Source: Chloropicon primus
Taxonomy: Eukaryota > Chlorophyta > Chloropicophyceae > Chloropicales > Chloropicaceae
DNA length: 64,000 bases
Assembly: GCA_023205875.1 (NCBI GenBank)
Contig: CP060771.1
Span: 186,001-250,000, forward strand
Direction: 5' to 3'
Shown here: positions 1 to 64,000 of the stretch, piece by piece
How positions within the stretch are numbered: the first letter of the stretch is position 1
Layout: every line of letters starts with the position of its first letter
The notes under the pieces: model-generated
What the model was told of the DNA's origin: nothing
The model's database searches: none
Seen by the model: the letters and a program-made list of their open reading frames with translations, nothing else
Program-made: the position numbers and the translations under genes

Positions 1-98
1 ACCACCTCCGCCTCCTCCTCTGCTGGAGAATCAGCAGCAGTTTCGTTCTGATCCAAAAACCGAAACACACGACGACGACGACGACGACGTACGTCAAG

Positions 99-304
99 GT
101 GAGTTTGAGACACGAATTCGAGGACGAGGGCGACGCGCGTAACGGAAGTAACGTCCGTGGACGGAATCTTCGCTTCCTCCTCTTTCGAAAGACCCTCTCT
201 GTGGAAAGATTGGGTCACCAAAAAGAAAATGAAAAAAAAAAACTAAAACGTTTGTTTTTCATGCTTTTTCATGGTTTTGCCATGCCTCTCTCTGTCTCTC
301 TCAG
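99..304 (+). repeat. Leader intron with introner-like unit
   Basis: The 5' leader intron of the first gene begins GTGAGTTTG and ends TCTCTCAG (206 bp). The family core lies at about 178-215 and reads CTTTCGAAAGACCCTC. A T-rich tract precedes the acceptor. Confidence 0.7.
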
Positions 305-344
305 TGCGAAGAAGAAGAGAAGCGCGAGGCCGAGGTCGAGGAAG

Positions 345-1011
345 ATGATCAGCACCACGGTGGCACGCCCGAGGACGCGCCACCTCGGCAGCAGCGTGAG
401 GTCGAAGAGGTTCCAGCTGCAGCAGCTTCATGGCAGAAGGGAGAGGCCTCTCCATCATCATCAGCAACAACAACGACGGTGCTTGGTCGAAGCGAGGAGC
501 AGTAAGCAAGGTTCGGGAGGTTTCTGGTCCGGTGTCCTCGTCGGTGGCACCGTGTTTGGCGTCCTTGGCTTCCTCTTTGCTCCACAGGTGTCCAGAGCTT
601 TGCTGAACAGCGAAAGGATGAAGAAGCTCTTGGGAGAAGGGAACGAGAACCTCGAGGTGAGTGAGAGTGTCGGAGAGAGGATCTAGCTCCCTTTTCCTTG
701 TTGATGCGTTGGGTGCTCGCTTGCTTGTGTTTCTGGCTGGCAAGCGGGCAAGAACAAGCAACAAACGAGAAGAAAGTGGCACGAACGAGAGTGCTCTTTC
801 CCTCAACCATGCACACACACATACACGCGCGCGCTGACACTCGGTGGCCTCTCTCATTGCGCGTGGTTCGATCTCCCTGCCTTTTCCTTTTCAGGTGACG
901 CGCGATATGCTCAACGACAAGATAAGCGAGCTGAACAGCGCAATCGATGGGGTTTCCCAGCAGCTGCAGAGCAGGACGGCCAATAAGGAGAGCCAGGTCG
1001 AGAGCTTGTAA
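345..1011 (+). CDS. Plastid inner-membrane protein, At1g42960-like
   Basis: Two coding exons, 345-656 and 895-1011, join in phase 0 to give 142 aa; the coding intron 657-894 is GT-AG. The N-terminal ~65 residues are rich in R, H, Q and S and look like a transit peptide. A glycine-rich membrane segment follows (GVLVGGTVFGVLGFLFAPQ), then a helix containing LNDKISELNSAID. That order, membrane segment with FAPQ then LNDKI-LNSAID, is the pattern of the plant chloroplast inner-envelope protein At1g42960 and its algal relatives, which have no known biochemical role. The ATG at 345 is the first in frame after the leader intron. The family call rests on motif memory and no search was run. Confidence 0.72.
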
Positions 1012-1396
1012 CCAAGTGTGAGTGGTTGTGTAAATCTAGCTTTTTGGGGGGCGAAAAAAAAAGACCCAACTTGTTATCTACTTGCCAAACTGAAGCGCGG
1101 AAAGCAGACGAGAGGAGGTCTCCAGCAGCACCGCCTCTTCCAGGTTCTCCTTGACCCTTTCGCTCTACGGGCGACGGGCGCAGCTATGGCAGGGTGGTGG
1201 CGCGCCAGGGAAGCGTGGCGGGGAGGTTAAAACCCCCTTTCGAAATTGTCTGTCCTGAAAAGAAAACGTTTCTCTATTTGTTTAAAAGGTGGAAGGGAGG
1301 TTAAAAAACCCACAGACGTGCTCCAGGTCCTACATTTCCCTGCTCCCCCGGCGGAGTGCGCCTCAAACGCTCGCCCCTCTTCCTCGTGGTCCTCGC
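1012..1396. other. Convergent 3' intergenic stretch
   Basis: This 385-bp gap separates two tail-to-tail genes. A possible small RNA gene was looked for in 1090-1230 and none could be supported. It presumably holds both 3' UTRs. Confidence 0.5.
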
Positions 1397-1801
1397 TTAG
1401 AACTCCTGGGAGACGGATCCGGAGGTCCCCTTCTTTCCTCCCTTCTTTGGGAGAAGGACGGAGTGGATGTTTGGCAACACACCACCAGCGGCGATGGTGG
1501 TATCGGAGAGCAACTTGCTCAACTCCTCATCGTTCCTGATGGCGAGCTGGATGTGCCTTGGGATGATCCTGGACTTCTTGTTGTCCCTGGCGGCGTTTCC
1601 GGCCAACTCGAGAACCTCAGCGGCGAGGTACTCGAGGACGGCGGCCAAGTACACAGGGGCACCGGATCCGATCCTGGTGGCGTACTTTCCGCTCTTCAGA
1701 TACCTTCTGACCCTTCCCACTGGGAACTGGAGTCCAGCCTTGGCGGACTTGGTCACGGCCTTCTTGCCGCTCTTTCCCTTTCCCTTTCCTCTGCCGGACA
1801 T
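1397..1801 (-). CDS. H2A.X: Histone H2A.X
   Basis: Single-exon 134-aa histone H2A. It has the basic N-tail ([13 protein letters not shown]), the core ([40 protein letters not shown]) and the docking region ([24 protein letters not shown]). The protein ends in SQEF, the S-Q-E-(F/Y) motif phosphorylated by ATM/ATR-type kinases at double-strand breaks, so this is the H2A.X variant; the SQEF form is typical of plants. The leader to the right has a GTAAGG donor at 2176 and an intron carrying an introner-like core, and an E2F-type site lies beyond it, as expected for S-phase expression. No divergent H2B is present. Confidence 0.97.
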
Positions 1802-1843
1802 GATTGCTATTCACTCGGTGACTTTTGCAAATTCAAAACTTCA

Positions 1844-2176
1844 CTGCAAAGGCAAACAGCTTCGTCAGTCACCTCAAGAACGAATCAAAAGAAACAAACA
1901 AACCAGCAGACAGAAAGAAGGTGAAGCGGATGGGATGATCTCCGTCATCCATCGACCTCCTCCCCCTGCATCATCATCATCACCAACACCACCATCAACA
2001 ATGGGGATCAAGACAGAGAGAGAGAGAGACCGGGACCACAAAAGTTCTCGGGAACCACTTGGACCAAGCGAGGGTTCTTTCGAAAGCCCTGGAGATGAAG
2101 CTTCATTTGGCGGTGTTCTCTCCACCTCCTCTTCCCCTTCACGCTCCTCTCTTCACGCTCGAAGCGTCTTCCTTAC
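1844..2176 (-). repeat. H2A.X leader intron with introner-like unit
   Basis: On the minus strand a GTAAGG donor lies at 2176 and a TTTGCAG acceptor at about 1844 (333 bp; the acceptor is my best choice). The core at 2063-2086 is in the gene's orientation. Plus-strand CAT/CAC and GA runs lie nearby. Confidence 0.6.
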
Positions 2177-2230
2177 CTCCTCGATCGACGCCGCGTGTGC
2201 TCCATCCACTGAAGCGGATTTCATTCGAAT

Positions 2231-2241
2231 TTTTTGGCGCC
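2231..2241. promoter_or_regulatory. E2F-type site upstream of H2A.X
   Basis: TTTTTGGCGCC matches the E2F consensus TTTSSCGC. It lies about 55 bp upstream of the H2A.X leader donor, where a promoter-proximal site would be expected. No binding evidence is available here. Confidence 0.5.
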
Positions 2242-2852
2242 AGATGGAGGGCATCGTGCACAAAGGTTGGCGGTGGCGGAGCGAGAGAGAGAGAGGGAAC
2301 AAGAATAGAACCCATCATCATCATCATCATCATCATCATCCCGAGCGAGAGGAGAGGGAGCAAGGGAGCAAGAATCTGGCGCTGATCAAGGTGCTGCTTT
2401 CCACCTCTATGGTTTACGGAGTTTCGTCTTCGTAAGAGTCTTATGTCGGTGACCCACCCAACCACCTGGTGGTGATGCACTTCACACTGATGCACTTCTG
2501 CTCATGCTCACGAGTCTAAAAGGAACTGTGTTTGCTTGCACCTGCCCTCCACTTGAGCGATCAAGGACGTTGTCTCCGCACGAAGCTCTCTCTCTCTCGT
2601 CCTGGCCCTGCTGGCGGGGGTTCGTCCTGATGATCAATGGCCTTCTTTCCCGGTTACCCCACCAAGCGAGGGTTCTTTGGAAAGAGCGAGAAGAATGCGA
2701 ATTCGCTGTCCTTCGACCTCCCACCATTCCCCTCCTCCCTCGCCATCATCACCCCCATCCTCCTCCTCACCTCCTCACCTCCTCACTTTGGTCTCTTGAT
2801 CCATAAGAATTTTTTTTTCCCTCATCCACCGTGGGGGTCGCACAAGAACGAG
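2242..2852. promoter_or_regulatory. Divergent H2A.X / BBD upstream region
   Basis: This holds a (CAT)n run at about 2313-2340 and an extra minus-oriented introner-like core at 2662-2688. A possible minus-strand donor series (GTGAGGAGG repeats) lies near 2770-2790. The core may belong to a second H2A.X leader intron. No coding region was seen. Confidence 0.45.
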
Positions 2853-3085
2853 GTAAGACCTTTGCGACGGGGCGGACGACGAGGGCGGCGCGTGAGGCGA
2901 ATAGAGATCCAAGCAGGAGCGGTCTTCATCCTCTGGTCTTTCCTTGGATACCTCCCTCGAAAGTTTTGGCGCCGAAATGACGATGAAAGAGACTGTGAAG
3001 CTGAAACGCTTTTTTTTGTTTTTGTCTTTGGTTTCCCATCCAAGTTTGCCTCGCCTCGTTCTCGTAACGGACGCTCTCTTGACAG
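2853..3085 (+). repeat. BBD leader intron with introner-like unit
   Basis: GTAAGACC donor at 2853 and CAG acceptor near 3083-3085 (233 bp; acceptor inferred). The core at 2936-2995 includes TTTTGGCGCC and ATGACGATGAAAGAGACTG, almost identical to the copies at 17310 and 17510. A poly-T tract follows. Confidence 0.65.
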
Positions 3086-3241
3086 GTCACCGACTCGTTC
3101 TTGTTGTCGTTCTGCCGCTCGTCGCCATCTCTCCGGAGGATTCGGATTCGTTTCCTCCTCGACTCGACACAAACGATTTGACAGAGAGAGAGAGAGAGGA
3201 GGGGAGCAAGCGGAGGGGCTTGTCTCGTGCTCGTCTATGGT

Positions 3242-4471
3242 ATGGTGACGATGAGGAGGAGCCAAGTGCAGGTGTGGAGCGGCGTGGCGAGCGGTGGGCT
3301 GGGAGGCCTAGGCCTGGGCGGGTGGTCGAGCGCTTGCCGGAGGCGGAGGGAGGTGGGCAACCCTGTGGGAGGCTTGGGGACGACTTGCTCCGGAGGGAGA
3401 GAAGGAAGAGAGGCGAGTGTGAGGTGCCAGCTCGGCACGGCCTCGTGCTCCACGTCCACGATGGTGGCAGGAAAGGGGCAGGTTCTCGCCCAAAAGGTGA
3501 AGAGGAGCACGGTCGCCAGGGCTTCTCCCAGCGAGGGTGAGCCCGAGGCCGGTGACAGCTACGTCCCTTACCCGTTCGACAAGGACGAGTACATCGAGGT
3601 CGCCATGCAGCTCCTGCACCCGCAGAGGGTCGCGGGGGAGGTGCAGCAAGCGACCTTGATTCTGTATTCCAGGGAGGGAAACTTCTTAGACATGGTGAAG
3701 GACCAAACGGGCGAGGGTGAGATCGACTTGCCCGAAGGCGCGTCGGAGGACGAGAACATGGCGATACTGTCGAAGATCAAGGACGAAAAGTGCCTCGTGG
3801 TAGAGATTGGGGGGGACACAGTGTCCAACATCTCGGCAACGCTGGAGTCCACCAAATTTTCCCGCCCCTTGGCCTTGGACTTGCTTTGGCAGATTCTTGA
3901 GAGGGGCCAGGCAATCAGCAACAGCGACTGGGCGCTTGTGAGGGTCGCCATTGTGGATCTCCGGGGCGGGACCTTCATCGGAAGACTGTTTTTCGGGGAC
4001 AGGGACGTGGGTAAGATCTACTGGGACTGCGATTGCAGACCGAGTGACGGGGTCTGGCTTGCCCTGCAGTCCAAGTGCCCCGTGTATGTCAGCAAGAGCG
4101 TTTGGGACCTCGCGGCCGTGCCCTTGTCCAAGTTGGTCGCGATGTCTGATGACCAGGACCTTGAGGGTAACGCTCAGCAGATGTTCTTCTCGGATGAGGA
4201 CGCCATCGAGCTCGAAGGGGACGCGGAGATGCCTCACTTGGGCCTCAAGCACGAAGATCCCGAGCCCATCAAGAGGTTGAAGAGGGAGCTCAAGGTGGCC
4301 CTGACCGAGGAAGATTACAAGGACGCCGTGAGGATAAGGGACCACCCTTTCATGATCCTGTACAACAAGATTGAGAAGCACAGGGAGGAGGGAAATATTG
4401 AGGACGCGGAGATTCTAAGCGAAGAGCTGAGGAGGGCCATCGCGGAGAGCGGAGAGCCTGACATTGAATGA
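3242..4471 (+). CDS. BBD: Plastid bifunctional nuclease (BFN/DUF151) with UVR motif, BBD-like
   Basis: A 409-aa single coding exon; the open frame extends upstream without an ATG, so 3242 is the first ATG. The first ~100 residues are rich in S, R and G and look like a plastid transit peptide. Residues about 108-270 form a BFN/DUF151 domain, including YIEVAMQLL, RPLALDLLWQILERG and KCPVYVSKSVWD. A C-terminal segment at about 340-400 (IKRLKRELKVALTEEDYKDAVRIRD, described here as positions) matches the UVR motif. BFN plus UVR is the architecture of plant BBD1/2 nucleases of basal defence. The substrate is inferred from the family only. Confidence 0.85.
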   Translation: MVTMRRSQVQVWSGVASGGLGGLGLGGWSSACRRRREVGNPVGGLGTTCSGGREGREASVRCQLGTASCSTSTMVAGKGQVLAQKVKRSTVARASPSEGEPEAGDSYVPYPFDKDEYIEVAMQLLHPQRVAGEVQQATLILYSREGNFLDMVKDQTGEGEIDLPEGASEDENMAILSKIKDEKCLVVEIGGDTVSNISATLESTKFSRPLALDLLWQILERGQAISNSDWALVRVAIVDLRGGTFIGRLFFGDRDVGKIYWDCDCRPSDGVWLALQSKCPVYVSKSVWDLAAVPLSKLVAMSDDQDLEGNAQQMFFSDEDAIELEGDAEMPHLGLKHEDPEPIKRLKRELKVALTEEDYKDAVRIRDHPFMILYNKIEKHREEGNIEDAEILSEELRRAIAESGEPDIE

Positions 4472-4539
4472 CTCGGCCTCTTGTCATCCTGCAATACCAA
4501 CGAACAACAAAAAAGCCAAATAAACAAGATTATTCTACT

Positions 4540-5834
4540 TTATCCCCTCCCCCTTCGAGCCGTCTTGTTAATCTCTGTCGTCAAAACGATAGCTTCCGGT
4601 TTTAGCTGCTTCTTTACGTCGGCGCTCTCGTCTTCCCTCTTCCTGCGGACAGGGACGGCGGTGTTCCTCTTGCTCGTCAACCTCTGCAACCTTTTTTCCA
4701 ACTTGTTGTTGCGCCTGCTGACATTGTCGTGAACGACGTACACGAACACGATTCCCAGGGCATAACACCCAGTCCTGAACATGTTTCCCCTCTTTTCTGG
4801 ACTCTTGCGGCTGCGATGCGAAGGCCGAGGGGAAGGCCGAGGTACGTTTCTCCTTGGGGACGGCCGAGGTGCGCTACTCCCCTGCATTTTCTCGGCCCCG
4901 GCGTTAACAAGCCTAGCTGCACCCTTCACGGCTTTCACGGATACTGCAACGACATAATCGCTGCATGTGGAGACGTCTTCGATGACCTGAAGCACCCCGG
5001 AGAGACCCCATTTGATGAGACGGGCGGCCACCCGTCCTCTCCTACGCAGGAAAGATCCCATGCCCTTGACAGCTTCTGTGCCGACCTCACCAACCTTGGC
5101 TGGGGACACCGAAAGTCTTCTGCCGCTCGGCCCAGAAAGGCCATCCGTTCGGTAGCCGCCCCTGACGCTGCCGCTCTCGCTGCCCTCCAAGTCCAAGTCT
5201 TGGCCCTCCCCTAACGAATCGCGGGGGCCATGCTCCTCACCGGGTGGTTGCTCAAACTGCGGTGCCAAGGGCACGGGCCCGGAGGTGCTTGGCTCGTCCA
5301 TGGAGCTGTCCACCTTGAGAGGAACGGTGTGAGAACCCATGTTGTACTGGTACATGTTGTCCAAGAGTTGCATCCTGGCTTCCCACAACCTGCAGAACGG
5401 AGCGCGTCGTTGTGTCATCATGTCAGTCATCAATCATCAGTCGTGAAAGATGATGAGAACCGCCCGCAAAACTTACTTCTGCTTGGCCACGGCATAGTCT
5501 CTCTTGTACTTGGCGATCTCCTTTTCGCTCTGATAGGCTTCGCTGCGCCGCTTCTTCAGCTGTCCATACTTTTCGTCCTTGAGCTTGAGGTACTTCTCCT
5601 CGAACTCTTTGATCCGGCGTATTCGCTCCAGCTCCAGCTGCTCCAGTTGATGCTGGGGAGGGAGGAGGGCAAGAACGGAGGCAGACCAGCCAGTCAGTTC
5701 ATCGAAAGAGCCCTTCTCGGTGCCTGGACATCCTGGCGAAGAGTTGAACATACCGACTTTTCAGGCGTAACGTGTTGAGATAACCTCTGGTAAACTTCCT
5801 CATAGTCCTTGTTTGGGGAAGACCTGGACGACAT
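4540..5834 (-). CDS. Coiled-coil protein with C-terminal membrane segment, unknown function
   Basis: Three exons on the minus strand: 5834-5754, 5652-5477 and 5389-4540, with GT-AG introns of 101 and 87 bp, give 368 aa. Residues about 10-100 are highly charged and alpha-helical (LEQLELERIRRIKEFEEKYL), a clear coiled coil. A low-complexity serine/proline/arginine middle follows. Near the C terminus a hydrophobic stretch (GCYALGIVFVYVV) looks like a tail anchor, followed by a basic coiled segment. I do not recognise the family. A scaffolding or tethering role on a membrane would fit the shape but is inference. It is convergent with the BBD gene, 68 bp between stop codons. Confidence 0.72.
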
Positions 5835-6066
5835 GGTCGCGTAGGTATCAAGTCACACCCGAGGTGTCCCGAGGCCGACGAGGGACTGGGAAGAGGAGTA
5901 TTGCTTGCTTGAGGGAGCAGACCTCGCGTTTCAGTTCCTCAAAGCCTCACCACGACGTCACTCCCTTCGAGCGAGACCACGTCTGACAAGATCCAAAGCC
6001 ATGATGAACCACGACTCGCTCCTTTGCTGAAAGTGCCCCCACACTCGCAGAGTCTTGCCTCCCTGG

Positions 6067-6245
6067 CTTCAGTGTGCAACCAAACCAAAGGAAACAGCAG
6101 CTTGTTTTAGTCCTAACTCCGTCACCAGAGCATCGTTTGTTTCAAGCGAGGAATCTTTCGAAAGCTTGCAAGATGGTGCGTCCATCCATACCCCACTACA
6201 TTGCCTCCCTTTTCGTCTTGAACCCTTGCATCATCGATAACTTAC
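6067..6245 (-). repeat. Leader intron with introner-like unit
   Basis: Minus strand: GTAAGTT donor at 6245, acceptor near 6067 (uncertain). The core at 6142-6165 is in the orientation of the coiled-coil gene to the left. Total is about 179 bp, the typical unit length. Confidence 0.6.
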
Positions 6246-6634
6246 CTCCCTCCCCCCTTGTGACAGTTTTGTCCTTCCCTTGGGATCAGAGCACCTCAGA
6301 AAAAAAAGGAGCTTTCGACGGCGGAGAGAGAGAGAGAGAGAGAGAGAGAGGGAAACGCAGAGCAAGGGCGGGAAGGGACGTCGGAAGAGGAGGGAGAGAG
6401 TCGTGCAGTCGAAAGGATCATCTTATCCTCTTTCGAACAAGCCGTCGCACGAAAGAAACGACGCAGTGGGCGAGGATTTGAAGCGAGGAAGGGACTCAGT
6501 CACTCGACAGGAGGGAGAGAGAGAGGAGGAGGAGGAGTGCCAGTGCTTCGTTTTTGGAGAAAGGATAGGAATCCTCCCTGTCGGTTATACCGGTTGGTTT
6601 GTAACGGACGCGCGGGGAAGCGTTACGGGTCGCG
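6246..6634 (+). promoter_or_regulatory. ZPR1 promoter and leader
   Basis: A (GA)n run lies at about 6325-6350, and a plus-oriented introner-like core (CCTCTTTCGAACAAGCCGTCGCACG) at 6427-6460. I could not place a confident donor and acceptor around this copy. Confidence 0.5.
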
Positions 6635-8074
6635 ATGACGGAGGCAGACGACACGACGCAGGCTCCTATCGAGGTGGAGAGCATGTGTCCACGTTGTGAG
6701 AAGAATGGGACAACTCGGTTGTTGATGATGGACATCCCACACTTCAGAGAGATTGTCCTGATGGCGTTTGAGTGTCCTCACTGCGGAGAGAGGAACAGCG
6801 AGGTTCAGTTCGCTGGATTGATTGGAGAGAAGGGGAGGAAGTACACCCTCGAGGTGGAGGTAGGAGACTTGAGAGGTATCAACAGGCAGGTTGTCAAGTC
6901 AGACCACGCGACGTTGACTGTGCCTGAGTTGGAGTTCGAGATTGAGGCCGGGACCCAGAAGGCTCAGCTGACGACGGTGGAGGGAATCATGTCGAGCGCG
7001 TCGAAGAACCTGCAGACGCACCAGGAGGAGAGGCGAAAGCAGTATCCCGAAGTCGCGGCGAAGATTGACGCGTTCTGTGAGAAGCTTGACAAGTGCGCTC
7101 GTGCCGAGATGGCGTTTACTCTGGAGGTGAGTGATCCCAGCGGAAACAGCTACATCGAGAGCTACGAGCAGGACCTGGCGAAGGACGAGCACCTTTCCGT
7201 GAGCTACTTTGAGAGGACGAAGGAGCAGAGCAAGGCTATGGGAATGAAAGTGGAGGAGGAGGACGATGGGCAGCCTCCTCCGGAGATCTCCCCCGACGAT
7301 CCTTACCACGGCCCGAACTCCAGGGGTATTGTGGCCCCTGGCGCCGCGGTGGCGAGGGGCCAAGAGGGCGAGGTCGCCAAGTTGATGGGAAAGTACACGG
7401 CGCCGGAGGAAGTGATGACCTTCCCGGGATCCTGCCACGCCTGCGGTGCGGACGCGGAGACGAGAATGTTCGTCACGAACATTCCTTTCTTCGGCGAGGT
7501 CATCGTCATGTCCAACTCGTGCGACGAGTGCGGCTACAAGAACTCAGAGGTGAAGCCGGGAGGCGGCGTGCCTGAGAAGGGGCACAGGATCACCCTGGAA
7601 GTTGTGGACGAGATTGACATGAACAGGGACGTCATTAAGTCTGACTCGGCCAGCGTCAGCATCCCGGCTCTGGAGCTCACGACCAACCTCGGCGCTATGG
7701 GCGGCATCGTCACGACGGTCGAGGGCCTTCTCAAGGAGATAGAGAAGACCATGAAGTCCACGAGCCGGTTTCAGATTGGAGACAGCGCGAACACGGAGGA
7801 CAAGGAGAAGTGGGAGAAGTGGCTGGGAAGGTTCTCGGACTTGATTCAGCTCAAGGAGACTTTTACTGTCGAGCTGGATGATCCCCTCGCCCACTGCTTC
7901 GTCACCCCTCTGGAGGATAACCCCGCCGACGACAAGAGGCTGAAGGTCGTGGAGTACGAGAGGACCCCGGAGCAGGACTTGGAGTTCGGAATCACCCAGA
8001 TGCGAATGAGCGAGGAGCTGATGGAGCAGGAGCAGAAGAAGACCGAGAAGGAGGAGCTCGCCACCATCGATTAA
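6635..8074 (+). CDS. ZPR1: Zinc finger protein ZPR1
   Basis: A 479-aa single-exon protein with the duplicated ZPR1 architecture. Zinc finger 1 has C18-x2-C21 and C47-x2-C50 (MCPRC, FECPHC), followed by an alpha/beta domain containing LTTVEGIM. Finger 2 starts near residue 267 (CHACG, CDECGYKNSEV), followed by the second alpha/beta domain (IVTTVEGLL). Length and repeats match eukaryotic ZPR1. ZPR1 acts with translation elongation factor 1A (as a folding chaperone) and shuttles to the nucleus; this is family knowledge. The acidic, K/E-rich tail is usual. Confidence 0.96.
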   Translation: MTEADDTTQAPIEVESMCPRCEKNGTTRLLMMDIPHFREIVLMAFECPHCGERNSEVQFAGLIGEKGRKYTLEVEVGDLRGINRQVVKSDHATLTVPELEFEIEAGTQKAQLTTVEGIMSSASKNLQTHQEERRKQYPEVAAKIDAFCEKLDKCARAEMAFTLEVSDPSGNSYIESYEQDLAKDEHLSVSYFERTKEQSKAMGMKVEEEDDGQPPPEISPDDPYHGPNSRGIVAPGAAVARGQEGEVAKLMGKYTAPEEVMTFPGSCHACGADAETRMFVTNIPFFGEVIVMSNSCDECGYKNSEVKPGGGVPEKGHRITLEVVDEIDMNRDVIKSDSASVSIPALELTTNLGAMGGIVTTVEGLLKEIEKTMKSTSRFQIGDSANTEDKEKWEKWLGRFSDLIQLKETFTVELDDPLAHCFVTPLEDNPADDKRLKVVEYERTPEQDLEFGITQMRMSEELMEQEQKKTEKEELATID

Positions 8075-8324
8075 GTAAAGGGAAAACCTTCTATTTATTG
8101 TACTTGTATGAACCGAAACACGCTTAAGAGACCGACTGTCAATCCCGCATGTGCATGCGCACTGAAGGGAGGAGGTGGGGAGGCAAAAAAAACGGTTCCG
8201 TGGAATGCACCTCCTTGCCTTGGCCTCAATCCTGCAAGGCCTCCGACCTCCCATCGCATCGGTCACCTCATCTCTCGAAAAGGAGAAAGGCCCCCTCAAT
8301 CCAATTGGGGTTTCATCAATCACC

Positions 8325-10644
8325 ATGCAAGCTCCCGGATTGAGAAAGAAGACCACAAAGGTAAGGCTTGTGAGGCCGAGTGGAAGAGAGGATTGAGACG
8401 AGAGCAAGGAACACCAATTGATTCCTCATCTCTCGAGCTTTCGAAAGAGCCCTCACTTGATGCGAGAGACGTCGTGGTGAGGTTATGAGACACTAAATCA
8501 ACAGTGTGTTTTGTCCTGTTTTGGGTTTGGCAGGCCACAGGCGCCACGAGGACGGGCCTGGCCTCCAAGGAAACGAAGAAGCCCGGTGCTGCAAACCTTG
8601 CCGCTGGCTTGTCTCTCAACATGAGGTCAGTAGACGCAACTCCATCATCCCACACACGCGTTGTCCAACAGATTGCATCATCACCCAAGTTGGTGTTGGT
8701 GAGCAAGATGAAGATGATTTGATGATGAATGTTGATGTCACCACGATGTTGGCGGGACTTTCTCCTCCCCTGGAGGTGCAGATCCCTCAGCGGTGATCTA
8801 TATTTGCCAAAGGTGCCATCTTTGTGCCGACCTTTGGCCGTTACTAACCAATCAATAACGCTTTTCTGTTGTGTGTCTGTGTGTGTCTGTGGAACAGTGT
8901 GAAGGGAACCTCTCCTGTGCCGAAGAAGACGAGTGCAAGCAAGTCTACGACGAGCAAGGCTTCGACATCGTTGACTAAGAAGCGGACGACGACGAGTACC
9001 CAGTCTGGTTCAAGCACCAGAGCGGCTGGATCCAAGGCGAAGGCCGGTACCGGTCTGAAGAAGGGGACTGGGCTGAAGAAGAAGGTGGCGAAGAAGGGGC
9101 CAACTGCGGAGGAGTTGGAGCTGCAGAAGAAGCAGAATGAGGCGGCCTTGGTCATCCAGAGCAGCTTCAAGAGCTTCAAGGTGAAGAAGGAGGAGAAGAT
9201 TGCGAGGGAGAAGCGCGAGCAGATGGAGAGGGACATGGAGGAGCTGAGGAAGCAGGCTTGGTTGGCGGAGATTGAGCGGCAGCGGAAGATCGATGCGGAG
9301 CGGCGGAAGAAGATGATGGAGGAGGCGAAGAGGCGCAAGGAGGAGGTCAGCCTGAGGAAGAAGCTCCTGGAGATGGCCTACGACGGAGAGACTGATGAGT
9401 TGGAGAAGACTTGGTCCAGGGCCAGAGAGGTTTTCAAGGGCGATGCATGCGTGGAAGTCGCGGACGGCCACGGCACGACCTTGCTCTCCGAGGCCTCGGC
9501 TGGGGGCCAGACGGAGTGCGTCAAGTGGCTCGTCGAGAAGGGTGCCCACCCAAACAGCCTCGGGGAGTTCGGCAGGACCCCCATCTGGCGTGCATGCTTC
9601 TTGGGCCACGCGGATTGCGTCCGGGAGTTGCTGGAGAGCGGCGGTGACCCGAGGCTCGCTTCAGAGTCTGGGGAGGTGGCGAAGAACGTGGCGAGCACGG
9701 ACGAGATCAAGGCGATCTTGGAGGAGTGGGACGAGGCCAAGACCGACGACCTGATCGCCAAGTTCGAGAAGAGGATGGAGGAGAAGGCCTTGGAGGACCA
9801 GAAGCAGAAGGAGGAGATGATGGAGGGCCTCGGTCGTGACGTGGAGACCGCCCAGATCGAGAACGACCAGATGCAAAAGCTTCTGAGAAACGCCCACCAG
9901 GAGCTGGAGAAGAGAATCTTCGAGTACGACACTTGCGTGGGGGAGGGCAAGCCCCAGACACTGCTTGACGCGGCGCTGACCGCAGTCAAGGAGGCGGAGG
10001 GCAACCTGGAGCAGGCCAAGACCAAGGCCAACGTGGCGAGGGAGACGTTGCAGATGTGCAAGTTGACCCTGAGGGAGAAGGAGCACGAGATGTCCGGCCA
10101 GGAGGGAGCAGGAGGCGATGGGGAGGAGGAGGTGGGCATCTACGTGGAGATGAAGGACTTGGACGACGTCCTGATCAAGGACGTGGGGGACAAGGTCAAG
10201 TCAAGCGGCAGGGCCGTCTGCTGCATCGACATCTCCAAGCAGGCCTCCGTCTTCCTCCGGTACCTGGACACGAACTACGTCAACTGCCTGTCGAGGTCCC
10301 ACATGGACGCGGACAGGCTGAGGCGGTCCATCGTGGGCTCGATCCGGTACGGCAAGCCCCTGATCCTGGACCTCATGGACGTGGACGTGTGGGAGTCCGT
10401 TTGCTTCGATCTGGAGCTCATCAAGAAGGGCCTGGTCGCCATGCTCCTGGACCGCTCGATCCTCCAGGAGGAGAACTACATGTCCCTCGTCAAGGAGTCG
10501 GACGGGGAGGAGTACCACGTCACCAAGTTCCAGGACGACCGGATCGACAAGTTCAAGGTCATCCTCCTGACCTCCGAGAGGTTCCCCAGCAAGGAGATCA
10601 CCGACCAGACCTACTGCGTCAGGGTCGTCATCAAGGGCAGCTAA
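8325..10644 (+). CDS. IQ motif and ankyrin repeat protein, IQANK1-like
   Basis: Three exons, 8325-8360, 8534-8625 and 8898-10644, give 624 aa. After a K/S/T-rich start comes an IQ motif (ALVIQSSFKSFKVKK), a long charged coiled coil, and ankyrin repeats (TTLLSEASAGGQTECVKWLV, TPIWRACFLGHADCVRELL). A second coiled coil follows, then a C-terminal ~170-residue domain with GKPLILDLMDVDVWE and ILLTSERFP that recalls AAA regions of dynein heavy chains. This order matches IQANK1, found mainly in ciliated eukaryotes. The frame is open upstream of 8325, so an earlier start (for example ATG 8205) is possible. The first intron is a 173-bp introner-like unit. Confidence 0.78.
8361..8533 (+). repeat. Introner-like unit as a coding intron (173 bp)
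   Basis: GTAAGG donor at 8361, GGCAG acceptor ending 8533, between codons (phase 0) of the IQ-ankyrin gene. Core at 8436-8462 (GAGCTTTCGAAAGAGCCCTC), then a T-rich run. Its 173 bp equals the lengths at 17400-17572 and 48832-49004. Confidence 0.75.
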
Positions 10645-11124
10645 GTGTAGAGGCGGACGAGGAAGAAGAAGAACAAGAAGAGCAAGGTTTGAATTATTTT
10701 TTGTAACAAGACAACGCACAGACGTAGATATGATGCTGAGCTGAGAATGGTGTTGTTGTTTTTTTCCTGCGAGATGGAAAGGCACCCTTAGTTTTGTGCA
10801 AAGGTCGTTTCAGTTTGAGTTTCTCGAAATGACCATTCCGCCCTTAGCAAGCAAGCAAGCTCGCGAGCAAGGGCAGCTCGTACTAACAAACGCGTGTGCA
10901 ACCCTGAGGATCATCGCCGCGAGGGCGGGCCTGACCCACCTGACCCAGCTCTCTCTCCCGTCCCTGTGATCTCCATGATCTTCATCTCCAACATCTTATC
11001 CTCTCGAAAAAAGCGCGCCATTTGAGAGGCGGAGATCAGTCGTGACTCACCCACGTGCGCGCGAAGCATCACGACGACGAGGACGACGACGACAACGACG
11101 ACGAGGACGACGACGACGAGTGGC
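10645..11124 (+). other. IQANK1-like 3' end and thioredoxin promoter
   Basis: TTTTGTAACAAG about 60 bp after the stop carries the green-algal type TGTAA poly(A) signal. GACGAC runs lie at about 11070-11120. No further gene was seen. Confidence 0.45.
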
Positions 11125-11841
11125 ATGAGTTTGTGCAAGGGAAGGACCGCGACGACGGCGAGTCCAATGGCTCTCCCTCTTCCTCTTCCTCTTCCTCGCG
11201 TGGCGTGCCGCTGCCGTTGCAATTGTCTGAACAGGATTGACCACCACCAGAGCTCTCTGACGAGTGGTAGTACCCACCCTGACGCGAGGAAGAGAAGGAT
11301 GGAGGCCGAGGCGAGGAGGAGGAGGAGGCAGAGGACGAACCACCCGGCGCCTTCCTCGTCCAACGCGGGGTCGGCGACCGTGATGCCGCAGCTCGACGAC
11401 CACCGCGTCGGTGGTGAGGATGGTGCCCAAGCTTCGGCCTCGCTCCTTCAGCACGGACTGGACTGGGCGGAGAAGCTCCTCGTGTCGCAGACCCGCATCA
11501 CGAGCTGCGGGACCCGAGAGGACTTCGACGGTTTCCTGCGTGACGCCCGAGGCGCCGTCGTGGTGGCCCAGTTCACCGCGCCCTGGTGCAAGGCCTGCGA
11601 CGCGGTGAACGCTCTGACGGTGGACCTCGCGAGGAGGCACGGCAGGGACGTGGCCTTCGCCAAGGTCGACGCCGGGGAGACCGGTCCCGGCCTGTGCCGG
11701 GACTTGGGCGTGAAGAAGCTCCCGTGGTTCCAAATCTACTCGCCGGAGGGGGAGCTTCTCGTGAGCGTGCACGCGAGCCGCCGGAACCAGAAGCTCATCC
11801 CTCGACAAGTGGACCAGCTCAAGGTCCTGCTCTTGGCTTGA
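11125..11841 (+). CDS. Thioredoxin-like protein with WCKAC active site, probably plastid
   Basis: A 238-aa single exon. Residues 1 to ~120 are rich in R, S and P and probably hold a targeting peptide. The thioredoxin fold follows: VVVAQFTAPWCKACDAV (active site), AFAKVDAG, then the cis-proline loop VKKLPWFQIYSPEG. The active-site dipeptide KA replaces the usual GP, so this is an atypical thioredoxin; the plastid WCRKC-type Trx-like proteins of plants are the nearest group I can name. Redox partners are unknown. Its stop lies only 51 bp from the stop of the convergent EEFSEC gene. Confidence 0.8.
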   Translation: MSLCKGRTATTASPMALPLPLPLPRVACRCRCNCLNRIDHHQSSLTSGSTHPDARKRRMEAEARRRRRQRTNHPAPSSSNAGSATVMPQLDDHRVGGEDGAQASASLLQHGLDWAEKLLVSQTRITSCGTREDFDGFLRDARGAVVVAQFTAPWCKACDAVNALTVDLARRHGRDVAFAKVDAGETGPGLCRDLGVKKLPWFQIYSPEGELLVSVHASRRNQKLIPRQVDQLKVLLLA

Positions 11842-11892
11842 CGCCTTCCGTGCCGCGCTTTGTGCTTATGCGTGCTGCTATACTATACTATA

Positions 11893-13545
11893 CTATCGTT
11901 GTTGTAATTTATTGTAGACGTACTTTTTGAACTGGAGCCGGAGGTCGGCGCCGAGGAGATCCTCGACGCTCGCGTCGAACTGAACTTTGACCTTCCCCGA
12001 CTTTCCAAAGGCGCTGACGAGGGTGCCCGGCGCGACGAGGCCCCCCGCGGCCTCTCCGTCGTCGTCCTCGCCCTCCCCCCCGGCCGGGAAGACCTTGTAC
12101 CCGATGAACTTGGAGATGTCCGAGTCCCTGCCGAAGAAGCCGCTCACGATGCACGACTTGCCCTCCGTCCCCTTTTCGATCCTTTCCAGCTTGCCCGCCC
12201 TGTTCTTCACCTTGAACACCCTGAGCCGATTGAGGTACTCCTGGTGCTTCTCCGCGTTCCTCTCCTTCTTCACCGCGTCGTAAGTGTCCAGGGAAGGGGC
12301 GTCAACGATGTTTCCGTGGAACGCCAAGCGGCATTGCTTGGTGTGGACGTCCAGGTCCAGCCTGCTGGCGATGAAAGCAGTGTTCGTCGGGCAAGTCACG
12401 GGCTTTTCGAACACGATGAGGACGTAGGGTGGCAGGGATCCGGGACGAGCGTCGCTCACGAGCTCGGGAAGGTACTCGTAGTCCCTGCCGTAGTCGAACC
12501 CTTGGTCCGAGCCGCCCCCCTCCTCCCCGCTGCCCTCTGGCGCGAAGAAGGTGGCCTCCGCGAGGGCGGTGATGTGCCCGAGGGTGACGTGGATCTTGCA
12601 CCCGCTCGGGATGCTCCCCTTGTAGAACGCCACCCTCCGTGCCCTCGCCACAAACGTGTCGAAAGTTCTCACGGGCGCCGCCTCCTTGGACGCCTCGGGC
12701 GCCAGGTCGCACAAGTAGTCCCTCTCGATCAACTTGGGGTCGAGCTGCGTGGTGCAGATGGCGACCCTCTCGCCGGACGACGCCATCTCGACTGGCTGCT
12801 TGAAGACCTGCATGCTCTTCACCTTGCGCGTCAGGCCAAGCCTCGGAATGGAGAGGTTCTGGTTCACCCTCATCGCTCCCTGGAGGACGGTCCCAGTGAG
12901 GACGGTGCCCTGGCCCTTGATCGAGAAGCAGTGGTCCACCGCGTACACCAGCGGCTCCGACTCTCCGCCCTGCCCCGCGGCTTGGCCCCTCCCCTCCACC
13001 ACCCCCTGCGGCGTCGCCTGAGCCAGCTTCTCCGCGACCCCCTCGACGCCGGTGCCCTGCTTGGCGGACGCCGTCACCACCTCACAGTCCCGGAATTTGG
13101 TGCGGGACAACGCCTTGCCGATGATCTTCATCAGTCGCTCCACCTTCTTTTCCCTCTCGGATTCGGGCAGGAGGTCCACCTTGTTCAGCACGACCACCAT
13201 TGAGCTGCAGGGGCTCACCTGGGCGAGCACGAGGCACTCCGCCGTCTGCGTCTGGATCCCTTTCGTGCAATCGATGACGAGAAGGAAGACGTCGATGATC
13301 TGGGTGGCTCCTATGATCGTCCTGATGAGGCTGGCGTGACCCGGGCAGTCCACCAGCGTGAACCTCACCCCGCTCTCGGACACGAAGGAGGAGAAACCAA
13401 GGTCCAGCGTGATGCCTCTCTCCTTGCTTTGAGGGTGTCGGTCGAGGGCGCACGTGCTCAGGCAAGTCGAAAGGGCGCCGACCAGAGACGTCTTCCCGCT
13501 GTCGACGTGGCCCATCACGCCCACGTTGACGTTGACGCTCGCCAT
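11893..13545 (-). CDS. EEFSEC: Selenocysteine-specific elongation factor
   Basis: A 551-aa GTPase. Motifs: G1 GHVDSGKTS, G2 region with ERGITLDLGFSSF, G3 DCPGH, G4 NKVD, then EF-Tu-like beta domains 2 and 3 and the C-terminal domain IV specific to SelB/EEFSEC. Residues HPQSKERGITLDLGF and the short HCFSIKGQGTVLTGT are typical of eukaryotic EEFSEC. It delivers Sec-tRNA to ribosomes at UGA codons through the SECIS complex. The open frame continues upstream to a non-ATG codon; the first ATG is 13545, just after a TTTTGCAG that could be a leader acceptor. No selenoprotein or SECIS element was recognised in this window. Confidence 0.95.
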   Translation of the reverse strand: MASVNVNVGVMGHVDSGKTSLVGALSTCLSTCALDRHPQSKERGITLDLGFSSFVSESGVRFTLVDCPGHASLIRTIIGATQIIDVFLLVIDCTKGIQTQTAECLVLAQVSPCSSMVVVLNKVDLLPESEREKKVERLMKIIGKALSRTKFRDCEVVTASAKQGTGVEGVAEKLAQATPQGVVEGRGQAAGQGGESEPLVYAVDHCFSIKGQGTVLTGTVLQGAMRVNQNLSIPRLGLTRKVKSMQVFKQPVEMASSGERVAICTTQLDPKLIERDYLCDLAPEASKEAAPVRTFDTFVARARRVAFYKGSIPSGCKIHVTLGHITALAEATFFAPEGSGEEGGGSDQGFDYGRDYEYLPELVSDARPGSLPPYVLIVFEKPVTCPTNTAFIASRLDLDVHTKQCRLAFHGNIVDAPSLDTYDAVKKERNAEKHQEYLNRLRVFKVKNRAGKLERIEKGTEGKSCIVSGFFGRDSDISKFIGYKVFPAGGEGEDDDGEAAGGLVAPGTLVSAFGKSGKVKVQFDASVEDLLGADLRLQFKKYVYNKLQQR

Positions 13546-13873
13546 CCCTCCACCACCTCCTGCAAAACGGGACAACGAGGCAGGGAGAGACTTCGCGTGT
13601 GAGGTTGTTCAATCCTCACCCCAAAAAACCGTCGTCGCTCGTTTCCGAGTGAGGGGTCAAAAACGGAAGGGAAAGGGTCGAGGGTTTTTAGTGTGGCCAC
13701 CGAATCGGCACTGCCCACGCCAACCCCTCTTCCGCACACATTGCTCACCTTGTGGAACAAGTCCCTCTATCCCCCCCTCTCCCTCTCCTCTCCTCTCTTC
13801 CGGCAAATCTCAGTCTTCGGGACCTTTGCTTTGCTGGATTGACCACAGTTGCAGACAGGGAGGAGCCAACCAA
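13546..13873 (-). promoter_or_regulatory. EEFSEC promoter region
   Basis: A possible very short leader intron (about 13560-13619, donor GTGAGG, acceptor TTGCAG) precedes the ATG. Otherwise no features were recognised up to the 3' end of the next minus-strand gene. Confidence 0.4.
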
Positions 13874-15274
13874 TTACAGGGACAGCCTCTGCCTCAGTCC
13901 CGAGACCAGGTCGAGGAGGACCATGTCATTCCCGGCCTCCGCCACCGATTGGGCGCTGGACAAGATGCCGGCGAGACACCCCGCCAGGAGAGCGCTCTTG
14001 AAGGCGTCGGCGGTCATCGGCCCCTGGTGAACTTCAGCTTTGCGATCCCCCCGACCCCTGGCGGTGATGCTCTCCTTGGCATGAGCCAGGGCGACCTTCA
14101 CCATCTCCCCCAGCAGATCATCGTCCGCGAGCGCCAACCGGAGGCGAGACCCGCAGTGCTTGACCTCCCAACTGTGCAGCAAGAGGGCCAGTCCAGCGGG
14201 GCACTCCCCCGCGGCCGCCCGCAGAGGAACCTGCTCGTGGTGCAAGAAAACTCCACATTCGCCGTCCCCCTCCCTCCAAGTGGCGTCCATTGCGTACGCC
14301 AGGCTCCCCAGCCTGCCGCACTGCCCCCTGCCCAAGCTTGCCGCGGACTCCTTCTCCAGGAGGATCGTGGTAACGCCTTTGCAGGGATCTCGGTAGCCGA
14401 GCACGCAGAATCGCCGCTCCGCTTCCCCTCCCGACCCCTCCGGCCCCGACCCGCCCCTCTTGAAGGCAATGCAGGCCCTGAGGTCTGTTCCGCTTCGCGT
14501 GGCACCCAACACCTCAGCCACGTGCGGCCCCAACCCCAAACGCCCGCACAGCCGCACCGACTTTTCCAATCCTTGGGACACCCGTCCCAGCCACTGGACC
14601 CAATCGCTGCAGCCTTCGGGGAACCAGCCGGGACCGAAGTCGACACTTGCCCTGGCGCAGACCAGGCTCCCCGGTGCGCCCTCGTAGTCCCATGAGTCCG
14701 TGGAGAAGAAGAACTTGTGCTTCACCTTCGGATCGATGATCGTGGGGACCCTGTGCATGCGCTCGCTCGTGGTCATGCCGTGGTTTAGGTACTGGATGAC
14801 CACTCGGTCGGCTTGAGGCGGAGGAGGGGAGCACGGACCGATTGCAGCAGCAGCACGAGCGAGGGCGGCCTCTAAGCTCGAGACCAGAGCGCCCACGCAC
14901 TCGCGCGGAGCGTGGTGATCGAACAACTCCAGCTGACCGCGGCCAAACCAAGACACTGCCAGGTTTGTTTCAAGCAGAAGGAAGGAAGGAAGGAACGAAC
15001 GGGTGAGCGATCGAACACACAGGAAACCACGGCGGTTAAGGTCTGACATACCTGTGAACCTGACCTGAAGGGAAGCCCCGATCCCGATCGACGATTGACC
15101 GCCTCCGTCGACCTCAAGCTCCAGTGACAGGCGCTCGGCCTCCTGGCCTCTTTTCGAGAACGCGAACGCGCGCTCCCGGAGGTTGTCCATGGCGAGGAGG
15201 ACGCGCACGACCTCCATGCTCGCGCCAGTCAACCGATCGAACCCACCGTAACCTCCCTCCCCCTCCATGGCCAT
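13874..15274 (-). CDS. Hypothetical protein, unknown function
   Basis: Two exons, 15274-15052 and 14955-13874, give 434 aa. The 96-bp intron (GTATGTC...GGCAG) is a multiple of three and stays open when read through, so its removal is inferred from the splice consensus. The frame is open upstream without ATG; 15274 is the first ATG. The protein starts with a helical region (FDRLTGASMEVVRVLLAMDN), then mixed alpha/beta sequence with many tryptophans and a cluster around HKFFFSTDSWDYEGAPGS. No signal peptide, membrane segment or known catalytic motif was seen. Coding bias and low stop density support a real gene; I cannot name a family. Confidence 0.65.
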   Translation of the reverse strand: MAMEGEGGYGGFDRLTGASMEVVRVLLAMDNLRERAFAFSKRGQEAERLSLELEVDGGGQSSIGIGASLQVRFTGMSDLNRRGFLCVRSLTRSFLPSFLLLETNLAVSWFGRGQLELFDHHAPRECVGALVSSLEAALARAAAAIGPCSPPPPQADRVVIQYLNHGMTTSERMHRVPTIIDPKVKHKFFFSTDSWDYEGAPGSLVCARASVDFGPGWFPEGCSDWVQWLGRVSQGLEKSVRLCGRLGLGPHVAEVLGATRSGTDLRACIAFKRGGSGPEGSGGEAERRFCVLGYRDPCKGVTTILLEKESAASLGRGQCGRLGSLAYAMDATWREGDGECGVFLHHEQVPLRAAAGECPAGLALLLHSWEVKHCGSRLRLALADDDLLGEMVKVALAHAKESITARGRGDRKAEVHQGPMTADAFKSALLAGCLAGILSSAQSVAEAGNDMVLLDLVSGLRQRLSL

Positions 15275-15876
15275 GGACTTCCAAGCGTTACGATCACGAT
15301 CGGCCGGAGCGATCGATCGTAACCGACGGAGAGGAGGAAACGACGACGACGACAAATGAACGACGACCGAAAGGTCTCGTCAAGCGCTTCGTGTTCCCCT
15401 CTCCGTCCCTCTTGGTCCCCCTTCGCCCACGATCGCTCCGATCGCTCCGATCGCTCCGATCGATCGCACCTCTCTCCTCTCGCCAATGATTGCTTTGCTG
15501 ATGTGCTCATCGAGTGGAGTGACGCAGACCACCAGCAGAGCAGCAGAGCAGACAGAAAGAGAGCAAAGGTGGCGGCGATCGCGGGTGCATTGCGAATGGA
15601 TTCATGTTTGTGCTGGAGTCTAACGAAGAGGGAGAGGTTAGGACGGAGTCTGTCCAAGTTTTTCGTCAAGAGGAGGAGAATCTTGGGCTTTTGAGGAAGG
15701 ATCGTTGTCGTGATCGTCGTCGTCGTCGTCGTCGAGGGGGAAGGATGATGGTGATGAGACTGGTGACGGTGTGCGCAGTGTGCTTGGCATCCAGTTCCGT
15801 GCAACTCTGCTGGCCATTTGCTTGCATTACGCTCGATATTTGATCACAAAATACAAACGCCTGTCATATATACAAT
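15275..15876. promoter_or_regulatory. Upstream region of the hypothetical gene; sirtuin 3' end
   Basis: Contains a short tandem of GATCGCTCC (about 15430-15465), a GTCGTC run (about 15710-15735), and a TATATAC/TTGTATTTTG stretch near 15845-15870 on the sirtuin side. No gene was recognised. Confidence 0.4.
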
Positions 15877-16903
15877 CTACTTGGACTTGTTCCAAGTCAT
15901 CAGCTCCTTCATCCTTTGGACGAGTTTGGGCAAAACCACGGTGGCTTCTCCCTGCAGGAAGAGGTCCGCTTGCTCCTTTCCGCTCGTGTCCAAGTTGAGG
16001 ACGACGAGCTTCCCGAAGGGTCTGTACTTCACCATCGTCGGGAGCATGTTGGCGGGAGCCACGTTCAGCGACGAGCCGACGACGAGGACGACCGTGCTCG
16101 CCATGACGGCTTTGGTCGCTTTCATCATCGCACCGGTGGGCAGGGCTTCGCCGAAGAGGACGACATCGGCCTTGAGCACCCCACCGCACCCCCCTCCATG
16201 CCTCGGCACGATCGTAACGCTCCCCCTGCGAAAGCCTCCTCCCTCTACGATTTGTTTCAGCACCTCCTCCCTGGAAACAACCTCCTTGCAGGTCATGCAC
16301 GTGCAGCTGGAGTCAGTGCCGTGCAACTCGATGACATCCTTGCTTGCTGCTGCCGAGTGGAGACCATCGATGTTCTGCGTCACGACGCTCACCCTCTTCC
16401 CCAAAGCCTCGAGGTCCGCGACAGCTGAGTGCGCTTCGTTGGGCCGAGGACTCCGCAGCTCCCCCCTCTCCAGCTCCTCTGTTCCACAGACAGAGAACCA
16501 TCAGCACCCATCAGAGGCAGCACGAGCACCCAGCCCCCGCAATCAGTCAGCAGAGGGAGAGAGAACACGTTGTGGGTTGGGAAGAGCAAAAGCAAACCAC
16601 ACGACACGACACGACAGGACACGTACCTCGGCTTCCGCCCAAAGAGAAATGAATGTCTTGGTAGAGGCACTTGACCATGGTCCAAAACATCTCCGGCTTG
16701 TCGAGAAAGTTTTCATAGTCACAGTACACCATCGGGTCGAACCTCGTCCAGATTCCACCAGGAGACCTGAAGTCCGGAATGCCGGAACTCACGCTGACAC
16801 CAGCACCAGAGAAGACGGTGATTCTCTTCGCCTTGGACAAGGTTCGTGCCACTTCCTCGAAGGTTTCCTCTTCGGTACGAGCCTTGCTCGCACCCGAACC
16901 CAT
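15877..16903 (-). CDS. Sirtuin (SIR2-family NAD-dependent deacylase), probably N-myristoylated
   Basis: Two exons, 16903-16627 and 16478-15877, with a 148-bp GT-AG intron, give 292 aa. NAD-binding GAGVSVSSGIPDFRSPGG, TQNIDGLH, catalytic His in IELHG, and FGEALP, VGSSLNV are all present. The zinc region is odd: a first CTCMTC is clear, but where CxxC is expected second only GGGCGG is found, with a His a few residues before, so one ligand may be replaced. The N terminus MGSGASK fits the N-myristoylation rule (G2, S6), suggesting membrane attachment. Overall it is closest to the bacterial-like sirtuin type. Its 5' end faces the E-Syt-like gene. Confidence 0.93.
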
Positions 16904-17197
16904 CGTCTATTCCCTCCGATTCCCAAAGTATGCACACGGTCCTCCCCTTGAGATGGATGTCTCCATCCCTCATGGGAAGGAACAGAGGACTAAAACGTCA
17001 ACCAAACCCTTCAAACAATAGCTCATTCGAAAGATATCGACAAGAGGAACACTCTAGATACCTCCAATGACCCCAAAACCTTCGCAAGAGGCGACGAAAC
17101 CTTCACCAACTTCCAAAACTCCTCCAAGTTCTCCTCCCTCTCATTATAACCAGATTCAAATACGCTCCTCTCTCCTCTCTCTTTGTTCTCCAGGCAG
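16904..17197. promoter_or_regulatory. Divergent promoter, sirtuin / E-Syt-like
   Basis: About 290 bp separate the sirtuin ATG from the first donor of the E-Syt-like leader. No strong motif was recognised. Confidence 0.45.
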
Positions 17198-17572
17198 GTA
17201 AGGAAAGTTTTCGGCGCCAAGTGCGCGACGAGGATGGAGGTTTGGGTGAAGGAGAGCGACGCGGTGGGAACCTTCGTGGTCTTCTCTTTCTAACGAGCCT
17301 TCGCTTGAAACATTTGGCGCCCGAATGACGATGAAAGAGACTGAAACCGATTGCTTTTTCCTTTTCTCTCGTGCTTGGTGGTGGTGCCCAGTGACACGGG
17401 TAAGGCTTTTCGACGTCGAAGGGGGTGACTGAGACGAAAGAGGTGTGGCGTGACTTCTCCTCCTTCTCGTGGTCTTTCGATAGAGCGTTCGCTCGAAACA
17501 TTTGGCCCCCGAATGACGATGAAAGAGACTGAAACGCTTTTCTTTTCTTTTTTTTTTTGGTTTTCCCTGCAG
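17198..17572 (+). repeat. Tandem pair of introner-like leader introns
   Basis: Unit 1 is 17198-17391 (GTAAGG...CCCAG, 194 bp; core 17282-17330). Unit 2 is 17400-17572 (GTAAGG...TGCAG, 173 bp; core 17471-17525). Only 8 bases (TGACACGG) separate them. Both share CATTTGG(C/G), GAATGACGATGAAAGAGAC and TGAAAC before the T-rich tract. Unit 1 carries TTTGGCGC at 17313-17320. They may be spliced as two introns with an 8-base exon, or removed as one. Confidence 0.75.
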
Positions 17573-17598
17573 CACCATCACCAACAATCATCATCACC

Positions 17599-20491
17599 AT
17601 GGTGATTGGCGTGATCGTGAAGCTGCTCTCTGCCAAGCCTGGCTTAGCGGTGGCAGCCTTCGTCGTTCCATGGAGCGTGCAGAAGGGTCACTTGAAAGTA
17701 CCCAAGGTGGGCGCGCCGGTTATCGTCGTCCTCGGGTACCTCTGGGGATACCGCAGGGGACAAATAAGGTAGGAAGGCAGACCAAAGTCTCTCCCTCGTC
17801 TGAATCTCTCTCTCCCCCCATTCTAAAACCTAATCCCATGCCCTCTATACCCTCTGCTCTGCCTCCTTTAGGTACCGGGCGAGGAAGAAGTTGCTTGACG
17901 TGGCGCAGGTGCGGGAGCTGGACGAGGCGACGCTGAGGGCTCTTATCGGTGAGCTGCCCGCTTGGGTCAAGTTTCCTGACTACGACAGGTGCATGTGGCT
18001 GAACAACATGGCGCAGAACTGGTGGCCTTGCCTCAGCACGGCGATATGCCGGACGGTCAAGCAGAGGTTGCAGCAGCTCTTGCAGAAGAAGAAGCCAGAT
18101 CTGTTCAGTTCGATTGTCTTCGAGACCTTCTCCATGGGTTCCGTCCCCCCGAGGTTCTCGGGAGCAAAAGTGTACAACACAAACGAAGAGGAGATCATTC
18201 TGGACCTCGAGATGACGTGGACCGCGACCAACGCCGACATAGTGATGTCGGTGAGGTTGGCCCAAGGCACGGTCGCGCTTCCGGTGCAGTTGGGTCAGGT
18301 CCTGTTCCAAGGGACGGTGAGGCTTATCTTCAAGCCCTTGGTCCCTCAGTGGCCTTGTTTTGGTGCCATTTCGGTGGCGTTTGTGGGGAAACCCCAGGTC
18401 GACTTCAGCCTCAGACTTATTGGAGGAGAGCTCATGTCCGTGCCAGGTCTGGCACCGGCCCTGCACGACCTCTTGAAGAACAGACTTTTGTCGGCCATGG
18501 TGTGGCCAAGGAGGGTGTATGCCCCCGTCATGAAGCACCTGAAGAGCAGAAAGGGCAGGCAAGCTTTTCAGCTGCAACCCAAGGCCTCTGGCCTGCTGAG
18601 GACGCACCTTATTCAAGCAAAGACCTTGAAAACCCATGAGCTTTCGGTGGTCTTTGCTACCCTGGAGCTCGGCGGCGTGATCAAGAGGAGCAAGGTTTTG
18701 GCTGCTGCATCCGAGATTGTCTTTGATGAGGAGGAGGTTCTCAACTTCATCGTCCAGCATCCTGACTTTGAGGCCCTGAGGGTCACTTTTTACGAGTTGG
18801 AAGCTCTGAACACTTTCGATGCCCAGCTCTTGAGTTGCGAGGACCTCACCGCCCAGTTGAGGCTCAAGGTTGAGAGAGATGAGTTCGAGATGGACCCAGA
18901 GGTTGCGGTACGGCGGATTGGGGAAGGAATCATGCCAATACTGAGCGTGCCTTCGAGGAAGACGGCGGATGTCTGGCTGGAGCTTGGTGAGGGGAATGGC
19001 CAAGTGCACATCGACTTCCAGTACGTGTCCTTCAGCGAGGAGGCGGAACTCGGTGCAGATGTGGAGCTGGAGGTGAGCACGCCGCTACCGAGCCTGCGGC
19101 ATTCCAACATCAGCCTCCAACTTCAAAACGCGGACTTGCCACGCACTCTGGTGCCGTCGAATGATGACACAACCAGCTCGTCCAACAGCATAGACTCCTT
19201 GGTTAAAAATCTTCAGAACGCCCCCGAGGGCTTCAACGGCAATGGGGCGCAGATCGCGGGTGCCAAGCAGCAAAAGCGACAAAAGAAGAGGAGCAAGAGG
19301 AACAAGAAGGGCAAGCAGGGCAATACTTACAACAGCAACAATGCTATGGGCAGGGGCCCAGGCAGTTTGGCCGTTCCGGGTTCCGCTCAGCGGAATGCCC
19401 AGATCGGGGTGTTGTACGTCTCTCTTCAGGAAGCAAGGGGCTTGGTGAACAGCGACTGGAGTGGCCTCTGCAGTGCATTCGTCCGGTTCTCGGCTGGCCC
19501 GTCGAAGTACGAGTCAAAGGTGGCAAGCAAATCTTTGGTGCCAACCTGGAAGGAGAATTTTGAGATGGTCATCTCCGACACGAGGGAGTGCAAAAACATT
19601 CGGGTGGAGGTGTGGGACCAGGTGAGCGATTTCATTGGGCTGTTCGGGCACAGCAACGAGTTCATTGGCAAGACCGACATCCCTCTGAAGAGCTTTCTCG
19701 ACTCGAAGCCGACCTCCAACGAGTGGCCCGTGTACGGCAACGACCTGAATGGGGAGATCCAGACGGGCCAGGTTCTCATCAGCTTTCAGTGGATTGGGGT
19801 GCCCCTGAGCCCCTTTTACGTCACGCCCTCCCTGAACCCCACAACCAGCCAGCAGCTCGAGGCGGAAGAGGAGAGGAGGCAGAGGTCTCCGTCCACGACC
19901 ACAGAGTACGTCAAGAGGACTGGAAAGAGGGTGGTCCTGAAGGTGATCAGGATCATCATCCTGTCCTTCTTGCTTGTGACGCTCCTGACGGTCCTGATCA
20001 TGCCGAGCCTGAGAGTTGGCGCGGGCAAGTGGTTCATCCAAAGGTGGAATAACGACTTCAGGCCCCACTGGCTCAGAATTCTGAAGTGGTGGATGGAGTC
20101 CACGTTCGCCACCTCCTTCCGGACGAACTTGAGGTCAGGCACGCAGGAGATAGCTCACTACTACCAGAGGCTCTACTTCGCTTCGGAGAACCTGTACAAG
20201 TCCTTGAAGCACACGGGAGACACGTGGAACCTGCTGCAGTGGATTGCAGCGGAAGCGATGCTGGTGGCCGCCGTGCTCCTCACGGTCAAGCTCCTTCTTT
20301 GGGCGGATAGGAACGGCATTGTCGCCGCCCTCATGCAGCCGCCTTGGAAGTGGTTTGACCTGGACAGGGTTCAGGAAGAGTGGAACGAGAGGCAGGAGCA
20401 CGTGATGGCCAACGGAAGTGGAAAAGGAAACAGGGCAAATGGTGGTGGCCAACAACAGAATCTCAAGAGGAGGAGGAAAAAGTCGCAGTAA
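17599..20491 (+). CDS. Extended-synaptotagmin-like lipid-transfer protein (SMP + C2)
   Basis: Two coding exons, 17599-17768 and 17872-20491, give 929 aa. An N-terminal hydrophobic anchor (LAVAAFVVPW, APVIVVLGYLWGY) precedes an SMP-type tubular lipid-binding domain (~83-280; ELPAWVKFPDYDR, PPRFSGAKVY). A first C2-like region (~295-410) is degenerate. A second C2 (~565-675; GVLYVSLQEARGLVNSDWSG, VPTWKENFEM) is clear. Two more hydrophobic segments lie at ~743-766 and ~851-870, which most plant SYTs lack. The family tethers ER to plasma membrane and moves lipids. The C-terminal membrane segments are an oddity, closer to multiple-C2/transmembrane (MCTP-like) tails. Confidence 0.82.
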
Positions 20492-20617
20492 AGAGCCGAT
20501 GTATACAATATACCTGTAAAAGATCAATCACATGCTGTAATTTAACCGGTTTGACAAGAGGCAAGCGAAAAAAGTTTTTTGATTCATACAAATATTACGA
20601 CAACATTTTACTTTTTC

Positions 20618-22375
20618 TCATGGTGTTGCCCTGCTCCTCCACTTGGACACGAAAAAAGAAAGCATGATCGATGCGTAGAGGAGCGCTCCCAGAGCACCGT
20701 ACAGTATGACCCACGAAGTGACGAACAGGGAATCGTTCGAAAACATGAACAGCGGCAAGTCCAAAATTGTCATAAGGTAACCGAAGGCCACGATGATGTG
20801 CTGGGCACTCTTGTTCACTTTCCAAGATGCTTTCCCCTGCCAGTTTTGCATCCTTGGATTCAGCAAGGGCTGGCTGCAATCCCCCTGCCGGCGATGCCTT
20901 CCGCACTCCCTAGACACTTCCACCGTGTACCTGTCATCAAGCCTCGTCTTCGAAAAGTGGTAGTTTTTGGTAGTGTTCAACTTGTACCTCCCCGCGACGC
21001 ACGCGTTGAATGAGATGTGCTCACAGTCAGGCCTGCTGTGCTTGCCCCAAAAGTGACTTGCCCCAAAGTAGCGACATTCTTGCTGTTCGACCTCGTGCAT
21101 ATCGTAAATGGCTAGGCCGCCAAAGCAAGAATTCACCTCGTAGAGCCTCTTCCTCGTCCCCTCGTTTATCGAGACGTCTTTCACCCTACTCGCGACGAGC
21201 TCCCTCTCCTTGAGGTGCATGAACTTATCCCTCACCCAACGGTAGATCGACCCCTTCCACTTGGCGTTCTTCACGACCACGAGGTGGTGCTCGCTCGTGT
21301 CGGTCACCCAAGTCCTGTGCGCGTACGTGTCCCTGTAAATTCCCGCCAAGTACTTGCCATTGGAGCAGACCGTGGACCAAGGGCTCTTCTCCTCCTTCAT
21401 CCAAGTGATCGCTCCGAAGGAATCTAGGACGCCCTTGGGGTCCAGCCTCGCAATGTCCAAGTCTATCGTCACCATGTAATCATAATACCTTTGGGAGTGA
21501 TTCATCGCGTACACCATGCACTCGTTCCTGAGCCGGGCCAGAGTCCTTTCCCTCAACCCGTACACCCCGCGGTCCGGCATGTCGTCCTTCCGTTTCCGGC
21601 ACTTGTTCCAGCGGGAGTACCGGCTCCATTCGCTCGCCGTGGGCACGCTCACCCTCCCCTGCTTGTGCGACCTCTGCCAGTCCCTGAGCACTTTCCTCGT
21701 GTTGTCCTTGGAGCAGCTCTCGCAGACTTGAAACACGCTGTGCGGGAAGTACTCCAAGAGGTCATCCAAGTTCCTCGTCAGCGCCCCGAGGCTCTCCTCC
21801 GCATCTTTGACGATCCCAATGAAAAGGACCCTTGAGCTCCGCGCCTCCTCCTTCCCCTTGAGAACGTACCTATCGAGCGTGAACGAGTTCATCTTGTCGG
21901 ATATCCCGGTGTCCGTCTTCAGGTCGGCGATGTTGTGCCTCCTCAGCATCTTCCAGTGGTCGTACAGGCTGCAAGGGGCGTGGGGCGCCACCCCGGTCTT
22001 CTGGCAGGAGCACACGATGCCGAAGACAACGAGGGCAACCGTATACGTGATCAGCGGCAGGAGGGCCAGGAAGACGGTCGCGCACAGGACCCGGAGGCGC
22101 TTCCTCAGCCAGGCTCTCAGGGACGATGCGGCGGGCTTGCGATGTTGAGACCCGCTTGAGATGCGCTGGCCCTCCAGCACCCTCTCCATCTCCACCGGGT
22201 ACGACTGAGACCTACTGTGCGTGCGCTTGAGCAGCCGCCTCTCCTCCACGACTCGGGCGCCGGCGTCCCCCTCGTCCTCCTCCTCGTCCTCATCGGAGAA
22301 CGTGTCCATCTTCTTGCTCGGGGACGACCTCAGTGACATGCTCTCGCTAGAGAGCCACGTTCGGAGAAGGCTCAT
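20618..22375 (-). CDS. Golgi-type membrane glycosyltransferase (CAP59/GT69-like)
   Basis: A 585-aa single exon. An acidic, serine-rich cytosolic N terminus is followed by a membrane anchor at about 95-125, a catalytic region at about 185-440, and two hydrophobic segments at about 525-580. The catalytic region has RVLFIGIVKDAEESL, a DLD metal-type motif (YMVTIDLDIARLDPKGV) and a W-x5-NG-x4-YRDTYAHR stretch, resembling CMT1/CAP59-type mannosyltransferases and related algal and viral enzymes. Donor and acceptor sugars cannot be read from sequence. Type II topology suggests the Golgi. Start at 22375 is the first ATG of an open frame. The family assignment is moderate; GT2-like is the alternative. 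Confidence 0.6.
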   Translation of the reverse strand: MSLLRTWLSSESMSLRSSPSKKMDTFSDEDEEEDEGDAGARVVEERRLLKRTHSRSQSYPVEMERVLEGQRISSGSQHRKPAASSLRAWLRKRLRVLCATVFLALLPLITYTVALVVFGIVCSCQKTGVAPHAPCSLYDHWKMLRRHNIADLKTDTGISDKMNSFTLDRYVLKGKEEARSSRVLFIGIVKDAEESLGALTRNLDDLLEYFPHSVFQVCESCSKDNTRKVLRDWQRSHKQGRVSVPTASEWSRYSRWNKCRKRKDDMPDRGVYGLRERTLARLRNECMVYAMNHSQRYYDYMVTIDLDIARLDPKGVLDSFGAITWMKEEKSPWSTVCSNGKYLAGIYRDTYAHRTWVTDTSEHHLVVVKNAKWKGSIYRWVRDKFMHLKERELVASRVKDVSINEGTRKRLYEVNSCFGGLAIYDMHEVEQQECRYFGASHFWGKHSRPDCEHISFNACVAGRYKLNTTKNYHFSKTRLDDRYTVEVSRECGRHRRQGDCSQPLLNPRMQNWQGKASWKVNKSAQHIIVAFGYLMTILDLPLFMFSNDSLFVTSWVILYGALGALLYASIMLSFFVSKWRSRATP

Positions 22376-22661
22376 GGTTGGTGATGGACGGTGACGGTGA
22401 CGGTCACGGTGGTGAAGAAGATGGTGACGGTGACAATGGTGATGGGTGGGTGGGTTCCTCTCCTCTCCTCTTGGTTGGTGGTTTCCTTGGGTGTTCCTTT
22501 CTCTCTCGGTCTCGCGTCAACACTTTCGCATCCTCGGTGGGAAGCCAAACGGACAACGCAAAGGACGCAACGCTTCCGTCTTCTCCTTCGAGTAGAACGG
22601 AACGGAACGCGCCCGCGAACAAAACGAACAAAACAACGAGACAGAGACAGAGAGACAGACG

Positions 22662-22712
<51 letters not shown>

Positions 22713-23241
22713 TTCTTTCAGGTTCCAAGCTTTGGCAAGCAAGGCAAAGCGTTTCTCCGTTCACCGTTCTCCGTCGTCGAAAAAAAAAAGGAGGAGAGCG
22801 CGAGCGCGAGCGCGAGCGCAAGTGAAGAGTCTCTTCCGTGTCTCCTCCTCCTCCTCCTCCGGGCACAGCCTTCCTTACCTCTCCCTCTCTCTCTCTCTTT
22901 GCCGCCCGTGTTACATGCGTTACGAAAACGAAACCCGAAAACCCTCGTCCATCGAATGTTTTTTCGCTCCTCACCGCCCCAGACAGTGGAGACCAGAACG
23001 CGGAAGAGCGGGCTGCTTTGCAAAACGTCCAACCGCAACGCGCGTGGACGAGAGGGGATAGGAAGGGGATAGGAAGGAGGCGCAATCTCAATCTCTTTGC
23101 ATCCCTCCGCTTTCCTCACACGCGTGCGCGCGCGCGCTCTCGGTCTCTCGGTCTCGGTCTCGGTCTTCGCTCTTGAGGAGCGGGAAGGGGGGGGTCTCGG
23201 GTCGTTACCGGTAACGCTCCACGTGGAGGAGGAGGGAGAAG
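22376..23241. promoter_or_regulatory. Divergent promoter, glycosyltransferase / LRR gene
   Basis: Holds a long plus-strand (GA)n run at about 22663-22709, which is a pyrimidine run for the leftward gene, and a leftward GTAAGGAAGG donor near 22878, so the glycosyltransferase probably has a long leader intron. An alternating GC-rich stretch lies near 23120-23165. No coding region was seen. Confidence 0.5.
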
Positions 23242-24915
23242 ATGTCGTCCGCTCTGGAGTTGTTTCCGGACAATCCGTACTTCGTGTACAGTCCGGAAGG
23301 ACAGAAGCGGTCCAAGGAGAACGACGACGAGGAGAGCGAAGGGGACTACGCCGAGAGTGTGAGTACGGTGTGCAGTGAGGAGCTCCAGAGGCAAGCCAGG
23401 AGGAACGACGACAAGGCTGGCGTTCGGAAGAGGATGAGGCCCTTTGGGTTTTTCAGGAGGCAGGGATCCGGAAGGGCTTCCCGTCAGTCGAAGCAGGGGA
23501 CCACGGAGGAGGAGGAAGAAGCGCGCGGCGACGGCGTGTCCGTGCCGGAGGCCACCATCGAGGACGAGGACCAGCATCCTGCAACTCCTCCGCGGTCCTC
23601 GCAAAAGCCACTGGTTGTGGGGAGCCCTGGCACGGTCGTGCTGGACGTGGGCTCCCCCGAGAGCTCCTTCCCGGTGCAGACGCGGACGGAGTCGGCCGAG
23701 TTCGTGAACTTCTGCGCCGATCACCTCGAGAAGCACAAGACGAGCAAGGGGGCGATGAAGAAGAAGAAGAGGACGATGAGGGTCAGCGACGTGGCACAAG
23801 AGGGGGAGTCCCAGAGAGGCAAGGGGGATCTCGAGTCGCAGGGCTCGCCCCCCCCGGGCGAGAGGTGTTGCGGGATGTGCCGCGACAGGAAGGTCAGAGT
23901 CCTCTTCGCCGTTCTGGCGACGCTCGTCCTCCTGGCCGTTATCGCCGTACCCGTTGCCCTCGTGCTGACGAGGGGCAGCAGCAAGAGCGAAGGCGAGGCC
24001 GTGGCCGCCGCGGCGGCCACGAAGCAGCCACCGGCGGGCAGGCCCACCACACCGTGGTCCTCCGAGTCGTTCGGGGGAAGGCTGGAGCAGGACGACGGTG
24101 CCTCGGCGCCGGGTCCGGATTCGGCCTTCAAGGCCAAGGCGGACGGGGTTGCGGGCGAAGCCCCGCTGGAGAAGAAGTCCGGCTCGCAGGATCGTGTCCA
24201 GACGGACGAGGCCCGAGACGACGCTCTTCCCGGCCCCGCCAGCGTGCCGCTGCTCCCCGAGAAGAAATCCTTGGACGGGAATCCGGCGTGGAAGCAGTGC
24301 CTCGCCGACCCGAGCGAGTGTCTTGTCCTGGACCTCCACGGCCTGGACTTGGCCGGATCGATCCCGGAGGAGGTTGGCTCGCTCACGGAGCTCAGGAAGC
24401 TTGATCTTTCAGGAAACCTCCTGACGGGAGGTATTCCGGAATCGATCGGGAACCTCACGTTCCTGGAGCAGCTGATGATGGACAACAATGAGTTGAGTGG
24501 AGAGATTCCCAGCGAGATTGCGAATCTCGTGAACCTGTTCGACCTCAGGCTGCACAACAACGATCTCTCCGGGACCATCCCCGAAGGCATCGGCAACTTG
24601 ACTGGCTTGGAGATGCTCTCCCTGAGCAGGAACGACCTCTCCGGCGAGATCCCAGCGAGCATCGGTCAGATGACGTCCCTCATGGGGATGTGGCTCCACA
24701 ACAATCGGCTGACCGGGACGATTCCTGACGATCTCGGCGCCTTAACGGATCTCAGGTACTTTTGGGCCTACGGCAATCAGCTCAGCGGCGGCATCCCCGT
24801 GTCCATAACCAGGCTTGCCAAGCTTGTCGAGTTCAAAGTCGACGTCCAAGTCCTCGAAAACAGCACCGTAGAAGTTTTGGACTTCCTCGAACAAAAGCTC
24901 AAGATGTTAAATTGA
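23242..24915 (+). CDS. Type II membrane protein with plant-type leucine-rich repeats
   Basis: A 557-aa single exon. A charged N-terminal cytosolic region of ~215 residues is followed by one membrane segment (~219-243, LFAVLATLVLLAVIAVPVALVL is its heart) and an A/G/P-rich linker. From about 360 to 530 there are roughly seven plant-type LRRs with repeating LxxLxLxxNxLxGxIP (LRKLDLSGNLLTGGIP, LFDLRLHNNDLSGTIP). No kinase domain and no signal peptide are present, so the LRRs should be lumenal or extracellular in type II topology. Function is unknown; ligand or partner binding is expected of the fold. Confidence 0.85.
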   Translation: MSSALELFPDNPYFVYSPEGQKRSKENDDEESEGDYAESVSTVCSEELQRQARRNDDKAGVRKRMRPFGFFRRQGSGRASRQSKQGTTEEEEEARGDGVSVPEATIEDEDQHPATPPRSSQKPLVVGSPGTVVLDVGSPESSFPVQTRTESAEFVNFCADHLEKHKTSKGAMKKKKRTMRVSDVAQEGESQRGKGDLESQGSPPPGERCCGMCRDRKVRVLFAVLATLVLLAVIAVPVALVLTRGSSKSEGEAVAAAAATKQPPAGRPTTPWSSESFGGRLEQDDGASAPGPDSAFKAKADGVAGEAPLEKKSGSQDRVQTDEARDDALPGPASVPLLPEKKSLDGNPAWKQCLADPSECLVLDLHGLDLAGSIPEEVGSLTELRKLDLSGNLLTGGIPESIGNLTFLEQLMMDNNELSGEIPSEIANLVNLFDLRLHNNDLSGTIPEGIGNLTGLEMLSLSRNDLSGEIPASIGQMTSLMGMWLHNNRLTGTIPDDLGALTDLRYFWAYGNQLSGGIPVSITRLAKLVEFKVDVQVLENSTVEVLDFLEQKLKMLN

Positions 24916-25281
24916 ATTGAATTGAAAATTGTATGTACTTGTATGTCTCTTCCTTGTGCTGCTTTAGGTTTTTCCTGACATCCCTCCCTCTTCGGGCGTG
25001 AACGAGACCCGTCGTGCAGGCTGCAGACTGCAGAGCATCCACCTCCTTCGGTTGTCCTCCTCCTCCTGAAGAGAGAGAGAGAGAGAGGATCATTGTGGAT
25101 GCAAGGAGAAATAGCAAGAGGAGGAGGAGGAGGAGGAGAGAACCCACACACCACGCACAACACACACACACCATCAATCACCATCACCATCACCATCACC
25201 ATCATCGTCTGTTTTCTGAGTGTAAAACTGAGTGAGTGAAAAAATATAAAATTAAGAAAGAGAAGAGAGAGAGAGGCAACC
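24916..25281 (+). other. LRR gene 3' end and tetraspanin promoter
   Basis: TTGTATGTACTTGTATG follows the LRR stop. GA, GAG and CATCAC simple runs lie at 25070-25205. No gene was recognised. Confidence 0.45.
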
Positions 25282-26337
25282 ATGGCGTTCAAGGTCACGT
25301 TCGTCCGCTTCACCTTGAAGCTCGCGAACATCACCTTGCTCCTTCTTGGTGAGTATCATCCATCCATTCCATCCATTCCGTCGGGCACCGTGGTGTCACG
25401 TCATTTCGTGTGCCAAGCTTTCTCTCTCTCTCTCTCTCTCTCGAGAAGCGAAACGAATCGAAAAAGTAATCCTTTTCCTGACGTGTTCTTCTTCTTCGTG
25501 TTTGGCATGGCGCATGGGTTAGGTCTGTCCATGGGCTTGTACGCACTTTCGACGTATACCGAGTACAAGAAGCTGAAGGGAGAAACGCACAACGTGACGG
25601 AGGTCTTCCATCTTCAACAACATCACCATGACCAACAACAACATGGTTCAGAGTATCTTGAGGGGATGCAACTCAGTAGTCCCCTGCTGAGCGACAACAA
25701 CAACAACTTCAACTGGTTGAACAGCACCAAGGTGCCGGTCTACATCACGGGCTTAGGTGAGTGAATGGCTTGAAAGGTGTGTAGGGATGTGTTTGCTGAC
25801 AAAGTGTTTCCTCTCTCTGCGCGGAACGACGACGACGACGACGACACAGGTGGTGCAGGTGTTTTCACTATTGTCACCGCCACAACTGGGTTGTATGCCA
25901 CGGACAGTGGTGGTGCATTGTGCCTGAACTTGTATTCGTTCGAGCTCCTCGTCATGTTCATCTTCCAAGCCACGGTGGTGGGTCTAATCTACTCGAACAG
26001 GTTCCATATTCCGGACGACCAGAGGAAGTCCGCGGAGCACTCCAAGTTCTTCAGGTTTTTGGAAAAGCAAGAGAAGATAAGCAAGGTCATCGCGGTCTCC
26101 ATTCTTTGCATCCAGGTGGTTTGCATCTGTTGTGCCTGCCTGCTCAAGAGGATGAAGTGGAAGCCCAGGGACGAGTTTGACTTTGATGACTACGAGGCGT
26201 CCTCGCCAACGAACAGGCAACCTCTGCTGCACTTTGCGGACCCCGACAGGTCTGGTTCGAGTTCCTCAAGGAAGAAGAAGAAGAAGAAGAGGGGAAAATC
26301 GTCGGACATTAGAGACAAGTACTACGACGACGTCTGA
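25282..26337 (+). CDS. Tetraspanin-like membrane protein, TOM2A-type
   Basis: Three exons, 25282-25348, 25523-25756 and 25850-26337, joined in phase 1, give 262 aa. Four hydrophobic segments are seen: KLANITLLLLGLSMGLYAL at the N terminus, then VYITGLGGAGVFTIVTATTGLY, LLVMFIFQATVVGLIY and VIAVSILCIQVVCICCACLL. A polar first loop carries an H/Q-rich and an N-rich run. The C-terminal tail is K/R/S-rich. Layout and the terminal CCxC cluster match plant TOM2A/tetraspanin-18-like proteins, hosts of membrane microdomains. The large-loop CCG motif of animal tetraspanins is not present. Confidence 0.7.
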
Positions 26338-26500
26338 CGAAGCTTTGGGTTGTGGCGACTGTGGTTTTTCCGAGTGTTCATGCACACAAGCGCACGCACC
26401 GCACCGCACCGAAGAAAAGACTGAAAAAACAACAACAACCAACCAAGTAAAATATACAACATAGCACGTTTTCCTCACCACCGCAATCTATCCCTCCTCC

Positions 26501-27156
26501 TCAAAACTCCTCCACTTCCTGCTGAACGAAGCCGCAGACGGAGCAGACCCAGTTTCCATCCGGACTCGTCGGCGCCCGGAAGGTGTGGACGTGGGCCTCG
26601 CCATAATCCCTCTCCACCTTCTCCTTGACCACCTTGAGCCTCTTCCCCTTCCTTTCGTTCTTCAGCTTGGTCTCCACGCGGCGTTCCTGACGCTTCAGTA
26701 TCCGCTTCCTGATCCTTTCGTCCCTCGTGTGCTCCAAGTCTTCCTCGTCCCCGTGCTTCAACCTGCTCACCTCTGACACTTGAGACTCCAAGTACAGCTT
26801 CATCTTTGACCATTCCCTGTGCCTTGGGTTCTCCTTGGAGAGGCTTCCCAACCGGGACAGGTCTCCATCAGTCACCAAGTACTTCTGCTTGGCCAGACTC
26901 TGTCAAACATCAACGCGCAAGAGACAGACACAAACAATGTGGTCGTGGTGGTGGGTGTGAGCATAGGAGCACGGTGCCCACAGGTCGGACCGCAATGCCT
27001 TACCTTGTTGATGAGCTTTTCGTCCCTCTTGCACGAATCACACAGAGCGATGCCAAAAGCTTCAAAGTACTCGCGGGAGTAACTCAAGCAACCACACCTG
27101 CTGCAGGCCTTGGTGCCTCGGCCTCCTTCACCTGCAGACGAATCACCGTCAGGCAT
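26501..27156 (-). CDS. XPA: DNA repair protein XPA homologue
   Basis: Two exons, 27156-27004 and 26899-26501, phase 0 intron of 104 bp, give 183 aa. The zinc finger CSRCG...CDSC lies at about residues 18-42 (KACSRCGCLSYSREYFEAFG, CDSCKRDEKLINK). The DNA-binding core follows: YLVTDGDLSRLGSLSKENP, then REWSKMKLYLESQV, matching XPA's H-xxW-xxMKLYL. The end VHTFRAPTSPDGNWVCSVCGF matches the C-terminal CxxC of animal XPA that contacts TFIIH. XPA verifies lesions in nucleotide excision repair. It is shorter than human XPA (273 aa) because the N terminus is reduced. Confidence 0.92.
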
Positions 27157-27323
27157 CCTTCGACGCCGTGGGGTCGAGGTGCAGACCAGAGCACCAGCAA
27201 GAGGTGACGAGGAAGGCGCCCCCCTCCCTCTCTCCTTCTCTCTCTACCCCTCTGACTCCGTCTCCCGTCGTCGTCGTGCCATGGTCATTCCTCCGCTCGT
27301 CGTCTTCGTCTGTCTGATGTAAT

Positions 27324-27590
27324 ATGAGGACGATCACGATCGAGCGAGATCTTGTCCTGGAGCTGAAAGGATTGGATTGTGGGGTAAAGGTCGGTCAGCT
27401 CCTTTCCTCTCGGCCTGACGTGGCTCCGATGGAGTACGTTAGGGTCCTCAGCGACTTGCTGGACTCCATCCCACCTCGGCCGTGGGCGGAGGTTCAAGGA
27501 ACCTTGGAGAGGGAGCTTGGCAAGGACTGGAGGAACACTGAAGTGTGGTGTGACGATCAAGGTAAGGGTAGAAGGTTAAAAGTGGATTAA
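27324..27590 (+). pseudogene. Truncated ABC1/ADCK-kinase N-terminal fragment
   Basis: An 88-aa open frame between XPA and the E2F gene. It reads GVKVGQLLSSRPDVAPMEYV then LLDSIPPRPWAEVQGTLERELG, a clear match to the ABC1/UbiB/ADCK family, including the hallmark KxGQ motif. The frame stops after the conserved ELGxDW region. The alanine-rich loop, the catalytic lysine and all later kinase motifs are missing, because the E2F gene begins on the other strand 18 bp later. A GTAAGG follows CAAG near 27561, where an intact gene may have had a donor. Either a relic of a duplicated gene or a short expressed protein; as a kinase it cannot work. Confidence 0.7.
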
Positions 27591-27607
27591 AAGAATCTCA
27601 ATCATCA

Positions 27608-28808
27608 TCATCCGCGGTGCAGTTGCTGCTGCTGCTGCTGCTTCTCCATGTACTGGTTCCTGAACTCGTTGACGTACTGGATGAAGATGCCCTGGAGCTT
27701 CTCGTTCTGGTACTGCATGGGGTTTGGGATGTTCCCGTTCATGGGTTGAAGGACCGGGGGGGGCGGCATCTGGAGGACGGTCGCCGGCAGAGGCGCCTCG
27801 ATCCTGGCCTGCGCCCTGGGTTCCATGCTGGGCTCGATCAGGTCCAGCTTCGCCTCGATCTTAGGCATGTCTGCCGTCCAGCCCAGCCAGACGAACTTCC
27901 CGCCAGGAATTCTCTTGAGGAGCCTCATCGACGTGAGGACGTTCGCTACGTCGTACAACCTGCGCACTTTGGTTTTCAGCTGGACCGAGTCGGGGTCTCC
28001 GCCAAGGAGCTTCTTCGCCGCGTCCTCGAGGGAGACGCAGACCGTTTGCTGTCTCCCCTCCCCTTCGCCGCTCTCCTCGTGCTGCTGCCTTTCTCCCTCC
28101 TCCTCGACCTGCAAGAGGAACATCTGGATGAACTTCTGAGAGAGGAGCCCCAGGGACTTCTCTCTCCTGCCGTCCGGGGTTCCCGGAGACTTGTCCCCGT
28201 TGGGCTCGAACCTACCCGTCTTTATCCTCTCAAGGGCCACGGGGACTCTCTCGAGGCCGTGCCAAGCGTAGAGGTTCTTCGCCCTTCTAACCACAACCTC
28301 CACACTCTCGAGAACGTTCACGATGTCGTATATCCTCCTCCTGCGAGGCGCGGCCGCGGCGACCGACCGACGGACCCAAGCACGAGTTCACCAACCAATC
28401 GAGTCCAGTCCACAGAGCAGCACGGGAAAGGAATCGAACGGGAGGAAGGAGTCATCGTCATGTCAGTGAACTTGCCCAAGACCACCGGACTCCAAGCAAA
28501 ACTCGTGAGAGAGAGAGCGAAGGGATGTTGGGATCACCCAATTGGGTTGGTTGCCCGACTTAACGCGAGGACGACCTCCATGCCTTGAATAAGAAAAGAA
28601 ATTCGTCATGATCCTCTCTCCTCCTCCTCCTCGTCGCTTACCTCTCCACGCCAAGGCTGGTCGCCGCATTATCCAACGTTATCAGTTTGTCGTGGGGTCC
28701 TCTGCTTTCGTAAAGGGCCAAAAAGTTCTCGCAAAGAAGTCCAAGCGACTTGTCCTTTCGGTTGTACGTCGTCGGCCCAGTGCCGTTCGGGCTGCTCGTC
28801 GACGCCAT
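27608..28808 (-). CDS. Atypical E2F transcription factor with two DNA-binding domains
   Basis: Two exons, 28808-28642 and 28340-27608, with a 301-bp intron, give 299 aa. The first winged helix runs KDKSLGLLCENFLALY ... RRRIYDIVNVLESVEVVVR; the second runs EKSLGLLSQKFIQMFLL ... KVRRLYDVANVLTSMRLLKR. Both carry RRxYDxxNVL recognition helices. No dimerisation, marked-box or RB-binding region is seen; the tail is P/Q-rich. Two DBDs in one chain is the layout of E2F7/8 and plant DEL/E2Fe repressors, which bind DNA without DP. It shares a divergent promoter with RFC3, a typical E2F target. Confidence 0.93.
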
Positions 28809-29177
28809 CTCTCTCTCTCTCTCCCTCTCTCTCCTGCCAACCACAAACTCAATCGAATCGAATGCTCTCTTGCTCCCAAGAGAAACGAAAAACGAATTGA
28901 AAATGGAATGAATGAATGCGCAAAATGGAACGCAAACTGTCGAAGGGACAGCCGATCGTTTCGCCTCCTCGAAGTTGTCGTGATCGCGGGGCAAGGCAAC
29001 GTCTTCGCTCCTCCGATCGCTCTTGCGTTGGGTTGTGATCGATCGCGATCGATCAAGTTTGGGTTGGAGAACGATCTGGCGCGAAAGTTTCAAAAATGAA
29101 AACGAAGGGAAAAAAGGCGCGTGATCGATCAGATCGATCATCGATCGGCGCGCGATCGGCGAACGAGGGGAACCAAG
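28809..29177. promoter_or_regulatory. Divergent promoter, atypical E2F / RFC3
   Basis: About 370 bp. A GGCGCGAAA at 29078-29086 reads TTTCGCGCC on the minus strand, a perfect E2F site. GATC/CGATCG-rich sequence (29038-29160) surrounds it. A site here could let the atypical E2F repress both itself and RFC3. Confidence 0.65.
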
Positions 29178-29663
29178 GTGAGTTGGAACGCGATCGGGAC
29201 GAGTAAGGCGACGACGGAGGGGAAGGGGAGGTCCACAGATCGAATATTCGTCTCGTCCTCGTTCGAAAGAATCCTCCGTCGAGTGATTTGGTGGTCGAGT
29301 GAGGCTGAAACGACGAATGGGTTTGCTTCGTTCCTCATGGGGGATCCAGGAGGTACCAGGGGGAGTTAGGAGCGATCGGGGCGAGGGAATTGAGGGAAAC
29401 GGGAAGGAGGAGGCGCGTAGGTCGATACGTCGCGTGGATATCTTTCGAAAGAGACCTCTGTGGAGTGTTTTGAAGCTCTGCTGGTGGAGGATTTGTTGAA
29501 ACTCGACTCGAGTGCGCTTGCTTCTTGTTCTTTGCCGTGGGATCGCAGACCGAGGTTGGTTAGACTGGGGGTGCGGGGAGGTTGCTTGCTTCGGAATCGT
29601 CGCGGATCCCCTCTTTCGAAATCGACGACGTCGTGGCGAGGTTTTGGAAAGACTGAAGCGCAA

Positions 29664-29709
<46 letters not shown>

Positions 29710-29725
29710 TCTCTTTGGGGTGCAG
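29178..29725 (+). repeat. Triple tandem introner-like array in RFC3 leader
   Basis: Three units in a row: 29178-29349 (172 bp), 29353-29548 (196 bp) and 29555-29725 (171 bp). Each starts GT(G/A/T) and ends CAG, and they are separated by 3 and 6 bases. Cores lie at 29256-29300, 29440-29475 and 29610-29645. Unit 3 ends in a (CT)n run of about 40 bp as its pyrimidine tract. Internal donors GTACC and GTTGG are weak, so removal as one 548-bp intron is also possible. Confidence 0.7.
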
Positions 29726-29728
29726 GGG

Positions 29729-31008
29729 ATGTCTTTGTGGGTGGATAAGCACCGGCCGAGGAGTCTTGACAAGCTCGTCGTGCACTCCAGGCAGGCCAAG
29801 CAGTTAAAGAAGCTCGTTTCTGCTGGGGACTGCCCTCACCTTCTTTTCTACGGGTAAGAGAGCGCCGCGGCGCAGGACGGCGAAGCCAAGCCAGCTTCAA
29901 CGTTTGCTTTCTGGGCCCTGCCCTGCGCACATCTTCTGACACCTCGCGTTGACGTTCTGTCCCTGCTTTGTTCCGCTGCAGGCCAAGTGGCGCGGGGAAA
30001 AAGACGCTCTGCCTGGCGACGCTGAGGGAGCTCTTCGGTCCGGGCGCGGAGAAGCTGAAAACGGAGCAGAAGACTTGGCAGATCCAGCTGCCCACCCGGA
30101 AGATTGAGGTCGAGCTGGCCACCGTCAGCAGCAACTACCACTTGGAGCTCAGCCCCAGCGAGGCCGGGAGGCGGGACGTTCACGTCGTGCAGGAGGTCAT
30201 CAAAGAGATGGCGAAGACCAAGTCAAGCAACGCGATGTTCCAGGAGCAAAGCAACATGTTCGGCGCCGCCAAGGGGCAGCAAGGCTCTCAGGAGAAGAAG
30301 AAGGGCGAGGCACCAAAGTCCGTCAAGTGCACGTACAAGGTCCTTCTCATCAACGAGGTGGACCGGCTCACGAGCCACGCTCAGCACGCTCTGAGGAGGA
30401 CCATGGAAAAGTACAGCAAGCAGTGCAGACTGGTGATGACTTGCACCAACCTGAGCAAGGTCATTGACCCTGTGCAGTCAAGGTGCGTGTGCGTGAGGGT
30501 CAAAGCTCCGAAGCAGGGCGAGATGAAGTCCCTCGTTGCCCAGGTGGCGGAGAAGGAGAGACTGACGCTGCCCGAAACTCTAGCGGAAAGAATTGCTGAG
30601 GGGTCCAACAGAAGCATGCGAAGAGCTCTCCTCATGCTGGAGACCTGCAAGATCAATCGGTACCCCTTTGAGGAGAACCAGGAGATCCAGCTGCCCGAGT
30701 GGGAGCTTTTCATCAAGGAAATCGCCCAGAGCATTTTGAAGGAGCAGACCCCGAAGAGTCTGTTCCAGGTGAGGGAGATGCTGTACAAGCTCCTCGTGAA
30801 CTGCGTCCCGGCGGACCTGATCTTCGCCAAGCTCGCGCAGGAGCTCATGTGCAAGTTGGACGACGAGCTCAAGTACGAGATCGTGAAGATGGCGGCCACC
30901 TTTGAGCACAGGCTGCGACTTGGGACCAAGCCCATCATCCACCTTGAGGCCTTTGTGGCAAAATTCATGAGCTCGTACAAGGAGTGGAGCATCAGAATTT
31001 TCGGTTAA
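29729..31008 (+). CDS. RFC3: Replication factor C subunit 3
   Basis: Two exons, 29729-29853 and 29982-31008, give 383 aa. N terminus MSLWVDKHRPRSLDKL, Walker A GPSGAGKKT, sensor/arginine-finger region with the subunit-3 box INEVDRLTSHAQHALRRTMEKY, then SRC (RSRC-type) motif QSRCVCVRV. The Walker B is NEVD rather than DExD, as usual for RFC3. A lysine-rich insert of ~30 residues lies near residue 130. RFC loads PCNA at primer-template junctions. The gene starts 3 bases after the last leader acceptor and is paired head-to-head with the atypical E2F gene. Confidence 0.95.
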
Positions 31009-31223
31009 AGACCGCCGCTAGCGTGAGTTTACGAGCTAAACCAAGGCCTTTCGTTGTATATTAGAGAGATTCAGCCAGCTCCTTCCCTTTCCTTTCCTCC
31101 TGACACAACTCCTGCATCCCTTTCGCTCGTTCTTGGATTGGATTTCTTCCGTTCCAGTTCAGTTCAGGCCAGCGAGGCAGAGGGGGCGTCACTCAACTCT
31201 GGAGGCCAACGAGGACGACAAGA

Positions 31224-31256
<33 letters not shown>

Positions 31257-31378
31257 GGAGGGAGGCCGAGGAAGAGGCCAAGGACGAGTGGAGAAGGGCA
31301 AGCTCTGCAAGAAAGGTGCCACTTTTGAACCCAAGGCCGAGGAAAGAGACCCACACCGTCCCCGTTGAGTTTAGGACT
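31009..31378 (+). promoter_or_regulatory. RFC3 3' end and RAB21 promoter
   Basis: TTGTATATTAG follows the RFC3 stop. A short (TG)n/(GA)n run lies at 31222-31257. No introner-like core was seen here. Confidence 0.45.
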
Positions 31379-32348
31379 ATGGCACCGAACTCCAACTGCA
31401 CGGACTTCAAAGTCGTTGTGCTTGGCGAAGGTGAGTGAAGAGGTTCACGGTTGAACCGTCGGGGCTTGTCTGCGAATGCAGGAGAAGCCCTTGATGGAGA
31501 GGGAGAACCTTCCTTGTGTGACACACTGGGAAAACGAGTTTTTGTTTTGTTTTGTTTGGGGTTGGGTTTCTTTCTTTGTTAGGCTGACAAAACGTTCTCT
31601 TCCCCTTTCAGGACGTGTTGGCAAGACGAGTCTTATCCTTCGATACGTGCGACAAATCTTTGCAGAGAACCAGCAAGCGACCATTCAGGTAAGACCTTCC
31701 TCTGCCCACAACCTCCCGTCCCAAAGATGACCCAGAAAACTGACCTCGAGGTGGTGGTGTCCATTGTCCCTTTGTCCATTCCATTCTGTTCCGCTTGCAT
31801 TGGTTTTTGTTCTTGTTGTTGTTCAGGCTTCTTTCTTGACGAAGAAGCTAACTTTAGGGAACTCAAGAGTCCAGCTAGCGATTTGGGACACGGCTGGCCA
31901 AGAACGCTTCCACGCCTTGGGACCTATCTATTACAGAGACGCTGACGCTGCGCTTCTCGTGTACGACATCACAGACAGAGACAGCTTCAACCGGGTGAAG
32001 AACTGGGTGAAGGAGCTCCGCAAGTTTGTGCAGAGGGAGATCGTTGTTGTGATCGCTGCCAACAAGCAAGACTTGGCTCGAAATCAGCAGATACCTGACG
32101 ACGAGTCACAGGAATACGCAAAGTCGATCAAGGCCGGGCACTTCAAGACCTCCGCCAAGGCGGGCAAAGGCGTCGAACAGATGTTCTTGCAGATCTCTAG
32201 ACAGCTGCTAGCGCAAAGGAGTGCCGAGCTCTCCAAGGCTGCGTCATCTGCTAGCTCTGGCTCGAAAGGGACGGGTTCGACGGGACGAAGGAGCGTGATC
32301 ATTAGCGACGAGCCTTCGAGTTCTGCCACGAAAAGCAGCTGTTGCTGA
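31379..32348 (+). CDS. RAB21: Rab GTPase, RAB21 type
   Basis: Three exons, 31379-31430, 31612-31688 and 31827-32348, give 216 aa. P-loop GEGRVGKTSL, switch region with TIQASFLTKKLTLGNSRVQ, WDTAGQERFHALGPIYYRDADAALLVYD, NKQDL, and a prenylated CC end. TIQASFLTKK, FHALGPIYYRD and VKNWVKELRKF are diagnostic of RAB21. RAB21 acts in early endosome traffic and integrin/receptor recycling in animals. Land plants are thought to lack it, so its presence marks an ancestral trait kept by this alga. Confidence 0.95.
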
Positions 32349-32680
32349 GCCCAGCACATCGCCCCTGTCTCGTGGTCGCCCCCCTTTTTTGTCCTGTACA
32401 ACACAACAAAACCAAAACACACAACCGCTTGATTCAAATAATGACCACGGCAAGCAGCCAAGCAGCATCCGTTACGTTACGGATGTTTGTAAAAATATTA
32501 TGAAGACAATTTTTTTCTTCTTCTTCTCCTCTCTCTCTCTTACTCTTCACTTGACTTGTCTTTCTCTCCGGCTTGTGCTTCTGGGTCAGCGTCAGCGGTT
32601 ACACGATCATCATCGGCGGTGGCTGCGTTCCATGTCAAGCGCTCTCTTGTCTCTCTGTCCCTCCCTCTGTCCCAGTGGTG
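32349..32680. other. Convergent 3' intergenic stretch
   Basis: About 330 bp between RAB21 and the sugar transporter. TTTGTAAAAATATTATG near 32488 may be a RAB21 poly(A) region. Nothing else was seen. Confidence 0.45.
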
Positions 32681-33886
32681 TCAAAGAGAGTTCTCCGACG
32701 ACGTCGGCAACTTTTGCGGCGAGAAGACTGTGTACCCTGGCTTCAAGTTATAGAACTGGTGCAGGGAGACCGAAACCATCGCGAAGGCAATCAGGAAGTT
32801 GCTGGTGAGCTTCTGATTGAAAAGGGTAGCGGAAAGCAACCCGGTGACCAAGGTGGCGATGTTTGAAGAAAACTTCTTCATGATGGTATCGGCAAACTTG
32901 AGGAACAGAGACGCAAGGACCCCCTGGCACGAGTTGCAAACAATTATAAGCGTTGTCTTGTAGTTCATGCCCCCAAAGAAGCCTTGGTACTTGTCTAGAG
33001 CCCGAGAAGAAGGAGAGCGAATCGTGTTAGTCAATGCCGCCTGTGTGTTGCCTGTCCTCTGCAAAGATGCCAACAACTTACCTGGCTGGAGGAGAGAGTA
33101 GCCTAGCACGCCCGTCAGGTTCAAGCAGGTCCCGAAGAAGTACAAGGTGAAGCACTGAATCACCACATGCTCGCTGTAGTTCCCCTTGAAGAGCTTCTCA
33201 TTGAAGACGCTTGCCAAGCTCGCCAGTCCTATCGAGACGGAGGTGTAGATCCAGCCCGATAGCTGGATGTCCATGTTCAGTCCCGAGTCCTTGGTCATCT
33301 GATTGACGGTTACCCCGAGCACAAGCAGCATCAACGCTTCCCACTGATAGACGCTGTAGTGCCGTCGCAGCAAAGTCCTCGACAGCAGTGCGATGAAGAA
33401 CACCTTGAGGTTGTGAATCATCTTCACCGTCGTGGGCTCGAAGTACAGCTGCATGACGAACTTGAGGTAGTTGTTGATCGCGTACAAGACCGCCGGGATC
33501 ACCAAAAGATAGTTCGTTCGTATCATCTTGTACAGCGCCTTTGCCGAGAACTCTCCGTACCTTGGCCTGGACAGGCCCTTGGCGAAGATCATGCAAAGCA
33601 TGAAGGTCGCCTTCGACCCTTCGATCAGAAGGTTCACGCACACGGGGTTGAAAGCAAAGTGGTTCCCCGTCTTGGACGCCTGGACCAAGATGGGCTGCAA
33701 CCCAACCAGAATGATGTCGCAAAACACCAAAATGCCAATGAACATCCTCTGTGAAGTTCCTATCTGTGACTTCTTCGTCTTCTCTTCCGCAGGATACGCT
33801 TGAAAGCGTCCCCTTCCGTTCTCCTCGTCCGCCACCACCACCCCGTTCTGGTTCTGCTCATACTTGTTGTGCAGAGTCGTGTACAT
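32681..33886 (-). CDS. Nucleotide-sugar transporter (SLC35A / UDP-galactose type)
   Basis: Two exons, 33886-33082 and 32994-32681, with an 87-bp GT-AG intron, give 372 aa. The open frame starts upstream at TTG; the first ATG is 33886. About ten membrane segments of the drug/metabolite transporter fold are seen, with family marks YAINNYLKFVMQLYFEPTT and the pair FNEKLFK ... HVVIQCF and NIATLVTG. The GLE/AINN and K-x-M-H-N region place it in the UDP-galactose/CMP-sialate/UDP-GlcNAc (SLC35A) group. It should import a nucleotide sugar into the Golgi; the exact sugar cannot be read. One of three such transporters in 11 kb. Confidence 0.9.
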   Translation of the reverse strand: MYTTLHNKYEQNQNGVVVADEENGRGRFQAYPAEEKTKKSQIGTSQRMFIGILVFCDIILVGLQPILVQASKTGNHFAFNPVCVNLLIEGSKATFMLCMIFAKGLSRPRYGEFSAKALYKMIRTNYLLVIPAVLYAINNYLKFVMQLYFEPTTVKMIHNLKVFFIALLSRTLLRRHYSVYQWEALMLLVLGVTVNQMTKDSGLNMDIQLSGWIYTSVSIGLASLASVFNEKLFKGNYSEHVVIQCFTLYFFGTCLNLTGVLGYSLLQPGKLLASLQRTGNTQAALTNTIRSPSSRALDKYQGFFGGMNYKTTLIIVCNSCQGVLASLFLKFADTIMKKFSSNIATLVTGLLSATLFNQKLTSNFLIAFAMVSVSLHQFYNLKPGYTVFSPQKLPTSSENSL

Positions 33887-34084
33887 CTTTGCTCCTTCTT
33901 CTCGAGCTTGGTGCTCCAGGCAACTCAAGGGCTCTGTCTGTGCAGGTCACCAAAGTATGCAGTAACAAGGAAAGGCCTTTCTGGCCTCTACAACCAAAAG
34001 CTCGCCTCCTCGTTCAAGTTTGAAACGATTCTTGTGATGACGTCTCTCTTCGGCTCCATTCCAGCCGAATTACGCTGCGAACGC

Positions 34085-34138
<54 letters not shown>

Positions 34139-35285
34139 GAGCACCAAAGGCCAAAGCTTTTCTTTCTTCTTCCTTTGCAGCCAAGTGGGTCCCTTGTCAA
34201 TGCCTCGCGGTCGAGGGAGGCCACCTTCAGACGCTTGCTTGGCCGTGCTGGGTGATCCGCTTAGTCCATCATCCCTCCCCTCGTTGCTCCTGCCGTTCTC
34301 AACCTGCACCAAAGGTAAGCAGGTAGGTAGGTAGAGAGAGGCAACAGAGGACACCTTCATCAGTGGATACAATCCTCCCAAGATAACGACCTTTGTCGAG
34401 CGAGAGCTCTTTGGAAAGAGGAAGAGACGACTATTCCACTCGTGCCTCAACCCTTTGCCTCTGACTCTCGCCTCTGCCTTCAATCCTACGCAGACTTACC
34501 TTGAATCGATGCTAGTCCGCCTCCAGTCCTCTAGAGGACACGCTAATCCAAGAGCAAGAGAGCAGAGAGCGAGAGAGCAAGAGAGCAAGAGAGCAAGAGA
34601 GCAAGATCTTTCCTCTCAGAGAGAGAGAGAGGAGGAAGGCTTCAAGTGTTCACAGTGTCCCACCTTGCTTTTCATTATCGCAATTAGGATGAAGGACAAC
34701 GAAGAAGAGAAGAAGAAGAAGAAGAAGAAGAAGAAGGAAAAGGTTTTGAAGGAAAGGACGTGTTCACCTTCGTTTCTTCCAAACGAAAACGAACGACGAA
34801 CGACGAACGACGAACGCGTCCTTTCCTTCATTCTTCTTTCTTTGTCTCTCTGTTGTTCTTGCTCTCACAGTCTCAGTTTTGCGAAGTTCATCCAAAGATT
34901 TCAAAACCTTATCCTGAAACTGAACACCTTATCGTAAAATGTGAGGTTAAGATTGCGTTTCGCATGGTAAGGCGAGGAGAAAGGCAGAAAGGTGGCAACT
35001 TTGGCAACACAAGACAGGACAAAGGGATCCAAGGGAGCCAGCTTGCCTCTTGCTTGTCCAAGCGTCGATAGCCTCGATTGCCTTCGTCCTTGCATCAGTT
35101 GGAATCGTAGAGGTATATAGTTTCCTTGAACTTATTGATAAAGGTTTTTAGTTGGACACACACACACACACACAAGCACACACATAAGCGGCGAGTTGGG
35201 TTGGGTTGGGGTTGGGCGGCTGAGTTTATAATTTTTGGAGTCACGGCGTGGACCTGGCTCGAAGGAAGACTCAAGTGGCGCCAGG
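33887..35285. promoter_or_regulatory. Divergent region, sugar transporter / NHE exchanger
   Basis: The longest gene-free stretch (1.4 kb). It holds a (CT)n run at 34093-34135, a leftward introner-like leader intron (about 34311-34501), an AGAGCA run at 34560-34605, a GAA run at 34705-34740, CGAACGA repeats at 34787-34818, and (CA)n at 35157-35185. Open frames here are short and low-complexity, and I do not call a gene. Confidence 0.5.
34311..34501 (-). repeat. Leader intron with introner-like unit
   Basis: Minus strand: GTAAGTC donor at 34501 and a TGCAG acceptor near 34309-34311 (about 191 bp). Core at 34391-34424 in the transporter's orientation. Confidence 0.65.
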
Positions 35286-37260
35286 ATGAAGTTGCCTGAT
35301 GAGGCATTGGCCTCCTTCAGCATCTGTATCCTGCTCTCTTTGCTGATTGTAGCCATGCTCGTGGGATACTTGTTGAGGCAGTGGGGAGTGAGCTACGTGC
35401 AGGAGGCAGGCGTTGCACTGGCTCTGGGAGTTCTTGCAGGCCTCGTCGTCCAGTACCTGAGCGGGGACCAGGACGAGCAGAAGTGGTTCACATTCCAACC
35501 CAAGTTCTTTTTCCTCTTCTTGCTGCCTCCAATCATCTTTGACTCTGGGTTTGGTCTCAACATGAAAGCCTTCTTTAGGAACTTTGGCAGCATCTGTATG
35601 TTTGCGTTCTTCGGCACTTTCGTGTCGGCTTGCGTTTTCGGGCTCATCATTTACTATGCCGGTGTCTTCGGAGTGTGCTACCAGCTCCCGCTTCTGGAAG
35701 CCTTCCTCTTTGGCTCACTTATCAGGTAAGTCCCGGGGACAGAGACCTCGAGCCCAGGGCCTCAACTGGCCATCTTTGTGCTTGCCCGCGCTGCATCACT
35801 GACACCTTCACCTGCATCTCGTAGCGCGACGGATCCGGTCACGGTGCTCGCCATCTTCCACTCCTTGAAGGTGGAGCCAAAGATGTATTCATTGGTCTTC
35901 GGAGAGTCCGTGCTGAACGACGCGGTAGCCATTGTGCTGTACAAGACTCTCGTGAGCTTCAAGGGAAAGGAGGTGTCCGTCAAGTCGTGTGGAATAGCTG
36001 TGGGACAGTTCTTGACGATATTCGTAGGCAGCTTCACCATCGGTACGACGGTCGCACTGATCAGTTCTCTGCTGTTCAAGAAGGCGTCGTTCGCTCGATC
36101 GAAGAACAACGACACGACGCTCCAGGTCGCAATCGCGGTCCTCTTCCCATACTGCGCGTACATGATTGCAGAGGGCTTGACCCTGTCGGGCATCGTTGCC
36201 ATCCTCTTTACCGGTGTCACGATGGCGCACTACACGGTGAAGAACTTGGGCCACGAAGCGAGTTCCCAGCTTCGAAGTTTCTTCAGAGTTGTGGCATCCC
36301 TCGCGGAGACGTTCATCTTCATTTACATCGGCGAAGAGATGTTCCTGGCGAACCAAACTTGGAAGCACATCTCGTTGACAGGGGTCACTTTCGGTGCAGT
36401 GCTCGTCTCGAGGGTGTTCAACATCTTCCCCGGCGCTTGGGTCCTCAACCTCTTCACGAGGAAGCCGGAAAAGAAGATACCGTTCACTTATCAGAAGATG
36501 CTTTGGTTCTCGGGACTCAGGGGAGGCATCGCCTTCGCCCTTGCTTTGGAAACTTTCAAGGACATTGACGTGGAGCACGCCCAGGTGAGTGCCAGTCTTT
36601 CACACTTCCATCGCTCTAGGTATCGATGCGGCGGTGATTCGTTTTCTTGCTGACTTCTGCTGCCATCTGCTTTGCTCTGCTGTCCCCCAGGCCATCCTCA
36701 ATGCCACGCTGCTCATCATCGTTTTCACTGTGGTGGTCAACGGTGGCCTCACCGTCGCCGCCCTCAAGAGGCTAAAGATCCAGATGGGCTACATCGAGCA
36801 CAACAGGAGGAGCTACGGGGAGATCAACTTCACAGGAAGCGTTGGCGCCGGGGAGGCCGGAAGCAGGAGGTCCTCGACGGACAGGAAGCACAAGATCAAG
36901 GACATGGCGAGCATAGTCAAGCTGCAAGCGTACATCAAGGCGTGGAAGTACAACTCCTCCTTCGAGGTGTTGGACAGAAAGTACCTCATGCCTTTCTTCA
37001 CCTTGCAGACGGAGTACGGCAACGGGAGCAGGGGTTACTCAAAAATGTCGATGGATGTCGAGCTCACAGACCAGGGAAAGCCGGAGGACGGTGAGGAGGA
37101 CACTTTCGCGGAGGGGGAGAAGGACACCCAGCTCGAGATGGAACAGTCTGACGAGGATGTGGAGATTCAGGCCACCCGCTCCGGTTCCATCCGCCTGGTC
37201 TCCAGCACCCAGTCGAGATCCGAGAAGGATGAAGTGGAAGCCATTGCTTCTGAGGAGTGA
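35286..37260 (+). CDS. Na+(K+)/H+ exchanger, endosomal NHE5-9 / plant NHX5-6 class
   Basis: Three exons, 35286-35725, 35825-36584 and 36691-37260, give 589 aa. About twelve membrane segments. FFFLFLLPPIIFDSGFGL is the amiloride-type region, SATDPVTVLAIFH carries the ND/DP pair of the transport site, and GESVLNDAVAIVLY the second acidic motif; FSGLRGGIAFALAL closes the transport core. FNLDAVTVL-like sequence and the short lumenal start fit the endosomal class. A long acidic, phospho-rich cytosolic tail (from ~430) ends the protein. It would alkalinise or swap cations across endosomal or Golgi membranes. Confidence 0.93.
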
Positions 37261-37764
37261 AAATATTTCGTTCCCTCATTGTATTCTATTTTCATTTATG
37301 AATCTAAACCTCGAAGAAGCCTTTCGTTCCTCCACGCCAATCCTTGCAAGCGAGGGCTCTTTGGACAGAGCAAGAGACAATGCATCCATCCATCAATACC
37401 CCACCTCTTCCCGTCTCCTCCTCCTCCTCGGCATCCACTATCACCATCACTGCCCGCCCCTCATCATCATCATCATCCACTATCCACCAGCACCAGCACC
37501 ATCAGTGCCCTTCCTCCACGCCAATCCTTGCAAGCGAGGGCTCTTTGGAAAGAGCGAGAGACAATGCATCCATCCATCAATACCCCTCTTCCCCTCTCCT
37601 CCTCCTCCTCGGCATCCACCATCACCATCACTGCCCGTCCTCCTCCTCCTGGAGAGCCCTTCTCGCTATTTTCAAAATTGAATTGCCGCCGAGGAGAGCG
37701 AGAACCTCAGAGGAGGGACGAGGAGCAAGGCGAACGAGGGCGAGAGAAGCAGAGTTGGAGGGGG
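37261..37764 (-). repeat. Tandem duplication of an antisense introner-like unit
   Basis: Two direct copies with a 184-bp period: about 37327-37510 and 37511-37694. The core regions (37341-37375 and 37525-37560) differ by two bases in about 75. They read CTCTTTCCAAAGAGCCCTCGCTTG on the minus strand, against both flanking plus-strand genes. The only clear case of opposite orientation plus high identity, so likely young. The rest of the stretch is the prefoldin promoter. Confidence 0.65.
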
Positions 37765-38602
37765 ATGTCTTCGCAACAGGAAGGAGGTCGCGTCGACCTC
37801 ATGCAGCTGCCACCGCAGCAGCTTCAAGAGATCAAGCAAAGTCTCGAGGCACAGATTGAGCAGTTCACCATTAACTTCAATGACCTCCAGGTAAGGGGAT
37901 CTCAAACGATGGAGAGAGAGAGAGAAAGAAAGAAAGAAAGAGAGAGGGGGAGGGGCATCGTCTGACGGCATTCACTTTCTTTTTTCTTCGTCGTTTTCTT
38001 CGCGTCCATCCAACCCAACCCAACCCAACCACCAACCAAAAAAAAAAAGATGGCCATACAAGGCTTTCATAGCTCTGGCCTCGCCATAGAAGATCTGAGC
38101 AAGCAGCAGGAAGGTGGGTCTGATCACAGGGGTGAAAACGCATCATGAGAGACTTCACCTTTCCGCTCTCAGTTCTCTCTCTCTTTCTCTCTCTTTCTTT
38201 GTTTCTCTTGCTGTTGCTGTTCTTTCTTTTTGCTGACTCTGGAGCTTGCTTCTGTTGTTGGTCGACGGTGACGGCGTCGGTGTGTCCTGGGTGTGTTGGA
38301 GTGCAGGCAAGGAGGTTCTTGTGCCTTTGACTGCGTCTTTGTACGTCTCTGGCACTATGGGTGATCCGGACAAGGTCATGGTGGACATCGGTACAGGTTA
38401 TTATGTAGAAAAGAAGGCCGAGGGAGGCATCGATTACTGCAAGAGAAAGGTGACCCTCCTCTCGGAGTCGCTCACTTCCTTGGCGGAGATCATCAAGCAA
38501 AAGAGGCAACAGGTGCAGACGTGCCAGCAGGTGTTCGAGATGAAGATGAAGCAGTTCCAGCAGCAGGAGGCTCAGGCTCAATCTGCAAACCAGGTGGGTT
38601 GA
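37765..38602 (+). CDS. PFD5: Prefoldin subunit 5
   Basis: Three exons, 37765-37890, 38050-38113 and 38307-38602, give 161 aa. An N-terminal coiled coil (LPPQQLQEIKQSLEAQIEQF), the beta-hairpin part VLVPLTASLYVSGTMGDPDK, then VDIGTGYYVEKKAEGG and a C-terminal coiled coil: the alpha-type prefoldin layout. VDIGTGYYVEK is diagnostic of subunit 5 (MM1/GIM5). Prefoldin passes unfolded actin and tubulin to the CCT chaperonin. Intron 1 (37891-38049) has an A-run right before its AG, an unusual acceptor without a normal pyrimidine tract. Confidence 0.95.
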
Positions 38603-38775
38603 GAAAGTCAGAGTCTGGCAAAGAAGGATAATCAATAAATCCCCCAAAGAGAAAGAAAAGCTTTCTGGCGTTCCTCAGTATTCTATATTTACAAGCCCAT
38701 AGACGCAGATTCTCAGCCCCGCGCTCCTGTGAAGCTCCGGGGCACGTGATCCGTTCGGTTCCCTCCACCTTTGCT

Positions 38776-39700
38776 TCAAAGGTCGAGGACACGGTCGTTC
38801 TGAGTGCCGCCGGCCTGCGTTTGGGTTTCACCAAAGGTCTTCTTCAATCTCTTAAGTTTTCTGATCTGCAACTCCGCGGACTGGAGCTCGTCAGGCGCCA
38901 CAATGTGCTGCGAGCCAGCGATGGGGCACACTCTTGGGCACGGTCTGCCAGATCTCTGCAAGTATTGCAAGAGGGCCTTCCTCTCGTAAATGTATCCCTT
39001 GGTGTCCGAGACCGGATCCACCAGCTCCGTGACGTCCACCGCCGTGATTGGACAGCGCTGGTTCTTGAGTCCAGCCTTCTGGGCTTGAGTCGGCTCCACG
39101 CAAATGATGTCCTCCTCCTCGTCCTCAGGCTGCACACCAGAAACCTCTTTGCCCTCTATCTTCCTCACGAACTCGGACCACTTGTCACTATGCCGCTCGA
39201 TATTGATCCACTGGCTGCCCTCGTTCTGAAAGGAGGCAAGCGAAGACAAGTCAGCATCCAGGCCAAAGCAAGGAGGTGGAACCGAACGAGCGAATGTTTG
39301 AGTGACTGAACGAATGAATATAAGCTTTTGATCACCACCGTACCTGTTCCTGTGCCTGTTCCACCCACTGGATAATCTCTTGAGGTGTCTTGCCTTCCTC
39401 TATCGCGCTAGCGATGCCCTCTCCTCTCCTCTTCACTTGATTCTGCTTCAGAAGGATCTCCTTGAAGCTCTCCTTCAGTTGAGCCACGAGCTTGTCATCC
39501 TTGGCCTCCTTGGCGAACAGAGCAGCATCAAGCAGGTCTGCGATCACTTGATTCGCATCGACAACCATCCGCTCGCTCTCCTTCTGAAGCTTCTCCAAGC
39601 GGAGCAAGTAAGCGGTTTTGCTGCCACCGTAGTACTGGCTCGTGCTCGCTCCTCCGTGAGTCCTCCTCGCTGGACTCCCCCACGCGTACGGTGAATTCAT
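38776..39700 (-). CDS. NSE2: E3 SUMO ligase NSE2/MMS21 (SMC5-SMC6 complex)
   Basis: Two exons, 39700-39344 and 39225-38776, with a 118-bp intron, give 268 aa. An N-terminal helical region (SKTAYLLRLEKLQKESERM) fits the SMC5-binding coiled coil. A C-terminal SP-RING reads QRCPITAVDVTELVDPV, GYIYERKALLQYLQ, VCPIAGSQHIVAPDELQ. The ligand pattern is odd: where other NSE2 proteins have CPxxGC, this one has CPIAGS followed by QH. NSE2 sumoylates repair and cohesion factors. A short leader intron (39712-39831) carries an introner-like core. Confidence 0.88.
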
Positions 39701-39711
39701 CCCTCCTTGAT

Positions 39712-39831
39712 CTGGAAACCCAAAACCACGGAGTGATCTCTCTCTCTCTCTCTCTCTCTCTCTCACGCGCGCGCGCGAGCGTCCAAATGCTTCGAGTGAG
39801 GGGTCCACGGAAAGGTCGTGAGACGATCTAC
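39712..39831 (-). repeat. NSE2 leader intron with short introner-like unit
   Basis: Minus strand: AAG|GTAGATC donor at 39831, TTTCCAG acceptor at 39712 (120 bp). The core at 39781-39820 reads CCTTTCCGTGGACCCCTCACTCGAAGCATTTGG in pieces aligned to the family. A short version of the unit. Confidence 0.6.
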
Positions 39832-40222
39832 CTTGCTCGACCCCTTCCCCTCTCCTGATCGTCCTCCGCTTGGCCTCAAAGCTCGGCCTCTCCTCTCCTC
39901 TCCCCTTCTCTCTCTCTCTCTCTCGATAATGGAGGATGGATGGCACAAGGACACGAACGGATGACGAGAAGGATGCCGGGGGGAGGCCAGGGGGAGGGGA
40001 GGTTGGTGTTACCACCGGCTTCCTCGTCTCCTGATCTTTCCAAAGAGCCCTCACTTGGCAAGAATGACGCTGGGATGGGGAGGATGTTAACGCGCGAGGC
40101 GAGGGAGGATCACAGGAAGGACAAGCTTGTCTTCCTCCACACACGACACGAGTGCATTATAATTTTTTATTGCCAGCTTTGGTTGGTTAGTTGGTTGCAC
40201 AGCAGGTCCCTCTTCAGGTGGA
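39832..40222. other. NSE2 upstream region with opposite-strand unit
   Basis: Holds a (CT)n run at 39908-39924 and a plus-oriented introner-like core at 40033-40065, antisense to both neighbours. No gene was recognised. Confidence 0.45.
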
Positions 40223-41457
40223 TCAAGCGTCCAAGTAAGCCTTGTCCTTGATCGAGTCGGCGGCCAGCATGGAAGGATGCGTCGAAGCTCTCGTCATCGA
40301 CGGCGTCACGATGCCGCACCAGTACCTCAGGTCGGCTCGGTCTGCGTCAGAATCTCCGCTAAGCAGTTTCGGGTTCGTGTAATACAGGCACAGGGAGGTG
40401 CAGATCATGACGAGTCCCAAAAAGATGTGCGGGTTCGTCTTCGTTGGGTCCACCGCCTGCTGGATGAAGTACGAAGCGATCAAGGTCGACGAGTTTGCGA
40501 TGATCTTCAGATGAATCGGACAGCATCTCATGACCCAGGACACCAAGATCCCAGTCACAGCAAGGTTGAGCGGGATGATCCAGGTGTTCTGCTCAAAGCC
40601 ATTGAACCACCAGGACCTCTCGTCGGCCGGAAGGAGAACGTGATTCATCGCGAGGCGGATGAAGTTGACAAAGGTGCCGCAGGCGTACACCTTGAAGTTC
40701 TGCAAATGCAAGTCCTCCTCCTCTCTCTTCAGGAACATCTCGGTGAAGACGCCAGCACTCGCAGAGAGGCCGCAGCTCAGCAGGGACCATGATATTCCCA
40801 GCACCGGTGAAGCGAGAACTTGTTCGCACCTTCCTATCTGTGTCATCGCCGTCCCGATGCTCAACAGGCCCAAGGCATGCCACTGGAGCTTGGTCAGGTT
40901 CCGTCCCAAGCACACGAGGAAGAAGATCGCAGTCGTCACCGTCTTCAAGTTTCCCAGAGCGATGAAGGATATCGGAGACAACTGCAAGAGTGCAAGGAAG
41001 ACGATGTTGTTGATCAACATATAGATGAAGGCGAGGACGGCATACACGCGCCACTTTTGCCATGAATGTTGTCGAAATAGCTCCTTCTGCCGTCCCTGGA
41101 TCAATGTCCACACCACCGTGGCTAGCAGCTTGAAGAGCTCCGCCAGGAAAGGCATCACTGCATACTTGTAGGGATAGGTGTAGCCATGACTGCCCACCGC
41201 TCGCGTGCTCGCTATGCTGAAGTACTGGGAGACAAGTTGTTGTTGTTGATGTTGTTGTTGTTGATGGTGGTGGTGATGATGGTGGTGGTGATGATGGAGG
41301 AGGCAAGAGGATTCAGTCCATTGCTCTGCCGCTGAGCTCAACCCGAGGGAAAGGATTGCCATCTATTTGCGCTTACCTGTGCTGTGGTGGAAAAGCTCAG
41401 CATAAAGGCACCAAGCCACTTGGTTGGAGGCACAACTCGAAACAAGTAAAACAGCAT
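40223..41457 (-). CDS. Nucleotide-sugar transporter (SLC35A-like), second copy
   Basis: Two exons, 41457-41377 and 41224-40223, give 360 aa. The intron 41225-41376 has an exact CAG|GTAAGC donor and a CTCCCAG acceptor. Without it an unspliced frame would code a His/Gln run; with it exon 1 reads TKWLGAFMLSFSTTAQ into YFSIASTRAVG, a normal first membrane segment. Later segments show NNIVFLALLQLSPISFIALGNLKTVTTA (in pieces) and FTEMFLKRE, typical of the CMP-sialate/UDP-sugar family. The substrate is unknown. The gene is divergent from the third transporter at 42125, with a 667-bp gap. Confidence 0.85.
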
Positions 41458-42124
41458 GACTCTTTGCCCCCTCTTCGACTCTTTCTCTCTCTCTGTGAAC
41501 GACTTTACCCTTCTCTGTCCTCAAAACTGCTTCTTGTAAACACCATGCCTCCTCAATCAATGCTCCAGGCAACCAGGGGGCAGCCTCCTAGGCTAGCAAT
41601 GCACTTGATGGACTCAAACAGGACGCTCCCGGTTGTCAAATCCCTCGAGTTTGGTACCAAACAAAAGCTCGCGAGACGTATCTTCGTCTTGCGCAAGTCT
41701 TTGGGCTTGGTTCGCGAAGCACTCTTCTCGGAGCGTCGTCAAAAGTGGAAGCCTCCTCCTTTCCTCCTGGATCTTGGATTTTGTTGGATTTGTGGGACCA
41801 AATCGTACACAGCCGTCCAGCCCTCAAGTGAGTGAGTGAGGTGGGCGCAATCAAACTGAAAGTTTAGGACGAGTGCGAAGGAAGGTTGGAAAGAGAGAGA
41901 CGCACCAGTCGACGCTACGTCTCAAGATCTTTCCATTGGTACCAAACTTGACAAGGTTTGGCGTCCGGGTTGGTTGGTGGAGAAGACTTGGAGGGAAGCC
42001 AGTCCAGGGAGTGGACAGAAGGGTGAAGGGCAAGGGTTAAAGCGAAGCCTGGGGTCGTTTATTGGCACGGCACTAGGTTTCTTTTCCTCTCATCGCTTGT
42101 TGTGAAATACCTCCTGCATCTGCC
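41458..42124. promoter_or_regulatory. Divergent promoter, two sugar transporters, with inverted introner-like units
   Basis: A leftward core lies at about 41640-41695 and a rightward core at 41926-41970. Both are variants carrying TTGGTACCAAAC in place of the usual centre. The rightward leader intron may run 41828-42076 (GTGAGTGAG to CACTAG). No coding region was seen. Confidence 0.5.
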
Positions 42125-43144
42125 ATGACGGCTTCCAATCCAAGCTTGAAGACGAGCACTCTGGTAGTTGCGGGTGTGCTTACCCTTGTGACAAGTTCTC
42201 AAGGGATCTTCACCACGGCTTCCAAGGTGGACGGCAAGTATGAATACAATTTCGGAACGATTGTGCTGCTCGCCGAGATGTTCAAGCTTTTCTTCTCCTT
42301 GTACAACTTGAGGAAGGAGCTTCAACTGAAGCCAGAGTCGACCCAGATGACCAAAGATTGGAAAACAGTGTCCCTGTTTCTTGTGCCTTCAGCGATATAC
42401 TTGGCTCAGAACAACGTGCAGTTCCTTTTCCTAAAGTATGTGGACCCTTCATCTTACCAGGTCCTTGGCAACTTGAAGATAGCATCGACTGGGATCCTGT
42501 TCAGGCTTTTCCTCAAGAGGAAGCTCTCGACCCTCAAGTGGGTCGCCTTGCTTCTCTTGCTCATAGGTGCGACAACCAGTCAGCTAGACACTTGCGGATC
42601 AAAGGTACTTTCGGCTCCGATTCAGGGCTACTTGTTCGGCCTCCTGAGTGCCTCCCTTTCCGGGTTCGCTGCGGTGTACACGGAGTACATCATGAAGAAG
42701 AACAACGACTCGCTGTATTGGCAGAACGCTCAGTTGTACTTCTTCGGCGTGTGCTTCAACCTGATAAACTTGACCTATCAAGACATTCACGCGGGGTTCC
42801 ACAACGGGTTCTGGCTCATGACGCCGTTCCATGGTTACAACAAGTGGACTTACTTGGTGGTCTGCACCTTGTCCTCGTCGGGTCTTCTCGTCTCTTGGAT
42901 CATGAAGTACGCCGATAGCATCGTCAAGGTCTACGCCACTTCGATGGCTATGCTGGTGACAATGGTCGTCTCGATCTTGCTGTTCGGGCAGACGCCTACA
43001 TTGCAGTTGTTCCTCGGCATCCTCACCGCGACGGCCTCACTTCAGATGTACTATATGTCACAAGACGACCTGTTCATGCCTCCTTCGAAGGACCAGATGG
43101 CCCTCACTGGAGTGATCGTCGACTCGAGCAAAGCAGAAAAGTAA
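42125..43144 (+). CDS. Nucleotide-sugar transporter (UDP-GlcNAc/CMP-sialate type, SLC35A-like), third copy
   Basis: A 339-aa single exon with ten membrane segments. Motifs AEMFKLFFSL, PSAIYLAQNNVQFLFLKYVDPSSYQVLGNLKI (in pieces), GFAAVYTEYIMKKN, and the end region SMAMLVTMVVSILLFGQTPT define the SLC35A/plant ROCK1-type family. VYTEYIMK and LGNLKI are conserved transport residues. It would import UDP-GlcNAc or a like sugar into ER or Golgi; the C terminus SSKAEK ends in a lysine-rich tail that could retain it in the ER. Single-exon coding unlike the two-exon copies nearby. Confidence 0.92.
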   Translation: MTASNPSLKTSTLVVAGVLTLVTSSQGIFTTASKVDGKYEYNFGTIVLLAEMFKLFFSLYNLRKELQLKPESTQMTKDWKTVSLFLVPSAIYLAQNNVQFLFLKYVDPSSYQVLGNLKIASTGILFRLFLKRKLSTLKWVALLLLLIGATTSQLDTCGSKVLSAPIQGYLFGLLSASLSGFAAVYTEYIMKKNNDSLYWQNAQLYFFGVCFNLINLTYQDIHAGFHNGFWLMTPFHGYNKWTYLVVCTLSSSGLLVSWIMKYADSIVKVYATSMAMLVTMVVSILLFGQTPTLQLFLGILTATASLQMYYMSQDDLFMPPSKDQMALTGVIVDSSKAEK

Positions 43145-43289
43145 GGCGAGGGCAACGAACGAACGACGTCGTTCGTTGGCCAGCCCCAAACACCACAAAT
43201 CACTTGTATTGTATTATTTATGAAACTTTATTTACAAGACACCACCAACCCACAACGCCGGCGGCGACGACGAGGACGAAGCAGGTTCC

Positions 43290-44614
43290 TCAGATCAGGA
43301 AACCCATGGCATCCTTCACGTCTTTCACCGTCTGTTCAGCGACCCCGGAAGCCTTCTCCGCTCCCTCCTTGAGGATGGCATCGAGGTAAGCCGGGTCGTC
43401 GACCAGCTCGTTGTACCTCGACTGCAGAGGCCCGAGGGAAGCGATGACGGCTTCTGCCAACTTGGGTTTGAACTCGCCCCAACGCATGCTGCCGCACTCC
43501 CTCATGATCGATTCCTTGTTGTAACCGGTGGCGAGCTGGTAGATGGAGAGCAAGTTCGTCGCTTCCGGCCTCTCTGGGTTTCCGAACTCAAGGCCCTCAA
43601 AGGCATCGGTCTTGGCCCTCTTGAATTTCGTCTCTATCTGCTTCGGCGTGTCCAGGAGGTTGATTCTCGAGGCGTCATTCTCCGCGCTCTTGGACATTTT
43701 GGAGGTTCCATCTTGGAGGCTCATGATCCTAGCTCCCACTGGAGGAATGTAGGGCTCCGGCACAGACAGCACCCTGCCCCCCCTCCCCCCCCTCTTCTTC
43801 CACTTCTTCCCGCCGTACTTGTCGTTGATTCTCACCGCGATGTCCCTCGTCAGCTCGATGTGCTGCTTCTGATCCTCGCCAACCGGCACGAGGTCGGCCC
43901 TGTACAGCAAGATGTCCGCCGCCATGAGCACGGGGTACGTGAACAGCCCGGTCGAGACGCTCTCCTGGCTCCTCCTCTTGACCTCCTCTTCGTCGTCCCC
44001 CTCCATGTTCCTCAGCTTTCTCGACTTCTCCTTGAACTGGATCATCCTCTCCAGCCAGCCTATCGGAGTCGCGCACTGCAGCAGCCAGGAAAGTTCCGTG
44101 TGCGCCTTCACTTGAGACTGAACGAATATTGTGGCCTGCTTTGGATCCACCCCACTCGCCAGGTAAAGCGCAGCCGTCGTTCTGGTGGACTCCCGAAGCT
44201 CCTTAGGATCGTGGCTTACCTGAGAAGAAGAGATGATGAGGATGAGGATACAAACAACCGAGCCGTCGTCGTGAGAAAGACCGCACAAACGCAGCATTCA
44301 AGTCGTTGGGATCCACTTACCGTGATGGCATGCAAGTCCACGATGGTGTAGAACGCATCCCGATTCTCCTGAAGGTCCACGTAATTCCGAATGGCTCCGT
44401 AATAGTTCCCCAAGTGCAAGATTCCTGTAGGCTGTGCACCAGACAAAACCCTCTTCCTCCTCTCCTCCTTCTTCCCCTCGCTCGTCGCACCAGCGCTCCC
44501 CTCGCTCGTCGTCGACGACGCTCGAGCCCTGCAACCCGCCCCGAGCAAGCGATTCCTCCTCGTCACGCTCAGGTCATGCACAACCCTGGAGCTCGTGCAC
44601 CTCATGCCTCTCAT
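43290..44614 (-). CDS. Organellar tryptophanyl-tRNA synthetase
   Basis: Two exons, 44614-44321 and 44219-43290, with a 101-bp intron, give 407 aa. The first ~60 residues ([20 protein letters not shown]) are a transit peptide. Class I motifs: [18 protein letters not shown] (HIGH-type HLGN), [25 protein letters not shown] and KMSKS. This is the bacterial-type TrpS used in plastids and/or mitochondria. A K/R/G-rich insert ([12 protein letters not shown]) is seen in the middle. It is convergent with the third transporter, 145 bp apart. Confidence 0.94.
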
Positions 44615-45396
44615 ACTCCTCGGGCTGCTTCGAAGGGAAGACAAAACTTTCCTTCGACAAACGTTCCAACCAATCAGCTGAATGGTGACCCACGCAATGA
44701 GACAACGACACACGCGATCCCTTCCCTTCCCCCTCGCTTCCCTCGTCCTCCGCCTCACACGGAGGCTAGGCTGCTGGCTGCTGGCTGCCGAAGATAAGAT
44801 AAATGATCCCACGTGGGAGACTCCCTCGCTCAATCCGAAACCAAATGCTGCAAGTAAGAGGTCTTTGGAAAGAGGAAGACTTGATCTATCCCCTGAATGG
44901 CTCTCCTCCTCCTTCGGAACTCGCCTTACTCCTCAACCCCTTCGTTTGGTGTCAATGCTCGACCCAAGCTCCGCGAACAAGCCTCCATCCGTTTTTCTTG
45001 TGGCTGAGGGAGAGGGAGGTGGGCCAAAGGAGAGAGGGCGCCTTGTGAAGGTAATGAAGGTGGCGGTGGGGGGTGAATGCGGCGTGGGATTGGCAAGGTG
45101 AGAAAAGATCGCGAAAGATTGTCTCATGGGCTTTCGTTTGGTCGGTCGCTTGACCTGTTTGGTGGCCTGAGTCATCGGGAAACTCCGTCAGGAGGACGAG
45201 GTCGCTGTTTCATCCCCAGCCCAAAGGGGAGGAAGGGTGGTAGTGGGCGGTGCGTGGTCCACGAGGACACGACAGGGGGTAGGTGAGACTGGCTCGCTTT
45301 GTCATTACAGAAGCTGAAGCTATTGATATTAGCGAAAGCGGGCCTGCTCCCGAGTCGTCGTCCCCTTTTGCATCCAAATAACCGTCCACGTCCAAA
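44615..45396. promoter_or_regulatory. TrpRS promoter and 3' region of small basic gene
   Basis: Holds a leftward introner-like core at 44846-44880 in a probable leader intron (about 44785-44929, GTAAGGCG donor). The rest has no gene I can support. Confidence 0.5.
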
Positions 45397-45858
45397 TCAC
45401 TTGTGCCTCTTCAGTCGCTTCTTTTGGTTCTTCCTCTCCCTCTTGGTGGTCTTCCTGAAGACTCCAAGGAGCTTGCCACCTTGCAGGGCACTCCTCGCTT
45501 TGCTTGGGTCCCTCTTCGCCTTGCTCCTGAGGTACGGAAGGTTGTTGTTCAGGTCCTCCATGGCCACGTCGTTTCCGCCCGTCGTCGTTGGCTCTGGCTG
45601 GATCGGCTTCATCGCTTCCCACTGCATGCCTGCCCTGCTCCTCCTCTTCTCGTCCTTGGCGACCCTCTCCTTCTCCCTCCTTCTCTCCACTTGCTCCAAG
45701 ACCTTGTCCTCGTCGTCCCGCACCGGCTCAGCCTTCTCAAGGTGCTTCCGGGCAACCTCAGCCCTCTCTTCCGCCATCTGGTCATAGTGCGCCTGAGACC
45801 TCTCCCTCCGCTTCGTCCTCTTGTGCCTGTGGGCCTTCGATCTCATTGACTTCCCCAT
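45397..45858 (-). CDS. Small basic nucleolar-type protein (LLPH / DUF2423-like)
   Basis: A 153-aa single exon. MGKSMRSKAHRHKRTKRR at the start matches the (A/G)KS(L/M)RSK of the DUF2423/LLPH family of small nucleolar proteins. The middle is a charged helix, then NDVAMEDLNNNLPYLRSKAKRDP and a very basic tail (KTTKRERKNQKKRLKRHK). Such proteins bind pre-ribosomes; the role here is inferred from composition and N-terminal motif only. Its leader holds a probable introner-like intron. Confidence 0.6.
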   Translation of the reverse strand: MGKSMRSKAHRHKRTKRRERSQAHYDQMAEERAEVARKHLEKAEPVRDDEDKVLEQVERRREKERVAKDEKRRSRAGMQWEAMKPIQPEPTTTGGNDVAMEDLNNNLPYLRSKAKRDPSKARSALQGGKLLGVFRKTTKRERKNQKKRLKRHK

Positions 45859-46296
45859 CTTTCACAACTCAATCAAACAATCCAATCCAATCAATCCGAT
45901 GGCAATGCAATGCAACTCTCTCTCTCTCTCTCCTTCTCGTCCGAAGGAATCCGATGCCGCGGAATTCGCTTGAGGTGACGACTCCAGACACCTTGACCCT
46001 TCCCGTCGCCCGTTACGAAACTCCTAACGCTTGATCCCGGAGAGCGAGTGACACGAACCTCTTCCCTCCCTGAATCCTCCTCCTCCTCCTGTGCCAAGGT
46101 CTTTCCCCTTGGGATTCCTTCGTCTTTCCTGAGCCAAATCGACCAAACGACACGTCGTTGGAAAGATCTCGAGATGTTATACCGCTTTACGTCCTCTCCC
46201 TCGTCTTCTCCCCTCGCTCTCTCGCTCCCACTCCGTTTCTCTGTCCCTCAGTCCTCTCCCCGGCGCCGCCACCAAAGGGCAAACCTTCTGAGGGCG
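45859..46296. promoter_or_regulatory. Divergent promoter, small basic gene / FIP1
   Basis: A leftward introner-like copy (about 46130-46175; AGATCTTTCCAACGACG on the minus strand) lies in a probable leader intron near 46089-46190. The FIP1 leader follows. Confidence 0.5.
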
Positions 46297-46806
46297 ATGG
46301 CGGACGAAGAAGCACTCTACGCTGAGGTGAGTCACGAGACGAGGACGAGGCGAAGCGGGAGGGAGGAGGAGGGGAGAGCGATGACTTGAACCCCTTCATC
46401 GGTTATCCCTCTCCTCCTCTCCTTCGTTTTCTTTCCACCAAAACCACCAGCATCACCATCTTCATCTTCATCTTCATCTTCATCTTCATCAGCATGACAA
46501 ACTGCTTCATCGCCAGAGAGAGGGAGAGGGATGAGTTGGTGGAGGAGGAGCTTAATGTGCGCTATCATGAGACTTGGAGATCGTCGTATCATTATTAGCT
46601 TCCTTCCTTTGTTTCTTTGATGAGGAACACCCAACTGCTTCATCACCATCACCGTCACCATCATCACCACACAGAGAGAGAGAGAGAGTGAGGAGATGAG
46701 GAGAGTGTCTCTTCTTGTCGTTTGCTCTGTTTGTCATTTGTTGAGGACCACAACCACAACTTCATCATGAGTCACCACCACCACCAGAGAGAGAGAGAGA
46801 GAGAGT

Positions 46807-46842
<36 letters not shown>

Positions 46843-48677
46843 GAGGGAAGAGAATGATGAGTTTTGCTCCCTGCTGCCCATGATTCTTTCTCTTGTGCTT
46901 TTGTTTGTTGAGTTGATCGCACCACAACAGGAAGAGGAAGTCATCACAAGTCATCACAAGTCATCACAAATCCAAACGAGTTGTTACTGACAGGACATGC
47001 TGCTCTGCCTCTGCTCTCCTTTTGCAGCTGTATGGGGAGGACTTGCCGACAGAAGCTCCGCCGGAGGAGAAACCTGGAGCTGATGCAGCCAAGGGCGGCG
47101 AGAATGTGAGCGAGAAACAGCAGGAGGCGAAGCCCCAAGCAGGAGGCACGGCCTTGCCCGCCCGGGCCGCAGGCAAGGCGGAGGGTCAGGGTGGTGGCCC
47201 AACGGGAGGGGGGGAGGATGACGAGGATGACGAAGACTTTGACATTGTCCTGGGTGAGGCAGCCGGGGGCAAAGAGGGCGCGTCGGACGAGGATGACGAT
47301 GACTTGGACATTGTTCTGACTGCTCAGGCTGGCGGGGAGGAGGCACCGCAGGCAGCTGGGGCAGCGGCAGTGGACTCGAAGGGGCCGACGGAAGCGGCGT
47401 CCGCCCAAGCGCCGGGGAAGGGGTCTGGGACCGCCGCTGCGAGCTCGGAAGCGCCGGCCAAGCATGTCCCCGCGGCCCCCGCGAACAGTCAGTTCAAGTG
47501 GACCAGAGATGGAACGGAAGCGAAGCCGCTGCCAAAGCCGGTTGGGGTTGAACCCGGCGGCGTGGACGGCTTCACTCCAATGATGCACCCCAACCCATCG
47601 GCGAGGCCCATCTGGATGCCTTACGTCGCCCCGGTCGAGCACAAGGACGCGGCGTTTCCCTCGCAGGCCAAGCCAGGCCAGCCCATCAAGCTGCCGGGAC
47701 AAACCCGAGTCGCTCCCGATGAGTACAAGGAGTTCCTGAGCCTGGGTCACGGCGAGCTCTTCGAGGTTGACCTGGATCGCGTGGTGGAGACGCCCTGGAG
47801 GGAGGTCACTGCCAAGAGAACGGAGTACTTCAATTACGGCCTGGACGAGGCGGGCTGGAGGGACTACTGTGAACAGGTGAAGAGGTACAGGATGGAGTTC
47901 ACGATGCAGGGCAACATTGACACGTCGGCTTGGAATGCCGGCGGAGCGTACCAGGGAGGGCGCGATTACAACGACCAGTCTGACCTGCCGCCGGAGCTCC
48001 GGGAGGCATTCCAGCAGAACAAGGAGGAGCTCCAGCCCCCACTGCAGGAGGGCGGGGAGTGGGACAGGCCAAAGGTGGACACCGGGCACATTGGCGACAT
48101 CAAGGCCGTGAACCAGGTGTACACCGACCCGCGGTCGGGCAAGGAGATCGCCCCCCTGACGGACGAGATGCTTCAGAAGATCAAGAGGCAGAAGACCGAT
48201 CGTGACCGCGCGCCTTACGGCTCCAGGGGAGGCTACGGCAGGGGAAGGGGAAGGGGCGGCTACTACAACGCCAGAGGTGGAGGCTACGGGAGAGGCCGGG
48301 GCATGAATTTCGGGGAAGCCGGCGGCATCGGCGAGCAGCCCGAGGACACGACTTACGCCTCCATCCTCGTTGGGGACGAGGCGAACCAGCCCAGGGGGCA
48401 GAGGCCAGACCGCAGGTACCCGGGCTCCTACGACCGTGACCAGAGGGATCAGAGGGACTACAGAGACCGCGGGGACAGGGGTCGGTACGACCGCGGTGGC
48501 GACCGGCGTGACCAGAGGGACTACAGGGACCGCGGCCGTGGCTACGGAGGCAGGGGAGACCGGGACGACCACAGCCACAGGGGGGGAAGGGAAAGCGACC
48601 GGGATCGGGGTCGAGACAGGGACAGGGACAGAGGACGTGATCACAGGAATCGCCGGGACCGCGGCAGGACCCGTTAA
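46297..48677 (+). CDS. FIP1: Pre-mRNA 3'-end processing factor FIP1
   Basis: Two exons, 46297-46326 and 47028-48677, give 559 aa. Acidic N-terminal blocks (DDEDDEDFDIVLG, DDDDLDIVLT) precede the FIP1 domain at about 242-315 (VDLDRVVETPWREVTAKRTEYFNYGLDEAGWRDYC in pieces). An RGG stretch (GRGRGRGGYY) and an RD/RG-rich tail from ~407 follow. FIP1 joins poly(A) polymerase to CPSF and binds U-rich RNA. The first exon codes only MADEEALYAE, and the 701-bp intron is the longest in the window. Confidence 0.92.
46327..47027 (+). repeat. FIP1 intron of simple-sequence repeats
   Basis: GTGAGTC donor, TTTGCAG acceptor. Filled with CATCTT, CATCAC, (GA)n at 46672-46690, 46786-46806 and 46810-46845, and CAAGTCATCA repeats near 46940-46970. 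No introner-like core was seen. ATGA/GAGAG blocks recur about every 170 bp (for example near 46500, 46670, 46790). Confidence 0.6.
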
Positions 48678-48831
48678 ACATGTTTTTATTGCCTTGCTAA
48701 TGCTCCAACATTGAGCCAAGCCAAAGCCCGACGATCTTGATCCAAGATCTCGAGAATTTTATCCTCAGCCTTCGCATTTGAGGCTCTCATTGAAGCACGT
48801 TCGAGATGGCGACCACCTTGGCGTATTAAAG

Positions 48832-49004
48832 GTGAGTTCCGGCACGAAGGCGTGAAGTGAGGGGAGGGAGCGCGTCACGCGCCGACGCCTCGGACTCTCC
48901 TCTTTCGGAAGAGCTCTCGCTTGAAGGATTTGGCGAAGTGTGGAGGATTTGACGGACTGAAACGATACGAGTTTTTTTCGGTTTTTTTTTTCTTCTCCAT
49001 CCAG
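48832..49004 (+). repeat. PPR leader intron, introner-like unit (173 bp)
   Basis: GTGAGTTCC donor and ATCCAG acceptor ending 49004, 10 bases before the start codon. Core 48901-48965 (CTTTCGGAAGAGCTCTCGCTTGAAGGATTTGGCG in pieces), then long T runs. The textbook example of the family. Confidence 0.8.
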
Positions 49005-49014
49005 GAGGAGGAGG

Positions 49015-51413
49015 ATGTTGCAGAAGAGCAAGGCAGGGCCGAGGAAGGTCGCTTCCATGGCGGCTCCGTGTCCCAGGGGGGCGAGGATACGTTCGAACGA
49101 GCTCGCTTCGTCCTCGGAACCAGCTTCCTTGCCACCCTTCCCTTCCGGGAGCGTGCTTCAGGCTGGCACAAGGGGTCCAGACCGGTGCCGGCTTGTCAAG
49201 GTAAGAACCTCAGAGGCAGGCCGTGTGCCGTGTGATGCTTCGGAATGCTGGCGCTCGGCTTCTTTCCTGCGCAGGAGGGAAAAAAATCTGACTCAAAAAT
49301 CTGTTTTCGTTTGTGTTCACTTCCACCTGCTTTGGTTTGGCAGCAGCGGAGCTTGCAAGTCAGCTCAGTGTTGTTTTGGGACAGGGGAGAGGGGGATTGG
49401 GGCGGCTGGTCGTGGGGCAGAAGCGCTGGGAGCTGGAGCAGTGGCACGAGATTGAGCACGCGAGCGTCTCATTCTCTTGCTGACACCTGGCAGTCCACCG
49501 AGTACAACGAGAAGTGCTCGAGGTTCATGACGGAGTTGAGCGAAGCGGCGGAGTTGAGGCAGTGGGACCGTGCCCGAGGCCTCCTTTTGAAGGCGTCCAA
49601 GGACATCGACTCTTATCTGAACGAGGATGACGAAGCGGTGGGCTCCCACACCAGCTTCTCGAGGTATTCCGTGAGGGACAGCAGCAAGGTGGAGGATTTG
49701 CTCCGGGACGTGGAGACGATGAACTTGCCAAAGCCCCTGCTGGTGATGTTCGCGAGGCGGCTGATCGTGGGGAAGGGGCAGGGAAAAGGTGCGCCTGGCA
49801 AGCGACAGATGGATGCGCACCTCATGCACTCGCTGCAGATTCTCAGGTGGCTGCGGACCTGCAGCATAAGCAAGCAGGCGGAGATGGTCTCGGGTCTCAA
49901 GGACTACACGAAAATCGTGAACAGGCTCCTGAGAAAGTCGAAGAGCTTCAAGGCCAAGGTGAACCCGTACAAGCAGAGGGCATACGAGATTTGGCTGGAC
50001 ATGAAGAAGCTGTATGCCGGAAAGATGGATGCCGCCGCCGTCAGGTCAGGGATGAACGCCTGCGCGATGACGATGAGAACGGGGGAGGCCTTGGACGTGT
50101 TCGAGGCATGGCAAGCCTCCCCATGCTGCCAGGAGGAGCCGGAAGTGGACCTGAGCGTCTGCTTCAACATCCTCATCAAGGGCTTCGGGTTCGAGAGAAA
50201 CTTGAAGAAGCTGGAGGAGGTGGTATCGAAAATGAGTCAGCAGGGCGTGGTTTCGACTCAGTCCACCTACAACGCGCTTGTGAGCGCGTACGTGAACTCA
50301 AACCGGGTGGACATGGCGTGGAGGGTTCTGCAGGAGGCCATGCAGCCCAAGGGGGGGGCTCAGGAGGACGAGGAAAGCAAGCAGTACATGTACGCAACGA
50401 TCCTCAAGGGGTTAGTGATGAACGTGAATCCCGAGCTGACTGGTTTGCAGCAGGCGGTGGACCTCATGAATCAGATGAAAACGCAGGGCGTGGTGCCTGA
50501 CGTGTACGTGTACTCCCAGCTGATAGACCACCTGATCAAGAAGATGAACGACGTGGACGCCGCCGATCGCTTGTTTCAACTGATGCAGAAGGAAAATTTT
50601 GGAGGCGTGGTTCCAACCGTCGTGGTTTACAACATTCTTCTTCGAGGCTACTGCAATCAGCAGTCGAGCTTGTCCAGGAACGGGGTGGGGTGGTCGAAGG
50701 CAAGGTGCTTGGAGCTTCTCAAGGACATGGGATTGAGGGGCATAAAGCCAAACACGAGCACTTTCAACACGCTGATCTCTGCCGCTGTAAGCAACGAGGA
50801 TCAGAGATCGGCCAACAAACTGTTCAGGCTCATGGTGGACCTCAAGGTGGATCCGGACAGGATGACGTACACGATCATCATGAAGAGTTTCAGTGACCAG
50901 CGACGGCCAGACGAAGTCGTGAGAATTTTCAAGCAGCTGGATGCCTCCGCTTTTGGCGGCGCGGACAAAATTGCCTTCAATTGCTTGATCGGCGCGCACG
51001 GGAAAGCAGGTCAGCTCGAAGAGGCGGAAGAGGCGTACAACCAGATGCTGAAGCGGTCGATCGAGCCAGATTCCGTGACCTTCAACAGCATGGTGAGGGC
51101 TTGCTGCTCGATCAAGGAGCCGAGGAAGGCTGTCCTTTTCGTGAAGCGAGCCTGCGCCAAACAGATTCGAATTGCCCCGGCCTTGGCTGACGTTACGGTG
51201 AAGATGTGCATCGCGGCCGAGGAATTTAGCGAGTGCAAATCGATGCTGAAAAGCATGAAGCAGGCGGGAGTGGAGGGCGTCGACATTGCGGAGCGCTTCG
51301 TGGAAGAGCGGCGTGTCGCGTCGACGCAAAAGGAAAAGAGCGTTGGGTTGGAGAGAGCAAAGTTCTGGATTGGCCTGCCAAACAAGTACTACGATCAGGA
51401 CTGGAAGAAGTGA
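49015..51413 (+). CDS. Pentatricopeptide repeat (PPR) protein, organelle-targeted
   Basis: Two exons, 49015-49200 and 49494-51413, give 701 aa. The N terminus (LQKSKAGPRKVASMAAPCPRGARIR) suits a transit peptide. From about residue 230 there are around ten 35-residue helical repeats, many with the P-class signature: VCFNILIKGFGFERNLKKLE, STYNALVSAYVNSNRVDMAW, DVYVYSQLIDHLIKK, STFNTLISAAVSNEDQRSAN, MTYTIIMKSFSDQRRPDEV. No E, DYW or SMR domain. PPR proteins bind organellar RNA; the target cannot be read. It is convergent with the TPR-TTL gene, 71 bp between stops, where GTGTAA occurs on the plus strand. Confidence 0.92.
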
Positions 51414-51484
51414 AATGAGACGGGGGGACGTGTGTATAAATGAAGAGGAGGTATATGTATGAAATGGTTGAAGTGTGTAACAAT

Positions 51485-53440
51485 TCAACTGGTGTAATAT
51501 GATTCGATCTGTAGAGCTTCAAAGCTGCCTTTAACCTTCTCATACGCCTGCGACATCACTTGCTCTCGCAACTTGAGGTTGCCAGCATCCACGACCTGCC
51601 TCAGTTCATTCTCAAAGATCTGCCTGCCGAGAGAGTGCACAACGGCGGACTGCAGGGCTTCGGCGTAAGCCTCGTTCCCCGGTGCATCTTTCAATTTGGG
51701 ATTTCCCGTAACGCCCACAACCCATGGTTCAAGGTTCTTGTCCAGGACAAACTCCAAGCGGAGCATCTTCGAGAGGCCAAGAGCTGAGAACCGTTTGGCC
51801 CTTGCTTGGCCCTTGACCTGGCAGACTTCATGCACCAGCGAGAGCAAGGCAGAAGACATTTTTTCTTTGACTTGTGCCCAGAGCTTGTCGCAGTCAACGC
51901 CTTCTTGCTCGAAAGAACTGTTGACTTCATCGAAATCCAGAATCACCACCTTGCTTTCCTCTTCCCTTTCCTTGTCCACGCGAGACGACGACGACGGGAC
52001 CAGTTCCGCGAAGCATCGTTTGTTGTAGGCGATCTGGATCGGAAAGTAAGAGGTGACGCAGGCGATAAAGTTCAGGGAAAACTTGCAGCCCCTTAGCAAA
52101 AAGTCTGGTGCGACGTAAGGCTGCAGGATGCCTCTTTCAAGTGCGGACAGCTCCTCCCTTGCATCGAAAATGCGCGCGGTTGACTTCGCCTGCGAATCTC
52201 CTCTGATGATCCACAGGCCTTCCGTCACCGCATCCCTGGCCTTGTCCACCTGCTCTGGAAGCACGTACGTCGGCAGAATCCCATCAGCCTGATGCTGGCT
52301 GCCCTCGCCGAGGCACCTGAACACGCTCGCCTTGGACGCGAGAACGTCGGTCCACTGTGGCAGATCAAAGGTGGAGTTGAAGACGACCAGCTCGGAGCAG
52401 AACGCCACCTTGGACATCTCAAAGGCTTTGAGGAGGCTGAGGAGGGCCTGGGCACTCAGAATTTTGTCCCCCACGAGCCTGCATGCCTGGGCCATCATAT
52501 AAAGTGACACTGGGGACGCCTCCGCGTTGCAGATCCTCATGAAGAGGGAGCAGGGCTCCGCGAGATAACCGAGGCACGCCTGGAAGAAAGCAATGCAGAA
52601 GAGAACCATGTTGTCCCTCGACGGCTTCTTGAATTTCGCTTCGGGACCGCCAGTGACCGCGTACTTGAGAATCTGGACGGCCTCTTGAAGCTTTCCTTGC
52701 TTGAAGAGGTTCATGCCGAGGGCGGACCAAATCTCAGGCTGATCAAAGGCGAACCCCGCCACCTGCTTCAGGATACTCTCCCCCTCCTGCATCTTACCCA
52801 TCTGCTGCAGGACTTGGTTCATGGCGATGTAAGCAGACAAGCAACCTGGCTGAGTCTTCACAGTCTTGTCGAGATACTCCAAGGCACCCTCGTGCTCGCC
52901 CTCGCTCGCCAGGAGCAGTCCACATTGCAAAGATGCTTGATAGCAGGTCGGATCCACTCGAAGGCAGTGCTTGAGAGAGGCGAGGCAATCATTCTTCCGT
53001 CCCTCCGCCAAAGCCTGAGAGGAGGAAAACGAGGAAAAAAAAGTCAACGAGTCCATCCCTCCATCACCAATCGAATCGAATCGAATCGAATCGAATCGAA
53101 TCGAAAGAAGAGTCATTCGACGGCCGCGTACCTTGGACGCCCGCTCGAGCGAGCGCCTTGCCTCTGGATCGAGGTCCCTCTCGTCCGCCGCGCGCGTGAG
53201 CTCCTCGACGGACTTCTTCGTCGTGTCCTCCTTCGCACCATGATCATGATCATCATCTTTCTTCTTGTTCACGCCGAGGAGGTCTTCAGCCAACTCAATT
53301 GCTTCGACGAGGTCCTCCTCTCGACGAAGGAGTTCCGCCTCGTTGAGGAGGTCCTCCTCCTCCTCCTCCGCGCCCCTCCTCTCGCGCGCCTCCCTCAAGG
53401 AGCGGAGCTCCTCCCTGTACGCCACCACCGTCGCCTCCAT
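51485..53440 (-). CDS. TPR protein fused to a degenerate tubulin-tyrosine-ligase domain
   Basis: Two exons, 53440-53132 and 53014-51485, with a 117-bp intron holding AATCG repeats, give 612 aa. After an acidic coiled coil come about four TPRs (~105-230; YQASLQCGLLLASEGEHEGALEYL, PEIWSALGMNLFKQGKLQEA). From ~330 the order of TTL blocks can be followed: DLPQWTDVLASKASVFRCLG, GILPTYVLPEQ, LWIIRGDSQ, GILQPYVAPDFLLRGCKFSLNF, FVLDKNLEPWVVGV. The ATP lysine position is R (WIIRG for WIVKP) and the metal-binding EVN is GVT, so ligase activity is unlikely. A TPR-TTL pseudo-ligase is not an arrangement I know; the TTL call rests on block order. Confidence 0.72.
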   Translation of the reverse strand: MEATVVAYREELRSLREARERRGAEEEEEDLLNEAELLRREEDLVEAIELAEDLLGVNKKKDDDHDHGAKEDTTKKSVEELTRAADERDLDPEARRSLERASKVRGRRMTLLSIRFDSIRFDSIGDGGMDSLTFFSSFSSSQALAEGRKNDCLASLKHCLRVDPTCYQASLQCGLLLASEGEHEGALEYLDKTVKTQPGCLSAYIAMNQVLQQMGKMQEGESILKQVAGFAFDQPEIWSALGMNLFKQGKLQEAVQILKYAVTGGPEAKFKKPSRDNMVLFCIAFFQACLGYLAEPCSLFMRICNAEASPVSLYMMAQACRLVGDKILSAQALLSLLKAFEMSKVAFCSELVVFNSTFDLPQWTDVLASKASVFRCLGEGSQHQADGILPTYVLPEQVDKARDAVTEGLWIIRGDSQAKSTARIFDAREELSALERGILQPYVAPDFLLRGCKFSLNFIACVTSYFPIQIAYNKRCFAELVPSSSSRVDKEREEESKVVILDFDEVNSSFEQEGVDCDKLWAQVKEKMSSALLSLVHEVCQVKGQARAKRFSALGLSKMLRLEFVLDKNLEPWVVGVTGNPKLKDAPGNEAYAEALQSAVVHSLGRQIFENELRQVVDAGNLKLREQVMSQAYEKVKGSFEALQIESYYTS

Positions 53441-54007
53441 CGCTCGCCGGTCTGGAAGCCAAGCGTTTTTCTTGGAGAAGGGAGCGTTATGGAGGAAGGG
53501 GAGGGGAGGGGTGGACGAGGACAAGGACAAGGACGAGGACGGGAGGCAAGATCAAGCAAGATCAGGCAAGATTAGATGGAGTCATTGTCCCTTGCTCTTT
53601 CCATGTACCATCGATCGAGGGGAAGGGCACATACACACAGACACACACACACACACTCTTCTGTTGTCTGTCTTCTTCCCTTGGTGTCACCTCATCAAGA
53701 TGGATGGGAGGGTGGTGGAGGACGAGGACGGGAGGCAAGATCAAGCAAGATCAGGCAAGATTAGATGGAGTCATCGTCCCTTGCTCTTTCCATGTACCCA
53801 TCGATCGAGGGGAAGGGTGCACACACCACCTTTGTTTGTCTTCCCTTGGTCAGAGTGTCACTTACCTCATCAACATGGATGGAAGGGGAGGACTCAGAAG
53901 TTGGATGGCAAGAAGAGAGAGGGGTGTGTGCTGGGATGTTGAGAAAGTTATCATTTTATAAAAAGTGTTTGTTTTGGTTTGTTTTGTTTTAACGAAGGAC
54001 TGCTGCT
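53441..54007 (-). repeat. Tandem repeat in TPR-TTL leader, introner-like
   Basis: Two copies with a period of about 175-189 bp (GAGGACGGGAGGCAAGATC at 53535 and 53724; CTTGCTCTTTCCATGTACC at about 53590 and 53780). On the minus strand GATGAG|GTAAGT (53865) and GATGAG|GTGACA (53690) start the units and TTCCAG at 53452 could end the intron. The relation to the main family is weaker (GTCCCTTGCTCTTTCC). Confidence 0.55.
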
Positions 54008-57000
54008 TTACTTGTCCTCCTCTCCTGCTTTGCCTCCTCGGAAAGCTGAGACGGGGGAGGGGGAGGCAGCGATTTCGACGACGGAATCCTCCACGTCCTT
54101 GTCTGAAGACTCGTCGGCACTGCAAGCAGAGAGAGTGAAACCCTCCGGTCCGAAAGCTACCAGGCTGTAAAGCTGGCCCCTTCCATTCCCCATCGGCCAC
54201 TTGATTTGGTGGGCCGAGACCGTGATCCTGTACTCGCCGTTGTCGACGGGGTAGTCTATCGTTGCCTTCTCCACGTTGTTGATTCGGTCGGGTCGGACGG
54301 CCGCGCCCCAGGACACGCCGGGCGCTCCCTCGGGACTCGCGATGTCGAGATCCAGGTCGTTCACGAGGTACCCGCCTCCGGAGAGAGCTCCTGGCGCATC
54401 CATCCACGTCATCGTCACGGATATCCTGCTGTCGCCGACCCCCGAGTCGGTGAGGTTTGGCGTGCGCAAGCAGTAGACGTGGCGCTCCCCCGTGACCTTC
54501 AGGTTCTGCCAATCCTCGAACTGAAGAGACCTCCCCGACCCCGGGAGAGGCAGAGACGTGTCCAGCTGCACCCTGCCCCACCCCTGCCTGAAGCTTGGGG
54601 AGGGCTCCAGGGGCAAGCCAGACTGCGCGAAACCTTTGAGCTCGGACGCGCCGTTGATGATGACGCCCTTGATCAAGGCTCCTGACGGGGTCACCCCCAT
54701 CTCGCTCATGCCCTTCTCCCCCGCTGGATAGTACCCTCCCATCAGGTACTGCCGGACAATGGCCACGATGCCAGAGACCAGCGGAGTCGCCATGGACGTC
54801 CCGGAGATTCGTTCCGTGGCACACTGGTTCTCAGAGCTCACCGAGGTCGCCGATTTGATCTCCTCGCCGGGGGCCACGACGTCTGGTTTGACGCGACCGT
54901 CCATGGTAGGACCGAAGCTGGAGTACTCTGCTATGCTCTCATATGCGGGCAAAGATTTTTCTGAAACGGACACGAACTTGATTTTGGCGGATCCCTTGCT
55001 CGACTTGACGGCTTCGGTGAGGAGCCTTCCCGTGCTCATGGGGACGGCGGCCGCGGGGATCGGCATGGTCTGTCCGATCTGAGACGAGGCCATCTTGAAG
55101 AACCCCGAGCCGCTCTCCTCGTTGTTATAAATTATCGCACCCAAGGCCCCACCGTCGACGAGTCTCCTCACCTTTTCGCTAAAGTAGCAGTCTCCCCTCT
55201 CCACGAGCACGACTTTGCCCTTCACCTCCTCCATGTCCTGCGTGGTGAGATCCCCGCAGAGCCTCGGATAGGTTGTCATCACCAGCTCGATCTCTCTGTC
55301 CTCGTCAAACTCGAACACCGGGGAGAAGAGCGAGGAGACCAGCTGGAACTTCCTCCTGCTGTACTCCGCAGGCTCCACGATCTCAAAGTTGGTCACGGGG
55401 TCGATCGGGGGGTCCATGACCCCCATCGAGAGCGTCGCTCCGACAGCCAGAGCGTTCTTGCAGGTCGCTGGGGTGCTCACGGTGGACTCCACGCCGTCGG
55501 AGCTCAGGAACTCTCCGTCATTCCCCGCTGCAATCATCGCCAAGAACTCTGGATGGTAAAAGTGCCACTCGTCGACCTCCCTCGCCGACCTGGTGTACGC
55601 CGTGGAGAGCCCGCCCCAGCTGTCCGAGTGAATCCTCGCGCCCAGGCCGTAGGCGTACTCGTAGTACTCTTCCATGGTCTCCGGCGCAATGAGGCCCCTC
55701 TGGTCCCCGAAGCTCAGCCCCAAGTCAGTGAAGGCGAGCTTGGCGTCGGGGGCCATGCCGTTGTAGCTCGAGTACCCCGAGTCGTTGCCGGCCCTGCCCG
55801 CGATGCTGCCGCAGACGTGGGTGCCGTGCCCGCTCGTGTCCTCGTAGTCCGCGAAGCCCCTGTAGCCGATCACCTTGTCGTGCTCGTACCCCACGTCGTG
55901 GTTGGGGTCCCAGAAGAAGCAGGACTTGGTGTCCAGTCCCGTGTCCCCCACGCCGACAATCTCCCCCTGGCCCGTCAACCCCTGGGCCCAGAAAGGTCTC
56001 TTCGAGGGGTCGTCCTCCCGCTTGCCGCGCCCCCCGGACCCCACCTGGAGCACCGTGGAAGCGATGTGGTTGAAGACCCTCACCTCGAGCTCCGGCTCGA
56101 TCCAGTTGACGAACGGCAGGTCCGCCAGGGCCGTTACGACCCGCTTCACTCGCTGCCTGGGCACGGCCATCTTGAAGGAGAGGTGCTTCTTTCTGCCGGA
56201 CTGCGCGAGCTCCTCGTACGCGGACTCGAAGCTGTCCCTGGCACTCTCCACCTCGAAGCCGCACGAGCCGGACATCGCTTCCAGGGCTCGCCTGATTCCC
56301 CTGCCGTCGAGGCCCGGAATCGTGGGCGTGGAGACGCTCATCAGGAGCCTGTCCCGCCCGTCCACCGCCGCGCTGAAAAAGTCCAGAGTCTCGTTGCTCT
56401 GGCCCTTGAGCCTCAGATCCAGAGCCTTGAGGGGCAGGAGGAGACCCGGTGCCCCCGCCGACCCGTTCGTCGGGGCGGAGTTCCCCTTGGCCATCACCTG
56501 CAGGGAGACCGTGGGCGAGATCTGAAACAGGTCGACCGCCCCGGACGGCGAGGGGCCGGCGGTGGACACCTCCGTGACCTCCAGCACCTCGAGGAGGGCG
56601 GCCATCTCCGGGGAGATCTTGCTCCTGGCCGCGTACGGCGCCGTCGCCGCCCCCATTTCGGCCATCTCCCTCCTGAACTCGTCCTCGAAGCTCGACTCCA
56701 CGACAACGAGGTAACGGTCCCCCGCGAGAAAGTCCGCCACCGCCCCCCTCGCGCCCAGGACGTTCTCAAGAACTGTCAGCGCGCCGTGCTGCACGGACGA
56801 CGACGCGTCGTCCACGGCCACCACCACCTGGCTCGCCCCCGAGCCGTTCCACCACGACGACAAAGAGGAGGAGGCGGAGCAACCGTCGAAGCTCTCCAGT
56901 GCGATCCTTCCGACTCTTGCTTTCTCGGGAGACTCCTGCCCCAGCACCTCGGCGGCTTGAGCCCACCGAAAGTCCTTCCTGTGAAGGGGAGGCAGCACCA

Positions 57001-57205
57001 CCGCCGAGGAGGAGGAGGACGTCTGGGTCGTGGCACCGTCATCCAACACCACCGTCCCCGACCTGAGGTGGGCCACGACGGACAAAGAAGAAGAAGAAGA
57101 AGAAGTAGAAGAAGAAGCTTGGCAGAAACGGGCCAGGAGGAGCACCAGGAGGAGCACGCTCCATCCCGAGCCCAAGCCGGCGTCGCGCAAGCCACCACCC
57201 GTCAT
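54008..57205 (-). CDS. Secreted subtilisin-like serine protease (S8) with PA insert
   Basis: A 1065-aa single exon. An N-terminal hydrophobic signal (WSVLLLVLLLARFCQA) and a long prodomain-like region of ~390 residues precede the catalytic domain. Catalytic triad: Asp in GVGDTGLDT (~420), His in SGHGTHVCG (~458), Ser in GTSMATP (~801); the oxyanion Asn lies in AAGNDGE (~560). A PA-type insert lies at about 600-760 (GKVVLVERGDCYF, GALGAIIYNNEESG). The C-terminal region has a jelly-roll-like sequence (TMTWMDAPGALSGGGYLVNDLDL) like KP-43-type subtilases, with a charged tail. It is a secreted or lumenal peptidase; the substrate is unknown. Confidence 0.92.
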   Translation of the reverse strand: MTGGGLRDAGLGSGWSVLLLVLLLARFCQASSSTSSSSSSLSVVAHLRSGTVVLDDGATTQTSSSSSAVVLPPLHRKDFRWAQAAEVLGQESPEKARVGRIALESFDGCSASSSLSSWWNGSGASQVVVAVDDASSSVQHGALTVLENVLGARGAVADFLAGDRYLVVVESSFEDEFRREMAEMGAATAPYAARSKISPEMAALLEVLEVTEVSTAGPSPSGAVDLFQISPTVSLQVMAKGNSAPTNGSAGAPGLLLPLKALDLRLKGQSNETLDFFSAAVDGRDRLLMSVSTPTIPGLDGRGIRRALEAMSGSCGFEVESARDSFESAYEELAQSGRKKHLSFKMAVPRQRVKRVVTALADLPFVNWIEPELEVRVFNHIASTVLQVGSGGRGKREDDPSKRPFWAQGLTGQGEIVGVGDTGLDTKSCFFWDPNHDVGYEHDKVIGYRGFADYEDTSGHGTHVCGSIAGRAGNDSGYSSYNGMAPDAKLAFTDLGLSFGDQRGLIAPETMEEYYEYAYGLGARIHSDSWGGLSTAYTRSAREVDEWHFYHPEFLAMIAAGNDGEFLSSDGVESTVSTPATCKNALAVGATLSMGVMDPPIDPVTNFEIVEPAEYSRRKFQLVSSLFSPVFEFDEDREIELVMTTYPRLCGDLTTQDMEEVKGKVVLVERGDCYFSEKVRRLVDGGALGAIIYNNEESGSGFFKMASSQIGQTMPIPAAAVPMSTGRLLTEAVKSSKGSAKIKFVSVSEKSLPAYESIAEYSSFGPTMDGRVKPDVVAPGEEIKSATSVSSENQCATERISGTSMATPLVSGIVAIVRQYLMGGYYPAGEKGMSEMGVTPSGALIKGVIINGASELKGFAQSGLPLEPSPSFRQGWGRVQLDTSLPLPGSGRSLQFEDWQNLKVTGERHVYCLRTPNLTDSGVGDSRISVTMTWMDAPGALSGGGYLVNDLDLDIASPEGAPGVSWGAAVRPDRINNVEKATIDYPVDNGEYRITVSAHQIKWPMGNGRGQLYSLVAFGPEGFTLSACSADESSDKDVEDSVVEIAASPSPVSAFRGGKAGEEDK

Positions 57206-57877
57206 CCGCGCTGAATGCTACAACCTAAAGAAAAGCCCCAAAAGACGACAAGGATCTCCTCTCTCTCTCTCTCTCGAAAGAAAAAAAAAGAAGAAAGCAA
57301 GACGCGGTTCAACCCGAAAGCTCTCGAGACGCGGCCTCGCCCTGCGTCCTTCTCTCTCGAGCGCCTTCCCCTACACCAACCGCCTCGCCGTCGCGTGTGC
57401 CGCGCCAGGCGTTACAAAGTGACCTAGGCCCCAATCTCTTGATTTGAATTGATTAACCTTGAGACGATATTAATTTCCAACCAAGGATTAGGATCAGATC
57501 ATCGCGGGTCTCCGAGATGAGCGACGGCGAGGCGGGGAGGGAGAGGGATGTTGTGAACTTGGATCGATCGTCTTGCTTGAGGGGGGGGGGCGTCTTTATG
57601 ATGTGTGCTCTCGCTGACCACGGGGAGCTGCGGTTCACGGGCTTTCCAAGGATGGGTCGCACGGCGTGGCACACGGCAGCATCGTCATCCCAAGGTAAGG
57701 GTAAGGTGAGGGTGTAGCAGCCCATCCGGATGGAGGAGGAGCAACTCATCATTCATTCATGGATTGAGATCGTTGTCTTGACGTTCATTGCATTACACGT
57801 GGTGCATTGCATCCCTCGCCCTCCTCCTCCTCCTCCTCATATCCTCCTCACCGAGCTAGATAATCGAATCACAGTGC
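57206..57877 (-). promoter_or_regulatory. Subtilase promoter and 3' end of next gene
   Basis: A leftward stretch near 57310-57345 (CGTCTCGAGAGCTTTCGGGTTGAACC on the minus strand, in pieces) faintly resembles the introner-like core. A G9 run lies at about 57581-57590. A 66-codon plus-strand frame (57517-57717) is probably chance. Confidence 0.4.
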
Positions 57878-58893
57878 TCATCCCTTGCTGTTGTTGTTGT
57901 TGTTCCAGTTCTTCTTCTTCTTCTTCTTCCTCTTCCTGTTCCTGTTCCTCTGCTTCCTCTGCTTCAGGACACCCTCCTCCTCCTCCTCCTCCTCCTTCCC
58001 CCTCGCCGCGCTGCTCGAGACCTCCTCGCCCTCCTCGCCCGCCTCCCTCATCGCCAGGACGGCCGTCCGAAGCGTCGACACCTCCGAGGCCAGCGTCGCC
58101 GCCGTCGCCGCCATCGACGCCGCCCCAGCCCCCGCCGTCGTCGTCGTCGTCACCGCCTTAGTCCTCGCCCCTTCCTCCTTCCCCCTCCTGCACCGCTGCG
58201 CGAGGGCGACGGCGATGACCACGGCGGCGGTGGCCCCAAGCTCCCAAGCCAACCAAGTCCTCTGCTCGACCTTTCTCTCGAGCTTGTTGATCCTGTCCTC
58301 GTACCTGATCCTCAGGTGGGTCTCCATCCTCTCCAAAGACTTCACCTTGGACTCCAAAGCTTCCCTGTCCTTGGCGAGGGCGTCCGTGCTCCGCTGGGCC
58401 TCCCTCAGGCCCAAAATGGCCTCCGCTCCCTCCCTCTCCGCCGCCTTGGCGTCTCCCAGCCTCCTCTCCAGCAAGGCAATCGACGTGACGAGCTCCCTCT
58501 CCCTTCCCTCCCTCTCCCTCCTCACCAAAGCAAGCTTCCTCTCACACTCCTGGCCTCTCTTCTGCTCCACCTGTACCACCTTGTCTGCTGCCTTCACCAT
58601 ATTGACCAGAGACCGGTTGCAGTGCTTCAGGTCCACGTTAGCCACGTCGAAGATCTGTAACGCACGGAATTGCAATCGCAACCGCACGTGGTGACCATCG
58701 GAGAGAAAAGGCATAAGGTCAGTCCCATCACTCCATCCAATCCAACCCTCACAAGGCCTCGGGAGGGGGAAGAGGTCAGCGAACTTACCGAGATGCCCGT
58801 CCCTGGTGGCTTTGGGTCGGACTGCGCCACACAAGTGGGAATCAGGAGGCCGAGGATGGCCGCCAGGACCACCAAGATCCCGCCTCTGTCCAT
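57878..58893 (-). CDS. Signal-peptide coiled-coil single-pass membrane protein, unknown function
   Basis: Two exons, 58893-58789 and 58654-57878, with a 134-bp intron, give 293 aa. Exon 1 is a clean signal peptide (GILVVLAAILGLLIPTCVAQ). A lumenal or extracellular coiled coil of ~140 residues follows (RRLGDAKAAEREGAEAILGL), then one membrane segment (AWELGATAAVVIAVALAQ), and a cytosolic tail that is E-rich then very K/R/N-rich. Type I topology. I do not recognise a family. Its low-complexity tail is coded by simple repeats (GAG, AAG, AAC). A tether or structural role would fit but is inference. Confidence 0.7.
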
Positions 58894-59311
58894 CTCTTCT
58901 ACAGCTGGGCTTCCTCTGCCTCGTCTCTAAGCTGTCAACCTGGCAGACTGATTCAAAGGGGAGGAGAGAGGAGGGAGAACGAGGATAGGAGACGGATGAT
59001 AGGATGATAGGATGGATGGTGATAGGATGGATGGTGAGGTGTTAGCATCTGCACCTCCTCTCCCGAAGTGGGTAGGACGCGACGGAAGGAATTCTCCTCT
59101 CTCTCTCTCTCTCTCTCGTGGTCCAAAGCATGAAGAGAGCAGCAGCAGAAGTTTCTTCTTGTTTGCTATATAATATATTTTATTGGTTTTATAGTAGTAC
59201 AATGAAAAGATGAAATGAAATGAAAATAAAACGATGGACGATGAAAAAGATCTTGTTTGTTCTTGCTGCTGTTGTTGCTCTCTTGAGCTTGTCCTTGAGC
59301 TTGCACCTCTT
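58894..59311. other. Upstream region of coiled-coil gene; cryptochrome 3' end
   Basis: Holds GATAGGATG repeats at 58985-59030 and a (CT)n run at 59095-59120. TATATAATATATTTTATTGG near 59165-59190 is AT-rich and lies in the cryptochrome 3' UTR. No gene was seen. Confidence 0.45.
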
Positions 59312-61177
59312 CTACGACTCCACGACACCGGTGGACTCGTTGTGGCAGCCGTCCGTTTCTGAGATGTGGGACTGCACGCCACCCAAACCCACGCTGTCCG
59401 CTTTTTCTGGCTTGGTCTTGCCGGGAAGGTAGGGTCCGTCCATCCCCTCGTCCGCCGTGCCAGTCCTCATGGAAGAGGGCCTGGACGGGTCGCTCCTCGT
59501 TGGGTGCCTGAAGGGCCCCCTCTGGGGCCCGCACTTTTGAGCCTCCAGGCACTCGCAGCAGTGCTTGACCGACTTCCTCACTTGGTCCATGTTCACCACC
59601 CGGTGGGGGTAGGTGATGCCCATGTCGACCCCGGAGGCACGGAGGATCTTCGCCGGGGCCTTCCACGGCGTGTGGATAAACTTCGAAGGGACGCGGGCGA
59701 GCAGCGGGAGCCACTTCTTCACGTACTTGCCATCCGGGTCGAACCTCTTGCACTCCTCCTCGTAGTCCATGATGTAACTGAAGGGGGGGGCGTCGATCAT
59801 GCACCCGCTGAGGTACTGCCAGCCCAGGGCGTCGCACTCCAAGTCCGCGTCGATCAGGGTGTCCCAAAAGTACTTAAGCCCCCACTGCCACGGCAGGTTG
59901 AGGTACTTGACGAAAAAGTGGCCGACCAGGATCCTGAGCCTGTTGTGGCACCAGCCCGTCGACCACAGCTCCTGCATGCCGGCGTCGATGAGGGGGAAAC
60001 CGGTGCACCCCTGCTGCCAGCACTTGAAGAGGTCCTGGTCGTACTGCCAGGGCACGGCGCAGAGGTGCTCCAGCAAGGGCCTCTCGTGCGTGAAGGGGTT
60101 GTGGAAGAGGATGTACCTGGAGAACTCCCTGTAACCCAGCTGCTTGATGTACTTGTCGACCGACGCGATCTGCTGCTCGCTGTCCAGAGCAGTGCTCAGG
60201 CTCAGCTTCATCTTCTTCAGCACGAAGTAGAGGCTCGAGACGGAGATCTCGCCGTAGTGCATGTGGGGGGAGAGCCTGGAGGTGCAGTCCGAGTGGACCA
60301 TGGCCTTCTCCTGCTTGAAGAAAGCCAGCTTCTCGCACAGGAACTTGTTCCAGACCATGTGAGCCGAGTCCGAGCCGGGCATCCACTTCTCCTTGAGGTG
60401 CTCGCTCGTCGCGGCCTCCTCCTCGGTCATGATCGCCACCTCGTCGAGGCTCGCCCTGTTCCCCTTCACCTCGTCCGGGACCTTGGGCATAGCCACCGGG
60501 CAGGGCAGCGGCATGAAAGGCTCGTAGGGCATCTTGTTCACGATGTGCTCCCAGAACTTGTCGAAGGTGTTGAAGACCTGCCCCTTCTCGTCGTAGATCT
60601 CCCACGGCTCGTACATCAGGTCCGCGCCGAAGGACTCCACGTGGACGTTCAGCCCCTGCAGCAGGGTCCGGATCCCCTTGTCCCTCACCAGCGAGATGGG
60701 GTCGTACAGGTGGTTGAAGTAAACCGCCTGGATGTCGTTGTCCTTGACGAAGGGAACGATGCCCTCCTTGGTCGTGGGCGTCTTGAACAGGACGAGCCGA
60801 GACCCGAGCGCCTCCAACTTCCTCGACAGGGACTCCAACGACTGCGTCAGCCACCACCGGCTGCTCAGGCCCGGAGTGAACACGCCCTCCTCCTCCGGAG
60901 CCCAGATGAAAAGGGGGATCACCTCCCTCCCCGCACGGAGCGCTGCCATCAGCGCAGGGTTGTCCTCCAGCCTCAGGTCCCTCCTGAACCAGACCACAAC
61001 TCTCGAAAGCTTCCCGGCCTGCGTCACGCTCGACGGCCCCACCGCCTGGGGAAGAGGCTCCGCACTCTCCGTAGCCAACCTCTTCGCCGCCCTCTCGTCC
61101 CTCTCCGTCGCCATCTCACTCGACGACGTGTCCGTCGCTTGACGCTTCTGTGCTCCCTCTCTCTCCTCCATCATCAT
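59312..61177 (-). CDS. CRY: Plant-type cryptochrome
   Basis: A 621-aa single exon; three ATGs in a row open it. The photolyase-homology region begins RVVVWFRRDLRLEDNPAL (~59). The FAD region includes LSPHMHYGEISV, GYREFSRYILFHNPF, GFPLIDAGMQELWSTGW, and then WGLKYFWDTLIDADLECDALGWQYLSG in parts. LGWQYLSG with a Cys/non-Asp near the flavin and ITYPHRVV match plant CRY rather than CPD photolyase or CRY-DASH. A tail of ~110 residues (R/P/S/T-rich) follows. Blue-light signalling in the nucleus is expected. The 5' leader holds an introner-like core with TTTGGCGC. Confidence 0.93.
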   Translation of the reverse strand: MMMEEREGAQKRQATDTSSSEMATERDERAAKRLATESAEPLPQAVGPSSVTQAGKLSRVVVWFRRDLRLEDNPALMAALRAGREVIPLFIWAPEEEGVFTPGLSSRWWLTQSLESLSRKLEALGSRLVLFKTPTTKEGIVPFVKDNDIQAVYFNHLYDPISLVRDKGIRTLLQGLNVHVESFGADLMYEPWEIYDEKGQVFNTFDKFWEHIVNKMPYEPFMPLPCPVAMPKVPDEVKGNRASLDEVAIMTEEEAATSEHLKEKWMPGSDSAHMVWNKFLCEKLAFFKQEKAMVHSDCTSRLSPHMHYGEISVSSLYFVLKKMKLSLSTALDSEQQIASVDKYIKQLGYREFSRYILFHNPFTHERPLLEHLCAVPWQYDQDLFKCWQQGCTGFPLIDAGMQELWSTGWCHNRLRILVGHFFVKYLNLPWQWGLKYFWDTLIDADLECDALGWQYLSGCMIDAPPFSYIMDYEEECKRFDPDGKYVKKWLPLLARVPSKFIHTPWKAPAKILRASGVDMGITYPHRVVNMDQVRKSVKHCCECLEAQKCGPQRGPFRHPTRSDPSRPSSMRTGTADEGMDGPYLPGKTKPEKADSVGLGGVQSHISETDGCHNESTGVVES

Positions 61178-61424
61178 CCACTTCCACCTTGCTCAAACCT
61201 TGACGACGCCACCAAGCGCCAAACCGGGCAAACGAGGTATCGTTCGAAAGCTCGCGACGACACGCTTCGTTTGATCCCACCCTCGCCCCCTTTCGTCCAA
61301 GCCTCCGTCGTTCACAGCTCTCCAAAGCGAACGGACGCTCTTTCCCTTCGTGTTCACGGGCTCTTTGGGGCTTATCCACTCTGAGTGGGATTTTTTTAAT
61401 CACTCGAGGAGCCACTCGAGGAAG
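61178..61424. promoter_or_regulatory. Divergent promoter, cryptochrome / AMFR-like, with leftward unit
   Basis: A leftward introner-like core at 61214-61260 holds GCGCCAAA (TTTGGCGC on the minus strand, 61216-61223), an E2F-type motif. The rest is a short shared promoter. Confidence 0.5.
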
Positions 61425-61950
61425 GTGAGTTCGGGACCGGATTCATGGCGCCGGCGAGGGGAGTGAGGCCGAAGGAAGCGATTCGATCGAAAGCGTCGTC
61501 TCGAGAGCTTTCCGTCGAACCCTCAGTCGAAAGGAATGACGCCGGGATGGAGATTTGAGGCGGATGAACGCCTGAACTCGGTTCCTTTCGTCGAGCAAGG
61601 GCGGAGAGACAGACGTGTTTGAGTGACGAGGGAGTGGATTAAAGGGAAAGGGAGTGAAGAAGACGGAGGCTTCGTCTCTTTCTCTTTCGAAAGACCCGTC
61701 GCTTGAAAGGAGTGACGCCCTGTGGAGGATGTTATGTTCTGATGAAGTTTTTTTTTCCTTGGATGCACGACACGGACGCAGGTACTTGGTGAGGATTCTG
61801 TCGAGGAGGGAGACCGGTAAGGCGGCGAAGGGAAAGGTGATCGTGATCTTCATCTCACGATCTTTCCGTAGATCGGTCATTTGAAAGGAATGGCTTCGGT
61901 TTGAGGCAGAGGTGTCCTTGAAGAGAGGGATTGTTTTCTTGGGTCCAAGG
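61425..61950 (+). repeat. Triple tandem introner-like array in AMFR-like leader
   Basis: Donor GTGAGTTCG at 61425. Three cores at 61501-61545, 61681-61720 and 61860-61900 are spaced 176-178 bp. Inner GTACTTGG (61782, right after ACGCAG) and GTAAGGCGG (61817) could be inner donors. The last acceptor is probably TCCAAG near 61949. Exact splicing cannot be fixed by eye. Confidence 0.65.
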
Positions 61951-61958
61951 TTACCGCC

Positions 61959-63818
61959 ATGGCGGCAACACGGGCAGGGGCAGGGTTCGGGGGTCTGACC
62001 CTCGTCGGTTACAACGCCGTAACGTTCGCCCTGGTGGCGGTTGCCCTTGGCATGGCCCTGGAGGAGGCGGAGGCGGTTGGGGCGCTCCAAGGGATGGTGG
62101 GGGCCGGCGCTGGACTCGGCTTCCCGTCGTCGTACTTTGGTGGAAGGGCCTCGGCGCCGAAGGTCGGCAACACGGCGACGACTAAGCTGGCTCTGGCGTT
62201 TCCTTACATGCTGAGCTCGGGCTCGAGCGTTTTCGTGGCCTGGAATGCTGTCTTCTGCGTCCTGCTGAACACGGCTTTGCTGCTCAAGGTGGTCTTCTTC
62301 GGCTCGCTCAGCATGCAGGAGCTCCAGCGGCTTCTCGGCCGGCTGGTGGACTACGCCCTGCTCAAGATCGTGTTCGTGGCGGCCATCGCGTCTGGAACGG
62401 CGGTGGAGCTTTTCGTGTGGTCTGCCTGGTTCGGGGTCTTGGGCTTCGTCAAACTTTTCGGCGGGCTGGCGAGGGACAGGTTCGAGCAGCTCCTGCAGAC
62501 GCCCAGCGCGACGAGGCTCCATTACCTGAGGAACCTGCTGTTCGTGGTGTTCCTCATGGCCTCCAACATCCTGTGCACGATCCACTTGGGCGCGATGCTG
62601 AGGAGGGAGACCACGTCCAAGAGGATACTTCTCATGTTCGACCCCCTCGTCATCCAGATCGACTTGGCGTACACGCTGCTCAGGTCCTTGGTAAACGCCC
62701 TGGAGCAGTGGCAGCTGGCCAGGCAGCTGAGCGGGGCGGCGGCGGCGGCGGGGTCCTCGGGGGGGTTCGGACCCCAGTCCTGGCAGTGGATGGCGCCCTT
62801 CATGTACTACGCCGACTTTGGGACGGCCATGCTCACCCACGTGCTCACCCTGGGTCACTACTGCCACGTCTGGTACCTCCACGGCTTCAGCTTCCAAGTC
62901 GTCGACAGCATCATTTTGCTGAACATCAGGTCTCTCCTGGGCTCCATGTACAAGCGGTTCAAGACCTTCATGGCTTTTCACTGCGCCACCTCGAACTTGA
63001 AAAAGGCTTTTCCCGATGCGACCAAGGAGGAGCTGGAAAAGTACCAGGACGTGTGCGCGATTTGCAAGGAGAGCATGTGCAAGGGAAAAGTCCTGCCTTG
63101 CGGCCACATCTTCCACTTGCCTTGCTTGAGGTCCTGGCTGGAGCAGGGGGAGCACGGCAACTACACCTGCCCCTTGTGCAGGTTCCCGCTGACGAGCACG
63201 GCGATGAAGGGCTCGTCCAGCCAATTCAATGTGGTCAGCAGCCTCGCCCAGAGAATCAATCGATACGGGCTCGCCTTGTACGACGGCCTGGGGAGGCACC
63301 TCGAGGGCAGCTTCGCCAGGGCCATGGATTACGTCTTTCCGGCGACGCCGGGGGACGTCGGGGGCAGGCGGACGAGCGGCGGGCAGGGGGCACAAGGGGT
63401 GCCAGGGAACAGCTCGGGGCCCAGGAGGAGGCCGGGAGTGAGGGGCGCGGGGGTGAGGCCCATCATCCATCCCGTCGGGGGCGATCGCTTGCCAAGGGGC
63501 ACGCAGCCTTGGGTCCTGAGCGCTGGCTTCACGTGGCCCCATGGCCCGATGGACCCCCCGCCCCCCAGCGCCTCCCAGGGCTTCTCCTTCTCGCAGAACT
63601 GGAGCTGGTTCAGCACTGCTGAGGAGGGGCGGCCGTCTCGCGGCCAGAGGGGGGGCTACAGGTCCATCCCGGGGACCGCATCGTCGGACAGCGAGCTTGA
63701 GGGCTGGGTTGCTATTGTTCAGAGCATCCTTCCCCACGTCAGCACGGGGGTCATCGTGAGGGATCTCCAAAGGACCAGAAATGTAAACGTTACTGTAAAC
63801 AACTTGCTTGAGTCTTGA
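61959..63818 (+). CDS. AMFR/gp78-type ER E3 ubiquitin ligase (RIN2-like)
   Basis: A 619-aa single exon. Six or more membrane segments occupy residues ~15-330. A RING-H2 finger lies at 364-407 (CAICKESMCKGKVLPCGHIFHLPCLRSWLEQG..CPLC). The C terminus (~580-619) is a CUE domain (VAIVQSILPHVSTGVIVRDLQRT). A RING after membrane helices plus a CUE domain is the AMFR/gp78 layout, not HRD1, which has no CUE; plant RIN2/3 are the homologues. It acts in ER-associated degradation with a UBC7-type E2. The G/P-rich linker of 120 residues is as in other family members. Confidence 0.94.
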   Translation: MAATRAGAGFGGLTLVGYNAVTFALVAVALGMALEEAEAVGALQGMVGAGAGLGFPSSYFGGRASAPKVGNTATTKLALAFPYMLSSGSSVFVAWNAVFCVLLNTALLLKVVFFGSLSMQELQRLLGRLVDYALLKIVFVAAIASGTAVELFVWSAWFGVLGFVKLFGGLARDRFEQLLQTPSATRLHYLRNLLFVVFLMASNILCTIHLGAMLRRETTSKRILLMFDPLVIQIDLAYTLLRSLVNALEQWQLARQLSGAAAAAGSSGGFGPQSWQWMAPFMYYADFGTAMLTHVLTLGHYCHVWYLHGFSFQVVDSIILLNIRSLLGSMYKRFKTFMAFHCATSNLKKAFPDATKEELEKYQDVCAICKESMCKGKVLPCGHIFHLPCLRSWLEQGEHGNYTCPLCRFPLTSTAMKGSSSQFNVVSSLAQRINRYGLALYDGLGRHLEGSFARAMDYVFPATPGDVGGRRTSGGQGAQGVPGNSSGPRRRPGVRGAGVRPIIHPVGGDRLPRGTQPWVLSAGFTWPHGPMDPPPPSASQGFSFSQNWSWFSTAEEGRPSRGQRGGYRSIPGTASSDSELEGWVAIVQSILPHVSTGVIVRDLQRTRNVNVTVNNLLES

Positions 63819-64000
63819 GGAGGCACACGCGTGCGCGCCGTGGCAGCAGCAGGAAAGGAAAGGGAAAGAGACAAAGAGCGCGCGGCCGTGTGCCCTCGAG
63901 CACCAACATGTGTACTATTTTATGCAACACTTATTACTTCATTGGACGTCACAAACAAGTGGGGGTCACAAAACTTCCCTCCACCTTGTCTATTGCCACC
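63819..64000. other. AMFR-like 3' end
   Basis: GTGTACTATTTTATGC about 90 bp after the stop is a likely 3' UTR end. The last 60 bases hold nothing I recognise. Confidence 0.4.

Follow-up and report, generated by a model that had tools for sequence, protein, structure and literature searches.

What are the short, related sequences that recur beside so many gene starts in this part of the Chloropicon primus genome? The initial annotation took them for a new family of introners, that is, mobile introns complete from GT to AG, inserted in sense and preferring gene leaders. We examined the whole 64-kb stretch of DNA (the window), together with further tiles and loci of the genome, and consider it likely that what recurs is an oriented element the size of a nucleosome, which fixes the nucleosomes that flank promoters; both the wrapping and this function are read from sequence patterns.

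The core family

The 24-mer core has 18 sites in the window at six mismatches or fewer, whereas its reversal has none and 50 shuffled versions average 0.04. It has no exact match within the 64-kb window, the closest copy (37531-) differing at one position. With a cross-validated matrix, 30 window elements score above 8 and 28 above 10, and the reversed-sequence control of this matrix gives no match above 8 in the window; two of the 30, 5989- (9.3) and 41893- (9.1), have poor cores and are counted but not tabulated (Table 1). The dispersed family of about 25 copies described earlier is thus present, with controls of zero at the thresholds used. Genome-wide there are 184 core matches at two mismatches or fewer (reversed control 0), and extrapolation gives about 2,000 copies.

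Conservation is concentrated in CTTTC, S, GA and CCTC.CTTG, with CTTTC and GA near-invariant, and not in the palindrome, which we had considered as the conserved feature. An RNA hairpin formed from that palindrome was also rejected, as the middle bases vary (AAA, GTG, TAT, ATT and others) and the stem is not kept in the copies read by eye. No known RNA family reaches its gathering threshold in the window, and a viral origin was set aside for lack of any exact 20-mer match in viral contigs. Across 2,589 pairs of unrelated copies, mean identity is 0.50 in the core and falls to background beyond about -65..+45 (0.30 at -110..-65; 0.275-0.285 at +45..+135).

Table 1. Elements and associated features of the window. 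Element positions are predicted nucleosome footprints, -78..+69 of the core.
Feature	Position	Strand	Core	Score	Donor	Remarks
Element	104..251	+	182 (C)	32.9	GGTGAG	within candidate leader intron 99-304
Element	2017..2164	-	2086	49.2	yes	
Element	2615..2762	-	2684			back-to-back with 2938+ (254 bp); young dispersed subfamily, common border near 2626-2628
Element	2860..3007	+	2938	31.9	yes	
Element	6095..6242	-	6164			back-to-back with 6430+ (266 bp)
Element	6352..6499	+	6430	55.7	no	
Element	8360..8507	+	8438			within candidate intron 8361-8533 of ankyrin-repeat gene
Ankyrin-repeat gene model	8325-8360, 8534-8625, 8898-10644					exons; inferred ATG 8325
Element	16964..17111	-	17033			back-to-back with 17286+ (253 bp)
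Element	17208..17355	+	17286			starts a run
Element	17396..17543	+	17474			188 bp past 17286; within candidate intron 17400-17572
Element	29182..29329	+	29260			starts a run
Element	29364..29511	+	29442			182 bp past 29260
Element	34349..34496	-	34418			within candidate intron 34304-34499
Element	37299..37446	-	37368			184 bp from 37552
Element	37483..37630	-	37552		no	faces away from adjacent gene start
Element	39745..39892	-	39814			back-to-back with 40036+ (222 bp)
Element	39958..40105	+	40036	65.2		
Element	41598..41745	-	41667			back-to-back with 41929+ (262 bp)
Element	41851..41998	+	41929	37.9		
Element	44803..44950	-	44872			back-to-back with 45131+ (259 bp)
Element	45053..45200	+	45131	36.2		
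Element	46096..46243	-	46165	44.8		
Element	48824..48971	+	48902			within candidate leader intron 48832-49004
Element	53708..53855	+	53786			weaker profile match 53597 is 189 bp upstream of core
Element	61181..61328	-	61250			back-to-back with 61508+ (258 bp)
Element	61430..61577	+	61508			starts run of three
Element	61606..61753	+	61684			176 bp past 61508
Element	61784..61931	+	61862			178 bp past 61684
Predicted nucleosome-depleted gap	61329..61429	.				example of promoter centre, inside back-to-back pair; between coding segments 59318-61183- and 61983-63761+

Position, direction and spacing

None of 63 elements in the window and tiles lies in a coding segment; in the same sample, 20 of 31 divergent gaps and 0 of 34 convergent gaps contain elements. 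Among 14 matches in the core-selected loci, one (L001 1058) is inside a coding segment. With 11 of the 31 divergent gaps empty and the large chromosomes poor in elements, the system is not universal. The leader bias proposed earlier stands in so far as gene starts are favoured over coding exons, sometimes within candidate leader introns; most elements lack the donor searched for. Similarly, the reported agreement with the orientation of the host gene extends to the 45 of 63 elements that match the downstream gene, and breaks down for 13 of 63, which are placed between tandem genes and face away from the one gene start next to them.

The elements point outward from a promoter centre, with back-to-back pairs mostly 222-304 bp apart and same-direction runs spaced mostly at 173-189 bp. 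The spacing sample comprised 264 kb of window and tiles with 65 elements (cross-validated matrix; reversed null 0). Twelve of its same-direction spacings fall at 173-188 bp, and there are others at 352 and 354, with outliers at 226 and 598; the divergent spacings include 12 at 222-295, six at 419-453 and one at 612, with outliers at 36, 357, 535 and 852. No facing pairs occur within 1,000 bp at the main threshold; a looser score, with 97 matches of which about 17 are expected to be false, admits six at 308-739. Random placement in the same gaps yields means of 0.6, 1.4 and 6.3 same-direction, divergent and convergent cases, compared with the 12, 13 and 0 observed. Neighbouring copies that resemble each other no more than unrelated ones do are still 173-188 bp apart.

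Twenty new anchors brought nine extra elements, all of which fit (same-direction 180, 188 and 189; divergent 238-287; convergent none), eight of the nine having been unseen, since the C9 pair at 180 was visible beforehand. Gapped patterns searched genome-wide give 102 same-direction matches at 160-190 bp versus 15 at 191-221, the 102 including near-identical tandem arrays, and 72 divergent matches at 237-267 bp versus 11 at 175-205, where pairs may be counted from both ends. Only one facing pair has a gap of 236-266 bp, and the reversed controls of the gapped patterns are 0. The outward geometry and the quantum of about 180 bp had no place in the initial annotation.

A rhythm of nucleosome length

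Nucleosome positioning sequences are characterized by a dinucleotide period of about 10 bp, with SS and WW in antiphase over about 147 bp (compare PMC7004410). Around the core, SS and WW dinucleotides run in antiphase over about 150 bp with a period of 10.3 bp, a value picked after inspection of a spectrum. The signal exceeds all 400 jitters in -110..-25 and in -73..73, stands above the 99% jitter level for analysis windows centred from -80 to +70 except at -10 and 0, and is not significant in -200..-110 or 130..260. Beyond the search matrix it is clear in the left arm (0/500 overall; p=0.02 for new anchors), in elements with and without a donor, and weak in the right arm (p=0.02 overall, 0.08 for new anchors, 0.11 for window and tiles), where SS taken by itself fails to reach significance over +50..+120 (p=0.165). 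The 83 non-redundant elements without CTTTCCAAAG cores keep the rhythm (0/1000 for both left arm and footprint), and 63 of the 83 are individually in phase. The best symmetry axis, at -8 (r=0.43), is hardly better than -13 or +6.

A5/T5 tracts are most frequent at -160..-120, where the pair centre lies, and almost absent over -100..+20. Over the whole set this peak falls at the offset that matches the 61329..61429 gap. A T-tract peak at +60 comes mainly from donor-class elements and so may be a polypyrimidine tract rather than linker. CpG dips are seen near +80 and +270; methylated linkers are an unlikely source of these if DNMT2 is the sole C5-methylase.

The elements thus have the antiphase signal of a positioning sequence over its usual length, more weakly in the right arm than in the left, and a copy spacing like that of a nucleosome repeat. 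Together, the nucleosome-like spacing and the wrapped-DNA rhythm suggest a chromatin positioning signal carried by the DNA itself, as opposed to a family of jumping introns.

Introns, mobile repeats or protein sites

The introner reading has some support. The three 173-bp GT..AG units that had been claimed (8361-8533, 17400-17572 and 48832-49004) are present, and 24 of 109 elements, among them 13 of the 30 in the window, carry a GGTRAG donor at -100..-60, compared with a mean of 7.7 and a maximum of 16 when the same stretch is base-shuffled, and with 4 of 104 at a downstream position. The antisense count of 0 overstates this excess because the stretch is purine-rich. Against these stand the 85 of 109 elements without GGTRAG and a loose donor, GTRNG at -105..-55, that is found in 43 of 109, fewer than the shuffled mean of 56. 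A fair acceptor follows in 8 of the 23 donor-bearing units inspected, so that the proposed bracketing by GTRAG and a T-rich tract with CAG describes a minority and fails as a general rule. Published introners are alike up to both splice borders and have lowered predicted nucleosome occupancy, according to PMC9860276; in our 2,589 unrelated pairs the similarity stops short of the splice sites. The exception is 8361-8533, whose second copy, at C3:409030 (82% identity over 159 of 173 bases, unrelated flanks), resembles it along a stretch that starts 18 bp upstream of the donor and ends 14 bp short of the acceptor. The N-termini of P0001, P0002 and P0005, three of 35 listed homologues, are not decisive for its splicing. 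The eight testable units give no clear target-site duplication (mean longest flank repeat 2.75 versus 2.58, sd 0.10, for swapped flanks). Moreover, the left-arm periodicity disregards the donor, and the geometry holds for copies that face away from genes. These observations speak against introns for most copies, leader introns apparently overlapping a minority of elements, and we regard a new introner family as very improbable. The alternative offered with it, a conserved promoter-proximal intron, came nearer in pointing to something promoter-proximal, although what is conserved appears to be a nucleosome-sized DNA element and not an intron.

One young subfamily is nevertheless spread in the manner of a mobile repeat. 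The 2684- unit has 19 further copies (77-89% identity, 15 places), 16 of which begin at the same border, and near-identical units also form tandem arrays at 162-178 bp; a divergent partner is present for one of the six subfamily copies with 410-460 bp upstream in view. Twelve of the further copies were aligned, and no terminal inverted repeats or target-site duplication are obvious by eye in the 13-copy alignment. A clean empty site for 2684- was sought in a paralogous stretch, C18:402561-402944, and rejected, as that stretch ends at the border with no resumption past the unit. Perhaps, then, the whole family is a satellite-like or mobile repeat of nucleosome size that lands in promoter linkers and amplifies in tandem, the geometry being a mere by-product of no use to the cell. 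We think this unlikely, given that the spacing is kept between neighbours of no special similarity and that 65 elements include no facing pairs. The decay of the flanks to background, with the core spared, also suggests selection. Less likely still is an oriented site for a large sequence-specific protein, such as a downstream promoter element or insulator-like factor, with nucleosomes between the bound sites and not on them. The strict, directional core and its close tie to gene starts would suit such a protein, but conserved sequence of about 110 bp and a nucleosome of 147 bp would probably not both find room in a 180-bp repeat, and the rhythm is of the wrapped-DNA type. Were the factor bound to the nucleosome, this explanation would merge with the positioning element that we favour.

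Comparison with known systems

Huff et al. (2016) reportedly tied the introners of marine algae to nucleosome spacing, and Huff and Zilberman (2014) are said to have described how DNMT5 methylates CG sites in the linkers of Mamiellophyceae. In nature, nucleosomes usually show loose sequence preferences, and histone preference alone would need no such fixed motif; the strictness of the core therefore suggests a DNA-binding protein. Unlike such loose statistical preferences, the present elements form a recognisable repeated family with a fixed direction, and their strict core falls close to the predicted dyad. In teleosts, promoter 6-mers prepattern nucleosomes in hypomethylated domains (Nakamura et al. 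2017, PMC5607494). There, as here, a promoter sequence recurs at about nucleosome distance and predicts nucleosome placement, although the 6-mers are short and in linkers, while the C. primus element is long, oriented outward and apparently on the nucleosome. The introners of Micromonas, Aureococcus and others are likewise dispersed, genome-specific families of marine algae with a link to nucleosome spacing, and differ in inserting into linkers (Gozashti et al. 2022, PMC9860276); here there is a wrapped-DNA signal.

The DNMT5 system of Mamiellophyceae, as described in PMC12695648 and PMC10538959, places CG methylation in linkers. Like our case, it concerns prasinophyte algae whose genomes are compact and whose nucleosomes are ordered along genes, in our case by prediction. 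Our PF00145 search of the genome returned one match, closest to DNMT2/TRDMT1, and no DNMT5 gene, although a highly divergent methylase could escape such a search. With a DNMT2-like protein as the sole methylase found, the ordering would be written in the sequence, unlike in the DNMT5 system.

A proposed role at promoters

Each copy of the positioning element would favour one nucleosome, with its dyad near the CTTTC..GA core. The gap at the promoter would measure about 110 bp (258 minus 147), with a copy on either side pointing outward, and additional copies would follow every 180 bp or so, one per nucleosome. Transcription would begin in the gap and proceed outward across the element, and because it exits through the element, a leader intron roughly as long as a nucleosome repeat would cover the element in a minority of genes. 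A protein may read the strict core, and the array may set promoter accessibility. New copies could come both from tandem duplication of a single unit and from dispersal. More tentatively, and with less confidence than in the positioning role itself, we suggest a directional one-nucleosome cassette that encodes individual promoter nucleosomes, is recognised by a specific protein at the dyad, is copied to extend arrays, and fills, through its sequence, the role that linker methylation has in prasinophyte relatives.

Whether promoter nucleosomes are placed by DNA sequence or by trans-acting machinery has long been debated. In C. primus, a readable, oriented motif predicts individual nucleosome sites at many promoters, which makes the proposal checkable by a single MNase experiment. 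It offers a natural route to leader introns and mobile repeats of nucleosome length, and in an alga where only a DNMT2-like C5-methylase was found, it may be a substitute for methylation-based phasing.

Abundance of the family

The exact 24-base core on which the initial annotation built its family has no perfect match in the window, where it occurs at 15 sites with up to five mismatches and at 18 with up to six; the reversed core gave no sites and 50 shuffled cores averaged 0.02 and 0.04. A profile seeded with the 18 window copies and then iterated was searched against 288 kb, comprising the window, 20 10-kb tiles (one per chromosome) and eight loci picked by their cores. It returned 77 matches at E<0.001 (window 29, tiles 34, core-picked loci 14), while the top match in reversed sequence had E=0.17. 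A matrix cross-validated between two parts of the data, one for training and one for testing, gave 65 elements scoring above 8 in the window and tiles, and none in reversed sequence. Across the genome (17,584,162 bases in 20 contigs, the largest 1,855,637 and the smallest 417,210), of which the window is C18:186001-250000, the core at up to two mismatches occurs 184 times and a stricter degenerate core 403 times, both with controls of 0. The dispersed family proposed at the outset is real. The stricter core recovers 12 of the 65 unbiased elements, from which a rough figure of 2,200 copies can be extrapolated, on a small base. Density is lower on the large chromosomes: C1-C6 (8.86 Mb) hold 79 of the 403 strict cores and C7-C20 (8.72 Mb) the other 324; strict back-to-back (divergent) matches number 5 and 67, respectively.

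Position, orientation and spacing

On a gene map based on codon usage, none of the 63 profile matches in the window and tiles lies in a coding segment, though 63% of sampled positions are coding; in the core-picked loci, one of 14 does (position 1058 of locus L001). The upstream neighbour is an opposite-strand gene in 52 of these 63 matches and the downstream neighbour a same-strand gene in 45. Of the gaps between genes, 20 of 31 divergent and 13 of 59 tandem ones contain matrix elements and none of 34 convergent ones does, a tally that takes in 58 of the 65, the remainder being at sequence ends or elsewhere. Among the window's other genes are three for nucleotide-sugar transporters in close proximity (32681-43144) and one for the eukaryotic selenocysteine-specific elongation factor (11893-13608, minus strand).

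Distances between same-direction profile matches are 176-189 bp (13 cases) or 354-381 (3), with outliers at 598, 1293 and 1330; back-to-back distances are 222-304 (17), 419-453 (6) or 612-630 (3), with outliers at 357 and 852, and no facing (convergent) pairs were found within 1,000 bp. In the matrix set of 65 the outliers are 226 and 598 (same-direction) and 36, 357, 535 and 852 (back-to-back). A looser matrix score admits six facing pairs at 308-739, among 97 matches of which about 17 are expected to be false. When the same elements were placed at random in the same gaps with strands unchanged, the mean was 0.6 (maximum 4) for same-direction distances of 170-192, against 12 observed; 1.4 (maximum 6) for back-to-back distances of 220-305, against 13; and 6.3 (maximum 14) for facing pairs, against 0.

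Twenty further regions, picked by core alone and taken in list order, contributed nine extra elements, one of which (C9:284903) was already visible beforehand. These lie at 180, 188 and 189 bp in the same direction and at 238, 239, 251, 275, 283 and 287 bp back-to-back, and the regions hold no facing pair. Genome-wide gapped patterns gave 102 same-direction matches at 160-190 bp, including tandem arrays of near-identical units, versus 15 at 191-221; 72 back-to-back matches at 237-267, with pairs countable from both ends, versus 11 at 175-205; and one facing match at a gap of 236-266, with 0 in every reversed control.

Recent duplication accounts for some close tandem copies (L018 4547/4726, window 37368/37552, L027 1689/1865). 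Others keep the spacing while being no more similar than unrelated copies (L018 618/795 at 177, L018 353/165 at 188, L001 1321/1503 at 182), and back-to-back partners are as dissimilar as strangers (identity 0.51 versus 0.50). The spacing rule is carried by old, diverged copies.

Sequence rhythm

In 109 elements drawn from the window, tiles, core-picked loci and new anchors, SS (GC/GG/CC/CG) and WW (AA/TT/TA/AT) dinucleotides alternate in antiphase every 10.3 bp or so, a period picked after the spectrum had been seen. With each element shifted randomly by up to 10 bp, none of 400 trials reached the observed signal at -110..-25 or -73..73 (offsets from the core C), for either SS or WW; at +50..+120 WW exceeded all trials and SS gave p=0.165, and neither -200..-110 nor 130..260 had a significant signal. 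Over 97 elements, sliding 41-bp windows centred between -80 and +70, other than those at -10 and 0, give a signal above the 99% level, which puts the footprint at about 150 bp, give or take some 20 bp at either end.

In columns that played no part in detecting elements, the left arm retains the rhythm (0/500 overall, p=0.02 in the new-anchor set) and the right arm does so more weakly (p=0.02 overall, 0.08 in new anchors, 0.11 in window plus tiles). Symmetry is highest about an axis at -8 (r=0.43), with -13 and +6 close behind. The rhythm persists when the set is cut to 83 non-redundant elements lacking CTTTCCAAAG cores; taken one by one, 63 of these show the left arm in the expected phase. A-runs and T-runs are commonest at -160..-120, where the middle of a back-to-back pair falls, and hardly any lie over -100..+20. 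T-runs have another peak at +60..+80, owed mostly to elements that carry a splice donor.

Conserved sequence and splicing

The most informative columns are CTTTC, C/G, three variable bases and GA, then CCTC.CTTG, TTTGGCG and GAGG, with a purine-rich block before the CTTTC core. Over 2,589 pairs among 73 elements, with partners from different promoters, mean identity is 0.30 at -110..-65, 0.37 at -65..-20, 0.50 at -20..+45 and 0.275-0.285 at +45..+135. Identity falls to background on both sides, and therefore what is conserved is not the 173-bp GT..AG unit.

Of the 109 elements, 24 carry GGTRAG at -100..-60; the opposite strand has none, and a control position downstream has it in 4 of 104. Base shuffling is the fairer control, since this stretch is purine-rich, and gives a mean of 7.7 and a maximum of 16. 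The looser donor GTRNG (-105..-55) is found in 43 of the elements, fewer than the shuffled mean of 56. Among 23 GGTRAG units examined, a fair acceptor is present in 8, and these 8 measure 135-206 bp. Leader introns are therefore real candidates, each spanning about one nucleosome repeat, yet a minority of elements. Unit 8361-8533 seems to lie inside an ankyrin-repeat gene, breaking its coding sequence after the first 12 codons. For Chloropicon primus RCC138, a marine picoplanktonic green alga, Table 1 of PMC12301720 lists 8,683 genes, with introns that number 0.54 per gene and average 152 bp.

Spread of copies

Unit 8361-8533 is matched over nearly its full length at one other place, C3:409030 (82%), with unrelated sequence on either side; the likeness starts 18 bp before the donor and stops 14 bp before the acceptor. 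For the minus-strand unit at 2684, 19 more copies (77-89%) lie at 15 places. Sixteen of these start at a common border (window 2626-2628), the other end being ragged, and the flanks differ in an alignment of 12 copies with the window copy. A back-to-back partner (297 bp) accompanies one of the six copies with 410-460 bp upstream. This young dispersed subfamily (2626-2801, minus strand) has a GAT-rich start and a shared end; window 2350-2625 and C18:402561-402944 form a 91-98% paralogous stretch ending where the element starts. Tandem arrays of near-identical one-nucleosome units also exist, with periods of 162-178. Dispersed near-copies and arrays together make it likely that at least part of the family has a history of mobility or duplication.

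Tandem arrays of near-identical units
Location	Period
C16:318341-319369	~170 bp
C14:207068-207579	~167 bp
C18:415624-416428	~162 bp
C13:443021-443564	~178 bp

Interpretation and methylation context

The family reported as introners is real, but its identification as introners was a misreading. The best reading is of an oriented promoter element for nucleosome positioning, and we infer wrapping from geometry and sequence rhythm. No title among the papers listed for Chloropicon with nucleosome, introner or intron concerns such an element; the searched text of PMC9860276 does not mention Chloropicon, nor that of PMC12301720 introners.

In Micromonas and Ostreococcus, 5mC is reported between nucleosomes (PMC12695648). 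Mamiellophyceae possess DNMT5 (PMC10538959), whereas the one PF00145 gene found in Chloropicon primus is nearest to DNMT2. The CpG observed/expected ratio, 1.36 over the core, dips to 0.66 at +80 and to about 0.80 at about +270-280; the two dips sit about one nucleosome repeat apart, though only the DNMT2-like methylase was found. The only MT-A70 match found, at C4:1358754-1359170 (locus L055), would bear on adenine methylation near promoters.
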